Assembly (NCBI RefSeq): GCF_900103825.1 | Contig: NZ_FNIF01000004.1 | Location: forward strand, 124,001 to 188,000 | Length of the DNA: 64,000 nucleotides | Origin: Paenibacillus sp. yr247 | GTDB lineage: Bacteria; Bacillota; Bacilli; Paenibacillales; NBRC-103111 | Reading direction: 5' to 3' | Shown here: positions 1 to 64,000 of the stretch, piece after piece | How positions within the stretch are numbered: the first letter of the stretch is position 1 | Layout of the letters: each line of letters starts with the position of its first letter | Translations under genes and position numbers: made by a program | The notes under the pieces: model-generated | What the model saw: only the letters and a program-made list of their open reading frames with translations | The model's database searches: none | Told to the model about the DNA's origin: nothing

Positions 1-2220
1 AATATAACCGATCAAAAGCATATGGAGATCAGCTTACGTGAGAAAGAACGTCTTCTGCATGAAAGAGATCTTCACTATCGATCCATTGTGAATCATAGTT
101 TTGATTTCATTTCCATACATAACCCGGACGGTACTTATCAAGACCTATCCGCTTCCTATTATGAGGTTCTTGGGTATTCGTCAGAAGAAATGATTGGCAA
201 ACCAGGTTTGACATTTGTTCATCCTGATGATGTTCATAAGGGGACTCAGGACTATGAGGCTGTCCTTCAAACAGGTAAACTGCCTAACCTCGTTTATCGA
301 ATACGCAAAAAGAATGGTGAATATTTATGTCTTGAAGCAATCAGCATCACCATTACCGATCCTAACACGGATGAAATCATAAAAATTATCGTCGTATCCC
401 GAGATATTACCGAACGAATGAGAATGATAAAAACGCTGGAGGAAACTCAAGAATTATACCGGATTATTTCAGATAACGCGCAAGATATCATTACGTTTGC
501 TTCACCAGATGGAGTAACACGTTATATTTCACCCGCTGTTAGAAATTTACTTGGCTATGAAATGGAGGAATTGCTTGGGATACAATGGACCGATGTATGG
601 CACCCAGAAGATCTAGCCGATTTTACTCAAATGGGTATCTTTCAAGATTCAGATGTCGATATTTTTAAATGCCGTGTTCGTCATAAACAGGGTCACTACG
701 TTTGGTTCGAGACGACAGTCAAAATAATCCGCAATGAAAAAGGAGAAATCGCTCAAGTTTTGGGTGTAGGCAGAGATATTACAAAACGTAAACAAGCTGA
801 AGATGAGTTATGTACGACACAAGAAAGATTAGAATCCTTCATTAAGAATAATGGGGATGCAATTTGGGTAGTTGACCGTGATGGAAAAGTTAAGGAAGCC
901 AACGCTGCCTTCGAGAAGATGTTCCAGTGGCACTCCCAGGAATTAATCAACCAGACAATGCCCATCATACCTGAACATCTCAGACAACAGTCCTTCGCTC
1001 TTTGCGAGCAGGTCCTATCTGGACATTCGGTTATCGGTTACGAAACGATTCGACTGTGTAAAGATGGAACCTTAATCGATGTGAGTACAACATTATCCCC
1101 TATACGAGACACAATGGGGCATATTATTGGAATAGCTGGTATATGCCGCGATATTACAGAGAAGAAACAAGCGGAACAGAGTTTAAAGGCGACCAAAGAA
1201 CAGCTGGAATCTTACATTGATCATAACGTTGATTCCGTCTTAATTTTAAATTTGGAATACAAAGTTGTAAGGGTAAATCATGCCTTTGAAATAACGTTTG
1301 GATGGTCATCATCAGAAATCGTCGGAACGAATGTGTTCGATCTTCCACTCATTCCAAATGATCTTAAGCCTGGGGTAGTCTTAGCGCTTGAAAGAATGCA
1401 ACCCTATTCTGTCGAAACGGTTAGAAGGAAAAAAGGCGGAGACGAGATTCCCGTCATGGTATCGTTATTTACGATTCAGGATGAGGCTAGGAACCCCAAT
1501 GGTTGGGCAGTTACCCTAAGGGATATAACCGCAAACAAGAATGCGGAAGAATTGCTGATCAACTCTGAGAAGCTGTCTGTTGCAGGTCAATTGGCCGCGG
1601 GAATCGCTCATGAGATCCGTAATCCCATTACAGCGATTAAAGGCTTCATGCAGCTCTTGAAATCGGGATATTCAGAGAAACAACTGTATTATGATATCAT
1701 GTCTTCAGAAATTGAACGTATCGAAATGATTCTCAGTGAGCTGTTAATCCTGGCAAAGCCTCAATTGGTTCATTCCGAACGTAAAGATATTCGAATTCTT
1801 TTGGCTCAGGTAACCACGTTATTAGACACGCATGCCATTATAAACAATGTCCAAATAGTAACGGAATTTGAACCGGGTATCACCCATATTTTGTGTGATG
1901 AGAATCAATTAAAACAAGTGTGTATCAATTTCATTAAAAATGCGATCGAAGCCATGCCGCAAGGGGGAACCGTCGTTATTCAATTAAAAAGTAAAAGCGA
2001 AGATACGATACTTCTGCGTTTCATTGATCACGGATGCGGGATCCCTGAGCATATCCTATCTAAACTAGGACAACCCTTTTATACCACGAAGGAAAAAGGA
2101 ACTGGCCTCGGCTTCATGGTCAGCAAGAAAATCATTGAGAATCATAATGGAACAGTGAATGTATTCAGCAAAGAAAATGAAGGAACTACGATTGAGGTCC
2201 GCCTTCCAACAGCATATTAA
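1..2220 (+). CDS. Multi-PAS sensor histidine kinase, 5' end outside window
   Basis: Cytoplasmic-type sensor kinase. The reading frame is open from base 1, and the residues before the first ATG (position 22) read NITDQKH, the usual end of a PAS domain, so the gene starts outside the window. Counted from that ATG there are four PAS domains (about residues 18-135, 142-262, 267-390, 395-510), each closing with a DIT-type motif. A HisKA domain follows (AGIAHEIRNP, His530), then HATPase with N box (NFIKNAIEAMP), G1 (DHGCGIP) and GTGLGF. No membrane segment is seen in this part. The architecture resembles the Bacillus KinA/KinE phosphorelay kinases. That it feeds Spo0F is an inference; no response regulator is adjacent. 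Confidence 0.9.
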   Translation, partial: NITDQKHMEISLREKERLLHERDLHYRSIVNHSFDFISIHNPDGTYQDLSASYYEVLGYSSEEMIGKPGLTFVHPDDVHKGTQDYEAVLQTGKLPNLVYRIRKKNGEYLCLEAISITITDPNTDEIIKIIVVSRDITERMRMIKTLEETQELYRIISDNAQDIITFASPDGVTRYISPAVRNLLGYEMEELLGIQWTDVWHPEDLADFTQMGIFQDSDVDIFKCRVRHKQGHYVWFETTVKIIRNEKGEIAQVLGVGRDITKRKQAEDELCTTQERLESFIKNNGDAIWVVDRDGKVKEANAAFEKMFQWHSQELINQTMPIIPEHLRQQSFALCEQVLSGHSVIGYETIRLCKDGTLIDVSTTLSPIRDTMGHIIGIAGICRDITEKKQAEQSLKATKEQLESYIDHNVDSVLILNLEYKVVRVNHAFEITFGWSSSEIVGTNVFDLPLIPNDLKPGVVLALERMQPYSVETVRRKKGGDEIPVMVSLFTIQDEARNPNGWAVTLRDITANKNAEELLINSEKLSVAGQLAAGIAHEIRNPITAIKGFMQLLKSGYSEKQLYYDIMSSEIERIEMILSELLILAKPQLVHSERKDIRILLAQVTTLLDTHAIINNVQIVTEFEPGITHILCDENQLKQVCINFIKNAIEAMPQGGTVVIQLKSKSEDTILLRFIDHGCGIPEHILSKLGQPFYTTKEKGTGLGFMVSKKIIENHNGTVNVFSKENEGTTIEVRLPTAY

Positions 2221-2247
2221 CGTTGATCTTTATAAACGACAACAACT

Positions 2248-2414
2248 AGAAAACATAAAAAGCGGGAAGCAGCTGCAACTGGGGAAGCTTTTCAAGTTCA
2301 TTTGAAAACCAACTCCCATGGTTCATACTTTGGCTTCTTATCGCTTCTCTCCTGAATACAATCGGCGTTATTCCAGTGGGAATCCAGCCTTATATTAATG
2401 AATTACTTTCATAG
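2248..2414 (+). pseudogene. Possible C-terminal remnant of a YeiH/UPF0324-type membrane protein
   Basis: Between the kinase and the terminator of the next operon, one frame (from 2307) reads NQLPWFILWLLIASLLNTIG and runs to a stop at 2414. This resembles the region before the last helices of YeiH-type putative sulfate exporters. Just upstream, another frame (2248-2306) gives a charged linker, RKHKKREAAATGE. Together they suggest a short, frameshifted remnant without a start codon or ribosome binding site. The assignment rests on remembered family features and is tentative. Confidence 0.4.
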
Positions 2415-2438
2415 TAGAAACGGAGTGAAATGAACAAA

Positions 2439-2470
2439 CAAGCTGCCCCCATTGAAATAGGAGCAGCTTG
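2439..2470 (-). terminator. Intrinsic terminator of the fad/prp operon
   Basis: An eight-base inverted repeat (CAAGCTGC / GCAGCTTG) lies directly after the acyl-CoA ligase gene. In the minus direction it is followed by a T-rich stretch (TTTGTTCATTT). Confidence 0.6.
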
Positions 2471-2481
2471 CTAGTTGTTAC

Positions 2482-3987
2482 TTAGGCTTGTTCTCTAAGC
2501 ACTCTGCGCATCGTTTTGCCTGAACTATTCTTAGGCAGCTCTGACATAAACTCTACGATTTTCGGTAACTTGTACTTGGCTAGTTTATCTTGACAAAATT
2601 GTAGAAGATCATTCATCGTCAAGCTTTCGTCCTTACAGACAACGAAGGCTTTGACCGTTTCCCCATAATTCTGATCAGGAACACCGACAACCGCCGCTTC
2701 GAAAATAGCCGGATGTTGATACAACACTTCTTCCACTTCTCTGGGATACACATTGAAACCACCCACGATAATCATATCCTTCAAACGGTCGACAATAAAA
2801 ATGTAACCGTCTTCATCCATTTTGGCCAAATCGCCTGTATAGAGCCATCCGTCTCTCAATGAGGCCTCTGTCGCCTCGGGCATACCCAAATAGCCCATCA
2901 TCACATTCGGGCCTTGCACTATCAATTCGCCAACTTCTCCTCTTGGCACTTCATTTCCGTATGTGTCGACCACTTTATTGGTCACATTCGGGATATCTAC
3001 ACCGATAGATCCCGGCTTACGCAAACCGCGCAGCGGGTTGAAGGCTGTAACTGGAGACGCTTCGGAAAGTCCATAGCCTTCGTTTACATGGACTTTATAC
3101 TTCTCCTCAAACTTATAAAGAACTTCAACTGGCAGAGATGCTCCCCCTGCTGCACACTTGCGGATCGAAGCAAAGTCTTCTGCTGTTGCGCCCGAAAATT
3201 GAAGCAAGAAGTTATACATCGTTGGAACGCCTGCGAACATGGTCGCTTGCTGCTCACGAATCGTTTTCACCACATCGGCTGGGCTGAATTTAGGAACAAC
3301 CAAAATCGTTGCTCCCGCAGCGATTGGGCCGTTCAGACAAACAGTCATACAGTAAACATGGAACATTGGAAGTACGGTAACGATCCGATCTTCATGACTG
3401 AGTTCAAACAACTCGCCAACTGAATGGGCATTGGTTGCCATATTGCGATGGGATAGCATGGCACCTTTCGGTTTTCCTGTTGTTCCCGATGTGTATAAAA
3501 TGACGGCTAGATCATCTTCATTCATGAGAGCGGATTCAATATAATCTCTGCCAGCTTCCATTAACTGCTTCCAAGCAAATCCTGCTTGCACATCGCCTGT
3601 GTAGACTGCTAGTTTCAAGGTAGGCAGCTTGTCTTTAAGACTAGTTAACACGGGCTCAAGCCCAGGAATAGCTATAACAGCTTTTGCCTGGCTATTGTTC
3701 AAAATATAAGCGATTTCTTCGGACGTATACGTTGGATTGATGGGAACAACAGCCGCTCCTAGGTGTAGAATGCCGTAATAGGCAATGATAAACTCTGGCG
3801 CATTACCAAGCAGTATTGCTACCTTGTCGCCTTTTCCAATACCATGGGTTGATAATCCGGATGCACAACACTGAACCTGTCGATTCAGTTCCTCATAAGT
3901 TACGCTCTGATCACCAAATACATAAGCACTCCGCTCTGCGTATTTGGCAACACTTTGTTCCAAGTTCTTATTCAAGTTCAAACTCAT
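2482..3987 (-). CDS. Acyl-CoA ligase (AMP-forming), FadD/LcfA type
   Basis: Activates a fatty or other carboxylic acid to its acyl-CoA with ATP. The 501-residue protein is a typical ANL-superfamily enzyme. It has the P-loop-like YTSGTTGKPKGA near residue 165, the GYGLSEASP adenylate motif, YTGDLAKMDEDGYIFIVDR (A8 region), and a C-terminal lysine in PKNSSGKTMRR. The start is supported by a GAGGAG-type ribosome binding site. It is the last gene of the minus-strand operon, 27 bases after prpD. Its context suggests medium- or long-chain fatty acids or propionate; chain length cannot be read from the sequence. Confidence 0.9.
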   Translation of the reverse strand: MSLNLNKNLEQSVAKYAERSAYVFGDQSVTYEELNRQVQCCASGLSTHGIGKGDKVAILLGNAPEFIIAYYGILHLGAAVVPINPTYTSEEIAYILNNSQAKAVIAIPGLEPVLTSLKDKLPTLKLAVYTGDVQAGFAWKQLMEAGRDYIESALMNEDDLAVILYTSGTTGKPKGAMLSHRNMATNAHSVGELFELSHEDRIVTVLPMFHVYCMTVCLNGPIAAGATILVVPKFSPADVVKTIREQQATMFAGVPTMYNFLLQFSGATAEDFASIRKCAAGGASLPVEVLYKFEEKYKVHVNEGYGLSEASPVTAFNPLRGLRKPGSIGVDIPNVTNKVVDTYGNEVPRGEVGELIVQGPNVMMGYLGMPEATEASLRDGWLYTGDLAKMDEDGYIFIVDRLKDMIIVGGFNVYPREVEEVLYQHPAIFEAAVVGVPDQNYGETVKAFVVCKDESLTMNDLLQFCQDKLAKYKLPKIVEFMSELPKNSSGKTMRRVLREQA

Positions 3988-4014
3988 GATACACCCTCTC
4001 CTCTTTGAACGGTA

Positions 4015-5457
4015 TCAAATAACAAACAGATCAACAAATTCATTCACGGGTGTTAATTCAAGTTTGGTCTGGTCTAAGCATAACGCATAGATCTCTTTGC
4101 TCTGTTTAGAAGGGAATCTGGTTGCCAAATTGGCTTCAAATTTCTGTTCTAGCACAGGAATACCTTCCGGACGTCTTCTACGATGGCCAATCGGGTATTC
4201 GACTTCCACCTTCTGAGTGGATGTGCCGTCTTTAAAAAACACTTGTACGGCATTTGCAATCGAACGCTTTTCCGGATCGTGGTATTCTTTGGAGTATCTT
4301 TCATCTTCAACCGTTACCATTTTTTCGCGTAATGCATCGATTTTAGGATCGTACGCGACGGTATCTTCATAATGATCGGCTGTTAAATCGCCATGAAGAA
4401 GTCCAATAGCTGTCATGTACTGTAGACAATGGTCGCGGTCTGCCGGATTATGCAGAGGTCCTTTTTTATCAATGATACGGATGGCCGATTCATGAGTCGT
4501 AAGGATAATTTTATCAATTTCATCTATTCGGTTCTTCACCTGATTGTGAAGCTGCAAAGCGCATTCGACTGCCGTTTGCGCATGGAATTCGGCTGGGAAG
4601 GAGATCTTGAACAGCACCTGCTCCATCACATAAGATCCATAAGGACGTTGAAACTTAAATTCATTTCCTTTGAACAGCACATCGTAGAATCCCCAAGTTT
4701 TGGCTGTAAGAGCGGAAGGGTAGCCCATTTCGCCTTTTTGGGCCATGAGGGCTAACCGAACTGCTCGGCTAGTTGCATCACCCGCAGCCCAAGATTTGCG
4801 GGATCCTGTGTTAGGGGCATGTCGATACGTTCTCAACGCTTGCCCATCAATCCATGCATTTGACACCGCATTAATGATTTCTTCTTTGGAAAGCCCAAGT
4901 ATAGAGGAAACAACGGCTGTAGATGCTACTTTCACTAAAATGACGTGATCTAGGCCAACACGGTTGAAGCTGTTTTCCAAAGCGATAATACCTTGAATTT
5001 CATGTGCTTTTATCATGCCCTCCAGCACGGTACGCATTGTAAGGGGAGCTTTGCCTTCAGCAACCCGTTTGCGGCTAATGTAATCGGCCATAGCCAGTAT
5101 GCCGCCCAAGTTGTCGGACGGATGGCCCCATTCCGCAGCCAACCATGTATCGTTATAATCAAGCCAGCGGATCATGCAGCCAATATTGAACGCAGCCATA
5201 ACAGGGTCGAGTTGATACTGCGTGCCTGGCACCTTGGCGCCGTTCGGAACAACTGTACCCGGCACGATCGGTCCAAGATGCTTCGTGCATTCTGGGTAAC
5301 GCAGAGCAAGCAGACCGCAGCCTAACGTATCCATGAGGCATAAACGAGCTGTTTCATAAGCCTCTTTGCTATCAATATTGAATTCGGAAACATAATTAAC
5401 AATGTCTACAATGACTTGATCCGGTTCGGGTCTAACGTTACTGATATGAGCTGACAT
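4015..5457 (-). CDS. prpD: MmgE/PrpD family 2-methylcitrate dehydratase
   Basis: Dehydrates 2-methylcitrate in the methylcitrate cycle that removes propionyl-CoA. The 480-residue protein carries the MmgE/PrpD hallmarks: an N-terminal helical domain with [35 protein letters not shown] near residue 100, and a later [15 protein letters not shown] segment. It sits between prpC (26 bases upstream) and the acyl-CoA ligase, so the set prpB-prpC-prpD is complete here. Family identity is secure. The exact isomer handled (as in PrpD versus AcnD-type routes) is inferred from gene order. Confidence 0.93.
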
Positions 5458-5483
5458 TTCAGATCCTCCAATATGATGAATGA

Positions 5484-6608
5484 TTAGTTGCGATGCTCGA
5501 TTGGGAGCCAGGCTGTTGGTTTAGGACCAGTATAGTCAGCGCTTGGACGAATTAATTTGTTATTCGAGCGCTGCTCCATCACATGCGCAGCCCATCCGGC
5601 CGTACGTGAAATGACAAAAATAGGTGTGAACATCGGTGTTGGAATGCCTAGCAGATGATAAGCCGATGCGGAGTAAAAATCTAAATTCGGAAACAGCTTT
5701 TTCTCACTCCACATGAGGTTTTCTATGGTTTCCGAGATATTATACAAAGCCATATTTCCTGCTTCTTCACACAATTGTCTGGACCATACTTTAATGACAT
5801 CGGAGCGTGGGTCAGAAATCGAGTACACCCGATGTCCGAAGCCCATAATTAACTTTTTCTCAGCCAGCATGTTACGTAAACCAACCTCAGCTTCTTCAGG
5901 TGTATCAAACTGCTCAATAAGCTCCATTGCAGCTTCATTCGCCCCTCCGTGCAGCGGTCCTCTCAATGTTCCGATTCCTGAAGTAATGGAAGAATAAAAA
6001 TCGGATAAGGTTGCTGCCGTTACTCGGGATGCAAACGTAGATGCATTAAACTCATGTTCAGCATATAAAATGAGCGATACATCCATGCAGCGTTCATGCA
6101 TTGCGCTTGGCTTTTTGCCATGAAGCAAATGCAAGAAGTGACCTGCAATGCTTTCATCGTCCGTCTCCGTTTGAATGCAAGTGCCGTTATTATGGAAGTG
6201 GTACCAGTACAACAGCATGGAACCGAAAGAAGCCATCAGACGGTCGGCGATATCAAATTGCTGATAGGCCGCACCTTCTTGTTCCACCGTTCCAAGCATG
6301 GAACAGCCTGTGCGGAGAACATCCATAGGATGAGCGCTCCCCGGCACCAACTCAAGTACATGTCTGACTTCTTGCGGCAGCCCGCGAAGCTTGGAAAGTT
6401 TTTCTTTGTATCTGATTAATTCACTCTGATTCGGCAGTTTACCGTATAACAACAAATAGGCGGTTTCTTCAAATGTGGCATGCTCCGCCAAATCGCTGAT
6501 GGAATAACCCCGGTAGTTAAGTCCTTTCCCTTCCTTGCCTACTGTAGCAATGGCTGTCTGTCCAGCACTAATGCCAGCTAATCCACCCGTTTTTTTTGCC
6601 ATTGTCAT
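5484..6608 (-). CDS. prpC: 2-methylcitrate synthase / citrate synthase family
   Basis: Condenses propionyl-CoA (or acetyl-CoA) with oxaloacetate. It is a 374-residue short-form citrate synthase with the conserved [12 protein letters not shown] and MGFGHRVY motifs, which hold the catalytic histidines, and a later aspartate ([13 protein letters not shown]). Its start overlaps the end of prpB by four bases (ATGA), a sign of translational coupling. The position between prpB and prpD makes methylcitrate synthase (PrpC/MmgD) more likely than the housekeeping citrate synthase. Confidence 0.93.
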
Positions 6609-7501
6609 TTGAGTTCCCCCTTCTCTCCTTCGAATAATTCATCCAACTTTTTCTCATATTCAAAATATTTCAAGAAGTCGTAAAGCTCCATCCGGGTTTG
6701 CATAGAAGCAATCACATTTTTCTGCGTTCCTTCAGTGCGTATCGTGTTATACACATTTAAAGCTGCTGCGTTCATAGCACGAAAAGCGGAAAGCGGATAC
6801 AGAACCATGCTTACGCCTGCTTCCCCCAGCTCCTCTGTCGTAAATAAAGGCGTCTTTCCAAACTCCGTGATATTAGCTAGAACTGGAACCTTGACAGCTT
6901 CCGCGAATTTGCAGTATTGATCTAGATCGTAAACGGCTTCCGCGAAAATCATATCCGCACCGGCTTCAATGTAGGCACAAGCTCTTTCAATGGCCGACTC
7001 TTCCCCTTCTACCGCCAAAGCATCCGTACGCGCCATGACTACAAAGCTCGGGTCGTCTTTTGCATCGACGGCTGCTTTAATCCGATCCACCATCTCCGCT
7101 TGGCTGACGATTGCTTTATTCGGACGATGTCCGCACCGTTTGGCCATCACCTGGTCTTCAATATGAACACCGGCTGCTCCAGCAAGGCTCATCTGACGAA
7201 TAGTCCGGGAAATATTAAAAGCACTTCCAAAGCCTGTATCTGCATCAACCAGCACAGGAAGCGACGACGCGGATGTAATCCTCCGAACATCTTCAAGCAC
7301 ATCATTCAAGGTTGTAATCCCTAGATCAGGAAAACCAAAGGAAGCGTTTGCAACTCCGGCACCAGATATATACAAAGCCTTAAACCCTACATGTTCTGCC
7401 ATCATGGCAGCGTAGGCATTCACAGCCCCGACCACCTGCAGCGGCTTCTCCGTTTCGAGCGCTTTTCGAAACCGAAGCCCTGGTGATTCTAGCTTACTCA
7501 T
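6605..7501 (-). CDS. prpB: Methylisocitrate lyase
   Basis: Cleaves 2-methylisocitrate to pyruvate and succinate. The 298-residue protein belongs to the isocitrate lyase/PEP mutase superfamily. It shows [15 protein letters not shown], the Mg-binding [29 protein letters not shown] with the catalytic Cys of the KRCGH loop, and ARTDA. Length matches PrpB (about 295) and not full isocitrate lyase (about 430). It is first of the prp genes in this operon, 21 bases after a thioesterase gene, and overlaps prpC. Confidence 0.95.
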
Positions 7502-7522
7502 TCTGATCCCCTCATTCCTTTT

Positions 7523-7909
7523 CTAATTAATGACACGGAAAGTTGATGTCCCCATGGCTGACAACTCACCGTTCTCACCCGTAATCGTGCCGCTGAGCGT
7601 TATCATTTTTCGTGATTGATGAACAATTTCAATAGTGGCAAACAGCTTGCCTTCCCTAAGTGCGCTAAGAAAGTGAACATTTATACTCGTCGTGACAACC
7701 TGCTCATTAGGTCTAGCCCGCATAGCGGCAGCGCCCATCGCGTTGTCGAGCAATGCGGAAAGCACACCGCCATGGACGATGCCTAGGACATTGAGATGAT
7801 GAGGTAACAAATCCAAGCTAATCACTAGTTTATCTTCATCGGCACTCTCGAACTGGCATCCAAGATAACCCCAGAATGTATTCTCAATATCAACGAATGT
7901 AGGCTGCAC
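7523..7909 (-). CDS. PaaI-family hotdog thioesterase
   Basis: Probable acyl-CoA thioesterase of 128 residues. The hotdog core VLGIVHGGVLSALLDNAMGAAA near residue 45 carries the catalytic-type Asp of the PaaI/YbgC groups. It lies between fadE and prpB in the same operon and may release CoA from dead-end or branched acyl-CoAs. A second hotdog protein ends the divergent operon (14731-15189). Confidence 0.85.
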   Translation of the reverse strand: MQPTFVDIENTFWGYLGCQFESADEDKLVISLDLLPHHLNVLGIVHGGVLSALLDNAMGAAAMRARPNEQVVTTSINVHFLSALREGKLFATIEIVHQSRKMITLSGTITGENGELSAMGTSTFRVIN

Positions 7910-7940
7910 TAAGCACTCTCTCCTTCAAGAAAGCAAAAGA

Positions 7941-9722
7941 CTATATTGTGTATCTCTCAACCTGAATAACTCGTGCGGCAATGCTGCGTTTTAGTGCTAA
8001 TGAATCCAGTGGATTCACTTGACTAAGCTTCTTCAGCACGGATAATTGCGTGCGTAATGCATCACCGGAGTCCATTGTCATAAGCGCTTCCTTTGCACGG
8101 GATTCAACTTTCTCAAAAGCTTCGCGTATAAATACTTGTGTCATCTCGATCGCATTTACCGCTTTGTCTTCACCTGATTTCTGGGCGATCTTCTTCGTGC
8201 GCAGCAGGACGCTTTCCATCGCGAATACCTGAATCATGATGTCAGCAAGGTGGCTTAACACCTCTTGTTCTTTATCTAAGGCCTTTTGATACTTTTGTAC
8301 AGCGAGCCCCCCGACCATGAGGAATATTTTCTTCGTCATATCGATCAAGTGCGTTTCTTCTTCCAACAAGTCATCAAAGAACTGATTAGGCACAAATGAT
8401 TGCAATTCGTTTTGCAGCTCAGCCGCTTTCTGAAACAACGGCAGCTCACCTTTGGTTGCTTTTTTCACGAGCGTTCCCGGAATAAGCAGACGATTAATTT
8501 CATTCGTCCCTTCAAATATACGGTTGATTCGTGAATCTCTATAAATACGTTCGATTTTGTATTCTTGAATAAATCCGTATCCACCATGAATTTGCACACC
8601 TTCATCCGCGATGAAGTTAAGCGCTTCCGAAGCGAATACTTTGTTAATCGAGCATTCAATTGCATATTCGGCAATTGCCTTCGTAGATTGATTCCCAGCG
8701 TCAGGAGCATTGTAATCGAGGTGCTGCAGCGATTCATCGAATAAGCCCGCTGTGCGGTAAAGCATGCTCTCCATGGCGTAATTGATGATATTCATTTCCG
8801 CCAGTTTTTTACCGATTAAAGGGAATTTAGCAATTGGCGTATTGAATTGTTTGCGCGTATTAGCGTACTTACTCGAAAGTTCGATGGCCTCTTTCCCAGC
8901 ACCCACACACCAGGCTGCCAGTTTGTAGCGGCCAATATTCAAAATATTGAATGCGATCAGATGGCCTTTGCCGACTTCACCAAGCAGATTCTCTACGGGC
9001 ACATGTACGTCTTCAAAATAGAGCGGACGCGTCGAGGAACCTTTGATTCCCATCTTTTTCTCTTCCGGCCCTAGTGTAAAGCCAGGTAAATCGCGCTCTA
9101 CGATAAAGGCGCTGAAATCCGTACCGTTCACTTTCGCGTAAACGATGAAAACGTCAGCAAAGCCCGCATTGGTGATATACAATTTGGAACCGTTCAAAAT
9201 ATAATGCTGACCGTCCTCGCTAAGCACCGCGGTCGTTTTTGCGCCGAGCGCGTCGGAGCCTGATGCTGGTTCAGTGAGACAGTAGGCAGCGATTTTCGTC
9301 CCTGAGGCGAGATCTGGCAGATACTTTTTTTTCTGTTCAACGGATCCGAAATAGACGATTGGCAGCGTACCGATACCTACATGAGCTCCGAAGGTCAGAG
9401 AAAACGAAGAGCCTTTCGCAAACGATTCGCTGATGAGCGTTGAGCTTACCTTGTCGAGACCAAGACCACCGAACTGCTCCGGCACATCAGCCCCGAGAAG
9501 ACCGAGTTCCCCGGCTTGGCGCATTAATTTTACGGATAACTCATAGTCTAGCTTCTCGATATGTTCGTCGTTCGGAACAACCTCTCCCTCGATAAAATCA
9601 AGAGTCATTTGGTTAATCATTCTATGTTCTTCCGTGAAGTCTTCCGGTGTTGTCACCTGAGAAAGGTCGAGATCTTCAATAATGAAACTGCCACCTACCA
9701 TTTTTTTACTTGCTGTTGTCAT
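7941..9722 (-). CDS. fadE: Acyl-CoA dehydrogenase FadE
   Basis: FAD-dependent first step of beta-oxidation. The 593-residue protein is longer than simple acyl-CoA dehydrogenases (about 380) and close to Bacillus FadE. It has an N-terminal helical domain (residues 30-140), the YCLTEPASGSDA substrate/FAD motif, FEDVHVPVENLLG, the IQEYKIERIYRDSRINRIFEGTNE region with the catalytic Glu motif (near residue 410), and an extra C-terminal helical domain of about 150 residues. Electrons would pass to EtfBA (encoded divergently) and then to FadF. A deleted thiolase remnant lies just upstream of its start. Confidence 0.95.
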   Translation of the reverse strand: MTTASKKMVGGSFIIEDLDLSQVTTPEDFTEEHRMINQMTLDFIEGEVVPNDEHIEKLDYELSVKLMRQAGELGLLGADVPEQFGGLGLDKVSSTLISESFAKGSSFSLTFGAHVGIGTLPIVYFGSVEQKKKYLPDLASGTKIAAYCLTEPASGSDALGAKTTAVLSEDGQHYILNGSKLYITNAGFADVFIVYAKVNGTDFSAFIVERDLPGFTLGPEEKKMGIKGSSTRPLYFEDVHVPVENLLGEVGKGHLIAFNILNIGRYKLAAWCVGAGKEAIELSSKYANTRKQFNTPIAKFPLIGKKLAEMNIINYAMESMLYRTAGLFDESLQHLDYNAPDAGNQSTKAIAEYAIECSINKVFASEALNFIADEGVQIHGGYGFIQEYKIERIYRDSRINRIFEGTNEINRLLIPGTLVKKATKGELPLFQKAAELQNELQSFVPNQFFDDLLEEETHLIDMTKKIFLMVGGLAVQKYQKALDKEQEVLSHLADIMIQVFAMESVLLRTKKIAQKSGEDKAVNAIEMTQVFIREAFEKVESRAKEALMTMDSGDALRTQLSVLKKLSQVNPLDSLALKRSIAARVIQVERYTI

Positions 9723-9742
9723 GTGAATCGCTCCTTTATTCG

Positions 9743-9922
9743 TTATTGGGGATGAACTTCAAATACACCTGCTGCACCCATTCCTCCTATGCACATGGAT
9801 ACAATACCGTATCCGCCGCCGATCACATTCACTTTCGCCTCGTCGATGCCTAGGTGGCGAATGCTGTGCAGACATTGGGATGCGAATGCCTCATTAATTT
9901 CAAATACGTCAAGATGATCACA
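9743..9922 (-). pseudogene. fadA: fadA (thiolase) remnant with internal deletion
   Basis: In one continuous frame the minus strand reads [14 protein letters not shown], then [11 protein letters not shown], then [19 protein letters not shown] and a stop. These are three consecutive C-terminal blocks of acetyl-CoA acyltransferase. The block that should lie between KVNV and YGIVSMC, containing the catalytic GHPxG histidine, is missing, and so is the whole N-terminal half with the nucleophilic Cys. The two ends of the internal deletion both read Gly-Gly, which suggests recombination at a short repeat. It fills the gap between fadF and fadE, where a fadA gene would be expected. Confidence 0.85.
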
Positions 9923-9938
9923 GCCGTACGAATTTATT

Positions 9939-12122
9939 TCATGAGAGCGCTTCCTCCTTGGCTTGTTTCTGTAATGGCAAATCAGTTTTCAGATCACCGA
10001 AAACAGCAAGCTCCAAAATCTCCGCGATATCACGGGCCTTCACTTGATCTTCAACCTCTTTCATTTTCGTGCCATCTTCCATCATTGTGAGACAGAAAGG
10101 GCAAGCTGACGAAATAACGGTCGGTTTGACGGCTAGTGCCTGCTCGGTACGAGCAACGTTAACACGCTTGCCAGCGCTTTCTTCCATCCACATCATGCCG
10201 CCTCCAGCACCACAACACATCCCGTTTTCACGAGATCGCTCCATTTCAACAAGCTCCACACCCGGGATCGCTCGCAAAATGTCCCGCGGTTGATCATAGA
10301 CGTTGTTGTATCGGCCCAAATAGCAGGAATCGTGATACGTAATTCGTTCACTTACTTCATATCGAGGATTCAGCTTGCCCTGCTTAACCAAAAGGTCGAG
10401 CAGCTCCGTGTGATGCAGTACTTCTGCTTCAAGTCCGAACTCAGAATATTCATTCTTCAGTGTATTGAAAGTGTGCGGACAAGCCGTCACGATCTTCTTA
10501 ACTTTGTATTTCTCGAATGTAGCGATGTTTTCCGAGCATAGTTGTTGGAAAAGGAATTCGTTGCCCAGTCTGCGCGGCGTATCGCCCGAGTTCTTTTCCT
10601 CATTGCCCAATATCGCGAAGTTGACGCCAGCTTCATTCATTAAACGCACTAAGGCGCGTGATACTTTGCGGCTTCGGTTATCATAGGAGCCCATCGAACC
10701 AACGAAGAACAAAATGTCAAAGTCAGGGTTCTCTTTCACAGTAGGAACCTGCAGCTCACCGTTTGGATCAATCTCCTGTACCCATTTGACTCGGTCGTTA
10801 CGGGAGATCCCCCATGGATTTCCTTGGCGCTCGATGTTTTGAAGTGCTCTCTGCCCGTCATGCGGCATGCTGCCCTGGGTCAATACAAGATAACGGCGCA
10901 TATCGACAATTTTGTCCACATGCTCGTTGCCGACCGGACATTGATCTTCACAGTTGCGGCATGTCGTGCAAGCCCAAATTTCATCTTCTGTCATTACATC
11001 GCCAACCAACTCAATCTCAGTCGCAGATTTATCACCGGCAATCCACGCATGCTTCTGTGCCTCAATGGTCGGAGCAATATCCGTTATACCTTCACCTTGC
11101 CATGCACCAAGCTTTTCCTCATATTGCATGGTATGAACGCCACCTCCGGAGAAAGCGAACTCTGGCACCCAAGGAGACTTGGATGTAATCGCTGTGCCTT
11201 TTTCCGTCAGATGGTCGCGAAGCTTCACGATGAGGTGCATGGGCGAAAGTATCTTTCCAGTGCTTGCCGCTGGGCAAACATTCGTGCAGCGTCCACATTC
11301 AACACAAGAATATAGATCAAGCATCTGCTTTTGCGTAAAATCTTCGATCTTGCCAGCCCCAAAGGATTCCGCTTCTTCATCTTCAAGATCAAGCTTGCTC
11401 AGTCTTCCAATTGGTTCAGTCTTTCGAAGCAGAATATTAATCGGAGCAGTTAGGATGTGAAAATGTTTAGATTGCGGAACGTATACGAGAAACGAAAGCA
11501 AGATCAACAGGTGGCACCACCATGCCGTATAGAACCCAACCGCTGCGCCTTGCTCAGACATACCTCTAAATGCAGCTGCAATTATGGAGGAGAATGGCGC
11601 GTAGCCGGAAGCAGGCAGTCTATCATGTACTCGCTCGAATGCAAGGCTGAACAGGACAGACAGCATGAGGAAGAAAATAAAGAAGACGACAATGCTTGGC
11701 TTCCAGCCTCTTTTAAGCCGTTTCAGCTTTTCCACATATCGGCGATATGCTGCATACCCCATGGCCAACAAGATGAGCGCCACTGTGATCTCCTGTATAA
11801 GCCCGAATGCCTCATAGCCTGGGATCGGCAGCCCGCGTCCGATAAGTCCTTTGAGGATTAAATCAAGAGCCCCGAACTGCAATATAATGAAACCATAAAA
11901 TACGATGATATGCATGAGTCCGCTTTTACGGTCTTTCATTAACTTTGTTTGCCCGAATACTTGGGTCATGAATACGCGCAGCCGTTCTTTCGCTTCCTTT
12001 TTCAAACCCACCGGCTTCCCGAGCTTTACGTATAAATACCTATGATACACGGCCTTATAAAATAAGAACAAAGCGTACCCCGTGACCGCCAAAAATAATA
12101 CCAACTGCATCCCTTGCCACAT
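9939..12122 (-). CDS. fadF: FadF-type membrane iron-sulfur oxidoreductase
   Basis: Likely transfers electrons from ETF to the menaquinone pool (ETF:quinone oxidoreductase role proposed for FadF-type proteins). The N-terminal third holds about six membrane segments of NarI/heme-b type. Two 4Fe-4S motifs follow ([13 protein letters not shown] and [14 protein letters not shown]). Two CCG domains follow those ([26 protein letters not shown], then ACPFC). The start is uncertain: AAAGGAG lies 12 bases before ATG at 12122 and directly against ATG at 12134, while an in-frame ATG at 12203 lacks a binding site and would span a cre-like site. It is the first gene of the minus-strand operon. Confidence 0.9.
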
Positions 12123-12170
12123 GATGTTGTCCATCTCCTTTACGTCATTGCGGTGTAAAATAAAGAAAAA

Positions 12171-12183
12171 ATAAGCGCTTACA
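12171..12183 (-). promoter_or_regulatory. cre-like (CcpA) site in the fadF leader
   Basis: Read on the minus strand, TGTAAGCGCTTAT matches most of the cre consensus TGWAANCGNTNWCA. It lies upstream of the preferred fadF starts. CcpA control of fatty-acid oxidation genes is plausible; binding is inferred. Confidence 0.45.
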
Positions 12184-12224
12184 ATATCAGAATAAAATAT
12201 CATCCCGAACCCCTAAACAACGCC

Positions 12225-12253
12225 TTGACAACGGTTTTTAGGTATCATATGAT
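12225..12253 (+). promoter_or_regulatory. Strong sigma-A promoter of fadR-etfBA
   Basis: TTGACA (12225-12230) and TATGAT (12248-12253) are separated by 17 bases. The -10 lies inside the palindrome ATCATATGAT, so the same bases also read TATGAT on the minus strand. No good minus-strand -35 was seen. Confidence 0.75.
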
Positions 12254-12264
12254 GAAATTGAAAA

Positions 12265-12282
12265 AATGACTGACTAGTCATT
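12265..12282. promoter_or_regulatory. Putative FadR operator
   Basis: The sequence AATGACTGACTAGTCATT contains the perfect palindrome TGACTAGTCA and the wider half-sites ATGACT/AGTCAT. It lies 11 bases after the -10, overlapping the predicted transcription start. It resembles the AATGA/TCATT half-sites of Bacillus FadR operators and lies where it could control both divergent fad operons. Confidence 0.65.
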
Positions 12283-12316
12283 CTCTAATCCCTATTTTAT
12301 CACCGAGGTGTTTTAA

Positions 12317-12901
12317 TTGACAAGGAAAAAAAATGAAAAGCATTCTGAGATCCTAAAAGCGGCCCTCGAAGTCTTTGCGGAAAACGGTTTTCACCGCTCT
12401 CAGGTATCCAAAATTGCCAACACTGCAGGTGTAGCTCAAGGTACAATTTATCTTTATTTCAAACGTAAAGAAGACATCCTTATCGCCCTCTTCCAAGAAA
12501 TTATGAGCGATTTGGTTGCTAAATTTACCGTGGGTATCCAAGAAAGTAAGGATGTAAGAGAAGCACTGCATAAGATTTGCCACATTCACTACAGTGAAAT
12601 GGAGGGAAATGTGAATTTGGCCCTTGTCACTCAAATTGAGCTTTTTCAAAGCGATCGCGAGCTGCGCAAAACAGTTGGTGAAACGGTCAAGCCTTATATT
12701 AAATTAATTGAGGAATTACTTCTGAAAGGGATCGAACAAGGACTTTTTCGCCCTAGCATGGATGTCAAACTTGTCCGATTGCTGCTTTTCGGAGCCATGG
12801 ATGAGGTTGTTACTTCTTGGCTCATCTCGGGCCGTAAATATTCCCTTGCCGCACAAACGGAAGGAACCATTGATTTCTTCCTTAACGGCATTAGCAAGTA
12901 A
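12317..12901 (+). CDS. fadR: TetR-family fatty acid regulator FadR
   Basis: Repressor of 194 residues, the same size as Bacillus FadR. It has an N-terminal TetR HTH (ILKAALEVFAENGFHRSQVS, then AGVAQGTIYLYFKRKEDIL) and an all-helical ligand domain. It starts with TTG, placed 7 bases after GAGGTG. Acyl-CoA release of the repressor is established for the family and inferred here from the position between two beta-oxidation operons. Confidence 0.9.
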   Translation: MTRKKNEKHSEILKAALEVFAENGFHRSQVSKIANTAGVAQGTIYLYFKRKEDILIALFQEIMSDLVAKFTVGIQESKDVREALHKICHIHYSEMEGNVNLALVTQIELFQSDRELRKTVGETVKPYIKLIEELLLKGIEQGLFRPSMDVKLVRLLLFGAMDEVVTSWLISGRKYSLAAQTEGTIDFFLNGISK

Positions 12902-12932
12902 TTTAAGTACGTAAACTGAAAGGAGCCTATAA

Positions 12933-13700
12933 ATGGATATTATCGTATTACTAAAACAAACCTTTGACACAGAAGAAAAAATAGTTATTCACAATGGCGT
13001 TATTTCGGAGGATGGGGTGAAATTCGTGGTCAACCCTTACGACGAGTATGCTGTTGAGCAGGCTATCCAGATTCGTGACGAGCTCGGGGGGAAAGTGACT
13101 GTGATGTCCGTCGGACCCGAACGCTCTACGGAAGCACTTCGTACTGCTTTGGCGATGGGAGCCGACGAAGCTGTACTGGTCTCGGACGACCGGATTCCTG
13201 TGGATGAAGCCTCTGTGTCCCGCGTGATCGCTGCCTATATTGGCAAACAGCCTTTCGATCTCATTCTTGGCGGCAACTTTTCCGTTGATACCGGAGCTGG
13301 TCAAGTGGCTGTGCGTGTTGCCAGGCTGCTCGGTATTCCACACACCTCTTCCATTACGAAGCTCGAGATCAACGGCCAAATAGCCATCTCGCACCGGGAT
13401 ACGGAAGGTGATCTTGAAGTTGTTGAGGTTCCGCTCCCAGCACTTTTCACAGCGCAGCAAGGTCTCAACGAACCGCGTTACCCTTCTCTTCAAGGCATTA
13501 TGAAGGCCAAAAAGAAACCGTTCTCCCAACTGACATTGGAAGATCTCGGGCTAGCAGCAGATGAGCTAGCAGCCAAAACTGCGAGAATCGATCTCTCCCT
13601 TCCTCCGGAACGAAATACAGGAAAAATGCTGAAAGGCGATCTCGCAACTCAAGTGTCTGAGCTTGTTCAACTGCTTCGGCAAGAAGCGAAAGTGATTTAA
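12933..13700 (+). CDS. etfB: Electron transfer flavoprotein beta subunit
   Basis: Accepts electrons from acyl-CoA dehydrogenases as part of the EtfAB heterodimer. The 255-residue protein has the ETF beta/FixA fold with VNPYDEYAVEQA near residue 35, the AMP-binding DLILGGNFSVDTGAGQV, and the PRYPSLQGIMKAKKKP signature. It follows fadR by 31 bases with an AAAGGAG binding site. Confidence 0.96.
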   Translation: MDIIVLLKQTFDTEEKIVIHNGVISEDGVKFVVNPYDEYAVEQAIQIRDELGGKVTVMSVGPERSTEALRTALAMGADEAVLVSDDRIPVDEASVSRVIAAYIGKQPFDLILGGNFSVDTGAGQVAVRVARLLGIPHTSSITKLEINGQIAISHRDTEGDLEVVEVPLPALFTAQQGLNEPRYPSLQGIMKAKKKPFSQLTLEDLGLAADELAAKTARIDLSLPPERNTGKMLKGDLATQVSELVQLLRQEAKVI

Positions 13701-13744
13701 AATAACCGAATCAATCATTTACGCCATCCAGGAGGAATCATCTC

Positions 13745-14716
13745 ATGAGCCAAACTTTTCTAACTGTAGCAGAAGCCCGCGGAGGCAAGCTCCGTCAGGT
13801 TGCATTCGAAACTATTGCCGCTGCTAGCCTATCCGCAGCGCCCGGAGACACGATCACAGCGGTCCTGCTCGGTTCCGGCATTAGTGAACTAGCTTTCGAT
13901 TTAAACGCGGCAGGTGCGACTAAAGTATATGTCGTCGATCACCAAGCGCTTGATGTTTACAACCCAGAAGCGTATATGATCGCCCTTAGCCAAGTATTGG
14001 AAGAAGTCAAACCAAATGTTGTCTACTTCGGGCATACCGCTATTGGACGCGACTTAGCCCCACAGACAGCCGTGCTGCTCAATGCCGGATTGCTTTCAGA
14101 TGTAACTCATATCGAACGAAACGGCGAAGAGATTGTGTATACCCGCCCACTTTATGCCGGCAAAGCTTTCGAGAAGAAAACATTCAACTCCGGCATCAAA
14201 ATCGTAACGGTACGTCCTAATAATATTAAGACTGCTGAGCCGAATGGTACAATGGGTGAAATCATTCCCCTTACTTACCCCACCCCTTCCCTGCGTACAG
14301 TCGTTAAAGAAGTGGTTAAAAAAATGTCAGGTAAGATTGATTTAACAGAAGCAAAAATCATCGTGTCCGGCGGTCGCGGCGTCAAGAGCGAAAGTGGCTT
14401 CAAACCTTTGGAAGATCTGGCTAATTTACTTGGAGGTGCAGTAGGTGCTTCCCGTGGAGCCTGCGATTCAGGGTATTGTGATTACTCACTGCAGATCGGT
14501 CAAACCGGCAAAGTAGTTACACCTGAAATCTACATTGCCTGTGGGATTAGCGGTGCCATTCAGCATTTGGCTGGCATGAGTCAGTCCCGAGTTATCGTAG
14601 CGATTAATAAGGATCCTGAAGCACCAATTTTCAAAGTTGCCGACTATGGCATTGTTGGCGACCTGTTCGAAGTTGTTCCAATGCTGACCGAAGAGTTTCG
14701 TAAAATTGTTGTGTAA
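13745..14716 (+). CDS. etfA: Electron transfer flavoprotein alpha subunit
   Basis: FAD-carrying partner of EtfB. The 323-residue protein has the N-terminal ETF domain and a C-terminal FAD domain with IIVSGGRGVKSESGF, GASRGACDSGYCDYSLQIGQTGK and CGISGAIQHLAGM. It lies 44 bases after etfB, preceded by AGGAGGAAT. It would link FadE to FadF. Confidence 0.96.
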   Translation: MSQTFLTVAEARGGKLRQVAFETIAAASLSAAPGDTITAVLLGSGISELAFDLNAAGATKVYVVDHQALDVYNPEAYMIALSQVLEEVKPNVVYFGHTAIGRDLAPQTAVLLNAGLLSDVTHIERNGEEIVYTRPLYAGKAFEKKTFNSGIKIVTVRPNNIKTAEPNGTMGEIIPLTYPTPSLRTVVKEVVKKMSGKIDLTEAKIIVSGGRGVKSESGFKPLEDLANLLGGAVGASRGACDSGYCDYSLQIGQTGKVVTPEIYIACGISGAIQHLAGMSQSRVIVAINKDPEAPIFKVADYGIVGDLFEVVPMLTEEFRKIVV

Positions 14717-14730
14717 ACCTTAAGGAGGTT

Positions 14731-15189
14731 ATGGCTATGATCGTGTCCGAAGAAATTTATCAGTCCTATGGTATGGATAAGGAAACCTTTATAACGTTTA
14801 TGAAGGAAAGAAGTCAGAACACCGCTATTAGGACGCTTGGCATTGAATTTATGGAGCTTACTCCCGATCGTGTCGTGATGACCATGCCAGTCGGACCGGC
14901 ATCACACCAACCCGCAGGGATTCTACATGGAGGAGCTTCTGTCCTATTGGCTGAGACTGCAGCCTCTATCGCATCCGAGATTAATATCGATAAACAAAAA
15001 TATGCTGCCGTAGGACTTGAAATTAATGCCAACCATCTCAAAAGTAAAAGAGACGGTATCGTAACTGCTGTTGCAACCCCTCTTCACAAGGGTCGGAAAA
15101 CAATGGTTTGGGATATTAAAATTTCCGATGAGGATAATCACATGATTTGTATTTCACGGTGTACGGTCGCTATCATTGATAAAAGATAA
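14731..15189 (+). CDS. Hotdog-fold thioesterase (MenI/YdiI-like)
   Basis: 152-residue acyl-CoA thioesterase. It carries the core motif AGILHGGASVLLAETAASIAS with the catalytic-type Glu, as in YdiI/MenI enzymes, and a VGLEINANHLKSKRDG strand. It is the last gene of the fadR-etfBA operon, 14 bases after etfA. Context suggests acyl-CoA pool control, but a role in menaquinone synthesis cannot be excluded. Confidence 0.85.
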   Translation: MAMIVSEEIYQSYGMDKETFITFMKERSQNTAIRTLGIEFMELTPDRVVMTMPVGPASHQPAGILHGGASVLLAETAASIASEINIDKQKYAAVGLEINANHLKSKRDGIVTAVATPLHKGRKTMVWDIKISDEDNHMICISRCTVAIIDKR

Positions 15190-15233
15190 TTTTCAGCTTA
15201 CTAAATGATGCCTTTTCCATTAACAGCAGTTAC

Positions 15234-15274
15234 AAAAAGCAGTCCAAAGATGAGTGTCTTGGGCTGCTTTTTCT
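15234..15274 (+). terminator. Intrinsic terminator after the etf operon
   Basis: AGCAGTCCAAAGA pairs with TCTTGGGCTGCT, followed by TTTTTC. A-rich sequence on the other side may let it also serve the convergent symporter gene. Confidence 0.8.
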
Positions 15275-15306
15275 GTTCTTATTTACTCCATGAAACATAT
15301 AGGAGC

Positions 15307-16836
15307 TTATTCTTTAGAACCATCCACTGCTGCCAATTGGGATTGAACCACCATTTTTTGGTAATTATCCGAAAAATTCTTCTTCGAAGTCAGCAAGGTT
15401 CCCAGAATCCCTCCAAGGAATCCCAGTGGTATGGAGACAATTCCCGGATTTTTCAGAGGAAACATCGCTTCACGACGAATCCAACCGGAGGACGGATCCA
15501 TCACATTGGGACTTAGAATCACGAACAAGATTGAAGCGACGAGACCCGTTAGCAGCCCGATAATGGCTCCTGTTGAATTGAACCTCCTCCAGTACAGCGT
15601 TAACAACAGTAAAGGCAAGTTCGCCGAAGCGGCTACTGCAAAAGCCAGCGAGACAAGGAATGCCACGTTTAACCGCTGCGCACCTAGAGCTAGCACGACA
15701 GACAACAGGCCGACCACTACCGCTGAACATTTGGCAACCAACATCTGCTGGGCCTCGGTGGCTTTTCCCTTTTTCAGCATACTGCTGTAAATATCATGAG
15801 AAAAAGCGGACGTAGCAGCTAGCACCAACCCAGAGACAACAGCCAGTATTGTAGCAAAAGCAACAGCTGAAATGAAGGCCATCCAAAACTCGCCTCCGAG
15901 TGCCTTCGCAAGTAAAGGGGCAGCCATATTATCCTCTCCCATTAGTAAGGTCCGGTCAACAAAAGCAGCAGCTCCAAAACCAAGGAAGATCGTCATCGCA
16001 TAGAAAGCGCCTATCACCCATGTGGCATGAAGGATGGACGACCTGACGGTCTGCACCTCTTTAACCGTATAAAACCGGGAAATGATATGCGGCAGCCCAG
16101 CCGTACCCATTATCAAAGCCAAATTAAAAGAAAGCGTATCCAAGGGTCCCGAAAACAAGTTCCCAGGCTGCACAAACTTCTCTTTTAATGGGGTTGCTTG
16201 CGAAACGTAAACATATAGATCGAATAAATTCCAATTGAACCTTGAAAGGACCATCAAGCTGATCATGAAGGTACTGCACACGAGTAAAATAGCCTTGACG
16301 ATTTGCACCCAAGATGTGGCCAGCATACCGCCAAAAGCCACATAAATTGTCATCAAACTGCCCACTACAAGGATAGCCGATGAATATTCCAGCCCAAGCA
16401 GTAAATGAATGATACCCCCGGCGCCAACCAACTGGGCAATCATATAAAAGATTGTGATCAAAATGTTGTTAATCGCGATATAACCTCTAAGATTTTTCCC
16501 TTGAAACCGCACTGCAATCGCATCCGCCATCGTAAATCGTCCCAGATTATGCAATGGTTCGGCGATTATATAGAGTACAATCACGTAGGAGGCTAGAAAG
16601 CCTATAGAATAGAAAAAACCATCAAAGCCATAAATGGAAATTGTCCCCGTGATACCAAGAAAAGAAGCGGCACTCATATAATCACCGGAAATAGCAAGAC
16701 CGTTTTGCAATCCAGTGAGTCTGTTTCCAGCGACGTAAAAGTCATTCGTATTCATAGTACGTTTTGCCGAATGGTAAGTAATAACCAGTGTTCCGATTAC
16801 TACGGCCACGAAAAAGACAAACGCGGAAATGTTCAT
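15307..16836 (-). CDS. ActP-like sodium:solute symporter, copy 2
   Basis: Integral membrane symporter of the SSS family, 509 residues with about 13 membrane segments. It shares long stretches with its upstream paralogue, for example GDYMSAASFLGI, FYMIAQLVGAG, ATSWVQI and AGLPHI-SRFYTVK. The closest functional group is ActP/YwcA, carriers of acetate and related short carboxylates. I place the start at ATG 16836, after AAGGAAGGG; an in-frame upstream ATG adds 21 residues of non-membrane sequence. A terminator separates it from the first copy. Confidence 0.85.
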   Translation of the reverse strand: MNISAFVFFVAVVIGTLVITYHSAKRTMNTNDFYVAGNRLTGLQNGLAISGDYMSAASFLGITGTISIYGFDGFFYSIGFLASYVIVLYIIAEPLHNLGRFTMADAIAVRFQGKNLRGYIAINNILITIFYMIAQLVGAGGIIHLLLGLEYSSAILVVGSLMTIYVAFGGMLATSWVQIVKAILLVCSTFMISLMVLSRFNWNLFDLYVYVSQATPLKEKFVQPGNLFSGPLDTLSFNLALIMGTAGLPHIISRFYTVKEVQTVRSSILHATWVIGAFYAMTIFLGFGAAAFVDRTLLMGEDNMAAPLLAKALGGEFWMAFISAVAFATILAVVSGLVLAATSAFSHDIYSSMLKKGKATEAQQMLVAKCSAVVVGLLSVVLALGAQRLNVAFLVSLAFAVAASANLPLLLLTLYWRRFNSTGAIIGLLTGLVASILFVILSPNVMDPSSGWIRREAMFPLKNPGIVSIPLGFLGGILGTLLTSKKNFSDNYQKMVVQSQLAAVDGSKE

Positions 16837-16910
16837 AACAACCCGTCCCTTCCTTGGCTGCTCTTTATTTTCTACTAGAAGAATATCATAATTCAGCATT
16901 TAAAAGAGTA

Positions 16911-16952
16911 AAAACATGCAGCAAGCCTTAAAAACGGCTGACTGCATGTTTT
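16911..16952 (-). terminator. Intrinsic terminator between the two symporter genes
   Basis: AAAACATGCAG pairs with CTGCATGTTTT and an inner AGCC/GGCT stem. It lies 22 bases after the first symporter gene, so the second copy probably depends on read-through or its own promoter. Confidence 0.75.
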
Positions 16953-16974
16953 CTGTAGCCAAGAAAAGAGCTGC

Positions 16975-18495
16975 TTACATGCCCGTATTAGCTTTGACTT
17001 TAATTTCCGTATATTTTACATCGTCTTTTTGCGTGGAAAGTATCGTTCCGATATAGGCGCCGATGAATCCAAGCGGAATGGAAATAATACCGGGATTGGC
17101 CAAATTAATAAGTGGATTGCCCTCCAGAATTGCCTTTCCAGCCACTCCCCAAATATTGGGGCCCACGGCAACAATAAGAATACAGCTTACAAGTCCACTC
17201 AACATCCCGACAATCGCACCTGTCGTGTTAAACCTTTTCCAATATACCGTGAAGAGAATGACCGGCAAATTGGCGCTGGCCGCAACTGCAAATGCGATGG
17301 ATACCAAGAATGCCACATTGAGCTTTTGAGCAAACAGTGCCAAAATAATCGAGAGCACAGCTACACCAATTGAAGCAAAACGAGCTATTTTTAATTCTTC
17401 CTTATCCGTTGCTTTTCCTTTACGAACAATTTGTCCGTAAAAGTCATGGGAGAAGGCCGAAGCAGCTGAGAGAACCAGTCCGGTAACTACCGCTAAGATC
17501 GTGGCAAAAGCAACCGCGGAAATAAAGGCAAACAAGAAGTCCCCGCCAAGTGCTTTGGCCAAGAGCGGAGCAGCCATGTTACCGCCCTTATCAATAGCTG
17601 TGATATCCTTTGCGCCAACAAAGGATGCGGCACCAAAGCCAAGGAAAAGGGTCATGACATAGAAAATACCGATAATCCACGTTGCCGAGACGACAGAGCT
17701 TCTTGCCGTAGCTGCATTTTTCACCGTATAGAAACGAGTAAGAATATGCGGCAATCCTGCAGTTCCGAGCACCAATGCAAGGTTGAGGGACAGCGTTTCA
17801 ACTGGAATCTTATACTTGTTTCCAGGATTTAAAAACGCCTCTTTCAAAGGGGTCGCGGTTTGCAGTTGTGTAAACATTTCCGTAATACTAAAATGGAATT
17901 TGGACAAAACAATGAGAGACAGGATCAACGTGCCGCCCATCAAAAGGACCGCTTTCGTAATTTGTACCCAACTCGTTGCCCGCATACCGCCAAACACCAC
18001 ATAAATGGTCATCAGAATGCCAACGATTAATACAGAGGAATAGTAGTTAAAGCCGAATAACAATTTAATCAAAGCACCTGCGCCTACAAGCTGGGCAATC
18101 ATATAAAAGATTGAAATGGTGATCGTGTTTAATGCGGCAACCCCACGAACTTTCTGGTGTGAAAATCGCGCCGCAATCATATCTGCCAACGTATATTTCC
18201 CTAAATTTCGAAGCGGTTCAGCTACTAAATATAAGACGACAAGATAAGCAACTAGAAAACCAAGGCTGTAAAAGAAGCCGTCAAATCCGGTCAAAGCAAT
18301 CGTCCCTGCGATTCCCAGAAAGGAAGCTGCCGACATATAATCCCCGGCAATCGCTAGTCCGTTCTGCCAACCTGTTAATCCTCCTCCCCCCGTATAAAAC
18401 TCATTCGAGCTGTCTGTTTTTTTAGCTGCATAATACGTAATAATCATCGTCAATAAAATAATACAAAGAAATAAAATGACGGCTGTAGGACTCAT
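16975..18495 (-). CDS. actP: ActP-like sodium:solute symporter, copy 1
   Basis: 506-residue SSS-family membrane protein with the family signatures GDYMSAASFLGIAGT, FYMIAQLVGAGALIKLLFG and ILTRFYTVKNA. It overlaps the upstream DUF485 gene by four bases (ATGA), the same pairing as yjcH-actP in Escherichia coli, which supports uptake of acetate or another short monocarboxylate. The downstream copy seems a duplication of this gene. Confidence 0.9.
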   Translation of the reverse strand: MSPTAVILFLCIILLTMIITYYAAKKTDSSNEFYTGGGGLTGWQNGLAIAGDYMSAASFLGIAGTIALTGFDGFFYSLGFLVAYLVVLYLVAEPLRNLGKYTLADMIAARFSHQKVRGVAALNTITISIFYMIAQLVGAGALIKLLFGFNYYSSVLIVGILMTIYVVFGGMRATSWVQITKAVLLMGGTLILSLIVLSKFHFSITEMFTQLQTATPLKEAFLNPGNKYKIPVETLSLNLALVLGTAGLPHILTRFYTVKNAATARSSVVSATWIIGIFYVMTLFLGFGAASFVGAKDITAIDKGGNMAAPLLAKALGGDFLFAFISAVAFATILAVVTGLVLSAASAFSHDFYGQIVRKGKATDKEELKIARFASIGVAVLSIILALFAQKLNVAFLVSIAFAVAASANLPVILFTVYWKRFNTTGAIVGMLSGLVSCILIVAVGPNIWGVAGKAILEGNPLINLANPGIISIPLGFIGAYIGTILSTQKDDVKYTEIKVKANTGM

Positions 18496-18809
18496 AACTG
18501 ATTACCCCCGATATCCGATTTTATTTCTTCGATTTTTCGGTCGAATTCTTTGGATTTCCTGGAGTAAATGATACAGAGTGCCCAGGTCATCACAAACTGT
18601 GCAAAAGCATACACCCATGCCCACGAAATAGGGCCGATTGCGGGATTATTCAATACTTTTGTGTAAGAGGTCAGGATCGGTAGCATAAAGTAAAAAACCA
18701 GGAAAAAAACTGTCATTGGGATGATGAATCGTTTCTTGCTGCCGATTAATTCTTTGAATTTTTCAGACTGTTCCACTTCTCCATATTGAATTGGCTTGCC
18801 GTTTGACAT
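18492..18809 (-). CDS. DUF485 membrane protein (YjcH-like)
   Basis: 105-residue protein with two membrane segments (about residues 28-48 and 62-86) linked by a short loop, and a charged C-terminal helix. This is the DUF485/YjcH pattern. It is translationally coupled to the symporter gene and is thought to be its small partner; the function is not established. The binding site is GAGGAGGGGA. Confidence 0.85.
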   Translation of the reverse strand: MSNGKPIQYGEVEQSEKFKELIGSKKRFIIPMTVFFLVFYFMLPILTSYTKVLNNPAIGPISWAWVYAFAQFVMTWALCIIYSRKSKEFDRKIEEIKSDIGGNQL

Positions 18810-18827
18810 TGCATCGTCCCCTCCTCA

Positions 18828-18840
18828 TGAAAGCGCTTCA
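18828..18840 (-). promoter_or_regulatory. cre-like palindrome upstream of the DUF485-actP unit
   Basis: TGAAGCGCTTTCA on the minus strand is a near-perfect dyad with the AAGCGCTT core of CcpA/LacI-type sites. It is one base shorter than the cre consensus and sits immediately before the ribosome binding site, where a bound repressor could block transcription. Confidence 0.4.
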
Positions 18841-18939
18841 AAATAATTATATGCTATTTTTTGCTCTCTGTATGAAGACTGTCGCGAATCGTCATATATC
18901 CCGCTCGAAGTGCCAAAAAAGGAGCATTAAACGATGTAA

Positions 18940-19707
18940 CTATTCGCCTTTGAGCAGCCTAAACAACTCCTTGGCCATTTCCCGCGACACAGGGATTTGT
19001 GTTCGTTTTTCATTTTTCAAAATCAAATTATACGCTCCGTTGAACCAAGGAACCAATTCATCGATACTATTCAAATTAACCAGATAACTGCGATGAGGAC
19101 GAAAGAAAGGAAGTTCCCCAAGCTTATTTTCCAATTCCTGCAGGCTGATTTTTGACATATAGATCTGGTTGGAAGACGTATAGATATGGATGCTCTTCTC
19201 CTCTCTCTCGGCATAAAGGATGGTTTCGGGATCAAGCAGAACATGCTTCTCCCCATCCGTTATCAATAGCTTGTTCCAATTCCTTGCTTTGGAAGAGAAT
19301 AATATTTTGTTCGCCTGCTGTGTTGGAACTGGGATGTTGGAAAGCTTGCTGCGAATCCGCGCAAGTGATTCCTTTAGACGCTCGTGACTGTAGGGTTTGA
19401 GTAAATAATCAACGGCATTCAACCCGAACGCCTCAACCGCATGATCATCATGGGCCGTTGTAAACACAATTAGGGGCGCTATTGCGGCGGTTTTCAACAT
19501 ACGGGCGGCCTGGATACCATCTAATTCCGGCATCTGAATGTCCATAAATACGGCATCCGGCTCCCATTCGTTTACAAGCTCCAATAACTCCTTACCGTTG
19601 GATGCATTAGGCAGCAGCTCAACATTCTCTTCTTGCCCTAACAGGTAGGATAGCTCTTTACGGGCCAACCACTCATCTTCCGCGATCATGACCTTAATGG
19701 TTCTCAC
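18940..19707 (-). CDS. LytTR-family response regulator
   Basis: 255-residue two-component regulator. It has an N-terminal receiver domain (phospho-acceptor in DAVFMDIQMPELDGI, conserved Lys in YLLKPYSHERL) and a C-terminal LytTR DNA-binding domain from about residue 150 (FFRPHRSYLVNLNSIDELVPW). It overlaps the kinase gene by four bases. With the symporter genes directly downstream, this pair probably controls carboxylate uptake, as LytS/BtsS-type systems do for pyruvate transporters. Confidence 0.92.
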   Translation of the reverse strand: MRTIKVMIAEDEWLARKELSYLLGQEENVELLPNASNGKELLELVNEWEPDAVFMDIQMPELDGIQAARMLKTAAIAPLIVFTTAHDDHAVEAFGLNAVDYLLKPYSHERLKESLARIRSKLSNIPVPTQQANKILFSSKARNWNKLLITDGEKHVLLDPETILYAEREEKSIHIYTSSNQIYMSKISLQELENKLGELPFFRPHRSYLVNLNSIDELVPWFNGAYNLILKNEKRTQIPVSREMAKELFRLLKGE

Positions 19708-21479
19708 CTGCTAATTCCCCTCTCGATACTAATCCTTGGAATGCTAAACGTAAATCTACAGCCGCCGTCCGATTTATTTTCAATAAAAAGTCCGGATTGC
19801 TCACCAAACAAACCAATCAACCTCTGGTTGACATTGAAGACACCAATCCCGTTCCCCTCCAAGCTATTTACCGGTTCTTTACCCAATTTCTCTATCAATT
19901 CCGGGGCCATGCCGCTACCATTATCTTCGACTGAAATTTCTAACGAATGGTTGTTGTTTTTCACTTCTATTCGAATTTGCCCGCCGTGTGTCCTGTCTTT
20001 CAATCCGTGTTTGATACAATTCTCAACCAAGGGCTGCAGTGTGACGGGGGGAATCATAAACATCGGCAAGTCAGAGTCCAACTGTACTTCCATGGTTATT
20101 TGGTCCTTGAAGCGAATCTGGATAATTTCCAAATACGAGCTAAGGTGGATCATTTCTTGTTGAATCGAAATTTGTTGAGACGCAATAATCTTAATGTTAA
20201 GCCTCATGAAGGTACTTAACTGCATGGTGATATGTCGTGCCATATCAGGTTCAATTCGAATCAGGGAAACGATTGAGTTCAATGTGTTGAATAAAAAATG
20301 AGGATTGATTTGAGACTGTAGAATCCTCAGTTCGGATTCTTTCATCAATGCTTCCATACTCTCATGCATAGCCACACTGAGCTGATAGGACAGCAATTTA
20401 CCTAATCCTTGGGCAAGTACGATTTCAACGGAACGAATTTCCTGAGGTTTCTTAAAATAAAGCTTGATTAATCCGGCAACACGTCCAGCCTGTTTGATCG
20501 GAACAATGATCGCGGCTCCAAGCACTTTATGATTCGGTTGTATTTCCTCATGGTTGAATGCGATTTGCATCTTGCCAGTGGCGATAGCTTGCCGAGAAAG
20601 CTCCGAGCGAATAGGCTCACCGGGAATAAGAATCATGGCACCGAACCCTACGTGGGCGAGAATCTTTTCTGAATCGGTAACAGCAACTGCTGCCGTCTTA
20701 AGCTCCCTTAGCAGCAATCGGGCAATTGCCTCTGCAGATTGGTAGGTTAACCCCTGCTTCAGATGAGGTAGTGCAGCTTCAGCAATGTGCAGGGCCCGCT
20801 GAGTTTCATAGGCAGCAGCGCGTTCTTCTTCCCGAAATACAACGCGCAGCATCGTTGTGAATATCGCGATGGAAATGCTGTTGGTGAGCACCATCGGGAT
20901 GCCGATCATGTCTACAAGCTCAATAGCATTCTCGGATGGCTTAGACACAATAAGGATAATACCCATTTGCATGATCGGCGCGAACATGCCGATAAATATG
21001 GCTTTTGCTGAAGAAATGACCCGCTCCTGCAAGAAAAATCGTGCCACGCCGCCCGCTAAAAATCCGGTCAGCGGTGCGGCGATCCCGCCCGCCAAGCCTG
21101 TAAATCCACTCATTATATATAAGTGAACGCCAGTAATTAATCCTGCCCCGATCCCGACAATAGGACCTCCCATTAAGCCTCCGATGACAACGCCGACCAG
21201 AGCCGAATGGGCTAACGCTTGATTGGCTTGCAGAGGGAGTATCCAAAAGGACGAGGAAATGACTCCCCCCTCGATCACCACACCCGCATATGTGCCAAGA
21301 ATGCCGAACAAACCAAATAAACAAATGAAATAAATGGTATTCATAATGGACATTTTTCTGTCCAAAAGCTGACGAACCAATGGTATTCGCGTAAGGATAA
21401 ACGTCACGATCAACAGAATGCCCATTCGCTCAAAAAGCAGAAGTGTGAGCGCTTCCATAATCCCCCTCCTGCAACTCAT
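19704..21479 (-). CDS. LytS-family sensor histidine kinase
   Basis: 591-residue membrane sensor. The N-terminal 5TM-5TMR_LYT domain (about residues 10-205, rich in Gly and small residues) is followed by a GAF-like region (about 240-365), a His_kinase domain with the phospho-acceptor in INPHFLFNTLNSIV, and an HATPase with NCIKHGLKD and DNGSGM. It is coupled to the LytTR regulator downstream. The membrane domain probably senses an extracellular small carboxylate. Confidence 0.92.
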   Translation of the reverse strand: MSCRRGIMEALTLLLFERMGILLIVTFILTRIPLVRQLLDRKMSIMNTIYFICLFGLFGILGTYAGVVIEGGVISSSFWILPLQANQALAHSALVGVVIGGLMGGPIVGIGAGLITGVHLYIMSGFTGLAGGIAAPLTGFLAGGVARFFLQERVISSAKAIFIGMFAPIMQMGIILIVSKPSENAIELVDMIGIPMVLTNSISIAIFTTMLRVVFREEERAAAYETQRALHIAEAALPHLKQGLTYQSAEAIARLLLRELKTAAVAVTDSEKILAHVGFGAMILIPGEPIRSELSRQAIATGKMQIAFNHEEIQPNHKVLGAAIIVPIKQAGRVAGLIKLYFKKPQEIRSVEIVLAQGLGKLLSYQLSVAMHESMEALMKESELRILQSQINPHFLFNTLNSIVSLIRIEPDMARHITMQLSTFMRLNIKIIASQQISIQQEMIHLSSYLEIIQIRFKDQITMEVQLDSDLPMFMIPPVTLQPLVENCIKHGLKDRTHGGQIRIEVKNNNHSLEISVEDNGSGMAPELIEKLGKEPVNSLEGNGIGVFNVNQRLIGLFGEQSGLFIENKSDGGCRFTFSIPRISIERGISR

Positions 21480-21520
21480 TTTATCATAGAGAACTTAAGA
21501 TGTTATCCACTACTATAACA

Positions 21521-21571
21521 CGAAAAAAGTCACACGTTTGGTAAATAAATACCAGCCTGTGACATTTTTCG
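21521..21571 (-). terminator. Long bipartite inverted repeat, terminator of the GNAT gene
   Basis: CGAAAAAAGTCAC pairs with GTGACATTTTTCG with one mismatch, and an inner TGGTA/TACCA pair closes the hairpin. In the minus direction it ends in TTTTTT. It lies between the GNAT gene and lytS. Confidence 0.65.
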
Positions 21572-21625
21572 CGTTTTTCGGTTATCCAACAGATCATCTG
21601 TATTCCTGTGTAATACGTTTCATAC

Positions 21626-22105
21626 TTAGAAGGTTAACTTCATTATCCAAGAAGTTCCTAACATGCCGTAATGCTTAAATCCAATTTTCTCATATAACCG
21701 AACTGCCATATGATTATCGGGGTCAACGCTTAAAGAAAGTGATTTATATCCATCGGAATTAGCCAGTTGAATGATCTCTTTCATAAGTATCGTCCCTATG
21801 CCTTGTTGTTTAAAATCAGGTAGTATAGCGATACCTAATTCTGGTGTTTTGTTATCAACAAATCCATATCCTTTATTCGTCTCGTCAAATAATCTATACC
21901 ATACAGCCCCTACTGGTTTATCGCCATTCAGAGCAATTAAAGCTCTATCTCCTTTTCTTCCCCAGCCCTCATTGTATTTCTTGATATTAGCAGCATTTAG
22001 AAGTTCATCTTTGGAAGGCTTACCTTCCAATATATAAATTGACTCATAATGCATATCCATTAAAAAATTATATTCCTTTTGTTTCAATGGTCTTACAATT
22101 ACCAT
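21626..22105 (-). CDS. GNAT-family N-acetyltransferase
   Basis: 159-residue acyl-CoA-dependent acetyltransferase. Motif A reads LGIAILPDFKQQGIGTILMKEII, and motif B is near LSVDPDNHMAVRLYEKIGF. The substrate is unknown. The ribosome binding site AGGGGTGA precedes ATG. A 45-residue membrane peptide gene lies 26 bases upstream on the same strand and may be cotranscribed. Confidence 0.9.
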   Translation of the reverse strand: MVIVRPLKQKEYNFLMDMHYESIYILEGKPSKDELLNAANIKKYNEGWGRKGDRALIALNGDKPVGAVWYRLFDETNKGYGFVDNKTPELGIAILPDFKQQGIGTILMKEIIQLANSDGYKSLSLSVDPDNHMAVRLYEKIGFKHYGMLGTSWIMKLTF

Positions 22106-22131
22106 ATAGTCACCCCTTTGTAATTGGTTTT

Positions 22132-22269
22132 TTATTCTGCCTTCAACGTTTCATCTTGCAGATTATATTCCACATCTCCTGGAGTGCTTAATGTTACTAC
22201 ACATTGTAGGAGGATTAAAACAGTCCCTGAGGATAGGAATGTAGCTTGGAAGTATAGCAGTCTCTTCAT
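22132..22269 (-). CDS. Small membrane protein, 45 residues
   Basis: Short open frame with a strong ribosome binding site (GGAGGGGGA) five bases before ATG at 22269. The peptide starts MKRLLYFQATFLSSG, continues as one hydrophobic segment to about residue 28, and ends in an acidic tail. It is followed after 26 bases by the GNAT gene. No family was recognised. Confidence 0.5.
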   Translation of the reverse strand: MKRLLYFQATFLSSGTVLILLQCVVTLSTPGDVEYNLQDETLKAE

Positions 22270-22345
22270 GTAATCCCCCTCCAATACAATTTACCATATT
22301 CTAACTATTTGGAATGAGAAAAAATAAGTATTATTAAATATTCCA

Positions 22346-22384
22346 AGAAAAAAGAGCATGTTGTCTCGGCAACATGCTCTTTCC
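22346..22384 (-). terminator. Strong intrinsic terminator
   Basis: Twelve perfect base pairs (AAGAGCATGTTG / CAACATGCTCTT) with a six-base loop and TTTTTTC in the minus direction. It lies downstream of the 60-residue protein gene at 22548. Confidence 0.8.
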
Positions 22385-22455
22385 AGTTTATCTCTATTTA
22401 TGTTTCTGTCCAAAATAGAATCCAATTGCCCCTTCAAAAGGACTCGTAATATATA

Positions 22456-22510
22456 AATAAACCTGCCTATTACAAGCTAATTAGCCATCAATAGTCAGGT
22501 TTATTTTTCA
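22456..22510. terminator. Long-loop hairpin
   Basis: AATAAACCTG (22456-22465) pairs with CAGGTTTATT (22496-22505), with a 30-base loop and TTTT on the plus side. It may act as a second terminator behind the 60-residue protein gene. Confidence 0.4.
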
Positions 22511-22547
22511 TACTCTCATCTGTATAAGTGAGTTCATGTTTATATCC

Positions 22548-22730
22548 TTACGTTGTCTCACGTTCAATGACTTCATCGAGTTCTGAGCTATGCTCGTTTG
22601 CCGCGGCTATGATCTCTTGATCGACTTTATTTTTTCCCTGTATTTGCTCTGCTGCTTGTGCCTGATTGTTCAGTTGTTCTTCCACTTGGCCGGTGCCATG
22701 CGCTCCTTGCTGTCCACTGGTTGTTGTCAT
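22548..22730 (-). CDS. Small hydrophilic protein, 60 residues
   Basis: Unrecognised small soluble protein, rich in Gln, Glu and Ala (VEEQLNNQAQAAEQIQG) and starting MTTTSGQQGAHG. There is no Cys and no hydrophobic segment. AAGGGAGC precedes ATG at a reasonable distance, and two hairpins follow the stop. The composition resembles small stress- or spore-associated proteins, but no family assignment is made. Confidence 0.6.
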   Translation of the reverse strand: MTTTSGQQGAHGTGQVEEQLNNQAQAAEQIQGKNKVDQEIIAAANEHSSELDEVIERETT

Positions 22731-22842
22731 AGTTAGAAGTAGCTCCCTTGCTTTTTTTTAAATGGATACAACGACCATACTATGCTCAAATTTGTGGATT
22801 CTTATACAAATTTTAAACAGAATATTAGTAAATAATTTAATG

Positions 22843-22871
22843 TTTGCTATTTACTTTAAATAAGTTATAAT
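22843..22871 (+). promoter_or_regulatory. Sigma-A promoter of the azoreductase gene
   Basis: TTGCTA (22843-22848), 17 bases, then a perfect TATAAT (22866-22871). It lies 41 bases before the azoreductase start in A/T-rich DNA. Confidence 0.65.
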
Positions 22872-22911
22872 ATAACTGTAACTAATTTATTGATAGAAGG
22901 GAAGTTTTAAA

Positions 22912-23547
22912 ATGGCAACTGTACTTTATATCACAGCACATCCGCATGATCACCAAACATCATTCAGTTTAGCGGTAGGTAAAGAATTTATTGACGCTTA
23001 TCGTGAGGCAAATCAATCCGATGAAGTCATTCATGTGGATCTGTACAAACAGGATATTCCTCAAATTGATGCTGATGTATTTAGCGGTTGGGGAAAACTT
23101 CAATCAGGATCTGCTTTTGACCAGTTGAGTGATGCTGAAAAATCAAAAGTAGCACGTTTAGGCGCAATCGTAGATCAATTCGTGGCTGCCGATAAATATG
23201 TTTTTGTTTCTCCAATGTGGAATTTCTCTTTCCCTCCAGTTTTGAAGGCTTACATTGATGCAGTTTCCGTTGCAGGTAAAACTTTCAAATATACAGAAAA
23301 TGGCCCTGTTGGCTTGCTAACTGACAAAAAAGGACTACATATTCAAGCTAGTGGCGGCGTTTATTCCGAAGGTCCTGCTGTTGCGTTTGAAAGTGGTCAT
23401 AGCTATTTGAAGAAAATTGCACAATTCTACGGAATTCCATCTTTTGAAGGCATTTTTGTTGAAGGCATGGCTGTAGCGCCTGATCAAGCTCAATCCATTA
23501 AAGAAAAAGCAATTGTTAAAGCAAAAGAAGCTGCAACTCGTTTCTAA
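22912..23547 (+). CDS. azoR: FMN-dependent NADH azoreductase / quinone reductase
   Basis: Flavodoxin-fold enzyme of 211 residues reducing azo compounds and quinones with NADH. It shows [16 protein letters not shown] (FMN phosphate loop), [18 protein letters not shown] (isoalloxazine contact) and [12 protein letters not shown], all typical of AzoR. It is a monocistronic unit with its own promoter, AGAAGGGAAG binding site and terminator. Role in thiol or quinone stress is inferred from relatives. Confidence 0.93.
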
Positions 23548-23562
23548 TCATTTAATAAATCA

Positions 23563-23596
23563 CAAAAAACCCACTCAATTAGAGTGGGTTTTTTCA
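23563..23596 (+). terminator. Intrinsic terminator of azoR
   Basis: AAAAACCCACTC / GAGTGGGTTTTTT hairpin with a short loop, 16 bases after the stop codon. Confidence 0.9.
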
Positions 23597-23665
23597 TGTA
23601 TCAATAAATTTGGTTGTTTCCAGCCACTTTCGCGCGATACATGTTCCTGCTGCTGACACATTCGT

Positions 23666-24135
23666 CTATAAATTATTCCATTCTTTTATAAGAGGCTTTA
23701 GTTCATCTACGGTAGTATCTATAAACAATCTTACAATCTCATCAGTAATGTATACGGGTAAAATGTGAGGTTCATTTCTTTCATCTCTTAGGTTCTTAAT
23801 CGTGCGTTCAGCATACTGTGATATTTCTTTGCTCGTAAGTAAATTAGGAATGGCGTATTTTCTTGAATCAAGCAAAGAGGTAAAAATTCTATTTGACCAC
23901 TCTTCACTCTTATAAAGATTATAATCGATTTGACAAACCTCTATATTGTATCGTTGTATCCCAGTTTCGCTAACTCACATGAGTATTTTCCAGGTCCAGC
24001 GCCATTATCTAAAACATTCCCCGAGTTAGGCAAGTATTGCCTCATGTAATGCCAATTAATGGTGAACTCTAGAGGCTCCCGATCTAACCTTCCCTATTCA
24101 TCAAAACTCGAATAATACGCAATCACATTTTCCAC
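23666..24135 (-). pseudogene. Broken SAM-dependent methyltransferase with foreign-looking 3' part
   Basis: From a GTG at 24135, just after AGGGAGGGAA, the frame reads VENVIAYYSSFDE, then a stop codon TAG where a Trp is expected, then GRLDREPLEFTINWHYM and VLDNGAGPGKYSCELAKLGY. This is a class I methyltransferase N-terminus with its SAM-binding motif I. Homology ends there. A shifted frame then stays open to 23666 and includes SRKYAIPNLLTSKEISQYAE and DEIVRLFIDTTVDELKPLI, which I do not recognise as methyltransferase. So the gene carries a nonsense codon and an internal break. It is preceded by an intact T-box leader. Confidence 0.75.
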
Positions 24136-24157
24136 ACGTATTCCCTCCCTTTTTGGA

Positions 24158-24420
24158 AACACAAAAACCCATCGCCTTCAAAGAGGCGATAGGTTCAACC
24201 TTCGCGGTACCACTCTTCTTGATTCGTAAACATATCTACGAATCCTTAGATCCCGATTACGGAGGTAACCCGTTAAGATCTACTATAAGTTCGATCTTAC
24301 CGCTCATGGGCGAGTTGGGGAAACTATTGGCTATCTTGCACGAATTCGACAGCTCTTTGGGCAATAGTTGTTCCTTCATACTCCCAATCATTGCGTTATA
24401 ATTTGAAATTTTAACTGATT
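24158..24420 (-). promoter_or_regulatory. T-box leader, probable leucine (CUC) specifier
   Basis: tRNA-sensing transcription attenuator. The T-box core GTGGTACCGCG occupies about 24203-24213, and the terminator (AACCTATCGCCT / AGGCGATGGGTT followed by TTT) lies at 24160-24195. Stem I can be drawn as CGC/GCG and TGGG/CCCA at the base, then an internal loop, then GGAA/TTCC and ACTATTG/CAATAGT. The loop has AGTATGAA on its 5' side and CCAACTCG on its 3' side, which places CTC (24312-24314) in the specifier position followed by a purine. TGGT in the T-box pairs with an A73 discriminator, consistent with tRNA-Leu. The downstream gene is a broken methyltransferase. Confidence 0.85.
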
Positions 24421-24425
24421 AGCCT

Positions 24426-24454
24426 AGTATATATTTCCATTTAATCGTTGTCAA
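24426..24454 (-). promoter_or_regulatory. Promoter of the T-box transcript
   Basis: On the minus strand TTGACA (24454-24449), 17 bases, then TATACT (24431-24426). It lies within the 3' flank of the VOC gene and starts the T-box leader at about 24420. Confidence 0.75.
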
Positions 24455-24456
24455 TC

Positions 24457-24816
24457 CTAGCCGCCATATTTAACTTCAATCAAGTAAAGAGGATTTCCAT
24501 CAGGATCACCAAAATAGGCTATCCGAGTTGCTTTGTCCTCCATGATAGGAGAAAATTCGACGCCCCGCGTTTGCAGAGTTTCCATTGCAGCAGCAAAATT
24601 CTGCGCTTCCAACCCGATTGAAATACTCTCTGAATTCCCAGGATTGGGGCCGTGTTCATTGGATGGGTGTAACCCGATTGTTAGTCCCGGGGCTTCGATT
24701 TGTGCCCAGCGCCCTGGTACTTCATACTGCAACCTCAGTCCCAATATGTCCACATAAAACCGGACTGCTTTGTTTAAATCGGATACCATTACAGTCACAT
24801 TCCCATTTTTGTACAA
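24457..24816 (-). CDS. VOC-superfamily protein (glyoxalase/bleomycin-resistance fold)
   Basis: Single-domain 119-residue protein with two beta-alpha-beta-beta-beta modules: VTVMVSDLNKAVRFYVDILG at the start and ATRIAYFGDPDGNPLYLIEV at the end, the latter giving a typical metal-binding Glu. It starts with TTG at 24816, eight bases after GGAGAG. The function may be lyase, dioxygenase-like or antibiotic binding; the sequence does not decide. Confidence 0.85.
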   Translation of the reverse strand: MYKNGNVTVMVSDLNKAVRFYVDILGLRLQYEVPGRWAQIEAPGLTIGLHPSNEHGPNPGNSESISIGLEAQNFAAAMETLQTRGVEFSPIMEDKATRIAYFGDPDGNPLYLIEVKYGG

Positions 24817-24971
24817 GATAATCTCTCCAATCTTTGGTGCGTATCTCTAGTTCCTCTTGCGAGACTTAGAATGAATGCAATATATCGCATACATATACTG
24901 AATGCAAGTTATTCGTTAGCAACCCTGAAAATTTCAGACTTTAGTGCTCTTGAGCTACCCTTACACACTTT

Positions 24972-25076
24972 GGTTGGCAAAGCCGTCGATACGACCGTTT
25001 GATCCAATTCTGAAAACACTAGGCCATGAAGCAGGCCGATTAAAATCAATTTCTTGTTGTTTCCTTGCTTTTTCAA
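24972..25076 (-). pseudogene. N-terminal stub of an MFS drug transporter
   Basis: From a TTG at 25076, after AGAGGTG, the frame reads KKQGNNKKLILIGLLHGLVF and then SELDQTVVSTALPT. The LDQTVVSTALP motif marks the first helix of DHA2-type multidrug transporters. The similarity stops after about 35 residues, before the second membrane helix. No remainder was found in the gap up to the VOC gene, so about 90 percent of the gene has been lost. Confidence 0.7.
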
Positions 25077-25234
25077 GTAACACCTCTACTCATTCAATAT
25101 GGTTGTTGACTAACTCTTTAAGCATAAATACGTTAGACAAATCCATCATCAATCGTAAGTAGTTAAATGTTCTCGGTCTGGAGACGTAATCAGGCTGGCA
25201 ATTCGACTTCTGTGGTTTGGCACTGAACAACCAT
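25077..25234. other. Intergenic stretch, possible regulator debris
   Basis: No intact gene is seen. On the minus strand one frame upstream of the MFS stub reads NYLRLMMDLSNVFMLKELVNNHIE before a stop, which might be the tail of a small regulator adjacent to the transporter. The support is weak. Confidence 0.2.
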
Positions 25235-25259
25235 TAAAAAACCCGCGATCTATGCGGGG
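25235..25259 (-). terminator. Intrinsic terminator of pepF
   Basis: CCCGC / GCGGG hairpin followed by TTTTTT in the minus direction, 50 bases beyond the pepF stop codon. Confidence 0.75.
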
Positions 25260-25308
25260 TCATGCAATTTTGTTTAGTTTTATCTCTATGCAGATTCCAT
25301 AATAAGCT

Positions 25309-27108
25309 TTAGAACAAACGCTCCAACTCGTCTACCAATGATCCGACATAAGCAACTGCGCTGCGGATCGGTTTTGCATCTGCCATGTCGACACCAGCAT
25401 GCTTTAATAAGTCGAGCGGACGTACCGTACCGCCGGCCTTAAGAACTTCTAGCCAACGATCGATAACAGGCTGCCCCTCTTCCTTCATAAGCTGCACAAC
25501 TGCTGTCGAAGCCGTCAAACCCGCAGCGTAGGTGTATGGATAAAGCCCCATGTAGTAATGCGGCTGACGCATCCAAGTCAAATTAGCACCCGGTTCTAAT
25601 TCCACAGCATCCCCCCAGAACTCAGAGAGTACATTTCCTTTTAAAGAAGACAGCTTCTTCGCAGTCAGAGCCTCGCCCGATTCTGCAAGAGCGTATACTC
25701 TACTTTGCATGTCGCCTTCGAGCAAATGTGTCACGAAATTATGATAATACGTATTCAACAGCTGCAGTATAACCCATCGCTTCATCCTTGGATCACTAGA
25801 TTGCTTCAAGATGTGCTCCGCCAACAGCAGCTCGTTCATCGTGGATGGTGCTTCGATGAAGTAGGTTGACGGTCGGAAATTCGTGTACCGTTGATAGCGT
25901 GCCGCGAGCATCAGGTGACCGGCATGACCGAGCTCATGCGCCAAGGTGAAGGCGCTTCTCATATTTCCGGCCCATGTAATCAAAATGAATGGATGAGCGC
26001 CGTATGGTGAAGCGCAGAATGCACCAGTTGATTTACCGACATTGTCTGCGTAGTCAATCCATCGCTGTGACAAGGCTTGTTCCATCAACTCTGTATATTC
26101 TGGTCCCATGACGTTCAGCGCTTCCAAGATTGTCGAACCGGCTTCTTGAGTGGTAACCGATGGATTGAATTCCGGATCAAACGGAGCTTTCAGGTCGCAA
26201 AACAGTAAGCGATCCAAGCCGAGCACCTTTTTTTTCAGCTTCATCAAACGCTGCATGTGAGGAGCAAGCTCCATGCGGATGACATCGAGAATCGTATGGT
26301 ACATCTCCTTTGTCACCTGCTGAGGCTGCAAAAGCATATCCGTTACAGATACATATCCGCGCAAGTTAGCTGTCACGGTTTGTCTCTTCACTTCGGTCGC
26401 ATAAGTTGCTGCGAACGTATTCTGATATTTCTCTAGCGTCATTGTGAACGATTCATAAGAAGCCCGGCGAAGCGTTGTATTCGCGGAGAATTCATAGTCC
26501 GTCTCAAAAAGGGCAAACGAAACCGGATGGGTCACGCCTTGTTCGTCGTTAACGGAGGAAAAAGACATGTCTGACAGCTTGCTGCGTTGATATATATTGT
26601 ATGGCGCTCCCAGCACTTCACTAAGAGATGCCAAGACGGCCTCCGTTTCTGCACTCAACTGGTGAGGCTTCGTTTCGAGCAGATCATCCAGGCTTTTGCG
26701 AAATGGCTCAAGCCGCGGCTCTTCCTTTATGTATCCCTCAATTGTCCCATCGGGCAAAGCTAGTATTTCTGAACGTATAAACGAGAGCGCAGCTCCTATC
26801 CCGGATGTGGCGTCTCCCGAGCGAATAGAGTCCGCTTGGTTTTGTGGGTTACTCGTGTCTTCCGTGAAACGCAGCCTGGCGTATGTCGCCACTCGCATTG
26901 TCCTTTCAAGTAATCCTTCTTGTGCCTCCAGGCAGTCCGCCAGATGGCTCGCTCCGTTCTGCAAATTCCCCTTATATTGCTGTATATGAGTAGCAAGCTC
27001 TTGTAGAGTTTTCAGCTCCGTTTCCCAAGCCTGGTTGCTAGGGAACAGCTCGGAAAGATCCCATGTGAGTTCGATTGGCACTTCGTTTCTGAGCAATCTT
27101 TGTTTCAT
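25309..27108 (-). CDS. pepF: Oligoendopeptidase F (M3 family)
   Basis: Cytoplasmic zinc metallopeptidase of 599 residues that degrades oligopeptides. The zinc site is AHELGHAGHLML near residue 390, with a downstream Glu in FIEAPSTMNELLLAEH. The N-terminal helical domain starts ELTWDLSELFPSNQAW, typical of the PepF branch. It is a single gene with its own terminator. The AGGAGAGGT binding site supports the start. Confidence 0.95.
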   Translation of the reverse strand: MKQRLLRNEVPIELTWDLSELFPSNQAWETELKTLQELATHIQQYKGNLQNGASHLADCLEAQEGLLERTMRVATYARLRFTEDTSNPQNQADSIRSGDATSGIGAALSFIRSEILALPDGTIEGYIKEEPRLEPFRKSLDDLLETKPHQLSAETEAVLASLSEVLGAPYNIYQRSKLSDMSFSSVNDEQGVTHPVSFALFETDYEFSANTTLRRASYESFTMTLEKYQNTFAATYATEVKRQTVTANLRGYVSVTDMLLQPQQVTKEMYHTILDVIRMELAPHMQRLMKLKKKVLGLDRLLFCDLKAPFDPEFNPSVTTQEAGSTILEALNVMGPEYTELMEQALSQRWIDYADNVGKSTGAFCASPYGAHPFILITWAGNMRSAFTLAHELGHAGHLMLAARYQRYTNFRPSTYFIEAPSTMNELLLAEHILKQSSDPRMKRWVILQLLNTYYHNFVTHLLEGDMQSRVYALAESGEALTAKKLSSLKGNVLSEFWGDAVELEPGANLTWMRQPHYYMGLYPYTYAAGLTASTAVVQLMKEEGQPVIDRWLEVLKAGGTVRPLDLLKHAGVDMADAKPIRSAVAYVGSLVDELERLF

Positions 27109-27151
27109 GATACCTCTCCTCCGATATGAATCTACTTAATTCAGTTTGAAT

Positions 27152-27826
27152 TCAAATTTCATTATTCAATTCTTTAACAAATCCATCTTGATAACCAACA
27201 ATTACTTTCGCAGCCATATTTACAAATAACCCATTATCAACAACACCTGTTATCCTATTGATCTCGTCATGGAGTTCTCTTGGCTGCTCGATACTTCTAA
27301 AATCACAATCAATAATGTAATTTCCGTTATCAGTCGTGAATGGATTATTTTCAAAAATTCTAAGTTTCGGAGTACATCCGAGAGCGCTAAGTTTTCTCAA
27401 TGTTATTTCATAACCGAATTTCACAATTTCAACAGGTAAGGGGAAATTCCCAAGTCGATTTACGATCTTGCTTTCATCGATAACAATAATAAGTTGTTTA
27501 CTTGAAGAAGCTACAATCTTCTCGCGCAACAGAGCGCCTCCCCCGCCCTTTATTAAGTTCCATTCATCGTCAACTTCGTCAGCACCATCAATCGTGACGT
27601 CAATTTCTTCTATCTCTGAGAATGGAATTAAGTGGATTCCCAATTCCTTAGCCAGGTTTTCTGAGTGAATTGATGTTGCTACAGCCTTAATATGAAGACC
27701 ACTATTTATTTTTTTTCCTATTTCTTGAATTGCCCAATAGGCCGTAGAGCCAGTACCTAATCCGACAATCATACCATCTTGTATGTATTCCACTGCTTTT
27801 TCAGCAGCTGCTCTTTTGGACTCCAC
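27152..27826 (-). CDS. rpiA: Ribose-5-phosphate isomerase A
   Basis: Interconverts ribose-5-phosphate and ribulose-5-phosphate. The protein shows GLGTGSTAYWAI, TIDGADEVDDEWNLIKGGGGALLREK and IVNRLGNFPLPVEIVKFG, which together hold the catalytic residues of RpiA. I choose GTG at 27826 because AGGGGTGG lies four bases before it and the resulting 224 residues match the family; an upstream GTG at 27889 has no binding site and would add 21 residues. It stands alone, so it may be an accessory copy; RpiB is common in this group. Confidence 0.93.
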   Translation of the reverse strand: MESKRAAAEKAVEYIQDGMIVGLGTGSTAYWAIQEIGKKINSGLHIKAVATSIHSENLAKELGIHLIPFSEIEEIDVTIDGADEVDDEWNLIKGGGGALLREKIVASSSKQLIIVIDESKIVNRLGNFPLPVEIVKFGYEITLRKLSALGCTPKLRIFENNPFTTDNGNYIIDCDFRSIEQPRELHDEINRITGVVDNGLFVNMAAKVIVGYQDGFVKELNNEI

Positions 27827-28123
27827 AAGACCACCCCTATAAATAAATTTATTGGAATTCCGAATATCGTTCTCAAATGATTTTACCACAATTAGATGAC
27901 TGTAGTAACGTTATCGCTTTTTATTATGGTTTTTTTTGTAACTTATTAGTAACTTAATCATGAACTAAACGTTGAAGTAAACTCACCACTCTAGCCTATG
28001 CATGTCCCTTTATTTCAAAATACAAAAGAGGAGCGCAACGTAGCAAGCTAACCTTCGTTCATCAAAGGTATCCACTCGGCAGTTATTGTTTACCGTTATA
28101 TTTCAATTCTACATTTCCTATTT

Positions 28124-28729
28124 CTATGAGATATTATCGTCTTCAATTGCACCCATTCTTATATACTCTATTATCTTTTTAGATTCAGTTTCAATCCTTT
28201 TTGTTCCCTCAGCATCTAACCACCAATTGTCTTTCCTTGTAGTTTGGTCATCTACTGGACAAAGCGTATACTCAATCCATTTGGGCATGTAGGTTTTTAA
28301 TGTAAGATAAGACCTTCTCATGTGATAGGTACTAGTGACAACAAGGATTCTTCTTAAATTATGCAACATAAACGCCCTATCTAATATCATCAATGAGGAA
28401 ATAACATTCTCTTTAGTATGTTTTGATTCTTTTTCTATGAGAATATCTTCGTCGGGAACACCTAATTCTATTGCTTTTTCCATCATTACTAACGCCTCAG
28501 CTTTATTAGACTGCCCTTCCCATACTGTTCCACCTGAAAATAGAAGTTTTGGTGCCCTGCCATTCTTGTATAACTCAACAGCCTTAGGTACCCTATATTT
28601 AATACTTTTGTTACTTCCAAAAACAAAAATACAATCACCAGATTGACCATCGTCCCCAATTCCCTCAAATATTAATTTTGCTATTTGCTCTTTTGTTAAA
28701 TTATCGGGGTCAAGACCTGAAATTCTCAT
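28124..28729 (-). CDS. YdcF-family (DUF218) protein
   Basis: 201-residue protein of the DUF218/YdcF family, whose members include ElyC/SanA-like envelope proteins. Characteristic strings are IFVFGSNKSIKYRVPKAVEL, LLFSGGTVWEGQSNKAEA and VTSTYHMRRSYLTLKTYMP. It has no membrane anchor, unlike SanA. The start at ATG 28729 follows GTGAGGCG; an in-frame ATG 16 codons upstream lacks a good site. The function is unknown. Confidence 0.85.
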   Translation of the reverse strand: MRISGLDPDNLTKEQIAKLIFEGIGDDGQSGDCIFVFGSNKSIKYRVPKAVELYKNGRAPKLLFSGGTVWEGQSNKAEALVMMEKAIELGVPDEDILIEKESKHTKENVISSLMILDRAFMLHNLRRILVVTSTYHMRRSYLTLKTYMPKWIEYTLCPVDDQTTRKDNWWLDAEGTKRIETESKKIIEYIRMGAIEDDNIS

Positions 28730-28931
28730 TATAAACGCCTCACTAAAATTATTCTTAAATACTACATATTTTATCATGTTCCAAGAGTTTTTGTTATAAG
28801 TAAACTGCCCGATAGGTTAGAGACGGAGCACACCTTCAGCGCATTTTCAGCAACCTTTCAATTAAGATTCAGTTGGCTACCCAGCCTATACTTCTAATTG
28901 TAAGACAAACAATAGAGAGGAAGGATGAGAG

Positions 28932-29237
28932 ATGGGAGAAGGTCATATAAGAGGCTCGGAAAATTGGCACCAATTCAGAGGCAACTCTTATGAAGGCATG
29001 CACCATGGCTTTCATGGATCGCCGCTTCAGAGCATTGTAGGAATGCTAATCGTCGTTTTACTCGGATTTTTGTTGTGGAGAAGATTTCGAACACATAAGC
29101 AGAACAACTGGTTTGCAAATATCGATGCGGCCACGCCAACGGTTTCCTATCAGGCGCCCTTAAGTCACAAGGCGAACATGTTGGATGAATGGGAGCGAAA
29201 CATACACAAGGAGGAGAAATCAAATGGGGATTTTTAA
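28932..29237 (+). CDS. Small single-pass membrane protein upstream of pspA
   Basis: 101 residues: a Gly/His-rich N-terminus (HGFHG), one membrane helix (IVGMLIVVLLGFLLWRRF, about residues 36-53) and a charged C-terminal segment. A GAGAGAGGAAGG-like region precedes ATG. It overlaps the pspA start by 14 bases, so the two are translationally linked, and it is probably a membrane partner of PspA. Confidence 0.75.
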   Translation: MGEGHIRGSENWHQFRGNSYEGMHHGFHGSPLQSIVGMLIVVLLGFLLWRRFRTHKQNNWFANIDAATPTVSYQAPLSHKANMLDEWERNIHKEEKSNGDF

Positions 29238-29890
29238 AAGAGTAAAAGACATTGCCTTAGCCGATATCAACGAGATGCTCGATAAAATGGAAAATCCGAT
29301 CACCATGGTCAAGCAGTACCTACGAGAGCTGGAGGAACAAATCGCTACAGCCAAGACCGCACTCGTAAACCAGTTGATCGCTGAGCGCAAGTATGAAGCG
29401 TTGGTCAGCGAACTTGAACAGGTCATCGGGAAGCGTGTCCGACAAGCAAATCTCGCGCTCGACCGAGATGAAGAAACGATCGCACAGCAAGCTGTAGAAG
29501 AAAAACTCATTTGTGAAAAAAGGCTCCAAGTGTATCACGAGCAGTATCAGACAGTGAAGCAGCAGATCGTAATACTACAAGAATCACTGCATAAGTCGAA
29601 GGTTCTGTACGATGAACTGCAAGCCCAAAAGTGGTTTCTAATGTCCAGAGCAAATGGCGCCCAGGTAATGCAAAACCTGAACCGAGTCGTCGCTTCCGTA
29701 AATTCGGATACCATTCAACAGGTTTTTCCAGAATGGAGGAGCAGGTGTGGCTGATGGAAGCGAGAGCCGGCGCGGACGTACAGGTCGATCAGCTTTTTCA
29801 CAATCCCGCCTCGTCTCGAACGAATACCATTTTCAAGTACGAGGTACAGCAGGAGCTAGAGCGGCTTAACGCTTCAAATAACAGCTCCTG
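29224..29890 (+). pseudogene. pspA: pspA (phage shock protein A/IM30) with a frameshift
   Basis: The frame from ATG 29224 (after AAGGAGG) gives a good PspA N-terminus: MGIFKRVKDIALADINEMLD, ITMVKQYLRELEEQI, coiled coil to about residue 165. It then ends early with VFPEWRSRCG at 29754. The next frame continues the family with GFSRMEEQVWLMEARAGAD and QQELERLNAS, so one base is missing near 29719-29722 (a CAGGT that should read CAGGGT). The second frame then runs into sequence antisense to the next gene, so the natural C-terminus is also lost. PspA normally forms membrane-stabilising rings; the 176-residue product would lack helices 5 and 6. Confidence 0.85.
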
Positions 29891-29906
29891 CTTTATAGTT
29901 CGCCGC

Positions 29907-30446
29907 TTAATAACTGGGTTCAATATACACATTAAAACCAGAGTGGTTTTGGATAATTTCTTTTACAATCTCAGCTGGCAGTTTGAGTGTAGTGTCATAA
30001 ATAAATTGGTTATTTGATGGAGAAGTTTCCATTTTGTTAAGTAGAAATAAAGATCGTTCTAAGGAATGAATATCCCCCCTTTTACTTAGACGTTCGATTA
30101 ATTTTTCTTTATCAGCTCGTAGTACGACATAGTTTAATCTTACATTTAAATCTGATATATGTTTACAAAACCAATCAAGCTCATCCTCTACTACAAAATC
30201 AATGACTACGTTTAACTCATGTTGAATAAAATTCCTCGTTAAAGCAAGGATGTTCTTCCACGTTAGTCTTAACCGTTCCTCCCATGATGGATGTGATTCT
30301 CCCTTAAACATATGAAGTATATCATCGCCCTCAATAAGAACGCATTGCTTAACATTTTGTGCGAGTTCTTTCGAAATTGTTGATTTCCCTACTCCTAGCG
30401 GACCAGATATGAGATAAATTACGTGTTTCCCGCTTAACTCTTTCAT
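29907..30446 (-). CDS. P-loop kinase / AAA_33 nucleotide-binding protein
   Basis: 179-residue protein of the P-loop kinase group. Walker A is ISGPLGVGKSTISKEL near residue 15. The GDDILHMF segment and the later RLSKRGD lid resemble gluconate kinase- or chloramphenicol phosphotransferase-like proteins. The acceptor is unknown. AGGAGGAAAT precedes the start. It converges on the broken pspA. Confidence 0.85.
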   Translation of the reverse strand: MKELSGKHVIYLISGPLGVGKSTISKELAQNVKQCVLIEGDDILHMFKGESHPSWEERLRLTWKNILALTRNFIQHELNVVIDFVVEDELDWFCKHISDLNVRLNYVVLRADKEKLIERLSKRGDIHSLERSLFLLNKMETSPSNNQFIYDTTLKLPAEIVKEIIQNHSGFNVYIEPSY

Positions 30447-30699
30447 TTCAAATTTCCTCCTAATCCAAATTATTGTTGGATAACATCATGTCAATACGAG
30501 GCACGCTCTAAAAGAGTGGAAAATGAGGGCAATGTTCTCTCAAGGCGTTACCAAGCTTCTTTTAGTTACTCCATTATTTTTGTAATAAAAAAATAATAGT
30601 AGAATACCGTGATTTCCAATCATTTGTCCCTTTCCGATTACATAAGTACTGCATTTGATAATCGATAGAAGATTGTACCCAGAGAGGACTGATTACAGT

Positions 30700-31698
30700 A
30701 TGAAATATTTAATTGTAAATGCCGACGATTTCGGCATATCGCCCGGTGTTAATAAAGGAGTTGTAGAAGCCTATAAGGCAGGTGGGATCACTAGTACTAC
30801 CCTTATGGTTAATATGCCTGGATTTAAGGATGCAATAAATTGGTCTCGCTCACTCCCCGATCTCGGAGTTGGTCTGCACTTTAATTTAACATACGGAAGA
30901 CCTGTTTCAAACCCGAATAGCATCCCTTCTCTCGTACAAAAAGACGGAACATTTTATAATATTAAGACTGTTTGCACCAGAGATGAACGGGACATCGAAA
31001 CTGAACTTACTGCTCAATGGAATCGATTTCTCGCTTCGGGTCTCCGGCCAACTCATTTGGATTCTCATCATCATATTCATCAGATTTTTCCTTCTGTATA
31101 CAAGACAATGGCTCATTTAGCTGAAAAAGAGAACATCCCCATGCGGCGGTCACAAACGACTGATGAAACAGTCTATCCCTCGCCATTGATGACGGATTAT
31201 GTAATTTTAGACACATATGAGAAACAAGATGGACTGAATCTTTTACTTCAATACCTCAACCAGCTTCCAGAAGGTACGACGGAATTGATGTGCCATCCTG
31301 GATATGCCGACGACATTCTGCGCGAAATCTCAGAGTGGACGGATGCTAGGGAAGCTGAACTGGCTGTTTTTCGTGATCCTGCAATCAAGCAAACATGTCA
31401 AGCGCTCAATATCCAGCCTATACATTACGGAATGCTAAGTTCAATTTTAAAACAACCTTCCTTAATCACCGGCCAAGAGTCCTTATCAAAAAAATCAGCT
31501 AGAAAAAGAAGAAACACTCTTGTATTAAAACGCAGACGGAACAAGATAAACAATTTTTCCAATAAGTTGAAGAAGAATAGATGGAAACCGAAGAGTAAAA
31601 TGGTAACTTTCACTGCCAAATTCAAAACAACAAAAAAACGATCAATGCTGCGCGCCAAATCGTTGTTGATCCCTAAATCAAGACGAAAGAACTTTTGA
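30700..31698 (+). CDS. YdjC/ChbG-family carbohydrate deacetylase with a basic tail
   Basis: Residues 1-250 form a ChbG/YdjC domain: MKYLIVNADDFGISPGVN with the metal-binding Asp pair, THLDSHHHIHQ with the metal histidines, and LMCHPGYADD. Such enzymes deacetylate N-acetylated di- or oligosaccharides. The last 85 residues (from about SKKSARKRRN) are extremely rich in Lys and Arg with hardly any acidic residue, and are not part of the usual 240-290 residue family. I choose ATG 30700 because it begins the conserved strand; AGAGAGG lies 12 bases upstream. Confidence 0.85.
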   Translation: MKYLIVNADDFGISPGVNKGVVEAYKAGGITSTTLMVNMPGFKDAINWSRSLPDLGVGLHFNLTYGRPVSNPNSIPSLVQKDGTFYNIKTVCTRDERDIETELTAQWNRFLASGLRPTHLDSHHHIHQIFPSVYKTMAHLAEKENIPMRRSQTTDETVYPSPLMTDYVILDTYEKQDGLNLLLQYLNQLPEGTTELMCHPGYADDILREISEWTDAREAELAVFRDPAIKQTCQALNIQPIHYGMLSSILKQPSLITGQESLSKKSARKRRNTLVLKRRRNKINNFSNKLKKNRWKPKSKMVTFTAKFKTTKKRSMLRAKSLLIPKSRRKNF

Positions 31699-31732
31699 GT
31701 TTCCATTTATCATAAAAATAAAGAAATAATAA

Positions 31733-31776
31733 TGAAGAAGCATGTTACGCCTCCCGGCTGCAGCATGCTTCTTTAA
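31733..31776. terminator. Bidirectional terminator between convergent genes
   Basis: AAGAAGCATG (31735-31744) pairs with CATGCTTCTT (31764-31773). A-rich and T-rich flanks allow termination in both directions. Confidence 0.75.
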
Positions 31777-31782
31777 TATGAA

Positions 31783-32649
31783 TTATTCAGCGAATAATAA
31801 TCTCAATTGTATCCCTGAAGGATCTGTAACAGTCAAGACATCATCTAGATCAGTTGCTTGCACGCCCACGCTCTGCAGCCGTTCTAATGCTTCATTGCGT
31901 GTCTTCTCAGTAGGGAAAATTAGAGTGTAATATTCAAGCCCCGTTCCATTCGAAGGCCGTGATGGCGCTTCTTCGCCAGCCCATATATTCATTCCTATAT
32001 GATGATGATACCCACCTGCGGATATGAATAGGGCTTTCATCGTCTCACTGGCATCAACGGCCACATCGAAGCCAAGAACATCACAGTAGAACTCCCTAGA
32101 CTTCTGTAGATTTTTGACATGAAAATGGATATTTCCCATGGTTGAACCAACAGGTAGGCCGCTCCATTCGAAGCCCTCAGCTTCTTTCAGCACACCTTCC
32201 CAGTCGATAGGATCTGAGGCCATGATGTAATTGCCATTCTCATCGCGGCGCCAAGTGTTTCTGGGTCGATCGCAATAAATTTCAATACCGTTATTGTCTG
32301 GGTCTGTAATATATAAAGCTTCGCTAACTAAGTGATCAGCTTGACCGATGTGGATGCCGGATTGAATGAGATTGCGTAAAGAAGCACCAAGATCTTTGCG
32401 CGATGGCAGTAGGATAGCGAAATGATAAAGACCAGCAGCGGATCTTCGTTGAGTGACCTGTGCATGTGGAATTTCTTCTAGCAAGAGAAAAGGATGGATG
32501 CCATCAACCGTTAATTCTGCTTGCGTTGATGTGGATTGAAGGACTTTCAAGCCAACGATCTCTAGATAAAATCGAATGGAACGCTCTAGATTGGATACGT
32601 TCAATTTAACCAGACCAAGCTTGATATCTGGAGGTAATGTAGTGGACAT
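31783..32649 (-). CDS. CatE-like two-domain VOC dioxygenase
   Basis: 288-residue extradiol dioxygenase-like protein with two VOC domains (about residues 10-125 and 165-285). Metal-ligand candidates are His76 region (AGLYHFAIL), His in MGNIHFHVKNL and Glu in the NNGIEIYCDRPR segment, matching the Bacillus CatE/YfiE group (catechol 2,3-dioxygenase). AGGGGTGA precedes ATG. It is a single gene, and no other catechol pathway gene is nearby. Confidence 0.88.
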   Translation of the reverse strand: MSTTLPPDIKLGLVKLNVSNLERSIRFYLEIVGLKVLQSTSTQAELTVDGIHPFLLLEEIPHAQVTQRRSAAGLYHFAILLPSRKDLGASLRNLIQSGIHIGQADHLVSEALYITDPDNNGIEIYCDRPRNTWRRDENGNYIMASDPIDWEGVLKEAEGFEWSGLPVGSTMGNIHFHVKNLQKSREFYCDVLGFDVAVDASETMKALFISAGGYHHHIGMNIWAGEEAPSRPSNGTGLEYYTLIFPTEKTRNEALERLQSVGVQATDLDDVLTVTDPSGIQLRLLFAE

Positions 32650-32721
32650 GTAAAGCTCACCCCTTTTATATTTACTATTTATAATTTAGCCCACAAACTG
32701 CATTTGGCCTTTCATTTCGCT

Positions 32722-33612
32722 TTATTTACAAATGACTGAAAAGTAATGCTCAAAAAAATGATTTCGGTTTACTGCTGTTGCAATTTGATGACTACCAGCA
32801 TCGCTTTCACGAAAGCTCATCATTCCAAGTCTCTGCTCAGTTTTAAAATCAACATCAATAAAACCTCTCTGATATTCACATAGTTGAGGTTCAAATAAAC
32901 AAGCTGCTACAAGCGGATCATGGAATGTCATATCATTATTTTCCAACCATGGTGAGCCAAAATCTTCAACTGCTCTCATAATATCAGAACTAAAAAGATC
33001 ATCTTTCTCATGTCTATTGAGCATAAGCTTGGTTGTCACATTGAGTCCAAAGGTTTTAATGATGGGCACGTTTGTATTGTAAACAATGGCACAAGCATGA
33101 GGATCTAACCATGAATTCCAGTTAGCCTCTGGCAAATCCAACCTATTTTCCGACTCTTCTGAAAACACACCACTCATGATATATAGTTCTTTAATCAGTT
33201 TAGGAATTTCGGGATCAATCAGAAAAAGCAAAGCAATATTTGTTAAATGACCTATGGCTAAAAGTGAGATTTCATATGGATTTTCATGGATGGTTTTACG
33301 CATAAAATCAACGGCTTGATACTTTTGAAAAGAAGTTTCATGCTCCCAGTTTGACAGTTTGACTGCGCCATCAGGTGTTGGATACATACCGCTAGGTAAC
33401 AATTGCTTGTCCGTACCAGCATAAATGGGAATACTTTTACCTGCAGCCTTACAAATAGCATCAGCAACCATGGCTCTTTTTTCAACTTCTCCACCTACAG
33501 TGGTAACTCCTATTAGTTCACACGAAGGGTGACGAAGTAGATAGGCTAAACATAGAGCATCGTCTATGTCGCCACCAATATCGGTATCTAACCATACTTT
33601 TTTGGATGTCAT
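32722..33612 (-). CDS. Inosine-uridine preferring nucleoside hydrolase
   Basis: Hydrolyses ribonucleosides to base and ribose. The 296-residue protein has the calcium-binding signature LDTDIGGDIDDALCLAYLL at the N-terminus, with one residue more between Asp pairs than the usual DTDxGxDDA. It also has HPSCELIGVTTVGGEVEKRA and the later NMTFHDPLVAACLF with the conserved Asp. AAAGGAGAAA supports the start. The aminoglycoside nucleotidyltransferase gene ends 40 bases upstream on the same strand. Confidence 0.9.
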   Translation of the reverse strand: MTSKKVWLDTDIGGDIDDALCLAYLLRHPSCELIGVTTVGGEVEKRAMVADAICKAAGKSIPIYAGTDKQLLPSGMYPTPDGAVKLSNWEHETSFQKYQAVDFMRKTIHENPYEISLLAIGHLTNIALLFLIDPEIPKLIKELYIMSGVFSEESENRLDLPEANWNSWLDPHACAIVYNTNVPIIKTFGLNVTTKLMLNRHEKDDLFSSDIMRAVEDFGSPWLENNDMTFHDPLVAACLFEPQLCEYQRGFIDVDFKTEQRLGMMSFRESDAGSHQIATAVNRNHFFEHYFSVICK

Positions 33613-33651
33613 ACCAATTTCTCCTTTCGATTGTAATAACTGATGTTTAAA

Positions 33652-34521
33652 TTAGTACACACCTTCAGCATTCCGGGGAAGATTTCTTACGTGATGCAGA
33701 TGTGCTGTAACTCGTTTATCTTCAAGAACTGGATAATTAAAGCCGAAATGATGCGCAACATCCATTGCCGTTTCCCTAAAAAGATCGCACATAACAAAAA
33801 GCGCCTCCCAAATGTTCTCGTAATCTGCGTCTGGAAATGTTTGAACAAATGCCTCCCAATGCTTGGATTCCAGATATTTCTCAAAATACTTCCCGCACTT
33901 GCCTGGATCAACGACCAAATCGGTGCGTGAGCCTATATGCCACTGAAGCATCAAAGTCAGCATATCCCGTACAGGTCGGTCATACATAAACTTCGCATAA
34001 GGAAGTTCCATACGCCATAACCCTTTTGCAATATATGTACTTACCCACCAGAACTCATTGCAACAGTTAGCAAATTGTTTGGCTGTTGGAGGTTTTATCA
34101 AATAATCTTTAGTGCTTGGCGCTGGAAAAGGTTCTACTATACCGTCTTTATCTAGCAGCAGCAGACTTAAGCTGTCTGTTTTAAAGTCAGCCATTTTATT
34201 GGCAGCATAAAGTGTAAGATCAATGCGATTTCCATCAGTAAACAACATGAGAAATGCAAATCTGTCCTGAACTTGATATGTTGGAGATTCCATTTCATCG
34301 GGGGTCTGCATGATGAGTATTTCTCCGAAATTTTCAATCCAACTTCGATCACGAACAAAATGATCAATTGAGGACACGATAAAGACGATATCATAGTCCT
34401 GAAATATGTCGCGGGGAGCATTCGGATCAACACGTGAGCCGTTCATTATGACCGCGCGTACACGCTCGTCATCTTTGGCGAATTGGCTAATAAAATCAAG
34501 CATTTCGTTGTCATTTCTCAT
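33652..34521 (-). CDS. Aminoglycoside 6-adenylyltransferase (ANT(6)/AadK-like)
   Basis: 289 residues, the length of ANT(6) enzymes that adenylate streptomycin. The nucleotidyltransferase motif is NGSRVDPNAPRDIFQDYDI with the GSR and paired acidic residues; RDRSWIENFGEILIMQTPDE and NEFWWVSTYIAKGLWRMELPYAK are typical of AadK. AGGGGAGGAGAG precedes the start. Whether it gives resistance is not shown by sequence; intrinsic copies are common in Bacillales. Confidence 0.9.
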   Translation of the reverse strand: MRNDNEMLDFISQFAKDDERVRAVIMNGSRVDPNAPRDIFQDYDIVFIVSSIDHFVRDRSWIENFGEILIMQTPDEMESPTYQVQDRFAFLMLFTDGNRIDLTLYAANKMADFKTDSLSLLLLDKDGIVEPFPAPSTKDYLIKPPTAKQFANCCNEFWWVSTYIAKGLWRMELPYAKFMYDRPVRDMLTLMLQWHIGSRTDLVVDPGKCGKYFEKYLESKHWEAFVQTFPDADYENIWEALFVMCDLFRETAMDVAHHFGFNYPVLEDKRVTAHLHHVRNLPRNAEGVY

Positions 34522-34697
34522 TTAGCTCTCCTCCCCTTTCACCCTGTCATTGAATTTTCATTGTATACAAATAATTCCACGTAGTTATTCAACTATCCTC
34601 CCGAAAGCGTAACCAATTTCCTATATGTTATATAAAAATATATTCATATCTCATATCAACCATGTAATGCGTATATAGATAGCAATTATGCATGAAT

Positions 34698-34728
34698 AAA
34701 AAGGAGCTGATTCCATCCGCTCCTTTTT
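34698..34728. terminator. Intrinsic terminator
   Basis: AAAAAGGAGC / GCTCCTTTTT, ten base pairs, symmetric and able to act in both directions. Confidence 0.75.
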
Positions 34729-34779
34729 ACAATTTCGGTTTACTGGAATAATCATAAATTACCCTGTTGTGCGTTTCAA

Positions 34780-34812
34780 AATAAAGAAAAAGAACTCCTT
34801 TCGGAGTTCTTC
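34780..34812 (-). terminator. Intrinsic terminator
   Basis: AGAACTCC / GGAGTTCT with a four-base loop, followed by TTTTTCTTTATTTT in the minus direction. It probably ends the MBL hydrolase transcript. Confidence 0.75.
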
Positions 34813-35080
34813 TCGACGGTGAATTAATTGATGGTACTTATGCATTGATCCTTACTTGGCTCGGTCATTACCTCATCCATTATTGCAGTACGTGTACTAC
34901 ATTAAGTGTTTGCGGCACATCTCCTCGCTTCTATATGGATTCAAAAACAACTTCCCTGGTATTTATCTCGTTGAATGTTCAACGGAACCACACCTCTCTT
35001 GTTTCACCGTCGTCAATTATTATGTCCGATCCAATTGATTCTATACATCCTGTTTGAATTATTTTAGTCCTTGCATAGCG

Positions 35081-35896
35081 CTAGCAATATTCACTTCTTA
35101 TAATGCTTACATTTTCCTTGTGACAGGCTTCGGTAAAGGTGGATAGGAAGGCATGTTCCTTAGAGAGCGCATCGAGAGCGTGCTCATTATTCGTAAGGAC
35201 CGCCTGACAAAGCCGATTCAAGTAATCTGATGCCATGTCAACACGTCTCTTCATCTCTCCCGATTCCGCAGTGGCTTGCCCATGACCTGGAACAAGCAAG
35301 TGTATTGAATGAGCATCGAACATAGATTTTATTTTATCCAGCGTTTGGCTATACGCCTTCGCGCTCTGATATATAAAAGGCAGTTCAAAATCCGATAAAT
35401 AATCTCCTGGTATCATGACACCCAGAGGTTCGATTATGGTAATCAATCCATCTGCTGTATGTCCCGGCGCTTGATAGAAAGTCATAATCGTGTCCCCCAG
35501 ACAAAGCTGCTGGCCATCCTCGTGAATCACGATATCCAGCTTTGGAAATTCGATGGGATAGTTTCTTACAATATAATTTTTGGCATCAAACTCCCGGATC
35601 AATTGAAGTTTATGTTCTTTCTTCGGATGATTCTGCAGTCCAAAACTCCCTATTGTTTTTGCATCTGGAAACGCTTGATAGCCAATGATATGATCGAAAT
35701 CTCCGTGTGTAAAAAGAAGATACGTGTCCCGATCTCCTTTAATCGTATGTACATAATCTTGGATCGCCTTGACTTCATTCGAAAGCCAGTTCGGATCCAC
35801 GATGAGCACCATCTCCTTGGTTTGTACAACCGTGGAGGTCGTCTGAAATAATTCGCTCTGGAACACCGTTAGGTGTTCATTCTGGTATTGAATCAT
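35081..35896 (-). CDS. MBL-fold metallo-hydrolase
   Basis: 271-residue metallo-beta-lactamase-fold hydrolase. The metal motif is TYLLFTHGDFDHIIGY, in which the usual HxHxDH reads HGDFDH (third position Asp). Later ligands are PGHTADG, IPGDYLSDFELP and VPGHG. The start at ATG 35896 follows GAGGAGG by nine bases; upstream in-frame ATGs are less well placed. The substrate is unknown. An exposed hydrolase such as this could act on lactones, thioesters or phosphodiesters. Confidence 0.88.
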   Translation of the reverse strand: MIQYQNEHLTVFQSELFQTTSTVVQTKEMVLIVDPNWLSNEVKAIQDYVHTIKGDRDTYLLFTHGDFDHIIGYQAFPDAKTIGSFGLQNHPKKEHKLQLIREFDAKNYIVRNYPIEFPKLDIVIHEDGQQLCLGDTIMTFYQAPGHTADGLITIIEPLGVMIPGDYLSDFELPFIYQSAKAYSQTLDKIKSMFDAHSIHLLVPGHGQATAESGEMKRRVDMASDYLNRLCQAVLTNNEHALDALSKEHAFLSTFTEACHKENVSIIRSEYC

Positions 35897-36113
35897 AGGC
35901 GTTAACCTCCTCTCTTCTATCATAGCCCCCAGCTCCTGTTCATACAAGCTGTCAAGTACTAAGAGCTTTATCACAATAGTGGTGTTTATTCAAAAAACAG
36001 TGATAGTTGTACCCCATCTCAAAACAGGCCTTTGCTAACTGACATTTGTCCATTCATTTCAAATGCCATTGAAATACAATAGACTATCTTATAACAGAAG
36101 GGAGCGAGATGGA

Positions 36114-36224
36114 ATGGGATATGCTGCAGGAAGTTGTTATAGCGGTGGTATCGGTACAAGTATGGCTACGGTTTTGGTCCTCTTCATTCTTTTGGTTATT
36201 ATCACCAGTACTTTTGTATGGTAA
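36114..36224 (+). CDS. YjcZ-family sporulation microprotein, copy 1
   Basis: 36-residue peptide, MGYAAGSCYSGGIGTSMATV followed by a hydrophobic helix (LVLFILLVIITSTFVW). The Gly/Tyr/Ser-rich head and valine/isoleucine-rich C-terminal helix are the hallmarks of the YjcZ family of small spore-associated proteins. AGAAGGGAGCGAG lies just upstream. It is related to the copy at 36594. Confidence 0.85.
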   Translation: MGYAAGSCYSGGIGTSMATVLVLFILLVIITSTFVW

Positions 36225-36280
36225 TTCGTAACACACCTTAAACTTTTTAAAAGAATACATCCTTCGGAGGAGGTGTGGGG

Positions 36281-36553
36281 ATGTCAATCAACAAAAATCG
36301 GCTAAAATCCCTCATGGGCAAACATGTTTACGTTATGACACGCCAAGGGCAAGTTTTAGATGGCATTTTGGATAAGCGCACACATGACAAAATCTATCTT
36401 CGTTCAAATGCCAACCTCGTAAGCACAAGCGCATTTACACCATTTACACCGTTCAGCCCATTCTTCAACCCAATCACTCCACTTGTCCTTTTTGATTTAT
36501 TGGCCATTGAGGAGTCCCCGTTTTTCTTCCGCAGGTCCCCGTTTTTCTTTTGA
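36281..36553 (+). CDS. Small protein between the two YjcZ genes
   Basis: 90 residues. The first half (KSLMGKHVYVMTRQGQVLDG, ILDKRTHDKIYLRSN) resembles a small beta-barrel as seen in Sm-like proteins; the second half is rich in Phe and Pro, with TPFTPFSPFFNP and a direct repeat SPFFFRRSPFFF at the end. GGAGGAGG precedes ATG 36281 by eight bases; a GTG six bases upstream is an alternative. Similar proteins sit next to YjcZ genes in related genomes, so a spore or coat role is inferred. Confidence 0.7.
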   Translation: MSINKNRLKSLMGKHVYVMTRQGQVLDGILDKRTHDKIYLRSNANLVSTSAFTPFTPFSPFFNPITPLVLFDLLAIEESPFFFRRSPFFF

Positions 36554-36593
36554 GAAAAACGGCATGATATTACGATGAAAGGAGTGACTGAAT

Positions 36594-36695
36594 ATGGGAT
36601 ATGGAACAGGAGGCTATAGCGCCGGTACAAGTTCAGCAGCAGTATTGGTTCTCTTTATTTTATTGGTTATTATTACTATGACTTTTGCAATATAA
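36594..36695 (+). CDS. YjcZ-family sporulation microprotein, copy 2
   Basis: 33-residue peptide, MGYGTGGYSAGTSSAA then a helix VLVLFILLVIITMTFAI nearly identical to that of the copy at 36114. AAAGGAG lies ten bases upstream. A terminator follows at 36725. Confidence 0.85.
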   Translation: MGYGTGGYSAGTSSAAVLVLFILLVIITMTFAI

Positions 36696-36724
36696 TACGT
36701 ATCAAAAGTTAATATATTAAATTT

Positions 36725-36760
36725 AGATCCTCAGCATGTTGCTTTGGATCTCTTTTTTTT
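36725..36760 (+). terminator. Intrinsic terminator of the YjcZ cluster
   Basis: AGATCC / GGATCT hairpin followed by eight T residues, 30 bases after the second YjcZ gene. Confidence 0.75.
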
Positions 36761-36886
36761 GATCGAACGAATCTTGGGATGAATTTTGGGAAGCTTTTCA
36801 AGTTCCAGTATACCATGGGAAGTTCGGCTATCTCGATCGAAACGTTTAAAAAACCTTGAAGGAACTGGTATTGTCCATGTATTTTT

Positions 36887-37532
36887 TTAACCCCACACTC
36901 CTAAAATTATGACTCCGATTGTAATTACCGTTGAGGTAAGAATTCGCTGTATACCTTGTTTTTCTCTCAGAATAACAATCCCCAGTATTGTACCAAATAC
37001 ATTTCCTATCTCCCTCATCGGAGCTAACTGTGACAATGGAGCTAGAGATAATGCATACAAAAACAATAAATAACCGCCTGGTGCAATGAGGCCGCCAATC
37101 AAAATAAACCTCCAATTTGTTCTCAATTCTTGGTGTAATCCCTTAGATACGAAAACCGCCCAAGAAAGAGCAATTAAATTACCAATGTTTGTTGTCTCAT
37201 TCAATACAACTGGAGATACATATTTCAGTGTTATTTTATCAACAGTGATATAACTGGCAATACAAATGACTACTGCTAAAGCCACTAAAGGGACTTTCAG
37301 TGAACTGACTGTACTTCGCATTAATTTTAGATGAAAGTATGAATTGAGCGCCCGTGAGGTTTATGAAGGAAGTATTCAAGTCGATTATCGTCCAAGGCAG
37401 GAAAATGAGAATGGCAACGATTTGGCAGAACCAAAGAAAGACATTCTTATTCCTACTCCTCTTTGTATAAAGATTCCAGATCGAATGAAGGAAACCTGAA
37501 CTAAGGACAAGTAAGAGAGCTATGGCGACCAT
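36887..37532 (-). pseudogene. EamA-family (DMT) transporter with internal deletion
   Basis: From ATG 37532 (after AAGGGCG) the frame gives the first helices of an EamA transporter: IALLLVLSSGFLHSIWNLYTK, then FCQIVAILIFLPWTI. It breaks near 37330. The second half resumes in another frame (37321-36887) with helices such as LVALAVVICIASYITVD, FILIGGLIAPGGYLLFLYAL and an intact end, AAPLSQLAPMREI-like and TVITIGVIILGVWG. The whole spans 646 bases against about 870 in intact genes, so roughly three helices in the middle are gone and the frame is shifted. Confidence 0.8.
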
Positions 37533-37549
37533 ATCTCACGCCCTTTCCA

Positions 37550-37708
37550 TCAAAGTAACCCAAACGATTCGCTCTCTGTATTACACGAGTGAAGCATGCA
37601 ATCATGATAATACTTAAAGTTACTTTGATATCCCCATTGACTCCAAAACAGGTTAACTGCATCATCGAAATATTCCATTTTATCTCGTAATTCATATACA
37701 TCGAACAT
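37550..37708 (-). pseudogene. N-terminal stub of a GNAT acetyltransferase
   Basis: A 52-codon frame from ATG 37708, nine bases after GGGAGGG, reads MFDVYELRDKMEYFDDAVNL, FWSQWGYQSNFKYYHDCML and HSCNTESE. This looks like the start of a GNAT enzyme of the type with a leading FWxQWG segment. The acetyl-CoA-binding part is absent; the next DNA belongs to the EamA pseudogene. Confidence 0.55.
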
Positions 37709-37825
37709 TCAAATAATCCCTCCCAATCGTTCAGCCTCAGCCTTCCTAATGTTACTCTAATATAAGACAAGGTTATAGAGTAATGTTGAATAAAATTTAT
37801 AAGAATTGCTGACAATGTTGGAGAA

Positions 37826-37940
37826 TTAGTTATCGCGCATCACTTCTCGAAGTCGTTCGTGCCCACAATTCGGACAACTCGTACTTCTTTCTCTTTAAAC
37901 ACTTCCATTTGAATATACTGCCCGCAACTAAAAAAGAAAT
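37826..37940 (-). pseudogene. Frameshifted zinc-ribbon stub
   Basis: The minus strand reads FSCGQYIQMEVFKEKEVR in one frame and then CPNCGHERLREVMRDN and stop in the next. Together they make the second half of a zinc ribbon (CG...CPNCG). The start and first Cys pair are not evident, and a one-base shift separates the halves. Confidence 0.4.
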
Positions 37941-37943
37941 GAT

Positions 37944-38588
37944 GTGAACCCCGTGCAGACTTCGTTAAAAATAAATTTAATGAAATGCGTGAATTTGTTA
38001 ATTACAATTTTAATGACAGTGATGATGTCGGCATGTAAGCCTGATTCGTCCGCAACCGCAGGAGCAGCAGACGTTCATCCAGTCGACAATTCCGCACAAT
38101 TCGCCATTCCTCCAACGGGTGAGATCGCACTCGCGTCCAAATTCTCGTATTCAAAATTAGAAACTACACCCAAGATGGAACGAAAAATACTCTACTCACT
38201 GAATGAAAACCAATTGTCCAAACCACTCACGGAAATCCCTTACTACCGTCAGGGAAAGTCCGAACTTTTACCTGAGACCGTATTCAAACAGTATAAGGAA
38301 GGACATCAACCGTGGTTGAGCAGTCCTGTCATTGTCGCATTAGTCAACTGTTCTAATTTGATATCTTTGGAAGAAGTAGCTGAGTTGCAGAATAAAGCCC
38401 AAAGCAGCGAGAAGAAAATCATAATTGATCCTGACAGGGTAATTACCGAAATCAGCTGCGAAACCCCTTATGTAAAGGTGCAGATGAGCAAACCCGGAGG
38501 TATTACCTACGACATTACAATGTTCAAGCCACATGGTACGGAAGTGCTGTTCGTTAAGGAAATTGTTGAAAATACGCCAATAAAATAG
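37944..38588 (+). CDS. Putative lipoprotein of unknown function
   Basis: Secreted lipoprotein. After a short lead, a hydrophobic segment (CVNLLITILMTVMM) ends in a lipobox SAC, then a low-complexity DSSATAGAADVHP linker and a 170-residue mature domain. The start is uncertain: GTG at 37944 or ATG at 37980; neither has a clear ribosome binding site. No family recognised. It precedes a broken DUF4309 gene. Confidence 0.65.
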   Translation: MNPVQTSLKINLMKCVNLLITILMTVMMSACKPDSSATAGAADVHPVDNSAQFAIPPTGEIALASKFSYSKLETTPKMERKILYSLNENQLSKPLTEIPYYRQGKSELLPETVFKQYKEGHQPWLSSPVIVALVNCSNLISLEEVAELQNKAQSSEKKIIIDPDRVITEISCETPYVKVQMSKPGGITYDITMFKPHGTEVLFVKEIVENTPIK

Positions 38589-38618
38589 AGACTGGTTAAG
38601 TATTGGCCGAGATAATGT

Positions 38619-39057
38619 ATGAATACATCGTTGAATTTTATAAGAAAACCTAGAGCAGCACCATCAACAACAACACTCCCTGCGACTCCGTCTGCTACCC
38701 CCGCAGCAGGCACCGAAGCAATTAGCAAGCAGCTTAAAACATTACTAGAGCTTGCCAAAAATGGCCAAGTACCTGGCATTAAGTATGCTGCTCATACAGG
38801 TATGATTGACGAGGTCAGGCATGCAAATTTTCGATGTCCGTTCAAGTGACCCTACTTTGCAAAAATTAACACTTAAAGAGATTGAGCATACTTTAGGCAA
38901 GCCTGCTGACACGAAATTAAATGGAAACGACACAATTTACATCTACATGGCCAATGAAGCATTTCAGCTTAAGTTCATTATCCCTAAGTCGACGGGTAAG
39001 GTGGACCATATTTCGGTCTTCTCTCCCAAAGATTCCGTAAACTCTATGGCTGAATAA
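38619..39057 (+). pseudogene. DUF4309 (YjgB-like) protein, internally deleted
   Basis: The first frame (38619-38849) has a Thr/Pro linker followed by QLKTLLELAKNGQVPGIKY, the start of a DUF4309 domain. A second frame (38806-39057) supplies the domain's end: MQIFDVRSSDPTLQKLTLKE, then HTLGKPADTKLNGNDTIYIY and VFSPKDSVNSMAE. The middle block with the WGKPD-type motif is missing and the halves are out of frame. The signal peptide also appears lost. The intact family is secreted or lipid-anchored in Bacillus. Confidence 0.75.
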
Positions 39058-39069
39058 TATATTAATTTG

Positions 39070-40146
39070 CTAAGAAAATATAGAAAGAGCCTGCTGCATC
39101 GTCTGTGCAACGATATCTGCTGCATGTTGGCCGGAAGTCAACATTCTTGTCCCTTGTCCAGCCCACAAGGACATATAGTCCGCATTCTTTTGGATGGCGG
39201 CAGCATTGCGAATATCACGCGTCAGTGTGTTATGTGTTGGAAAAGGAAGCGGATCGATCCCGCTTGCGTCCCATTTTCGGATAAACTCGTTACCTATTCC
39301 GCGTGCTGGGCGACCCGAAAAAGCTTTCGTCAATACCGTGCTCTCTTCTGTACTTTCCAGTAGGGCCTGTTGATAGGAAACATGCGCTCCGGATTCGATT
39401 GCTGTCAGGAATCGAGTTCCCATCTGAACTCCTTGCGCTCCAAGTGCTAAAGCCGCAACAAGCCCCCTGCCATCCATAATACCTCCGGCGGCAATGACCG
39501 GAATTGTGACTCGATCTACAATTTGCGGTACTAACGCGAATGTGCCGACGTTCGCTCCCATGGGATGAATGGAGATGTCGAAAGTCCCCCGATGTCCTCC
39601 TGCTTCGCTTCCCTGGGCTACTACAGCATCACAGCCAGCCTGCTGAGCTAAGATTGCTTCCTGTACTGTGGTAACCATTGCCACAACTTGCATCCCAGCC
39701 AACTTAGCCTGCTGCATGAGCGGTTCAGGAAGAACGCCGAACGCGGTGCTGATCACAGGCACCTTTTCTTCCAATACTACCGCAAATTGTTTCTCAAAAA
39801 GGTCAGGTGACGTCACTCCTTCTTTATCTGCATGAGAAATGCCAAGCACGTCCCGTATCTGGTTCAGTTCACGTTGGACTTCCACGATTCTCGAATTGTC
39901 GTCGGAAGCGTGTACCACAAAAAGATTAACACCAAATGGCGCATCAGTTAGCTTACGAATTTCACAAATAGCCTCACGAATTGCAGCCGGCTCCATGTAG
40001 GCTGCTCCCAGTGTACCTAGTCCACCCGCATTGGACACGGAAGCCGTCAATTTCACCGTTGATGGCCCTCCTGCCATGCCTGCCAAAAAAATCGGATACC
40101 TGATGTGAAACCGCCGACACAGTTCTGTCTCAAATTCAATTTTCAA
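39070..40146 (-). CDS. Nitronate monooxygenase (2-nitropropane dioxygenase family)
   Basis: FMN enzyme of 358 residues that oxidises alkyl nitronates. TIM-barrel motifs: IRYPIFLAGMAGGPSTVKL, FGVNLFVV, VVAQGSEAGGHRG with the catalytic His, and PVIAAGGIMDGRGLVAALALGAQGVQMGTRFL for FMN phosphate. I set the start at a TTG (40146), eight bases after GGAGAGGAG, which gives the normal family length; an ATG 36 codons upstream adds unrelated sequence. Confidence 0.92.
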   Translation of the reverse strand: MKIEFETELCRRFHIRYPIFLAGMAGGPSTVKLTASVSNAGGLGTLGAAYMEPAAIREAICEIRKLTDAPFGVNLFVVHASDDNSRIVEVQRELNQIRDVLGISHADKEGVTSPDLFEKQFAVVLEEKVPVISTAFGVLPEPLMQQAKLAGMQVVAMVTTVQEAILAQQAGCDAVVAQGSEAGGHRGTFDISIHPMGANVGTFALVPQIVDRVTIPVIAAGGIMDGRGLVAALALGAQGVQMGTRFLTAIESGAHVSYQQALLESTEESTVLTKAFSGRPARGIGNEFIRKWDASGIDPLPFPTHNTLTRDIRNAAAIQKNADYMSLWAGQGTRMLTSGQHAADIVAQTMQQALSIFS

Positions 40147-40317
40147 ACGTTCATTCTCCTCTCCATGGATAGATTTACCTATTTTAATATTAACATAATT
40201 CGTTATTTTCCCCCAAATGCTTCTAGAACTATGCAAGTAAAAAGACAGCCTCACGGCCGCCTTTTTTTACCTTTTAAATTATTATTACAGCAATAGCTTT
40301 AAGCTCTTAAAATGTGA

Positions 40318-41130
40318 TTATGACTCCACTCTCGGCTTTGTCGGGTCACAGTTCAGATGGTTCACTTCGGACACCCAGGACAACTTCGTCAAATAGTAGC
40401 ATTCTTCCCTAGCCATATGATCTGCCATCAATGGCATCAAAGTACCTAGAATCTCCCGCGTTAACCCCATCTCTTCCAACTCTTTTAAGAACTCCATGAA
40501 CAAAAGCATTTCTAACTCAACCTCTTTGTTAAACCAATTTAGTGCCGGGAAATTTCGAAGTCCCGTACGGGTATAGCCGGCTAATTCCACCGCTTTCAAA
40601 TAAAACTCTTCGAAATGTTTAGTAAATTTGTTACTTTTTTCCTTTAGTCTCTTTTCCACCAAGTCCAATCTACAGCTAACAGAAGCTGCATGACCAAACG
40701 CATCCTGCAACCAAACCAAGTGGTGATGAAGTGGGTCTTGTAGCGGTGGAATTTGTCCTGCTTGCAGAGACTGGAAGATGGATAGTGCCTCTTCTACCTC
40801 ATTGACCATATGGTTTAGGAATGTTGGAGGCAAATTGATTTTTATTTTTCCACTAAGATGACGTTTTAAAAGGTGTAATTTGAAGAAGCGTAATTCTTGC
40901 CCTTTTTGGAAAGCAGCCTTATTTAGTTCATAAATAGAATACACGGTTGACTCGGCTCTAACTGATTCCAACATACTATCAAATGATTGAATAAACATCT
41001 CGGCCCTGGTTAATTCCTCTCGCTCATCCGCCGTTAGTGATCCATGAATAAATCTGGCATGGTCCCCCAAGATCTGCAGCCAAAATCGGAGCTCAAACAA
41101 AGTTGCCGCCTCAAGACTCGTATATTTCAA
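40318..41130 (-). CDS. DUF2935 protein
   Basis: 270-residue all-helical protein with two DUF2935 repeats: ELRFWLQILGDHARFIHGSL near the start and EVELEMLLFMEFLKELEEMG plus MADHMAREECYYL near the end. The His and Glu residues are those predicted to bind metal in a ferritin-like four-helix bundle. Such proteins are common in Bacillus and Clostridium with no proven function. AAGGAGG precedes the start. Confidence 0.85.
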   Translation of the reverse strand: MKYTSLEAATLFELRFWLQILGDHARFIHGSLTADEREELTRAEMFIQSFDSMLESVRAESTVYSIYELNKAAFQKGQELRFFKLHLLKRHLSGKIKINLPPTFLNHMVNEVEEALSIFQSLQAGQIPPLQDPLHHHLVWLQDAFGHAASVSCRLDLVEKRLKEKSNKFTKHFEEFYLKAVELAGYTRTGLRNFPALNWFNKEVELEMLLFMEFLKELEEMGLTREILGTLMPLMADHMAREECYYLTKLSWVSEVNHLNCDPTKPRVES

Positions 41131-41238
41131 TTCTCAATGCCTCCTTAAGTCCTTTAATCACTTTTTGAATAAGGTATGCGCAATCGCCTATAGGAGTGAT
41201 TTATTTACATTTGTAACTACAGTCCAAAACTAAAAATA

Positions 41239-41278
41239 AAAATGGAGTGCTAAGTATTAACTTAACACTCCATTTTTA
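41239..41278. terminator. Symmetric hairpin terminator
   Basis: AAAAATGGAGTG / CACTCCATTTTT with an inner TTAAGT-type stem. It can terminate in both directions. Confidence 0.65.
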
Positions 41279-41323
41279 TATCGTCACACATGCCAAATTC
41301 CTTCTTACTCCTCGATCTTAAAG

Positions 41324-41542
41324 ATGGAATCAATAATAATCGGAAGATTGTCTCTAACCGAAACCGCCCTTGGGAAAATTATACTACATGTTCCTGTTAC
41401 TACGCATTCGGATCTACTTGCGAAACACCGAATAGCATTCGCTCATCTAGATCCCTCCAATTACAATTCTAATCATTACTTTATCACACAACTATTTGTT
41501 ATAGACAATGAATTTGGACAATATTACCTATATAACCAATAA
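41324..41542 (+). CDS. Possible hypothetical protein, 72 residues
   Basis: An open frame starting MESIIIGRLSLTETALGKII with a balanced, protein-like composition and an ending in NEFGQYYLYNQ. No good ribosome binding site precedes it and no family is recognised, so it may be a remnant or chance frame. Confidence 0.25.
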   Translation: MESIIIGRLSLTETALGKIILHVPVTTHSDLLAKHRIAFAHLDPSNYNSNHYFITQLFVIDNEFGQYYLYNQ

Positions 41543-41621
41543 TCCTCTAAAGCCGATCCATCATTTTCTATGGTACATTAATCCCATAAACACTTCATAA
41601 TACCAAATATGGAATAGGGAT

Positions 41622-42113
41622 GTGTCATACATATTGAAAAAATTAGTTGTTGCTACCTCAGTCGCGCTGACACTTTTATTTTCTACAGCTGGTTTAACAA
41701 TGCCTACTACGGCTTCCGCAACAGAGATTTATGCTACAAATGGTCACAAGTTTGTAAATACAGCTAAATCTTATATCGGTAGAGTCACATACCGCTTTGG
41801 TACTAGGGATCCGCAGCATTTGACTTTTGATTGCTCTGCTTTTACTCAGTTTGTTTTCAAACAAAACGGGATTAGTATCCCATGGGGATCAAGTGCACAA
41901 ACGCAATTCGGTTCTCGAGTTCCTGATAAAGCACATCTAGCCATTGGTGATCTTGTCATGTTCAGCGTGAATAAGCCTGGCCATATTGATCATGTAGGTA
42001 TTTATATCGGAAATGGACAGTTTATCAGCAATACCAAAAGTTCTGGAGTTGTCATTTCATCTTTGAATACTGGCTACTGGAGTACTCGCTATATAACAGC
42101 CCGTCATTACTAG
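41622..42113 (+). CDS. Secreted NlpC/P60 endopeptidase
   Basis: Cell-wall gamma-D-glutamyl-diamino-acid endopeptidase type. A signal peptide (KKLVVATSVALTLLFSTAGL, ending near ASA) leads a single NlpC/P60 domain. Its catalytic residues are Cys in TFDCSAFTQFVF, His in HIDHVGIYIGNGQ and a third polar residue in the following strand. No SH3 or LysM targeting domain is present. The start is uncertain between GTG 41622 and TTG 41634. Confidence 0.9.
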   Translation: MSYILKKLVVATSVALTLLFSTAGLTMPTTASATEIYATNGHKFVNTAKSYIGRVTYRFGTRDPQHLTFDCSAFTQFVFKQNGISIPWGSSAQTQFGSRVPDKAHLAIGDLVMFSVNKPGHIDHVGIYIGNGQFISNTKSSGVVISSLNTGYWSTRYITARHY

Positions 42114-42128
42114 AATCAAATTATATAT

Positions 42129-42177
42129 TAAAAAGAGAGCTCAAGGAATATATTTTCCTTTGAACTCTCTTTTTTCA
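42129..42177 (+). terminator. Intrinsic terminator, bidirectional
   Basis: AAAAAGAGAGCTCAAGGAA-type arm pairs with TTCCTTTGAACTCTCTTTTTT around a short loop, between convergent genes. Confidence 0.75.
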
Positions 42178-42178
42178 A

Positions 42179-42538
42179 TTACTTATTAGAGCTTTCAAGG
42201 ATATGATTCAAAATACGTTGTTTTATTTCCATTGGGTTTTCAATTTGAAAAACAACTTTTCCAAATTCATGATTATTTAATTCAATACTAACTACATCTT
42301 TATGATTCTCATAAGAAATGAAACACCATTTATCCCCTATCAGAAAACGTCCTTCTCTAATATCAGCTATTGAAGTGCCGATTCTAAATTGAAACATGGA
42401 TAATTCAAAGTCATCCATTGAAACATTTGTTATCGTCGAATACGGAATTTCAACTTGACGTTTCAATGCAGCAGCACTTATTAATCCCGATAGATGAAGA
42501 ATTAGCGTATCCTTCGTAAATTCAATTGTTCTAGACAT
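42179..42538 (-). CDS. Hypothetical PH-like protein
   Basis: 119 residues, predominantly beta-strand with a C-terminal helix: MSRTIEFTKDTLILHLSGL, IPYSTITNV and a closing MEIKQRILNHIL helix. The pattern recalls bacterial PH-like domains that start with a strand, a short turn and an IPYxxI motif. It is not recognised further. GGAGGTAGT precedes ATG. Confidence 0.65.
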   Translation of the reverse strand: MSRTIEFTKDTLILHLSGLISAAALKRQVEIPYSTITNVSMDDFELSMFQFRIGTSIADIREGRFLIGDKWCFISYENHKDVVSIELNNHEFGKVVFQIENPMEIKQRILNHILESSNK

Positions 42539-42684
42539 TTAACTACCTCCGCTTACATTTCGTTTTCGGGTTTGTATACCCCGTTGCCATGCGTCCATTA
42601 TCCTCTATCCATTTTCTCTCCTACTTTGATGAAAGCACCTATAATACGATTGAGTATGAAAAATCGTTCAGCTTAAAAGCGTCT

Positions 42685-42915
42685 TTATTCATTTAGTTTA
42701 GTTTCTTTAATGAGATCTTTCTTCCAAAAATCTATCACAATATGGTCTGCTAGCTCCATGGAAGCCCATGAATTTTTATATTTAAAATCGTATTCTTCCA
42801 TCTTTTTTATTGTCGATTCTACTTCTGATTTTCTTACTCTCAGTTCCATCGACACGCAATTATTAATAATTGTTATTAACTCATTCATTTGTTTGGAGTT
42901 TTCTGGAATCGTCAT
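42685..42915 (-). CDS. Hypothetical protein, 76 residues
   Basis: Small helical protein beginning MTIPENSKQMNELITIINN, with a conserved-looking AKELRVRKSEVE-like central helix (here SMELRVRKSEVESTIKK). AGGGTGAGAA precedes ATG. Unknown function. Confidence 0.6.
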   Translation of the reverse strand: MTIPENSKQMNELITIINNCVSMELRVRKSEVESTIKKMEEYDFKYKNSWASMELADHIVIDFWKKDLIKETKLNE

Positions 42916-43132
42916 TTTCTTCTCACCCTTCTACTGATATGGCTCATATTAATGTTTGTATTCCATAATTATTCACCATACGCTAGCTTGGTAAACCTAA
43001 ATATATTCCGAATAGGAATAAGCTGCCCATCTATATATGAGAATGATTTCATCTAAAATTGGTTTTGCTTTTTCTAATACTTTTCATTAGAATTATTACA
43101 TTCGCTAACCACTTTGCAAAGAAGGAACCAAT

Positions 43133-43477
43133 ATGCCCTTTCTCAGATTTAAAGGTTTTCAAAGAGATTTCATTTCTTCGATTTCACCTATCATCATCCA
43201 GGAATTTTCAAAGGTAACAGGCGTAGTGCAACAAAAAGTAAAAATCGAGCTTCTTCTTGTGGAACAATTAAACAATTCTCCACAATCACTCGAAATACTT
43301 ATGTTTCCTAGAGATCAGGAGATGCATGATAACATTGTTCAAGTACTGTATACCATATTAAGCGAGCATGGTTTTCCGGATGTTCATATCTTTTTTATCC
43401 TGCTATCTCCTCATCTGTACTATAAAGAAGGACAGCCATTAAAAACCAAGAATGAAGATCCAATCTCAATAACATGA
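43133..43477 (+). CDS. DUF1904 family protein
   Basis: 114 residues resembling DUF1904, which adopts a tautomerase-like fold: MPFLRFKGFQRDFISSISPI at the start and a helix-strand pattern continuing to VHIFFILLSPHLYYKEGQP. The N-terminal Pro after Met is retained. AAGGAAC precedes ATG. Function unknown. Confidence 0.75.
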   Translation: MPFLRFKGFQRDFISSISPIIIQEFSKVTGVVQQKVKIELLLVEQLNNSPQSLEILMFPRDQEMHDNIVQVLYTILSEHGFPDVHIFFILLSPHLYYKEGQPLKTKNEDPISIT

Positions 43478-43499
43478 CGATATAGAGTGATAAAGAAAG

Positions 43500-43530
43500 C
43501 AAAAAGACACGCTTAAAGCGTGTCTTTTCT
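43500..43530. terminator. Bidirectional terminator
   Basis: AAAAGACACGC / GCGTGTCTTTT with a four-base loop between the convergent DUF1904 gene and the phosphodiesterase operon. Confidence 0.85.
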
Positions 43531-43650
43531 CTATTAACCTAGACCGATTAAGTCGATATTCATTTGTTCGTTCACTCCACGACAGGGAACCAGCCAGGGG
43601 CGTGCATAATCACTTGCCAGAGCGGGGCCGGAATCGCGAGACGCAGTTGA

Positions 43651-44478
43651 TCATGCTTGCTCAGCGTCCGTTACCTTACCGTACCGTCCTCTTGGGATGA
43701 CAAGTTGGTCATCGGCGCCATTTTGCCTCATTAGTTCTTGTTTTAATTTCAACAAGGCCGCTGCGTTCCGTGAAGTAATTGACCGAACACCCATCTCAAT
43801 AAAATGCTTCATCTGCGCTTCTTCGTTTACCGTCCATATGCATACATCAAGGTTATTACTAGCTGTTATATGAAGCAGTTCGGCTTGAACAACACGGTAA
43901 TTTAAGTTGATACCGAAGCAAGCCGTGCTTTTAGCATCTTCACAGCATATTTTCGCCGCTTCTTCGTAGTTCTTAGTAAGAAATAACGCAGGATCTACGT
44001 TCAGTAGCTTTCGTATGCGCGGATTGACGTGTTGAACTATTTTTGCACGTTCGGTCTCACATCCTGACAGTATGACCTGCTCCAATAGCCTGTTCTTCTC
44101 TATCCAATTGGAAATAGGTTCGATACAGGCATCAGATTTAAGATCCAGATTCATTATTTTACCGCAAGCCTGAAGGATGGGGAGAACCGACTCCAGGGAT
44201 AGGATACGAATGGTCTCTCCTGGTGCACCATTATGGGCTTTGATATCCAACTTACTTAGTTCTGCATAATTCATTTGGGAAATCCAGCATTCTGTTCCAT
44301 CTGCCAAGTGAACGTTATCGTCGTGGGAAAGCACAAGGACCCCATCCGAGGTTATTCGTATATCTTCTTCGATAATATCGACCCCGAGATTCAGCCCGGT
44401 TTCAATGGAAAGCAACGTATTATCCGGTGTTCCCATACAACCGGTGTGAGCTGTAATTAGTGGAAATGGCTTTATCAT
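43651..44478 (-). CDS. Glycerophosphodiester phosphodiesterase family protein
   Basis: GDPD-fold enzyme of 275 residues, probably hydrolysing phosphodiesters to a sugar or glycerol phosphate and an alcohol. Motifs: ITAHTGCMGTPDNTLLSIET (the usual HRG reads HTG), EEDIRITSDGVLVLSHDDNV, and MNLDLK. Both catalytic His residues remain while the conserved Arg is replaced by Thr, which hints at an altered phosphate pocket. It is last in an operon with MgtC, CehA-like and accessory genes. Confidence 0.85.
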   Translation of the reverse strand: MIKPFPLITAHTGCMGTPDNTLLSIETGLNLGVDIIEEDIRITSDGVLVLSHDDNVHLADGTECWISQMNYAELSKLDIKAHNGAPGETIRILSLESVLPILQACGKIMNLDLKSDACIEPISNWIEKNRLLEQVILSGCETERAKIVQHVNPRIRKLLNVDPALFLTKNYEEAAKICCEDAKSTACFGINLNYRVVQAELLHITASNNLDVCIWTVNEEAQMKHFIEMGVRSITSRNAAALLKLKQELMRQNGADDQLVIPRGRYGKVTDAEQA

Positions 44479-44521
44479 TTTTCACCTCTTCATTAAAATA
44501 AATCCATGTCACGCCTCTTTG

Positions 44522-45280
44522 TTAATGTACCTGCCTGACTCCTTGATGGGTAATGTCTAAAGACTTGCCGCCTGACTCGGTCCAAACCACAAAATCTAAA
44601 GTATGGATCCGTTCCATTGCCTCCATGAGTTTAACTGGACTTTGTACATGAAGGACGAATTGCAGCTGCATGGTTGATGCTTCTCCGGAGTCGGTGGATG
44701 CCCCTTTGCGAATCATCTTGACGTTGACAATTTGAATCCCCTCCTCACTGAGGGCAGTAGCTATTTGACCAAGTGCGCTGGGGTTATCGAGCGTCTTGAT
44801 CGTCATCTCATGGTTTCTCCGGTTTCGCATGACATGTTTCTCCCACTTGTTAAGGACAAGCAAGCTGATTAATAGGAGTGTTGTGGAGAAAAAGGCTGCA
44901 TATAAAAAGCCGGCGCCAACACATAAACCGATTCCTGCTACTACCCAGATAGAAGCAGCTGTTGTCAAGCCACTTATGACCGAACCATTGCGCAAAATGG
45001 CTCCAGCACCGATAAAACCAATACCGCTAATCACCTGAGCTGCGAGACGTGCCGGATCAAGCCGGACATTCGGTTCGTTAGCAAACTGGGAAAACCCATA
45101 TATCGAGAGAAGCATGATCGTAGTCGACCCTAAGCAGACTAAAATATGTGTCCGGAAACCTGCCGCGTGATTATGCCATTCACGCTCTATTCCAACGGCT
45201 CCCCCCATGAAGACTGCCAAGACCAATCGAAGAAGCAGCTCGCCGTGGCTAATTGTCCAAATACTTGCTGTTGCCGTCAT
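44522..45280 (-). CDS. MgtC/SapB family membrane protein
   Basis: 252 residues with five membrane helices in the first 150. Family hallmarks are LVLAVFMGGAVGIEREWHNH, AGFRTHILVCLGSTTIML and ISGIGFIGAGAIL. A cytoplasmic ACT-like C-terminal domain follows (EGIQIVNVKMIRKG). MgtC proteins affect Mg and phosphate homeostasis by acting on ATP synthase or transporters. Its place between two phosphodiesterase genes suggests a link with phosphate release. Confidence 0.9.
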   Translation of the reverse strand: MTATASIWTISHGELLLRLVLAVFMGGAVGIEREWHNHAAGFRTHILVCLGSTTIMLLSIYGFSQFANEPNVRLDPARLAAQVISGIGFIGAGAILRNGSVISGLTTAASIWVVAGIGLCVGAGFLYAAFFSTTLLLISLLVLNKWEKHVMRNRRNHEMTIKTLDNPSALGQIATALSEEGIQIVNVKMIRKGASTDSGEASTMQLQFVLHVQSPVKLMEAMERIHTLDFVVWTESGGKSLDITHQGVRQVH

Positions 45281-45295
45281 GCTAGGTCACTTCCT

Positions 45296-46297
45296 TCAAG
45301 AGAAATAAATCGCGTTTGTGAATCCAATCATTGTGCTCACGTTACAGAAAACACCGTGCATCTCAGCGCGCAACCATTGAACATCGGTTAAATCTAGCGC
45401 TCGGCAGACTTTTGGTAAATCACGGGTCAGTTTAATCGAATCCAGTTGTCCTTTATTACTAACCAACTTCATGTCTAACGCGTGATCTGGAAGCTCCCAA
45501 TATCCGGTTCTTGCAGAGAAGTCAACACCAACTGTGATTTCGGTAAGCTGACCTGGGTTAAGCTTAACCTTATCCCCGATATCGGCCTTTTCACAACCCT
45601 CTGTACTTACACTGAGCTGCGGCAATGGTCCCATCGATACAGCTACCGCTCCGCGTTTTAGTGCGTCGAGTGCGGCCATTGCTAAGCCAGACGAAGAAAT
45701 GACCGTATCCCGAATTCCCAAGTACGTTGCCGAAATAGGCTCAGAAACGGGATCGGATACGTGCCAATCTCTTCCACTGGTGGCTGCAATCCGATGACCT
45801 CGGTTCAATAAATCTGTCCACATGGCTAGCGCGCGGCTGTTATTCCGCCTTATGGATGGAAATAAGCCGGACCATACTTCGATATAATCGATATCGTTCC
45901 AATCAGACACTTCAAACTCCCAAAAACATCCCGTACACATTGGACTGCCTACACGAAATGGATGGGCTACTCCGACAAGTCCGCCTTGGCGGTGGACACC
46001 TTCTATGCCTCGGTGGATATGGAAAGGGCTCAAATTCCGCCAATCCACATACTCAGTTAAACCAAGTGTCAGCATATGTCCGAAAAAAGTCGTCCACTCT
46101 AGACCAACGATCACCTCGACACCCGTCGCCGCAACGACCTCATCCCGATTTGACAAGCCTGTCATCGTATTGTGGTCTGTCAAAGCAACCCCGCGCAAAC
46201 CCAGTGCTTTTGCGGCCTCTGCAAGCTCCATAAGGGATTGCTTGCCATCGCTGTGAAAGGTGTGGCAATGCAGCTCAAATGGCAGCCATTGCTTCAT
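45296..46297 (-). CDS. CehA/McbA-type PHP phosphoesterase, stand-alone
   Basis: 333-residue PHP metallo-hydrolase. Metal motifs: FELHCHTFHSDGKQS, VALTDHNTM, GLEWTTFFGH, VAHPFRVGS and SGRDWHVSD, followed by a beta-rich C-terminal part ending TNAIYFS. The same order and end are found in the protein at 57435, which in addition has an N-terminal sandwich domain. Here that domain is encoded by the preceding gene, which overlaps by four bases (46294-46297). The enzyme class includes phosphodiesterases and, in CehA, an esterase. Confidence 0.85.
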   Translation of the reverse strand: MKQWLPFELHCHTFHSDGKQSLMELAEAAKALGLRGVALTDHNTMTGLSNRDEVVAATGVEVIVGLEWTTFFGHMLTLGLTEYVDWRNLSPFHIHRGIEGVHRQGGLVGVAHPFRVGSPMCTGCFWEFEVSDWNDIDYIEVWSGLFPSIRRNNSRALAMWTDLLNRGHRIAATSGRDWHVSDPVSEPISATYLGIRDTVISSSGLAMAALDALKRGAVAVSMGPLPQLSVSTEGCEKADIGDKVKLNPGQLTEITVGVDFSARTGYWELPDHALDMKLVSNKGQLDSIKLTRDLPKVCRALDLTDVQWLRAEMHGVFCNVSTMIGFTNAIYFS

Positions 46298-46755
46298 TCC
46301 CCTTTACCTCCATCCCATACGTGAAGGCGATATCGGCATTGTTCAGTAACTATGCAATGAAGATTGATCATGATTTTCAGCTGCCCTCTCGGAAAGTTCC
46401 CTGGAATTAATCCGGGGGAAGCCTCTTCTGTCGTAATCGTTACGTGTTGAACCGGATCATGTCGGTGACCGGCACCTCGAAACCCGTTTTCATCATCAAA
46501 TGAAAGTGTCATTAAATTTTGCAAAGGTAGAAAATCCCGCCAATTGTAAGAGGGTCTATGCTCTTTTAGAATAAATTGACCCAGCCCTTCCTTAATGAGC
46601 TCCTCAGCCTTCCCTTCATCCTCCAACGTTTTCGGTTCATAGGCGAATTCTGCATGCAGCTCTCTGCATTCCTGATGCAGGTGAACGGTATATGTAATAT
46701 GGCTCTTGGAACAGCTTGGTGTAACGGTTCCATCCGCTTTGAGTAGTGTTTTCAT
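46294..46755 (-). CDS. Stand-alone N-terminal domain of a CehA-like enzyme
   Basis: 153 residues, mostly beta-strand, with no catalytic motif. The segment FRGAGHRHDPVQHVTI, then ATPGLIPG-like EASPGLIPGNFPRGQ and INLHCIVTE corresponds to residues 65-120 of the fused protein at 57435 (HKVRGWSGGARSEFTI, KATPGYLPGELASGD, LHNAYKVPK). So this gene is a split version of that domain. It overlaps the PHP gene by four bases, which keeps the parts stoichiometric. ATG 46755 follows AGGAGGAA; an ATG nine codons upstream has no site. Confidence 0.7.
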   Translation of the reverse strand: MKTLLKADGTVTPSCSKSHITYTVHLHQECRELHAEFAYEPKTLEDEGKAEELIKEGLGQFILKEHRPSYNWRDFLPLQNLMTLSFDDENGFRGAGHRHDPVQHVTITTEEASPGLIPGNFPRGQLKIMINLHCIVTEQCRYRLHVWDGGKGE

Positions 46756-46809
46756 TACTTGTTCCTCCTGCCACAATTTCACTCATCGTTATCAGACTTT
46801 CTCCATTTG

Positions 46810-46843
46810 AAAAAAACACCTCTCCCGTATAAGGGAAAGGTGC
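46810..46843 (-). terminator. Intrinsic terminator between the ABC operon and the phosphoesterase operon
   Basis: CACCTTTCCC / GGGAGAGGTG hairpin followed by seven T residues on the minus strand. Confidence 0.85.
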
Positions 46844-46862
46844 TCTCTCACTAGCATAACCC

Positions 46863-47708
46863 TTAATGCGACGAAACTTTGTCGTCCTTAATCATCGTTC
46901 GGATATAGAAATATCCCATAAAAGAACATAACACGAACATAAATACGGCGGTGGCACTGGCCAACTGTGTTTCCTGATAAACCGAGAAGACTTGCCGCAT
47001 GGCAACCCCAAGAACTTGAGGTGAGTTAGGTCCAATCAGGAAAGGCGCTGTAAAACCACCGATTATGCCCATAAAGCTGAAGGTAATAGCTACAAGCATC
47101 GTGCGATAGGTAAGCGGTACAATCAGTTTGAAAAAGATTTGCATTCGCCCTGCTCCAATATCCTTCGCACTTTCAATCAAGGCGTTCGGAATTCCGGATA
47201 ACGCTGAAGCGAGCAGCATCGTTGTGAACGGAATATTAAACCATAGGTTTGCTAGAATGATTCCCTTATAATCAAAAATGATCTTAGGAATCGATTCAAC
47301 TCCGAGCGGCAGTAATAACCGAGATAACCAGCCGTGGTTCCCGTACATGTTGATGATTCCGTAGGAAGCGATAACCGAAGGTACAAACATCGGAATCATG
47401 TACATTTTCTTGATGCCGTTTACGATCCGACCAGTGCTAAAACGCATGTAAATGGCCAGCGCATAACCGATAAGAACGACCGCAATCACTGAAATAATAG
47501 TCAGCTTCAGCGTAAATAAGATGTTGGCTGACATTCCCTTATCGGTGAACAACTTGATGTAATACTGTAATGTATAATTTCCGTTATCATCTCTAAAGCT
47601 CTCGTTGATGGCCAGGATGATCGGTGCGATCACGACAAAACATAAAAGTAGGAAGGATGGGATGACAAGCGATAGCCCAAATATCCCCTGTTTCACATTT
47701 TTATTCAT
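46863..47708 (-). CDS. ABC transporter permease (PhnU/YnjC-like)
   Basis: 281-residue inner-membrane permease of the ThiP/PotB/PhnU group with six helices and the EAA loop (ALIESAKDIGAGRMQIFFKLIVPL). Its start overlaps the binding-protein gene by four bases. With the second permease at 49934 it would form the heterodimeric channel of a four-gene importer. Confidence 0.88.
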   Translation of the reverse strand: MNKNVKQGIFGLSLVIPSFLLLCFVVIAPIILAINESFRDDNGNYTLQYYIKLFTDKGMSANILFTLKLTIISVIAVVLIGYALAIYMRFSTGRIVNGIKKMYMIPMFVPSVIASYGIINMYGNHGWLSRLLLPLGVESIPKIIFDYKGIILANLWFNIPFTTMLLASALSGIPNALIESAKDIGAGRMQIFFKLIVPLTYRTMLVAITFSFMGIIGGFTAPFLIGPNSPQVLGVAMRQVFSVYQETQLASATAVFMFVLCSFMGYFYIRTMIKDDKVSSH

Positions 47709-48847
47709 TGGCCTGCAACTTCTTGCTGCCAGCGTTTTTGAACCTCTTTGCCGAGATCGCCAAGGTTGAATGTCCGATAGCCTGCAGCCACATCCTTAAA
47801 CTCATCTCTCAGCTTCGATGGCATTTCCGTCCATTTAATGCCTGGGTAGCCGTACATTTTCTGAATGATAACCGTTTGTGCATCAGGTGTAAGAACAAAG
47901 TCAAGGAACTTAGCTACAGAATCCAAGTGCTCGGATAGCTTCGGAGCCATCAGATAAGTTGGTCCGCCAGTGAAGGATGGGCTAATTTGTGTCAGCTTCG
48001 TCGTTTCCGGAAGCAGCTTTTTGCTGATTTGCTCAAGCCCTTGGTCAGACCATGCAGGAATCATATCTACATCTCCGTTTGCCATTAAATCTAATGTACC
48101 TTGGTTTTTCTTCGGGTAAACCCCTTTTTGATACATGCTTGGATGAAGCTCTTTCAGAAGTTTAAAGCCTTTGTCCCATTGGTCTTTCCATTTCGGATCC
48201 TGGCTCGTGTTCGCTTCCGGTGGAAGAAAGTTATAAATGGCCGTTTGCACAAAAGAATCACCTGATCCACCGGTAGCAGGATCATTATAAGCAAAACGAC
48301 CTGGGTTTTTACGGATCCATTCGTAAAGCTCATCAGCTGTTTTAGGAGGATTTTTCACTTTCGCGCTATTGTAAGCCAGAACAACAGCCGAAGCACGATA
48401 AGGAATCCCCTTCCCTTCCAAGTTCTTCAAGTTGTTTTCATCAACTTTACTCAAATTAGGAATTTTCGTTTTATCAAATGCAGCCCAAAGATCGCCCTTC
48501 ATGCCTTTGGTCAAGTCGCTCAAGCTGCTTTCGTAGAGGTCAATATCACCTGATTTCTGGCCAGCCTGTTTGGCAGCGGTAATACGGTCAAGGGTGGATT
48601 GGCCGCCGGATCCGGAATCGATGTAAACCATCTTCACTTTAATGTTCGGGTTGGCTTTTTCAAACATCGGTATGAGTGTTTCCCACAGCTGTTTAACGTT
48701 CAGAGAGCCTGTAAAGTAGAATTGGAACTCATCCTGCTTCTGTGTGCCGCTCGCCGGTTTACTGCCACCACTGGCGCAACCAACCAAAGATGATAACACC
48801 AAAACTGAAGCTAATGCCACACTTAAACGTTTTTTCATACTGACCAT
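47705..48847 (-). CDS. ABC transporter substrate-binding lipoprotein
   Basis: 380-residue extracellular solute-binding protein. Signal: KKRLSVALASVLVLSSLVGC with the lipobox LVGC. The mature domain resembles the YnjB/PhnS-like class II group (ANPNIKVKMVYIDSGSGGQS, DELYEWIRKNPGRFAYNDP, ATGGSGDSFVQ). Many such proteins bind phosphonates, thiamine or anions. The neighbouring phosphoesterases make a phosphorylated or phosphonate substrate attractive, but this is inferred. Confidence 0.88.
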   Translation of the reverse strand: MVSMKKRLSVALASVLVLSSLVGCASGGSKPASGTQKQDEFQFYFTGSLNVKQLWETLIPMFEKANPNIKVKMVYIDSGSGGQSTLDRITAAKQAGQKSGDIDLYESSLSDLTKGMKGDLWAAFDKTKIPNLSKVDENNLKNLEGKGIPYRASAVVLAYNSAKVKNPPKTADELYEWIRKNPGRFAYNDPATGGSGDSFVQTAIYNFLPPEANTSQDPKWKDQWDKGFKLLKELHPSMYQKGVYPKKNQGTLDLMANGDVDMIPAWSDQGLEQISKKLLPETTKLTQISPSFTGGPTYLMAPKLSEHLDSVAKFLDFVLTPDAQTVIIQKMYGYPGIKWTEMPSKLRDEFKDVAAGYRTFNLGDLGKEVQKRWQQEVAGQ

Positions 48848-48879
48848 CCCTTATTCCTCCTTGAAATATTTATTATTTC

Positions 48880-49902
48880 TTAGGCTGACTTGTAAGTCAG
48901 AACCTTGGAAAACGTGACACTTACAAGCTGACCAGCCTGCAGTTCTTTCACCGCATCTCGTGGTAAAAACGCTTTCAACATGCCGCAGTCTGTTTCCAAT
49001 GAAACCTCTGCATAATGCCCAAGTATCATCACTTGATGGATCTTGGCAGAAAGCCCCTCATCTGGTTTCACGAAGACGATGTCCTCCGGCCGAACAGCCA
49101 CCGTGACCTCGCCATCTAGATATTCTGTGTTTTCGAATTGCAGCTGCTTGACATTCACTCGATTGCCGCTTGCGTTACCTCTAATAAAGTTCATTTTGCC
49201 AATAAATTGGGCGGTAAATAAGGTGCGAGGGTTGTCGTAAATCTCTTGTGGTGATGCCATTTGTTCAATATTACCCGCATTCATGACAACAATATTATCG
49301 GAAATGGAGAGTGCTTCCTCCTGGTCATGTGTTACGAATACCATCGTGAGTCCAGTTTTTGCTTGAATATCACGCAGCTCTTCACGCATTTCGTGACGAA
49401 GCTTCGCATCAAGCGCAGAGAACGGCTCATCAAGCAGCAGCACAGCTGGTTCAAGAAGAAACGCTCTTGCTACTGCAATACGCTGCTGTTGACCGCCGGA
49501 CAACTCTCCCGGAAATTTCTTTTGGGATCCAGGCAGCCTTACAAGATCAAGCACCCGGTGGATAGCTTCTTCGATTTCCTTGTTGCTCTTTTTACGTATT
49601 TTCAAACCGAAAGCGAGGTTGTTGTAAACGTTCATATGTGGCCACAAGTTGTAGCCCTGGAACACCATGGCTGTGGGTCTTTTTTCGGGAGGCAGCTTCA
49701 ATACGCTTTTGCCTTCGATTAAGATATCTCCTGAATCTGGCTCAAGAAATCCTCCAATGCTTCTAAGGACCGTTGTTTTACCACATCCCGATGGTCCCAG
49801 CAAGGTAACTAACTCGCCCTTCTTCACGTTGAGATTAATGTCTGAGACTCCCTCGCCTGTTTTATATCTTTTAGCTAAATTTTGGATGGATAGCTGAATC
49901 AT
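48880..49902 (-). CDS. ABC transporter ATP-binding protein
   Basis: 340-residue importer ATPase of the PotA/CysA/PhnT group. Walker A LLGPSGCGKTT, signature LSGGQQQRIAVARAF, Walker B VLLLDEPFSALD, His loop FVTHDQEE, and a C-terminal TOBE-like domain from about residue 235. Two permeases and a binding protein are in the same operon. Confidence 0.95.
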   Translation of the reverse strand: MIQLSIQNLAKRYKTGEGVSDINLNVKKGELVTLLGPSGCGKTTVLRSIGGFLEPDSGDILIEGKSVLKLPPEKRPTAMVFQGYNLWPHMNVYNNLAFGLKIRKKSNKEIEEAIHRVLDLVRLPGSQKKFPGELSGGQQQRIAVARAFLLEPAVLLLDEPFSALDAKLRHEMREELRDIQAKTGLTMVFVTHDQEEALSISDNIVVMNAGNIEQMASPQEIYDNPRTLFTAQFIGKMNFIRGNASGNRVNVKQLQFENTEYLDGEVTVAVRPEDIVFVKPDEGLSAKIHQVMILGHYAEVSLETDCGMLKAFLPRDAVKELQAGQLVSVTFSKVLTYKSA

Positions 49903-49933
49903 GGGGTACTCCTTCCATGTGTGTGTATTTGTT

Positions 49934-50758
49934 TTATTTCATTTGGAAACCGCTCGACATCACGTCGGCTGACACGAATCGCTGTGCGGCAACTAGAAGG
50001 ATAATGGTCGGTAGAGTCAAAATAATGGAAAAAACGGCACCGGCTGTACTCGGGTAGTCCGAAATAATCGAATACATGACAACTGGCATCGTACGGAAGT
50101 CAGGAATACCAACAAGATAAGTACCTTGTGCTTCATCCAAAGAACTGAGAAAGGTGAAGATCGAGGCGACCGTGATACCAGGCAGCGCCATCGGGAAAGT
50201 TATACTCCAAAATACCCGAAAGGGACTTGCGCCAACATCTCTTGCCGATTCCTCCTGTGCTTTATGTACATTTCGGAAGGCTGCTGACGGAATCCAAGTC
50301 ATATACATCAAGGTGTTGACGATATGAATAAGGACAACGCCGAGAAAGGTGTTCATTAAACCAAGCTTATAAAACAAAACCGCGATTGAAACGTACAAAC
50401 CCATTTTCGGGAAAGCATGTGTCAGTAGAAATGAAAACAAGAATATGCGGCTTAAGGGGAACCGAATTCTTGCAAATGCATAAGCGGCGGGAATGCAAAG
50501 AACAATAGAGAAAGCGGTTACAACAGTGGCGATCATAAACGATAGGCTAATGGATTTAACCACTTCTTGATTCGATAGCACGAACTTCCACCAATCCAGA
50601 GACCACGATTGCGGTATTGGCGCTGGATACTGCCACTTCCCTGTAAACGCTAATATTAAGAGGTTCAATAAGGGGCCCATAAAAAATGCAGCAAAAACGA
50701 CTAGAATAATGAATTCAATCAGCTTACGTCTACCAAGTGCTTTGAAATACCATAACAT
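49934..50758 (-). CDS. ABC transporter permease (PhnV/PotC-like)
   Basis: 274 residues with six helices and the EAA loop (QEESARDVGASPFRVFWSITFPMALP). First gene of the four-gene importer operon. The start ATG is ten bases after AAGGGGAGA. Operator-like palindrome at 50828 precedes it. Confidence 0.9.
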   Translation of the reverse strand: MLWYFKALGRRKLIEFIILVVFAAFFMGPLLNLLILAFTGKWQYPAPIPQSWSLDWWKFVLSNQEVVKSISLSFMIATVVTAFSIVLCIPAAYAFARIRFPLSRIFLFSFLLTHAFPKMGLYVSIAVLFYKLGLMNTFLGVVLIHIVNTLMYMTWIPSAAFRNVHKAQEESARDVGASPFRVFWSITFPMALPGITVASIFTFLSSLDEAQGTYLVGIPDFRTMPVVMYSIISDYPSTAGAVFSIILTLPTIILLVAAQRFVSADVMSSGFQMK

Positions 50759-50827
50759 GTGATTGCGATCTCCCCTTTCAACTATATCATCTTAATCTTA
50801 AACCGTTTTAATTCAGCCTCAGCAAAA

Positions 50828-50843
50828 GGGTAAGCGGTTACCC
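50828..50843 (-). promoter_or_regulatory. LacI-type operator before the ABC importer operon
   Basis: GGGTAA-GCGG-TTACCC has two perfect six-base arms around a GC-rich centre, 70 bases before the first gene. It resembles the site at 52739 (GTTAAGCGCTTACC). The LacI regulator at 52813 is the natural candidate to bind both. Confidence 0.6.
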
Positions 50844-51032
50844 TCTCTCTATTATTATGAAGAATTACCAGCATTTTATCAACTGTTTTTTGGAAAAATT
50901 ACTCAACTATTTCTGATGGTATGGATTCCAATTAGTTAAACAAAATTTAAATTGCTTGTATACACCCAATTAAGCGGAAATAACTTGCCAAGAATGTCCT
51001 TAAGCTCGCACGGAGCAGTCATTTGTGGACCG
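50844..51032. other. Non-coding leader of the ABC operon
   Basis: A/T-rich, no gene supported. The stretch 50870-50960 probably holds the promoter. Short plus-strand frames cross it but have no ribosome binding site. Confidence 0.4.
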
Positions 51033-51379
51033 TTAAAGACAAGTCTTGTCGCTGCCCGAAACAAGCGTCAAGTGTGCGCTATCTTCGACACATTTCTCCA
51101 CGCTCATTTTGAAGAGGGTGTCGACGTACTGTCTTCACCTGTATGTTGGATCCGTACAGACCGAACCCATGCTAACGACTCGGATGGAACAACCTTCTAT
51201 GGATAGATCGCTATGCAGAAGGCCGACTAAAGTGGCCAAATTACCCGCTTCCTCCATCACGAGTAGGTGATCCGCATTTTCCTTTGCAAAAAGCGCCGCA
51301 TAAGCGGTACCCATGGACCTCTGTCCGGGCTTCCGGAAGGTACGATCAGATAAATCGATCAGTCTATCAATTCTCTCTT
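51033..51379 (-). pseudogene. C-terminal remnant of a BadF/BadG-type sugar (N-acetylglucosamine) kinase
   Basis: One minus-strand frame from 51379 reads RIDRLIDLSDRTFRKPG, GTAYAALFAKENADHLLVME, LATLVGLLHSDLSIEG and VVSMGSVCTDPTYR. After an in-frame TGA (51137-51135) it continues with QYVDTLFKMSVEKCVEDSAH and LTLVSG, stopping at 51033. The order (helical A-A-x-x-x-G-x segment, E-x-A-x-L-A-x-L, strand with GSV, then a closing helix and strand) matches the C-terminal half of BadF/BadG/BcrA/BcrD ATPases such as GlcNAc kinase. There is no N-terminal half. Confidence 0.6.
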
Positions 51380-51385
51380 ATTAAA

Positions 51386-52666
51386 CTATGATTGCTTGCT
51401 GATCGCTCTACTTTTTATTTCTGCCAAAAACTCATCCATACGCACAATATTTCCCGTCAATCGGGAATGCTCAGCCGCAAATATACTCATATGGCTGCTA
51501 ACAGCAGCGGACGTAGAAATCGGTTTCTTACCCTCAAGAACTTCCTGCAAGTGACGAACGAAATAGCTCATGATTTGGAAATCACCGCCCCCATGCCCTC
51601 CTTCAACCCCTTCAGGCCTAATGATTTCCCTGCGTCCGTTGAAGCTTATCATCTCGATTTCATTTTTCTCCAAATGACCGCGGATTTCTCCCTCCGTCCC
51701 CATGAATTTAAAGGTTCGCGTGTTATCGTTCGTCAGCCCTGTCATTGTGAAGGCAACGGTCGTTCCATTAGCGAATTCAAAATTAACGATTTGGTGATCA
51801 ACCACATCATTATCACAATGATACACACAACGTCCATAAGGGCCTTCCGTGATGGCCTTCCACCGCGCCTCCAACGTCGGTTCAAACGTAATGATATTTT
51901 GCGGAAACGTCGTCTTCTCGTTGTAGTATTGCTTGATTGCCGAATACGGACACTCGTTTTCAACCGCACATCCATCTGTACAACGGGCAGTTGCACCGAC
52001 AGGAGCGTTTTCTTTTTTAAAATAAGCCAAATCCCCGAAGCTCGAAACCCGCGTCACATCGCTATCGATTAACCAGTGCAGTAAATCCACATCGTGGCAG
52101 CATTTTGCCAGCAGCATAGGGCTTGACTGCTTCGTATTTCGCCAGTTGCCTCGAACAAAGCTGTGCGCGTAATGCCAGAAGCCGACATTCTCATTCCATT
52201 GGACGGAAACCGTACGGCCGATGGCCTTTTCTTCAAGTAATTTTTTAAGTGTTTTAAAATAAGTCGTGTAGCGCAAAACGTGGCAAATCAGCATCAGTTT
52301 ACCTGTCTGATCGGCGGCCTCCTGCAGCTTGATCACCTGATCAGGGCTTGGAGCAATCGGCTTTTCCAATAACAGATGATACTTTTTCTCGAGCGTTTTC
52401 ATGGCTGGCTCAAAGTGCAAATGATCCGGTGTGCAGATGACAACCGCATCACACAAGTTTGGCACATCCAGCATGTCTTCCCAAGAGGCGAATTGCCGCT
52501 CTAACGGGATGTCGTGCTGCTCCCCAAAAAGACGACGTTTCTCTTCATCCGGGTCAGCTACTGCTGTAAATCGAATTTCGTTAGGACGTTTTTTGGCATA
52601 AACACCATAAGAGAGTCTACCACTGTTCCCTGCTCCGATTAATGCAGCTTGAATCATCGTTTTCAT
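51386..52666 (-). CDS. Gfo/Idh/MocA family oxidoreductase
   Basis: 426-residue NAD(P)-dependent sugar or inositol oxidoreductase. Rossmann start IQAALIGAGNSGRLSYGVYA, then VVICTPDHLHFEPAMKTLEK, LLEKPIAPSP with the EKP motif, and CCHDVDLLHWLI with the catalytic Asp-His pair. There are unusual extra Cys residues between (ARCTDGCAVENECPYS). AGGAGGAA precedes the start. It follows a LacI regulator and precedes the sugar kinase remnant, so it likely acts on a sugar or cyclitol of the same pathway. Confidence 0.92.
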   Translation of the reverse strand: MKTMIQAALIGAGNSGRLSYGVYAKKRPNEIRFTAVADPDEEKRRLFGEQHDIPLERQFASWEDMLDVPNLCDAVVICTPDHLHFEPAMKTLEKKYHLLLEKPIAPSPDQVIKLQEAADQTGKLMLICHVLRYTTYFKTLKKLLEEKAIGRTVSVQWNENVGFWHYAHSFVRGNWRNTKQSSPMLLAKCCHDVDLLHWLIDSDVTRVSSFGDLAYFKKENAPVGATARCTDGCAVENECPYSAIKQYYNEKTTFPQNIITFEPTLEARWKAITEGPYGRCVYHCDNDVVDHQIVNFEFANGTTVAFTMTGLTNDNTRTFKFMGTEGEIRGHLEKNEIEMISFNGRREIIRPEGVEGGHGGGDFQIMSYFVRHLQEVLEGKKPISTSAAVSSHMSIFAAEHSRLTGNIVRMDEFLAEIKSRAISKQS

Positions 52667-52738
52667 TCCTCCTCTAGGCAGTTACAATTGCAATATCTTT
52701 ATTCACCCAGTTGATTGCGGAAATTGTCAAATATTGAA

Positions 52739-52752
52739 GTTAAGCGCTTACC
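52739..52752 (-). promoter_or_regulatory. LacI/CcpA-type operator before the oxidoreductase gene
   Basis: GGTAAGCGCTTAAC on the minus strand has the AAGCGCTT core. It lies 73 bases before the oxidoreductase start, just upstream of a TTGACA (52730-52725). Confidence 0.55.
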
Positions 52753-52812
52753 TTTTTATTAAAAAGATAGACCACTCTACCTTTTCGTTCAAATGAAGCA
52801 GGCTGAAGTGAT

Positions 52813-53823
52813 CTATATATGATGAATGGCAGCTGAGGAATTGCGCAAAACTAGTTCAGGCAGAAGCACGACTCTCTGCTTCAGCAATTTTTCTCCCTTG
52901 ATCTCTTGCACAAGCAGGTCGACCGCTTGCCGTCCGATTTCATGTATCGGTTGGCCAATTGTCGTGAGGGGAGGATCAATAAGGGTTGCCAGGATCGTAT
53001 TATCGAAGCCGACTACGGATAAATCAGCCGGAAGCTGCATCCCATGTTCTCTCGCTGCCCTTATGGCACCGATAGCCAGCAGATCGTTACAAGCGAATAC
53101 AGCTGTAGGCCGCTCTTCAAGCAGAAGCAAATTCGTCATAGCTGATTTGCCGCTTTCCACGGTAAATCCGCCGGTAATAACGAAATGTTCATCCAAATGC
53201 AAGCCTGCGTTAGCCATGGCCTGCTTACATCCACGGATCCGTTCGCGATTGCTCATGTTGTCCATATCCTCTACTAGGATCGAGATCCGCTTGTGCCCAA
53301 GCTCAACCAGATGATTGCCCGCCTGATAACCCCCGAGATAATCATCTACCATGACTGTATCCACGGCTAATGTTGGCATTTCTCCTGTAATTAAGGCAAT
53401 CGGAATATTTTGTTGAATCAATTTTTTTAAGAATTGATCATTTTGGATCCGGGTTGCGGAGATTATACCGTCAACCCTCTTTTGCGTCAGCAGAGATAAA
53501 TATTTCACTTCTTTGTCCGGATCGTTGTCCGTGCTGCAAATAAATACGCTAAAACCATATTCGTGACCCCGATCCTCAACAGATCGGGCGATTTCTGCGA
53601 AAAAAGGGTTTGCCAAGTCAGGAAGTGTGAGTCCTATGGTGTAGGTGCTTTTCCCCGTCAAAGCGGATGCTACCATGCTAGGTTGGTAGTTCAATTGCTC
53701 CATTATGCTAAATACGTGCTTTCTCGTCTTATCACTGATCCTGCCTGTCTCATTAATAACTTTGGATACGGTTGCGATGGACACCCCGGCGGCTTGGGCC
53801 ACATCGTAAATGGTCGGTTTCAT
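52813..53823 (-). CDS. LacI-family transcriptional regulator 1
   Basis: 336 residues. The N-terminal HTH reads TIYDVAQAAGVSIATVSKVI, with a hinge helix YQPSMVASALTGK and a periplasmic-binding-protein-like ligand domain. Adjacent to the Gfo/Idh/MocA gene and to the GH38 gene. The ligand is presumably the sugar of this locus. Candidate operators lie at 52739 and 50828. Confidence 0.93.
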   Translation of the reverse strand: MKPTIYDVAQAAGVSIATVSKVINETGRISDKTRKHVFSIMEQLNYQPSMVASALTGKSTYTIGLTLPDLANPFFAEIARSVEDRGHEYGFSVFICSTDNDPDKEVKYLSLLTQKRVDGIISATRIQNDQFLKKLIQQNIPIALITGEMPTLAVDTVMVDDYLGGYQAGNHLVELGHKRISILVEDMDNMSNRERIRGCKQAMANAGLHLDEHFVITGGFTVESGKSAMTNLLLLEERPTAVFACNDLLAIGAIRAAREHGMQLPADLSVVGFDNTILATLIDPPLTTIGQPIHEIGRQAVDLLVQEIKGEKLLKQRVVLLPELVLRNSSAAIHHI

Positions 53824-53961
53824 TCCATGCCCCTCTCATGATTCATTCAAGTTCCTGACTTTCCCATGTTGGATCTATCATACGATAAGAACCGCCGCTC
53901 TGTAAACTTGAGGCAAATTTGAGGCTAAATCATTCCTTATCATCTCGCTGAGCTTTCGTCC

Positions 53962-56598
53962 TTATGAAATGATTCTAAACGTATGCACCTCAAAAGGTTT
54001 GGTTAGAAGGCGAAAACGATTCGAGCTTAATTGAATGATTTCCAGATCAAGCTCAAGAAGATTTGTTAATCGAACCTCGCTCACCAAATCAGGAAGGACA
54101 ATTTCCACTTCTCTGCTAGATCCTGTACATTCACGAATTCGCAAAATACAGCCTTCCCCATTTTCTGCAACTTTCCAACAGCTGACAGCCATACTGTCTA
54201 GACCCGATGGTAAAAGTTCCACCACAGTCGCAGCATTCGGCTCAACCTGTTCGGCCGGAATCGTAACCGTCTGTGTCACGGTTTCTTGCGCTATTTTCCA
54301 TACTTCTCCATCTTTCCAATCCCCTTCATGAGGCACCAATCGATATCTATAGCGGAGATCACCGCCACTCCATTGTGGAAAGTTAGTTCCCCACCAATTG
54401 TTGAATAGGTTGAAGTGCAGTTCTGGTTTCTCCGGCTTGTAATCATGCTCAAAATCCCACATCCCATTCTTCCCAATAAAAAAGAGCGGAGAATCAAGGG
54501 GAATGATCGCCATTCCTGCGAATCCATTAGAGATATCGACGAAATTCTCACAGCAATTAAGCAGTGTACTCGAGGAAGAAATGATATCCGTGAGCGGGTT
54601 AATGACGGATCCCAGCTTATTAATGCTGAACTGTGGGCGTTCCAGCTTGAGCGGGAACAAGATGTGCCCTGACTCAGCCAACGGCGTTTCTTCTTTATTT
54701 TGCAATATATATTCGAAGTCCAAATACGCTGAGTCATCCGAAATCGTCATTTTCCATTCGATTTCTCGAGCGTTTCCATATTCAGCAATTGATTCAGGAT
54801 CTGAGGTAGCTGAACATACGATACCAACCGAACCGTCTTCTTCCCAAATACGGATATCCCTCAGCTGTGTTGTGAAAGTCAGCCTTTTTTGCTGCTCTGG
54901 GTAATCTGTTTTCCCAAAGTCATGTACGCCCCAATCGTAAAAGCGATAAGCATATTTTTTCAGGTATCGAGTGATTTCCTTACTTGAATAAATATCATAA
55001 TTATATTGACCAAATCCAGTTTCTGCTCGCTCGTCGATCCATTCCTTACGAAGTCTCTTATCCCACAGACTTCGTATCCATCCCGTGCTTCGGTCAACCT
55101 TCACGATGAGAAAGGGATTTTCAATGACTGCTTCCGTTTCCGTCATATAACCATGTGATTGTCTTTCACTTGCATAAGCGGACGAGAGAGCATTATTCTT
55201 TTTCGTTGTATATAAGAGCGTCTTATAGCCCAATGCAGGCAGGTTGCTTATCTGAACTTCCGCTCCACCCTCGCATGCTTGTAAAGACAGCACTTCTCCG
55301 GTATCCGAGTCAGTCAGCACTTCGTCTTCGCCCGGAAGATCACGACTTTCGATGAATGCTTTTGCATGACGACTCCAGCCAAGATGATTATGTACGCGAA
55401 GTACTTTGGAACCTTTGCCCTCGGTAAGCCGCCCACTCGTTATAGATTCTTTCGCTTCGTCAAGTGCACTCTGCGCTTTATTCAAATAATCGGCTTGTTC
55501 TGCCCAGGATTGCTCCATTCGCTGATAGCGTTCACTTTCCTTTAACCTGAGGAATGACTTCTTATCATAAGCTGTTCTCGGAAACAGGAATGTCTTACAA
55601 TCCATCCCCCAAGTGTGCTCACCAAACAGCAGCGTATGCTCATAGCTTTCGTCGATTTTGGCTTTCGCTTCCTTCAAGTTCACCAGTTTATGACCTGTAA
55701 ATTGACTCACTGCAAGTGCACTCTCCACAGCCGTTACTTGGCTTCGAAGCTCTCTAACTCTCGCAACCTCCCGTGGAGCCGTCCCTACGCCATGAATCCA
55801 CGAATCCGCCATATCCCCGCGAATAACCGGCAATTCAGGATTACGCGACAAGAAATCTTCGGCGAAATCACCTAAGCTGCCAATATGCAGCTCAGCATTT
55901 GAACCGCTTTCTCGAATGGAGGCCTTCATCTCTTCAATGATGCTGTCATCATGCGGTCCATGATTATCGCTTGTCTGAATCATGGCGAGCCACACGGGGT
56001 GTGTCCACTCCTCAGGCGGTAAAATGCCTGTACCGTAGGAGCCTTTGGAATAAAAGGTTAACAACCGCTCGCCATCTGGTCCTTCCCAATAAAAGACCGG
56101 TGGTACGTCTGGCGGTGTTGTAGCTGGATTGCAGCCAAGGTGAAGGATTTCCACTCCAGCCTTCTTAAGAAGGCTAGGTACTACCCAAGTATGACCAGGT
56201 ACATCTGTCATCTTGGCATCCTTCGGGTCATACCCGAACTGCTCGGTTAGACCTTGCGAGACATACATGCCGCGAATCCATTCCTCTAGACCGCAAAATT
56301 CGGTATGTGTCGTATAGGGAAGTTTGTGCCAGATCAGCTGACGATTCTCAAGGTAAGCGAGTGCCTTTTTCTTATCTTCTTCACTGCTTCCTTTCAAAGA
56401 TTGAAGCAGCGGCCATGCTGACATGGTCCAAACGTATTTTTCATGCTCGTCGTTATCTTTTGTTTTGTCACAAATATCGATGACTTCCTTCAGCATTTCG
56501 GACCGATATCTCTGAACTACATCTGACACCAAGCCCGTAAAACCAATGTCGAAATGAGTTTTAAATACGACGTAGATCTTCTCTAGTGTTGCATTCAT
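53962..56598 (-). CDS. GH38-like glycoside hydrolase (DUF5054 type)
   Basis: 878-residue enzyme related to alpha-mannosidases. The N-terminal domain has KTHFDIGFTGL, where the His-Asp metal pair of GH38 (H-x-D) is kept, MTDVPGHTW, and the SDNHGPHDDSI and EHTWGMD segments. A helical three-bundle and a C-terminal beta domain of about 400 residues follow. No signal peptide, so the enzyme works in the cytoplasm on imported oligosaccharides. It lies in the operon with EEP and PHP phosphoesterases. The bond cleaved is not certain because the DUF5054 branch is poorly characterised. Confidence 0.85.
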   Translation of the reverse strand: MNATLEKIYVVFKTHFDIGFTGLVSDVVQRYRSEMLKEVIDICDKTKDNDEHEKYVWTMSAWPLLQSLKGSSEEDKKKALAYLENRQLIWHKLPYTTHTEFCGLEEWIRGMYVSQGLTEQFGYDPKDAKMTDVPGHTWVVPSLLKKAGVEILHLGCNPATTPPDVPPVFYWEGPDGERLLTFYSKGSYGTGILPPEEWTHPVWLAMIQTSDNHGPHDDSIIEEMKASIRESGSNAELHIGSLGDFAEDFLSRNPELPVIRGDMADSWIHGVGTAPREVARVRELRSQVTAVESALAVSQFTGHKLVNLKEAKAKIDESYEHTLLFGEHTWGMDCKTFLFPRTAYDKKSFLRLKESERYQRMEQSWAEQADYLNKAQSALDEAKESITSGRLTEGKGSKVLRVHNHLGWSRHAKAFIESRDLPGEDEVLTDSDTGEVLSLQACEGGAEVQISNLPALGYKTLLYTTKKNNALSSAYASERQSHGYMTETEAVIENPFLIVKVDRSTGWIRSLWDKRLRKEWIDERAETGFGQYNYDIYSSKEITRYLKKYAYRFYDWGVHDFGKTDYPEQQKRLTFTTQLRDIRIWEEDGSVGIVCSATSDPESIAEYGNAREIEWKMTISDDSAYLDFEYILQNKEETPLAESGHILFPLKLERPQFSINKLGSVINPLTDIISSSSTLLNCCENFVDISNGFAGMAIIPLDSPLFFIGKNGMWDFEHDYKPEKPELHFNLFNNWWGTNFPQWSGGDLRYRYRLVPHEGDWKDGEVWKIAQETVTQTVTIPAEQVEPNAATVVELLPSGLDSMAVSCWKVAENGEGCILRIRECTGSSREVEIVLPDLVSEVRLTNLLELDLEIIQLSSNRFRLLTKPFEVHTFRIIS

Positions 56599-56636
56599 AC
56601 TTCTGTCTCCTTCTACCCGCTTGTTAAATACTTCTC

Positions 56637-57428
56637 TTACAGTTGAAGCTGGGCAACCACTGGATAATGATCGGAGGGATACACCCCGTCTATTTGCCTT
56701 CTATCCACTACAGCCTCAAGGACTTCCACATCAGGAGATACAAAAATATAATCGATAGGCTCTCCAACCTCGCCGCCTTTAAAGTCGTGTGCTGTCAATC
56801 CGATTGGACCGGATAACGCTGCGTAGGTATCCTTTAGCCATGTTTGTAAACCTTGTAACTCGGACTCCCCGCGAAGGAAGCGAATCGGCAAATCCGTTGG
56901 CCGGCTATTGAAATCTCCCATTAGAATAATAGGAAGTGAATATTCCATTCTATGAGCAGCTATATATTTCCAAATTACCTTGCTGCCGAGATCTCTGGCT
57001 TGTTGGCTTTGATGATCTAAATGCGTATTATACACGATAAAGCGCTTCCTAGACTCCCTATGCTCGAATTCTGCCCAGGTGCATACGCGCGGAAAACCAC
57101 TATTCCAGCTGATCGAAGCCACTTCCTCGGGCGACTCCGACAACCAAAACTGTCCATACTGCTGAAGATCCAGGTCCACTTTTTTATAGAAAATAGCGCA
57201 ATGTTCATTCTCATGTGCACCGAAGCGGCCTTCGCCGATCCAGTCATATTCGTCTAACTTTGGATGCAATTCCTGAAGCATGTCAAAGTAGCCTTCCTGG
57301 GTACCCAAGACTAATGGTTGATAAGCTCTAATCGTCTCCATAACACGATCAATGCGATGCGGCCAGCTGTTAGGTCCATCCCCAGGGTTGTTGTACCTTA
57401 GATTAAAAGTCATCACTGAACATTCCAT
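56637..57428 (-). CDS. Endonuclease/exonuclease/phosphatase (EEP) family hydrolase
   Basis: 263 residues of the EEP fold, which includes inositol phosphatases and sphingomyelinases. Catalytic motifs are all present: MTFNLRYNN, VLGTQEGY, VYNTHLDHQS, LMGDFNSRPTD, PIDYIFVS and PSDHYPVVA. The start is ATG 57428 after AAAGGTGA (an upstream GTG is less well placed). No signal peptide, so it is cytoplasmic. It sits between GH38 and the PHP enzyme and would remove phosphate or cleave a phosphodiester. Confidence 0.92.
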   Translation of the reverse strand: MECSVMTFNLRYNNPGDGPNSWPHRIDRVMETIRAYQPLVLGTQEGYFDMLQELHPKLDEYDWIGEGRFGAHENEHCAIFYKKVDLDLQQYGQFWLSESPEEVASISWNSGFPRVCTWAEFEHRESRKRFIVYNTHLDHQSQQARDLGSKVIWKYIAAHRMEYSLPIILMGDFNSRPTDLPIRFLRGESELQGLQTWLKDTYAALSGPIGLTAHDFKGGEVGEPIDYIFVSPDVEVLEAVVDRRQIDGVYPSDHYPVVAQLQL

Positions 57429-57434
57429 AAGCAC

Positions 57435-58727
57435 TCACCTTTCAAAATAAATCGGATTCGTTAGCATGGCCATCAACGTCATATTCACTTCATCGAAATG
57501 GCGCCATATTTCGACTCGATAAAACATTCTACCGTTCTGTTCGAACTCAAACACCTGTGTTCCTGATTGCGAACAAATCTCTGACCTCTCCGTACCGCGT
57601 TCACTGATCAGCTTGATTTGATCTCCCTCGCGCAAATTCTCTACACTTAATTTCACGGTATCGGATACATTTGCAGGCACTGTATGACCTGTCATGTATG
57701 CCCCACAAGATAATTGGGCGAAAGGTCCATCCGGTGAATAGCTAATCCCCACATGACCTTTATCAATCGCTTGTAGAATACCATTTACTGTTTTCGTTTC
57801 CGCATAGACCCAGGTGCAAGGCATAGCATGTTTGACAAATCGATCGGGACGATGAACATCACTGCCTCCTACGGCTACGAGGTGTCTGCCCGACGCGAGC
57901 TGTTCCTGCCACCAAGCCAACGCACGTTCATTACGCGCTGTCCAAGGGCCATTCCAAACTTCCCACCAGTCATGATCCACATTCAAATCCCATTCCCATG
58001 GACAAAAATCACAATGAGGATGATTGAGTACGATCTTAGCCCCCCGCTCACGAGCTGTGGCAATACGTTCGTTCACATCAGCTTGACCGCTTACCCGAAA
58101 ATCATCGATAGGCTCTGCAACTCCAAGAAAATTGCTATGACCGAAGTTCGTCGTAAACTCCATCCCTGGTATCATGACTACGCTCGTATTGCGAGGATAC
58201 GAGTAGTTTTGACTAACGGCGTTGTGATCCGTCATGGCAATGAAATCACAGCCAAGCTGTTCCATGATGGATGCATTTTCCTCTAAAGTAAACGTGCCAT
58301 CGCTATTCACGCTATGTGTGTGAAGATCTCCTTTTAGCCAACGGGGTGTATGGAAATAAAACGTGATTGTTATCGTAACTTCGCAGCCTTCCTTCGGGAC
58401 CTTATAGGCATTATGAAGAACTGCCCAGTCCCCGGAAGCCAGTTCCCCTGGCAAGTAACCCGGTGTCGCCTTTTCCAGTCCGATCGTGAATTCGGAACGG
58501 GCACCTCCGCTCCAGCCCCGCACTTTATGGCTGTCTCTCACTCCGAGATCAATGACAGGTTTAGCCTCTCCGAACGAATTTACAAAGAAGCTAACATGTA
58601 TTTCTTCTACCTGGTCCGGCATTTCGAAAGGAACTTCAATATATGCACTTTGCTCCTCGTGCTTAATTTCTCTCCGATAAGAAGCAATCTGTTTTCTTCG
58701 ATTCTCTTGCATCACGACGCTCTTCAC
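57435..58727 (-). CDS. CehA-like PHP phosphoesterase with N-terminal sandwich domain
   Basis: 430 residues. Domain 1 (about 1-150) is beta-rich, with GEAKPVIDLGVRD and KATPGYLPGELASGD. Domain 2 is PHP: LKGDLHTHSVNSDG, AMTDHNAVSQ, GMEFTTNFGHSNFLG, LNHPHCDFCPWEWD and GGSDVHRPD. A C-terminal beta domain ends NPIYFER. The same layout is split over two genes at 45296-46755. Start uncertain: GTG 58727 lies directly after AAGGAGC. It is adjacent to the EEP gene in the same operon. Confidence 0.88.
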   Translation of the reverse strand: MKSVVMQENRRKQIASYRREIKHEEQSAYIEVPFEMPDQVEEIHVSFFVNSFGEAKPVIDLGVRDSHKVRGWSGGARSEFTIGLEKATPGYLPGELASGDWAVLHNAYKVPKEGCEVTITITFYFHTPRWLKGDLHTHSVNSDGTFTLEENASIMEQLGCDFIAMTDHNAVSQNYSYPRNTSVVMIPGMEFTTNFGHSNFLGVAEPIDDFRVSGQADVNERIATARERGAKIVLNHPHCDFCPWEWDLNVDHDWWEVWNGPWTARNERALAWWQEQLASGRHLVAVGGSDVHRPDRFVKHAMPCTWVYAETKTVNGILQAIDKGHVGISYSPDGPFAQLSCGAYMTGHTVPANVSDTVKLSVENLREGDQIKLISERGTERSEICSQSGTQVFEFEQNGRMFYRVEIWRHFDEVNMTLMAMLTNPIYFER

Positions 58728-58748
58728 GCTCCTTTTTCACATGATCAT

Positions 58749-59642
58749 TTACTCTTTATTAGCTCCAACCAGAATACCTTTGACGAAATACTTCTGTACA
58801 TAAGGATAAATAATAACGAGGGGTATCAGTGCAATCACAATCCCTGCCATCCTTACATTCGTTGTTACAATGAAATTACTTGAAGTAGAATCCGTATCCA
58901 CGATAAGAGATTTTAATGCAATCTGCAGCGTGTATTTGGCATGATCGCTAATATATAAGAGTGCAGGCGTAAATTGATTCCATCGACTAACAAATTCGAA
59001 AAGGGTAACGGTAGCAAGTCCCGCTGCAGCCAGCGGTATATACATGTTGAAAAAAATTCGAAATGCTCCCGCCCCATCCATCGTTGCCGATTCCGACATT
59101 TCAACAGGTACGGACAAAAAGAAATTGCGCATAAGCAAAATACTGAATCCGGAAACCATTCCGGACATAATTAATGCTGTTAACGAGTTTAGCAAGCCAA
59201 GTTCTTTATTCACCACATAAAGTGGGATCATGATAGCTTCGCTTGGAATAGTCATGGTGAGTAAAATCGCTGAGACCATCAGCTTTTTGCCGGGTAAACC
59301 CTTTTGAATCAACACATACCCCGCCATCGAGCACAGAAATACATGGCAAACGGTCCCCACTAACGTGACTATGACATTGTTCGTGAAGGGCAGGTACAAT
59401 TGCATGCGGTTCCAAACGGTTGAGAAGCCCTCAAAGCTGAATTCTTTTGGATATAAAATGATTCCCGGCTGCATGGAAGCGAAATTCGAAGAAAAGGCAA
59501 GCGCAAACGTATTTAACAGCGGGATGATCATCGTTGCAAGCAGTACAAACAAAAATAAGAAGTTAAACCCATCGAATAGTCGGCTTCCCCAGCCCGTATG
59601 TGGTCTGTTTGTATTCATGCTGTCCATTTCACCCCTCGTCAT
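58749..59642 (-). CDS. CUT1 carbohydrate ABC permease (LplC/MalG type)
   Basis: 297 residues with six helices and the EAA loop SESATMDGAGAFRIFFNMYIP. It overlaps the second permease gene by 14 bases. LplC-type systems import sugars or sugar phosphates; the ATPase is usually a shared MsmX and is absent here. In-frame ATGs at 59627 and 59618 are alternative starts. Confidence 0.9.
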   Translation of the reverse strand: MTRGEMDSMNTNRPHTGWGSRLFDGFNFLFLFVLLATMIIPLLNTFALAFSSNFASMQPGIILYPKEFSFEGFSTVWNRMQLYLPFTNNVIVTLVGTVCHVFLCSMAGYVLIQKGLPGKKLMVSAILLTMTIPSEAIMIPLYVVNKELGLLNSLTALIMSGMVSGFSILLMRNFFLSVPVEMSESATMDGAGAFRIFFNMYIPLAAAGLATVTLFEFVSRWNQFTPALLYISDHAKYTLQIALKSLIVDTDSTSSNFIVTTNVRMAGIVIALIPLVIIYPYVQKYFVKGILVGANKE

Positions 59643-60504
59643 AGCGAATGATCGCTCTAGTTACAAACGTAATAATCAATGTAGCAAAGATCACTAGAAA
59701 TCCTGCTGATGTCGCTAATCCAACTTTAAACTCCAAAATCCCTTTTTGATACGTATACATCATGATCACATCGACCTTTTTGGCGATGGCACCGTTTCTC
59801 ATGACGACGATTTGATCAAAAATCCTCAAAATACTTAGTACATTTAACATAATGACTACTTTCATCGTTGTAACCAACGAAGGCAGCGTTACAAAACGAA
59901 CCAATTGCCAGCGATTCGCGCCATCTATACGAGCTGCCTCATAAAGAGCGGGATTGATCGCTACAATGGTAGCTAAGTAAAGGATACAAATGAAGCCCAT
60001 TTCTTTCCAAACGGAAGTCAGCACCATGACCCATCTAGCTGTGTCTTGACTAGACATGAAGCCAATCGGCTTTACCGTACCGAACAACTTAAGAATCCCG
60101 TTCACAATACCAGTGTCCGGAGAAAGCATAAGAATCCACATGCCACCTACCACAACCCATGAAAACAGATGAGGCACATAAACGATCATCTGTATCACTT
60201 TCTTAAACCATGCTGAAAGAATTTCATTGAGAGATAACGCTAGTATAATTGGCATAATAAAACCGATTAAAAGCATACCCCCGCCGAGAATCAGTGTATT
60301 TTGAAGCATCTCCCAGAAAGCGTGATCCTTAAGTACGGTCAAATAGTTGTCAAAGCCTATAAATGGCCTGTTTCCGATTAGCCTGAACTCTTGAAAGCTG
60401 ATAATAAAGCCACGAATCAATGGATAATAGGAGAAGACAAGGAAATAAGCCATGATCGGAAGCATCATGATGTAAAGGGATTTGAATTTCCATACGGCTT
60501 TCAA
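59629..60504 (-). CDS. CUT1 carbohydrate ABC permease (LplB/MalF type)
   Basis: 291 residues with six helices; family features are YIMMLPIMAYFLVFSYYPLI, VWKEMGFICILYL and the EAA loop LYEAARIDGANRWQLVRFVTLP. Partner of the LplC-like permease. It follows the binding-protein gene by 66 bases. Confidence 0.92.
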   Translation of the reverse strand: MKAVWKFKSLYIMMLPIMAYFLVFSYYPLIRGFIISFQEFRLIGNRPFIGFDNYLTVLKDHAFWEMLQNTLILGGGMLLIGFIMPIILALSLNEILSAWFKKVIQMIVYVPHLFSWVVVGGMWILMLSPDTGIVNGILKLFGTVKPIGFMSSQDTARWVMVLTSVWKEMGFICILYLATIVAINPALYEAARIDGANRWQLVRFVTLPSLVTTMKVVIMLNVLSILRIFDQIVVMRNGAIAKKVDVIMMYTYQKGILEFKVGLATSAGFLVIFATLIITFVTRAIIRYDEG

Positions 60505-60570
60505 ACGAAGTCACCACCTTGCCTTTGATAGTCAAGGGAGTATGTGATCATACTCCCTTGTAGGAAAAAA

Positions 60571-62004
60571 CTAATCAATCAATTTAGCTGACTTTAATTG
60601 TTCACGCATTTTCTTTACAGCATCTGCCGCCGGCATTTCGCCAAGAATCGCTTTGAAGGAATACTCGTTAATAATTTTCTCAGCATCTGCCCATTTCGGA
60701 GGTGTCAATTCGAGCGTAGCATTCTTCATGACTAGATCTTGAGCTTCTTTTACGCCTGGAAGCAGACCAAACGGATTCGGGAACTTTTTGTTATACCAGA
60801 AAGGTACACCATGATCCATCGCGTGATCTTTACCTGCTTGAGTAAGCTCATATTTTCCGCCGTTTTCTGTGTAATCATTATCTTTAATACCCATGCTGCC
60901 AAGCACAATACCCTCTTTGGAGTGCCACCATTCGATGAATTCAAAGGCTGTTTTAGGACTTTGTGCATTCACTGGAATTACCCAAACGTCCGGATCTCCA
61001 CGACGCAGCATATATTTACCATCTGCTCCAGGTATCCCAGGCAGCCCCTTAGCTTCAAATGGGGTATTAGCATCCTTTAGCTTTCTAGTGTTGTTCAGCA
61101 TTCCGACCCAAGCATCCCAATATGTAATCATGCCTACACGGTCAGCAAGGAATAAGTTGCGCATTTTGCCTGTATCGTTTGTTGCAAAGTTTGGATCCAG
61201 AATGCCTTCTTTATAAAGCTTATTCAGCCACTCATACACAGGAATAGCCGCATCTGTTGAATAAGGAACATCCAACTTCCCATCCTTCTCTACATAACGC
61301 TGTTTGAGACCTGCTCCGCTGAAGAAACCTTGTAATTCATACATGCCTGCTGTACTTAAACCGTAGGTGTCTTTCTTTCCATTGCCGTCTGGATCCTGCT
61401 CCGTGAAAGCTTTCAAGACCTTATAATATTCATCAAACGTTTTCGGCTCTTGCAGGTTCAGCTTTTTTAACCAGTCAGCGCGAACGATAGGCATCGTTCC
61501 ACCTTGGAATTTACTAAATACACCGTATATTTTCCCATCTTTCGTTTTCACTTGATCCCACTCTTGCGGTGGTAAAACTTCTGGATCCTGCAAAGTTTTT
61601 GAGCCTTTTATTTGATCCGTCAAAGGCATTAGAATCCCTTGTGCGGTCAGTGTGTTCATAAGTTCCTTGCTCACTTGAAGAAGGTCAAATTTCTCGCCCG
61701 AGGATACGGCAGCCATCAGTTTCGTGTTGTAATCCGAAGCAGGCTTCTCCAGCTTCGCTTTGATGCCTGTCAAGCGTTCAATTTCCTTTTCAAATAGGAC
61801 ATTTTCTTCCGGAGTTTTCCCGCCAATGACCGCGGACATCATGCGTAGGGAACGTTCCTCTTTCTTCCCTTCCGTCTTCGGCTGATCAGACATTTTTGGA
61901 GTTTCGGATCCTGAGTTGCTGTTAGTGCTACAACCCGCAGCTAGACTTCCGACTAGCAGTACCGCCACCATAGAACTTACGACTTTCGATTTCTTGGCTT
62001 TCAT
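60571..62004 (-). CDS. CUT1 extracellular sugar-binding lipoprotein (LplA type)
   Basis: 477 residues with a lipobox (SLAAGCS) after a 25-residue signal. The mature domain has LRMMSAVIGGKTPEENV and VRADWLKKLNLQEPKTFDEYY, characteristic of LplA/YtcQ-like proteins. It is the first gene of the operon with the two permeases, PHP, EEP and GH38 genes. The ligand is unknown but should be the substrate of those enzymes. Confidence 0.9.
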   Translation of the reverse strand: MKAKKSKVVSSMVAVLLVGSLAAGCSTNSNSGSETPKMSDQPKTEGKKEERSLRMMSAVIGGKTPEENVLFEKEIERLTGIKAKLEKPASDYNTKLMAAVSSGEKFDLLQVSKELMNTLTAQGILMPLTDQIKGSKTLQDPEVLPPQEWDQVKTKDGKIYGVFSKFQGGTMPIVRADWLKKLNLQEPKTFDEYYKVLKAFTEQDPDGNGKKDTYGLSTAGMYELQGFFSGAGLKQRYVEKDGKLDVPYSTDAAIPVYEWLNKLYKEGILDPNFATNDTGKMRNLFLADRVGMITYWDAWVGMLNNTRKLKDANTPFEAKGLPGIPGADGKYMLRRGDPDVWVIPVNAQSPKTAFEFIEWWHSKEGIVLGSMGIKDNDYTENGGKYELTQAGKDHAMDHGVPFWYNKKFPNPFGLLPGVKEAQDLVMKNATLELTPPKWADAEKIINEYSFKAILGEMPAADAVKKMREQLKSAKLID

Positions 62005-62057
62005 ATTACCCTCCGTCTATTTGTGCTTGTATTGGTAAAACCTCTTTACAAAACATT

Positions 62058-62072
62058 AATAAAGCGCTTTCA
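62058..62072 (-). promoter_or_regulatory. cre- or LacI-type operator before the LplABC operon
   Basis: On the minus strand TGAAAGCGCTTTAT matches 12 of 14 positions of the cre consensus, with a perfect AAAGCGCTTT palindrome. It lies 54 bases before the binding-protein start. Confidence 0.6.
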
Positions 62073-62097
62073 TTCGAAGTCTGTTAACCTCACAGAA

Positions 62098-63120
62098 TCA
62101 CACGATCTGCTGTAAAGTTCTGCAAGAATCGCGATAAATGATCTCTGCATTAACAATATGTTGTGCCACAGTCATTGGATCAAGCATTTTTTGAATTAAA
62201 ATGCGTCCCGCCTCAGCCCCTAATGTTTCAGCTGAAAGCTCGACCGAAGTGAGCTTCGGTGTCATTTCCTGTGCAAGCCTTGCGTCATTGCTTAAAGCCA
62301 CTATAGATAAATCCCTCGGAACATCAATGCCTAGCTCTCTTGTTGCACGCAGAATACCGAGCGCAACTCTGTCCGTATCAGCCACAACAGCTGTATAGGA
62401 AACCTTGTTAAAAGTATCCATGATGGACATATAGCCATAATCAGACGCTGTTGCATGCAGCTTCCGTGAGTAGTTCATCCTATTTTCTCTCGGAAAAGGT
62501 ATTCCCTGCTCCTCAAAAGCTTTCATGATCCCGAATTCTCTATCAACGGAAACGGTCATATCGGATGAAGCGTTCAAGAAAATAATGGAATGGTGCCCTT
62601 GAGTCAATAAATATTTTCCAACATCATAGGCGAGTTGTTCATTGTTGTTATCGACGTAGCTAATTGAACTAATTAATGGATCAGGTCTTCCTACCAGTAC
62701 TAACGGTATCCCCATTTGCTCATATCTCTCGATTCGATGATCATGCTTTCGGGGGTTCAGCATAATAACACCATCGACTGGATCGCTTGAAAATTGAGTG
62801 AGATCTTCGTGCTCAGGAAGTGTATCGAGCAGGATCCTATAACCGTTCTTCGTACATTCCTTTATGACGCCATTAAGCATTTGGATTTCAAACTGTGACA
62901 TGGTGCCCGTTTTTGAAATCGGCATTTTCAAGCCTACAATCATCGTTTTCTTGATAGCCAAGCTGCGGGCAATATGATTCGGGTAATAGCCAAGCTCTTT
63001 GGCTACCGTAAGCACTCTTTCAGTCACCGGTTTACTGATCGGTCTCTTTTTACTAAAAACACTGGAGACAGTTCCTTTAGAAACACCAGCTAGCTTAGCA
63101 ACGTCATCAATGGTAGCCAT
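62098..63120 (-). CDS. LacI-family transcriptional regulator 2
   Basis: 340 residues. HTH ATIDDVAKLAGVSKGTVSSV, a short hinge (YYPNHIARSLAIK) and a ligand domain. It is the gene before the LplABC-type operon, which lies 93 bases downstream on the same strand, and is presumably its regulator. Its own promoter region carries several palindromes that fit LacI half-sites. Confidence 0.93.
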   Translation of the reverse strand: MATIDDVAKLAGVSKGTVSSVFSKKRPISKPVTERVLTVAKELGYYPNHIARSLAIKKTMIVGLKMPISKTGTMSQFEIQMLNGVIKECTKNGYRILLDTLPEHEDLTQFSSDPVDGVIMLNPRKHDHRIERYEQMGIPLVLVGRPDPLISSISYVDNNNEQLAYDVGKYLLTQGHHSIIFLNASSDMTVSVDREFGIMKAFEEQGIPFPRENRMNYSRKLHATASDYGYMSIMDTFNKVSYTAVVADTDRVALGILRATRELGIDVPRDLSIVALSNDARLAQEMTPKLTSVELSAETLGAEAGRILIQKMLDPMTVAQHIVNAEIIYRDSCRTLQQIV

Positions 63121-63158
63121 AATCCCACCCCCTCTTTATTCACTCATATAAGGATTCG

Positions 63159-63186
63159 TTAAAGCGGTTTAATTAAACCGGTTTAA
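63159..63186. promoter_or_regulatory. Two tandem LacI-type operators
   Basis: TTAAAGCGGTTTAA (63159-63172) is followed without a gap by TTAAACCGGTTTAA (63173-63186, a perfect palindrome). They lie 39-66 bases before the regulator 2 start. Confidence 0.6.
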
Positions 63187-63262
63187 CTGCTTTATGTTTC
63201 CTATTATATTAGATATTTATTAAATTACAACAGGTTTTTTGTTAAAGCTGGGTAAATATTAG

Positions 63263-63276
63263 GAAAGCGGTTAACC
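63263..63276. promoter_or_regulatory. LacI-type half-perfect operator
   Basis: GAAAGCGGTTAACC has the AGCGGTTAA core of the sites at 63159 and 50828. Confidence 0.4.
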
Positions 63277-63304
63277 TATTACAAAATATGGAGTTTGTCT
63301 TGTT

Positions 63305-63316
63305 TTAACGCGTTAA
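63305..63316. promoter_or_regulatory. Perfect palindrome TTAACGCGTTAA
   Basis: Twelve-base perfect palindrome, close to the end of the PAP2-like gene. It could be another operator or a symmetric terminator stem. Confidence 0.35.
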
Positions 63317-63324
63317 TAAAACAT

Positions 63325-63969
63325 TTACTTTCCTCTTCTTTCCTTGCCACTTTTTTTTCGGTAAGCTTTTTGATTGTTTAGGTTAGATTGCCTTATCAAA
63401 CGAAACACTTCAAGCAGCACGATTTGCATGCTAATCCAAACGCCTCCGAAGGAGAAACCTGCCACAATATCACTTGGAAGCTGATTCGCATAAATCAAAT
63501 CATTACACCCTACCCAAAGTAGAATAGCAACAAACGTAGGCATGATAGCGCTTTTCACCCATAAATTAGAGGCATGTCGAAATACCATGTACGCCGCATA
63601 ACCATAAACAGTAATCGTAAATAGAGTGGGCTCTGACGGAAACCCCGATTCACTACCTATAACTAATCCAACTTTAAGGGCTGGTGGACTTATTCGATGA
63701 AAGACCCCGGTTAACAACTCTCCCCATACTTCTCCCCCCACAACAGATAGGAAAAGGAAAAGGAATTCTAGTGGCTTGTCTTTCCCTCTCCGTGCGATCC
63801 AGATCAAGATCAAGGCAGAAATAATTGTTACTGTCGGCAAACTAACGAGGACCGAAGCAGGTTTTGCCCATTCGAAAGTAATGTCCTCCGTTACTGATCC
63901 TGCAATCAAAGTCACGACTTCATTAAAAGTGTCGAATTCTTGTGCAAGATAATCTTGTATTAATCCCAT
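63325..63969 (-). CDS. PAP2-fold membrane protein lacking catalytic residues
   Basis: 214 residues with about five to six membrane helices. The fold is recognisable from TGVFHRISPPALKVG, SESGFPSEPTLFTITVYG and NDLIYANQLPSDIVAGFSFG, which correspond to the three PAP2 signature blocks KxxxxxxRP, PSGH and SRxxxxxHxxxD. In this protein GH of PSGH is EP, the His before PSD is Gln, and the lysine and arginine of the first block are replaced. It is therefore probably not an active lipid phosphatase. The basic C-terminus (YRKKSGKERRGK) faces the cytoplasm. Confidence 0.7.
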   Translation of the reverse strand: MGLIQDYLAQEFDTFNEVVTLIAGSVTEDITFEWAKPASVLVSLPTVTIISALILIWIARRGKDKPLEFLFLFLSVVGGEVWGELLTGVFHRISPPALKVGLVIGSESGFPSEPTLFTITVYGYAAYMVFRHASNLWVKSAIMPTFVAILLWVGCNDLIYANQLPSDIVAGFSFGGVWISMQIVLLEVFRLIRQSNLNNQKAYRKKSGKERRGK

Positions 63970-64000
63970 TGTGAAAAAGAATAAGCATAAAAATACGAAT

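Follow-up and report, generated by a model that had tools for sequence, protein, structure and literature searches.

Soil is rich in inositol lipids from fungi, plants and actinobacteria, and bacterial inositol catabolism has mostly been described from free inositol or phytate. UgpABCE-UgpQ and PhnSTUV are importers for the use of phosphodiesters or phosphonates. Phytate serves bacteria as an inositol source (PMC9430895), LacI-type groups of the regulator IolR are known for bacterial iol operons (PMC4052901), and for the diesterases Sb-PDE and No-PDE the homologue of known structure is named as 3E38 (PMC11656708).

The locus of interest lies in a 64,000 nucleotide stretch of the Paenibacillus sp. 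yr247 genome (hereafter, the window). A scan of 20 open reading frames between positions 39070 and 63969 with Pfam and NCBIfam models revealed two operon-like units, with all genes on the minus strand: unit 1 (LacIA-SBP1-PermX-PermY-PHP1-EEP-GH38) and unit 2 (PermB-ATPase-SBP2-PermA-HP162-PHP2-MgtC-GDPD), with LacIB and Gfo between them. The original prediction described a single cluster with two LacI genes in 43651–62004. The genes are indeed clustered here, but the two units are found apart in other genomes (numbered L001 and so on below), and only LacIB falls inside these limits, LacIA lying just outside (62098–63120; PF00356, 6.7e-15). The other genes named were present, with the exception of a supposed BadF-kinase remnant: no BadF match was obtained in the 20 reading frames. 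Instead, what remains in the gap at 50759–51385 is a degenerate GNAT acetyltransferase gene; over 121 aa it shares 72% identity with the intact gene that L001 has at this position (PF13527, 1.3e-12). Two genes had been overlooked, encoding an MgtC-family membrane protein (44522–45280; PF02308, 2.5e-41) and HP162 (46294–46782).

Unit 1 encodes an LplABC-like importer without an ATPase (58749–62004), consisting of SBP1, an LplA/AlgQ-type lipoprotein binding protein (60571–62004; PF13416, 2.5e-21), and the permeases PermX (59629–60504; PF00528, 8.4e-12) and PermY (58749–59642; PF00528, 1.2e-14). Matches of SBP1 in the PDB include 5xs8 (1.2e-21) and AlgQ1/AlgQ2 (about 1e-18). PHP1 (57435–58727), a CehA/McbA-type PHP hydrolase with an N-terminal beta domain and a predicted phosphodiesterase, scores 202.4 bits against NF038032 (cut-off 80). 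The best PDB fold for its model (pLDDT 93.4) is 3e38, and residues H131, H133, H163, E185, H192, H231, D285 and H287 (P0001 numbering), which we take to be metal ligands, are invariant in 31 aligned sequences. EEP (56637–57434; PF03372, 4.6e-19) is a relative of EEP-fold phosphatases; its match to 4c1r, named as a mannosyl-6-phosphatase (6.9e-30), is not its closest among solved proteins, 3g6s being closer (5.6e-38) and carrying no stated function. The GH38/DUF5054 glycosidase (53962–56598; PF16477, 1.1e-21), predicted to be alpha-mannosidase-like, matches the GH38 N-terminal domain PF01074 with 45.5 bits (8.4e-12; gathering score 25), and the best fold for its model (pLDDT 87.4) is the SpGH38 alpha-mannosidase 2wyi (TM 0.70). 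D132 and H328 align with motifs of Saccharomyces cerevisiae Ams1, in a weak profile match of 10.2 bits. In 31 aligned sequences D17, D132 and H328 are invariant and H15 is nearly so; these positions presumably form the catalytic Asp and zinc-ligand His/Asp motifs.

Unit 2 carries a four-gene importer with its own ATPase (46863–50758): the permease PermB (49934–50758; PF00528, 5.8e-14), a PhnT2/PotA-like ABC ATPase (48880–49902; PF00005, 4.7e-34), the YnjB-like lipoprotein binding protein SBP2 (47705–48847; PF13416, 2.2e-27) and the permease PermA (46863–47708; PF00528, 1.4e-12). Both importers are as predicted; the PhnSTUV/YnjB likeness proposed for the second is visible in family scores, but the ATPase falls below the PhnT2 cut-off (TIGR03265, 364.9 vs 457.7 bits), SBP2 below that of the YnjB-type NF008633 (104.3 vs 203 bits), and the importer below that of PhnU2 too. 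PHP2 (45296–46297), the second of the two expected PHP proteins and likewise a CehA/McbA-type hydrolase, scores 258.9 bits against NF038032 (cut-off 80) and has the set of metal-binding residues, judged by eye alone. HP162 (162 aa, no Pfam match) resembles the PHP1 N-terminal domain (25% over 80 aa, E 1.2e-6) and appears to be a split-off PHP domain. The anticipated GDPD enzyme (43651–44478) belongs to the family by its PF03009 score (93.4 bits against a gathering score of 23.6; 3.1e-26), but lacks the arginine of the HR motif, presumably the usual phosphate-binding residue: threonine replaces it here, and six aligned copies have HT or HS, a point against the inositol phosphodiester reading. 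Gfo (51386–52666), an oxidoreductase of the Gfo/Idh/MocA family as foreseen (PF01408, 1.5e-22), fails the IolG test (TIGR04380, 76.7 vs 355 bits), which counts against an inositol reading; a 65% relative is located between MgtC and iolD in L097. Judged by eye on the translations, SBP1 and SBP2 both open with a lipobox-type signal, and none of the five hydrolases has a signal peptide, in line with the original prediction.

Co-occurrence of the genes elsewhere, proposed earlier as the refutation test, gave a different answer for each unit. Among 20 Paenibacillus loci found by their GH38 gene, 19 have the rest of unit 1, leaving EEP aside; EEP itself is present in 14 and missing from six, counting against an inositol reading. 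Unit 2 is separate, joined in some genomes only: just two of these loci (L001 and L014) have the whole unit 2 importer within the flank.

Two operator types were recognized. Operator A, a palindrome, is present upstream of LacIA as two overlapping copies of RTTAAACCGGTTTAAY (63158–63187; 0 and 1 mismatch), and is found there in all 19 Paenibacillus loci with LacIA. Operator B is of a type found at iolD promoters. With a position weight matrix trained on iol promoters only, the two best scores of the window fall upstream of Gfo (52738–52753; 19.7 bits) and upstream of PermB (50828–50843; 15.0 bits), the latter at the same position in relatives. Operator B is present at all five iolD promoters outside the training set (L074, L083, L085, L090, L097) and upstream of unit 2, or of its leader gene, in 12/12 evaluable close relatives; upstream of unit 2 paralogue loci it was found in 0/9. 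Before LacIA it reaches at least 13 bits in 12 of 19 Paenibacillus loci with LacIA (L001, L003–L005, L007, L010–L012, L015–L018), the site in the window having 13.0 bits; L014 offers hardly any sequence upstream. In the yr247 genome, consensus matches with 0 and 1 mismatch lie solely upstream of an iolD. Its second iol operon (L048) has no operator B match, which counts against an inositol reading. A plain consensus scan of the genome with 3 mismatches returned 114 matches per strand vs 80 for the control, and alone gives no support to the two window sites. The AAGCGCTT core of operator B is presumably also the core of CcpA sites, and the weaker operator B-like matches close to LacIA and SBP1 could belong to that type.

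LacIB (52813–53823; PF00356, 5.3e-20) is a regulator of the sort that accompanies iol operons. It shares 52% identity with the LacI gene carried by one of the iol operons in this genome, the one whose iolD has the 0- and 1-mismatch matches, and its orthologues adjoin iol genes in L007, L011, L012, L017 and L018, as well as in L074, L083, L085, L090 and L091 (L091 being L012). These orthologues, together with the single operator type at iol promoters, point to LacIB as a LacI-type inositol regulator, and we infer that it reads operator B.

Neither unit adjoins iol genes in its own genome, which counts against an inositol reading; iol operons are present elsewhere in that genome. Among relatives, 5 of 23 GH38 loci continue from GH38-LacIB into iol genes; in one of them (L007) these make up a full operon, with iolD, E, G, B, C and A all exceeding their NCBIfam cut-offs. 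L074, from another family, has the order iolG-D-E-B-C-J-A-LacIB-PHP1-EEP, with no GH38 or importer within the fetched 20 kb; L083 and L085 likewise have EEP and PHP1 near iol genes, and no GH38 in the fetched 20 kb. At no fewer than 15 of the 66 places with PHP1, an iolD is found no more than 20 kb away, where about 0.39 would be expected; at least 10 of these have it within 8 kb. Among genomes that carry PHP1, iolD is among the matches listed in 52 of 61, and among those without PHP1 in 136 of 235. Unit 2 adjoins iol genes in three of 12 close relatives: L097 reads PermB-ATPase-SBP2-PermA-HP162-PHP2-MgtC-Gfo-iolD-E-C-A, and in L099 and L100 the iol genes precede unit 2. In the 17 loci fetched from family f10, a LacIA-importer-PHP1 core occurs with no operator B upstream of LacIA and, over the 20 kb retrieved, with no iol gene, GH38 or EEP; four of the 17 loci carry an alpha-L-fucosidase-like gene upstream instead. 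The ancestral PHP1 substrate therefore need not contain inositol. Mapping the iol label onto the PHP1 tree takes six changes or more, gains and losses being indistinguishable, and EEP presence does not track iol linkage, a further point against an inositol reading.

The reading we favour keeps the predicted intracellular breakdown of a phosphodiester-linked glycan or head group. Since relatives of both units adjoin myo-inositol catabolic genes and unit 2 has iol-type operator-like sites, the inositol-containing candidates (mannosylated phosphoinositides and GPI-type glycans) are favoured among the substrates originally listed, and the locus is predicted to supply inositol. A mannosylated phosphoinositide is preferred over phosphomannan, which has just the EEP-4c1r likeness and the GH38 fold, and over teichoic acid, to which nothing found in this analysis points. 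With confidence that is evenly balanced, we propose that the locus imports phosphodiester-linked inositol compounds, those of unit 1 likely mannosylated, and that their intracellular hydrolysis yields inositol, which enters the iol pathway. SBP1, PermX and PermY, probably working with a housekeeping ATPase, would take up a glycosylated inositol phosphodiester (e.g., a mannosyl-inositol-phosphate head group, or a phosphatidylinositol mannoside stripped of its acyl chains); PHP1 would open the phosphodiester, EEP would take off the remaining phosphate, and GH38 would cleave off alpha-mannose. SBP2-PermA/B-ATPase would import a plainer inositol phosphodiester, such as glycerophosphoinositol, which HP162/PHP2 and the GDPD-like enzyme would then cleave. 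LacIA would sense the glycoside, LacIB would link inositol use with Gfo and unit 2 and, less strongly, with unit 1, and free inositol would be degraded by the iol operons elsewhere in the genome.

More tentatively, the locus could be a dedicated pathway, controlled by a LacI inositol regulator, that harvests mannosylated phosphoinositide head groups and covers every step between uptake and central metabolism. The CehA-type PHP would be an inositol phosphodiesterase, EEP an inositol/mannosyl phosphatase and the DUF5054-type GH38 a mannosyl-inositol hydrolase, with the split PHP/GDPD-like module serving plain inositol diesters; actinobacterial phosphatidylinositol mannosides or fungal mannosyl-inositol lipids would be the sources. 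A literature search covering few subscription journals, and parts of PMC9430895, PMC4052901, PMC11656708 and PMC12248283 among others, found neither a description of such a pathway nor a substrate class for the three enzyme branches concerned: DUF5054-type GH38, CehA-type PHP with beta domain, and H(T/S) GDPD-like proteins. If true, the proposal shows how inositol-lipid head groups would reach the iol pathway, by a route open to testing, and suggests a substrate class for all three.

An alternative that we consider unlikely is that unit 1 imports a phosphate-free inositol glycoside (galactinol-like or mannosyl-inositol), and that the PHP proteins are esterases or lactonases whose target is an acyl or carbamoyl ester, in the manner of the carbaryl hydrolases CehA and McbA. 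NF038032 bears the names of these two carbamate hydrolases, so a phosphodiester substrate is not certain; the inositol link needs no phosphate to stand, and SBP1 is similar to the alginate-binding AlgQ proteins. However, phosphate esters are the substrates of the EEP and GDPD families, PHP1 and EEP are found together near iol genes where GH38 is absent from the fetched 20 kb (L074, L083, L085), and the nearest solved fold to PHP1 is the diesterase homologue 3e38 (PMC11656708). It is distinctly unlikely that the units are unrelated, unit 2 being a general phosphodiester importer for phosphorus and unit 1 a glycoside locus, brought together by chance or island build-up. The rarity of the whole unit 2 importer beside Paenibacillus GH38 loci fits this, as does a unit 2 paralogue with its own LacI ~50 kb away in the same genome (L040), but relatives of each unit separately neighbour iol genes, and operator B recurs both before unit 2 and before LacIA at the frequencies given above. 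Scavenging of yeast phosphomannan or N-glycans, with EEP as a mannosyl-6-phosphatase, GH38 as an alpha-mannosidase, PHP1 cutting Man-P-Man diesters and the iol link incidental, would suit the 4c1r match and the GH38 fold, but is very improbable given the closer match of EEP to 3g6s and the PHP1-EEP pairs near iol genes without GH38.

Among known systems, EEP has sequence relatives in 4C1R, which comes from a Bacteroides yeast-mannan system, and in the EEP protein 3G6S; unlike 4C1R, it has PHP1 as a neighbour and, in some genomes, iol genes as well. GH38 has the whole fold and the catalytic motif positions in common with SpGH38 (2WYI) and Ams1 (5JM0), but belongs to the DUF5054 branch, with 14% identity in the fold alignment. 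The LacI-type IolR groups, as far as the available part of PMC4052901 describes them, share with this locus a LacI regulator, an even CG-centred palindromic operator, and iol genes as neighbours or presumed targets; here, the regulator is also found with importer, PHP, GDPD-like, EEP and GH38 genes, which that part does not mention. With Sb-PDE, No-PDE and Elen0235, PHP1 shares the PHP fold and conserved presumed metal ligands, and its best fold match, 3E38, is the solved homologue named in the same paper. The substrates of those enzymes are flame-retardant diesters or, in one case, a cyclic phosphodiester, and an inositol or sugar importer is not mentioned in the part of the report available (PMC11656708). 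Finally, unit 2 is like UgpABCE-UgpQ in encoding an importer with a GDPD-family gene and like PhnSTUV in being of Phn/Pot type by family scores, but differs from both in scoring below the PhnT2 and PhnU2 cut-offs and in having, besides, an operator linked to inositol and a CehA-type PHP that is split.

Every gene of the locus lies on the minus strand of the window (G000:C20:124001–188000), in a genome of 6.25 Mb whose protein relatives put it within Paenibacillus or close to it. By gene calls, unit 1 (53962–63120) reads, in transcription order, LacIA (a LacI-family regulator; 62098–63120), the binding protein SBP1, permeases PermX and PermY, PHP1 (a CehA/McbA-type PHP hydrolase), EEP (an EEP-fold phosphatase relative) and GH38 (a GH38/DUF5054 glycosidase; 53962–56598). 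After it come a second LacI-family regulator, LacIB (52813–53823), the Gfo/Idh/MocA oxidoreductase Gfo (51386–52666), and unit 2 (43651–50758): PermB, ATPase, SBP2, PermA, HP162 (a 162-aa counterpart of the PHP1 N-terminal domain), PHP2, MgtC and GDPD. Within each unit, the coordinates give intergenic gaps of less than 100 bases, or overlaps. Promoter- and terminator-like matches occur at chance number (33 versus 34.5 and 15 versus 17.4, respectively). The stretch between PermB and Gfo (50759–51385, minus strand) had originally been predicted to be a BadF kinase remnant. It is instead a decayed GNAT acetyltransferase gene, whose intact counterpart stands directly before PermB in comparison locus L001; GNAT relatives likewise precede PermB in L096, L098, L099 and L100, and the BadF assignment is therefore wrong. 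Elsewhere, the minus strand of the window carries a T-box leader (RF00230, 96.2 bits; 24179–24400) and a streptomycin adenylyltransferase-family gene (PF04439, 5e-121; 33652–34521).

A scan with the GH38 protein returned 23 loci: 20 from Paenibacillus, two from Clostridiales MAGs, and one from another MAG. In 19 of the 20 Paenibacillus loci, GH38 is preceded by LacIA-SBP1-PermX-PermY-PHP1; an EEP match is found in 14 and LacIB in nine. Both Clostridiales loci read SBP1-PermX-PermY-PHP1-GH38 (30–42% identity), and the third MAG locus consists of GH38 alone. When 296 genomes of the order were searched with a PHP1 profile (E 1e-100 or better), matches came from 66 places in 61 genomes; 40 of these places were chosen and fetched, distant ones first (at least four of these duplicate the PHP1 proteins of L010, L012, L014 and L020). 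SBP1 (50% identity or more), PermX, PermY and PHP1 occur together in 32 of the 40; seven others have a more distant importer, and one (L074) has no importer in the fetched stretch. EEP is present in 10, GH38 in five, and myo-inositol catabolic (iol) genes in five. From these counts, PHP1 and its importer form a constant core to which GH38 and EEP are added. The 17 fetched loci of one family (f10) contain neither GH38 nor EEP. Just upstream of the LacIA-importer-PHP1 core, four of the 17 (L056, L060, L062, L063) carry a member of a single gene cluster; the member tested, from L056, is alpha-L-fucosidase-like (PF01120, 4.9e-93).

Relatives of unit 1 are linked to inositol catabolism. In L007, GH38 is followed by LacIB, iolD, iolE, iolG, iolB, iolC, an aldolase in the place of iolJ, and iolA. 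The six iol genes present there, with iolA as the methylmalonate-semialdehyde dehydrogenase, score above their NCBIfam cut-offs; the aldolase passes that of the general family TIGR00167 only. Such iol genes follow LacIB in five of the 23 GH38 loci: L007, L011, L012 and L018 (most of the operon before the flank runs out) and L017 (iolD and iolE only). L074, from another family, has the order iolG-D-E-B-C-J-A-LacIB-PHP1-EEP. L083 and L085 read EEP-PHP1, LacIB, one further gene, then iolD, iolE, iolG, and have no GH38 in the fetched 20 kb. Across the order, 20 kb or less separates PHP1 from iolD at no fewer than 15 of the 66 places (4.8–19.2 kb; at least 10 within 8 kb), in at least five genus codes and two families. 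Random placement of iolD, at 1.1 copies per 7.5 Mb, predicts ~0.39 such places (p = 3.5e-19, which is only a guide because the species are related). Among the matches listed, iolD occurs in 52 of the 61 genomes that have PHP1 and in 136 of the 235 that do not (Fisher p = 4.6e-5, uncorrected for genome size and kinship). At least six changes of the iolD label are required on a 58-row tree of PHP1, so the arrangement is not the product of one recent event; gains are indistinguishable from losses. The presence of EEP does not track iol linkage on this tree, and LacIB and iolD vary in the same sense in all five independent pairs (p = 0.0625). The genome bearing the window has two iol operons (L048 and L049), both on other contigs; LacIB is 35% and 52% identical to their respective LacI proteins.

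Unit 2 is linked to iol genes in the same way. SBP2 relatives were found in 86 of the 296 genomes (E 1e-80 or better), and we fetched 12 close loci (75% identity or more; L092–L103) and eight more distant ones (L104–L111). One close locus, L097, reads PermB-ATPase-SBP2-PermA-HP162-PHP2-MgtC-Gfo-iolD-iolE-iolC-iolA, with a Gfo 65% identical to that of the window; in L099 and L100, iolG-B-C-A lie a few kilobases ahead of GNAT-PermB-ATPase-SBP2-PermA. The fetched stretches of the other nine close loci contain no iol gene. Gfo itself was rejected as an IolG and unit 2 as a 2-aminoethylphosphonate importer, with scores under the respective cut-offs (for the latter, PhnT2), and SBP2 matched no solved structure. 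A paralogue of unit 2 lies ~50 kb away in the same genome (L040, G000:C20:100000–119999, at 10088–17480; 43–81% identity), in the order LacI-PermB-ATPase-SBP2-PermA-HP162-PHP2-GDPD; it has its own LacI, no MgtC, and no match to operator B (described below). Next to it are two ORFs that NCBIfam did not match at the cut applied; by eye, one resembles an isomerase and the other an oxidoreductase. Between PermA and HP162, L014 has an ORF of ~450 aa (12835–14181) that has no Pfam match and is absent from the window; a similar-sized gap occurs in L094–L096, L098, L099 and L102.

Two palindromes were found upstream of these genes. The first, operator A (the even, CG-centred RTTAAACCGGTTTAAY), precedes LacIA in the window and in all 19 Paenibacillus loci that have LacIA; in L008, which does not, it stands before GH38. 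With up to two mismatches allowed, 31 of the 40 fetched PHP1 loci have it in an intergenic position ahead of LacIA, SBP1 or PHP1. A genome scan at the same stringency gave 13 matches per strand versus 22 in the control; the genomic count is therefore not above chance, and operator A was rejected as a key to further genes. Three of the matches precede an Opp-type ABC operon (G000:C34:145982–146143; L050, L051). Since a LacIA-like gene farther downstream (seen by eye, with a glycosidase-like ORF) explains these sites better, they are not counted as LacIA targets; sites and gene are perhaps a second branch of this regulator type.

The second palindrome, operator B (GRTTAAGCGCTTAAYC), occurs at the iolD promoters of L007, L011, L012, L017, L018 and L049, and is absent from that of L048. 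A weight matrix built from iol sites only has its two top window matches at 52738, before Gfo (19.7 bits), and 50828, before PermB (15.0 bits); no site reached 14 bits in 20 shuffles. A weaker operator-B-like site inside the EEP gene (57036–57051, 12.7 bits) is probably due to chance. At 13 bits or more, operator B precedes PermB or its leader gene in all 12 evaluable close loci (the window, L001, L014 and L093–L101). L092 is the same contig as L001, and L102 and L103, where PermB is truncated or missing, fall outside the count. Scores for the fetched SBP2 loci, and for the 40 wider PHP1 loci, run ~1 bit above those of the window set owing to a different background; the weakest of L093–L101 on this higher scale is L101, at 13.6 bits. 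Operator B also precedes the first gene of the three partial units in L002, L003 and L004 (14.9, 23.3 and 21.6 bits). In the paralogue clade (L040, L104–L111) it lies within 300 bases of PermB in none of nine loci (only 200 bases were available for L107); the two weak sites in L108 are more distant and precede its LacI gene. All five iolD promoters outside the training set carry operator B (L074, L083, L085, L090, L097). Of the 19 Paenibacillus loci with LacIA, 12 have an operator B site of at least 13 bits ahead of that gene; the window's own scores 13.0, and none of the 17 f10 loci has one. A consensus scan of the genome placed sites with zero or one mismatch only before iolD; at up to three mismatches the count (114 per strand versus 80 in the control) is not far above background. 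What supports the window sites is the iol-trained matrix together with conservation. LacIB is inferred to read operator B.

The two units share both a link of their relatives to inositol use and the company of phosphate-ester enzyme families; from families and context, an inositol phosphodiester is the simplest common substrate to predict. The PHP1 model (pLDDT 93.4) matches 3e38, TM0559 and RNase AM, and the residues presumed to bind its metals do not vary across 31 aligned sequences. PHP1 has a split counterpart in HP162 plus PHP2 (27% over 438 columns). EEP matches 3g6s, and the mannosyl-6-phosphatase 4c1r less well. A PI-PLC-X search gave no match, but this negative carries no weight, as the control likewise matched in none of 14 genomes. 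Four points cut the other way: (i) the f10 loci, which have no inositol link, (ii) the CehA/McbA name of the PHP family, (iii) the divergent GDPD, and (iv) the absence of iol neighbours from the locus in this genome. With regard to GDPD, all six aligned copies have H(T/S) at the position of HR, which we take to be the usual motif of the family, so its reaction may differ.

GH38 suggests that the unit 1 substrate bears mannose; candidates consistent with families and context are deacylated phosphatidylinositol mannosides and mannosyl-inositol-phosphate head groups. A literature search on GH38/DUF5054 returned, among the matches listed, the GH38 term only and no DUF5054; a plant GH38 paper deals with glucuronyl-mannose (PMC12248283) and proved uninformative here. 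Elsewhere in the genome, a 692-aa DUF5054 protein (L041, G000:C62:30000–49999) sits beside an apparently broken DUF5054-like stretch and Gfo-type and GH88-like proteins. Fold matches of the GH38 model (pLDDT 87.4) extend over entire alpha-mannosidases, the best being SpGH38 with swainsonine (TM 0.70), and a weak profile match to S. cerevisiae Ams1 (10.2 bits) places D132 on what is presumably the nucleophile motif and H328 on a His that we take to be a zinc ligand.
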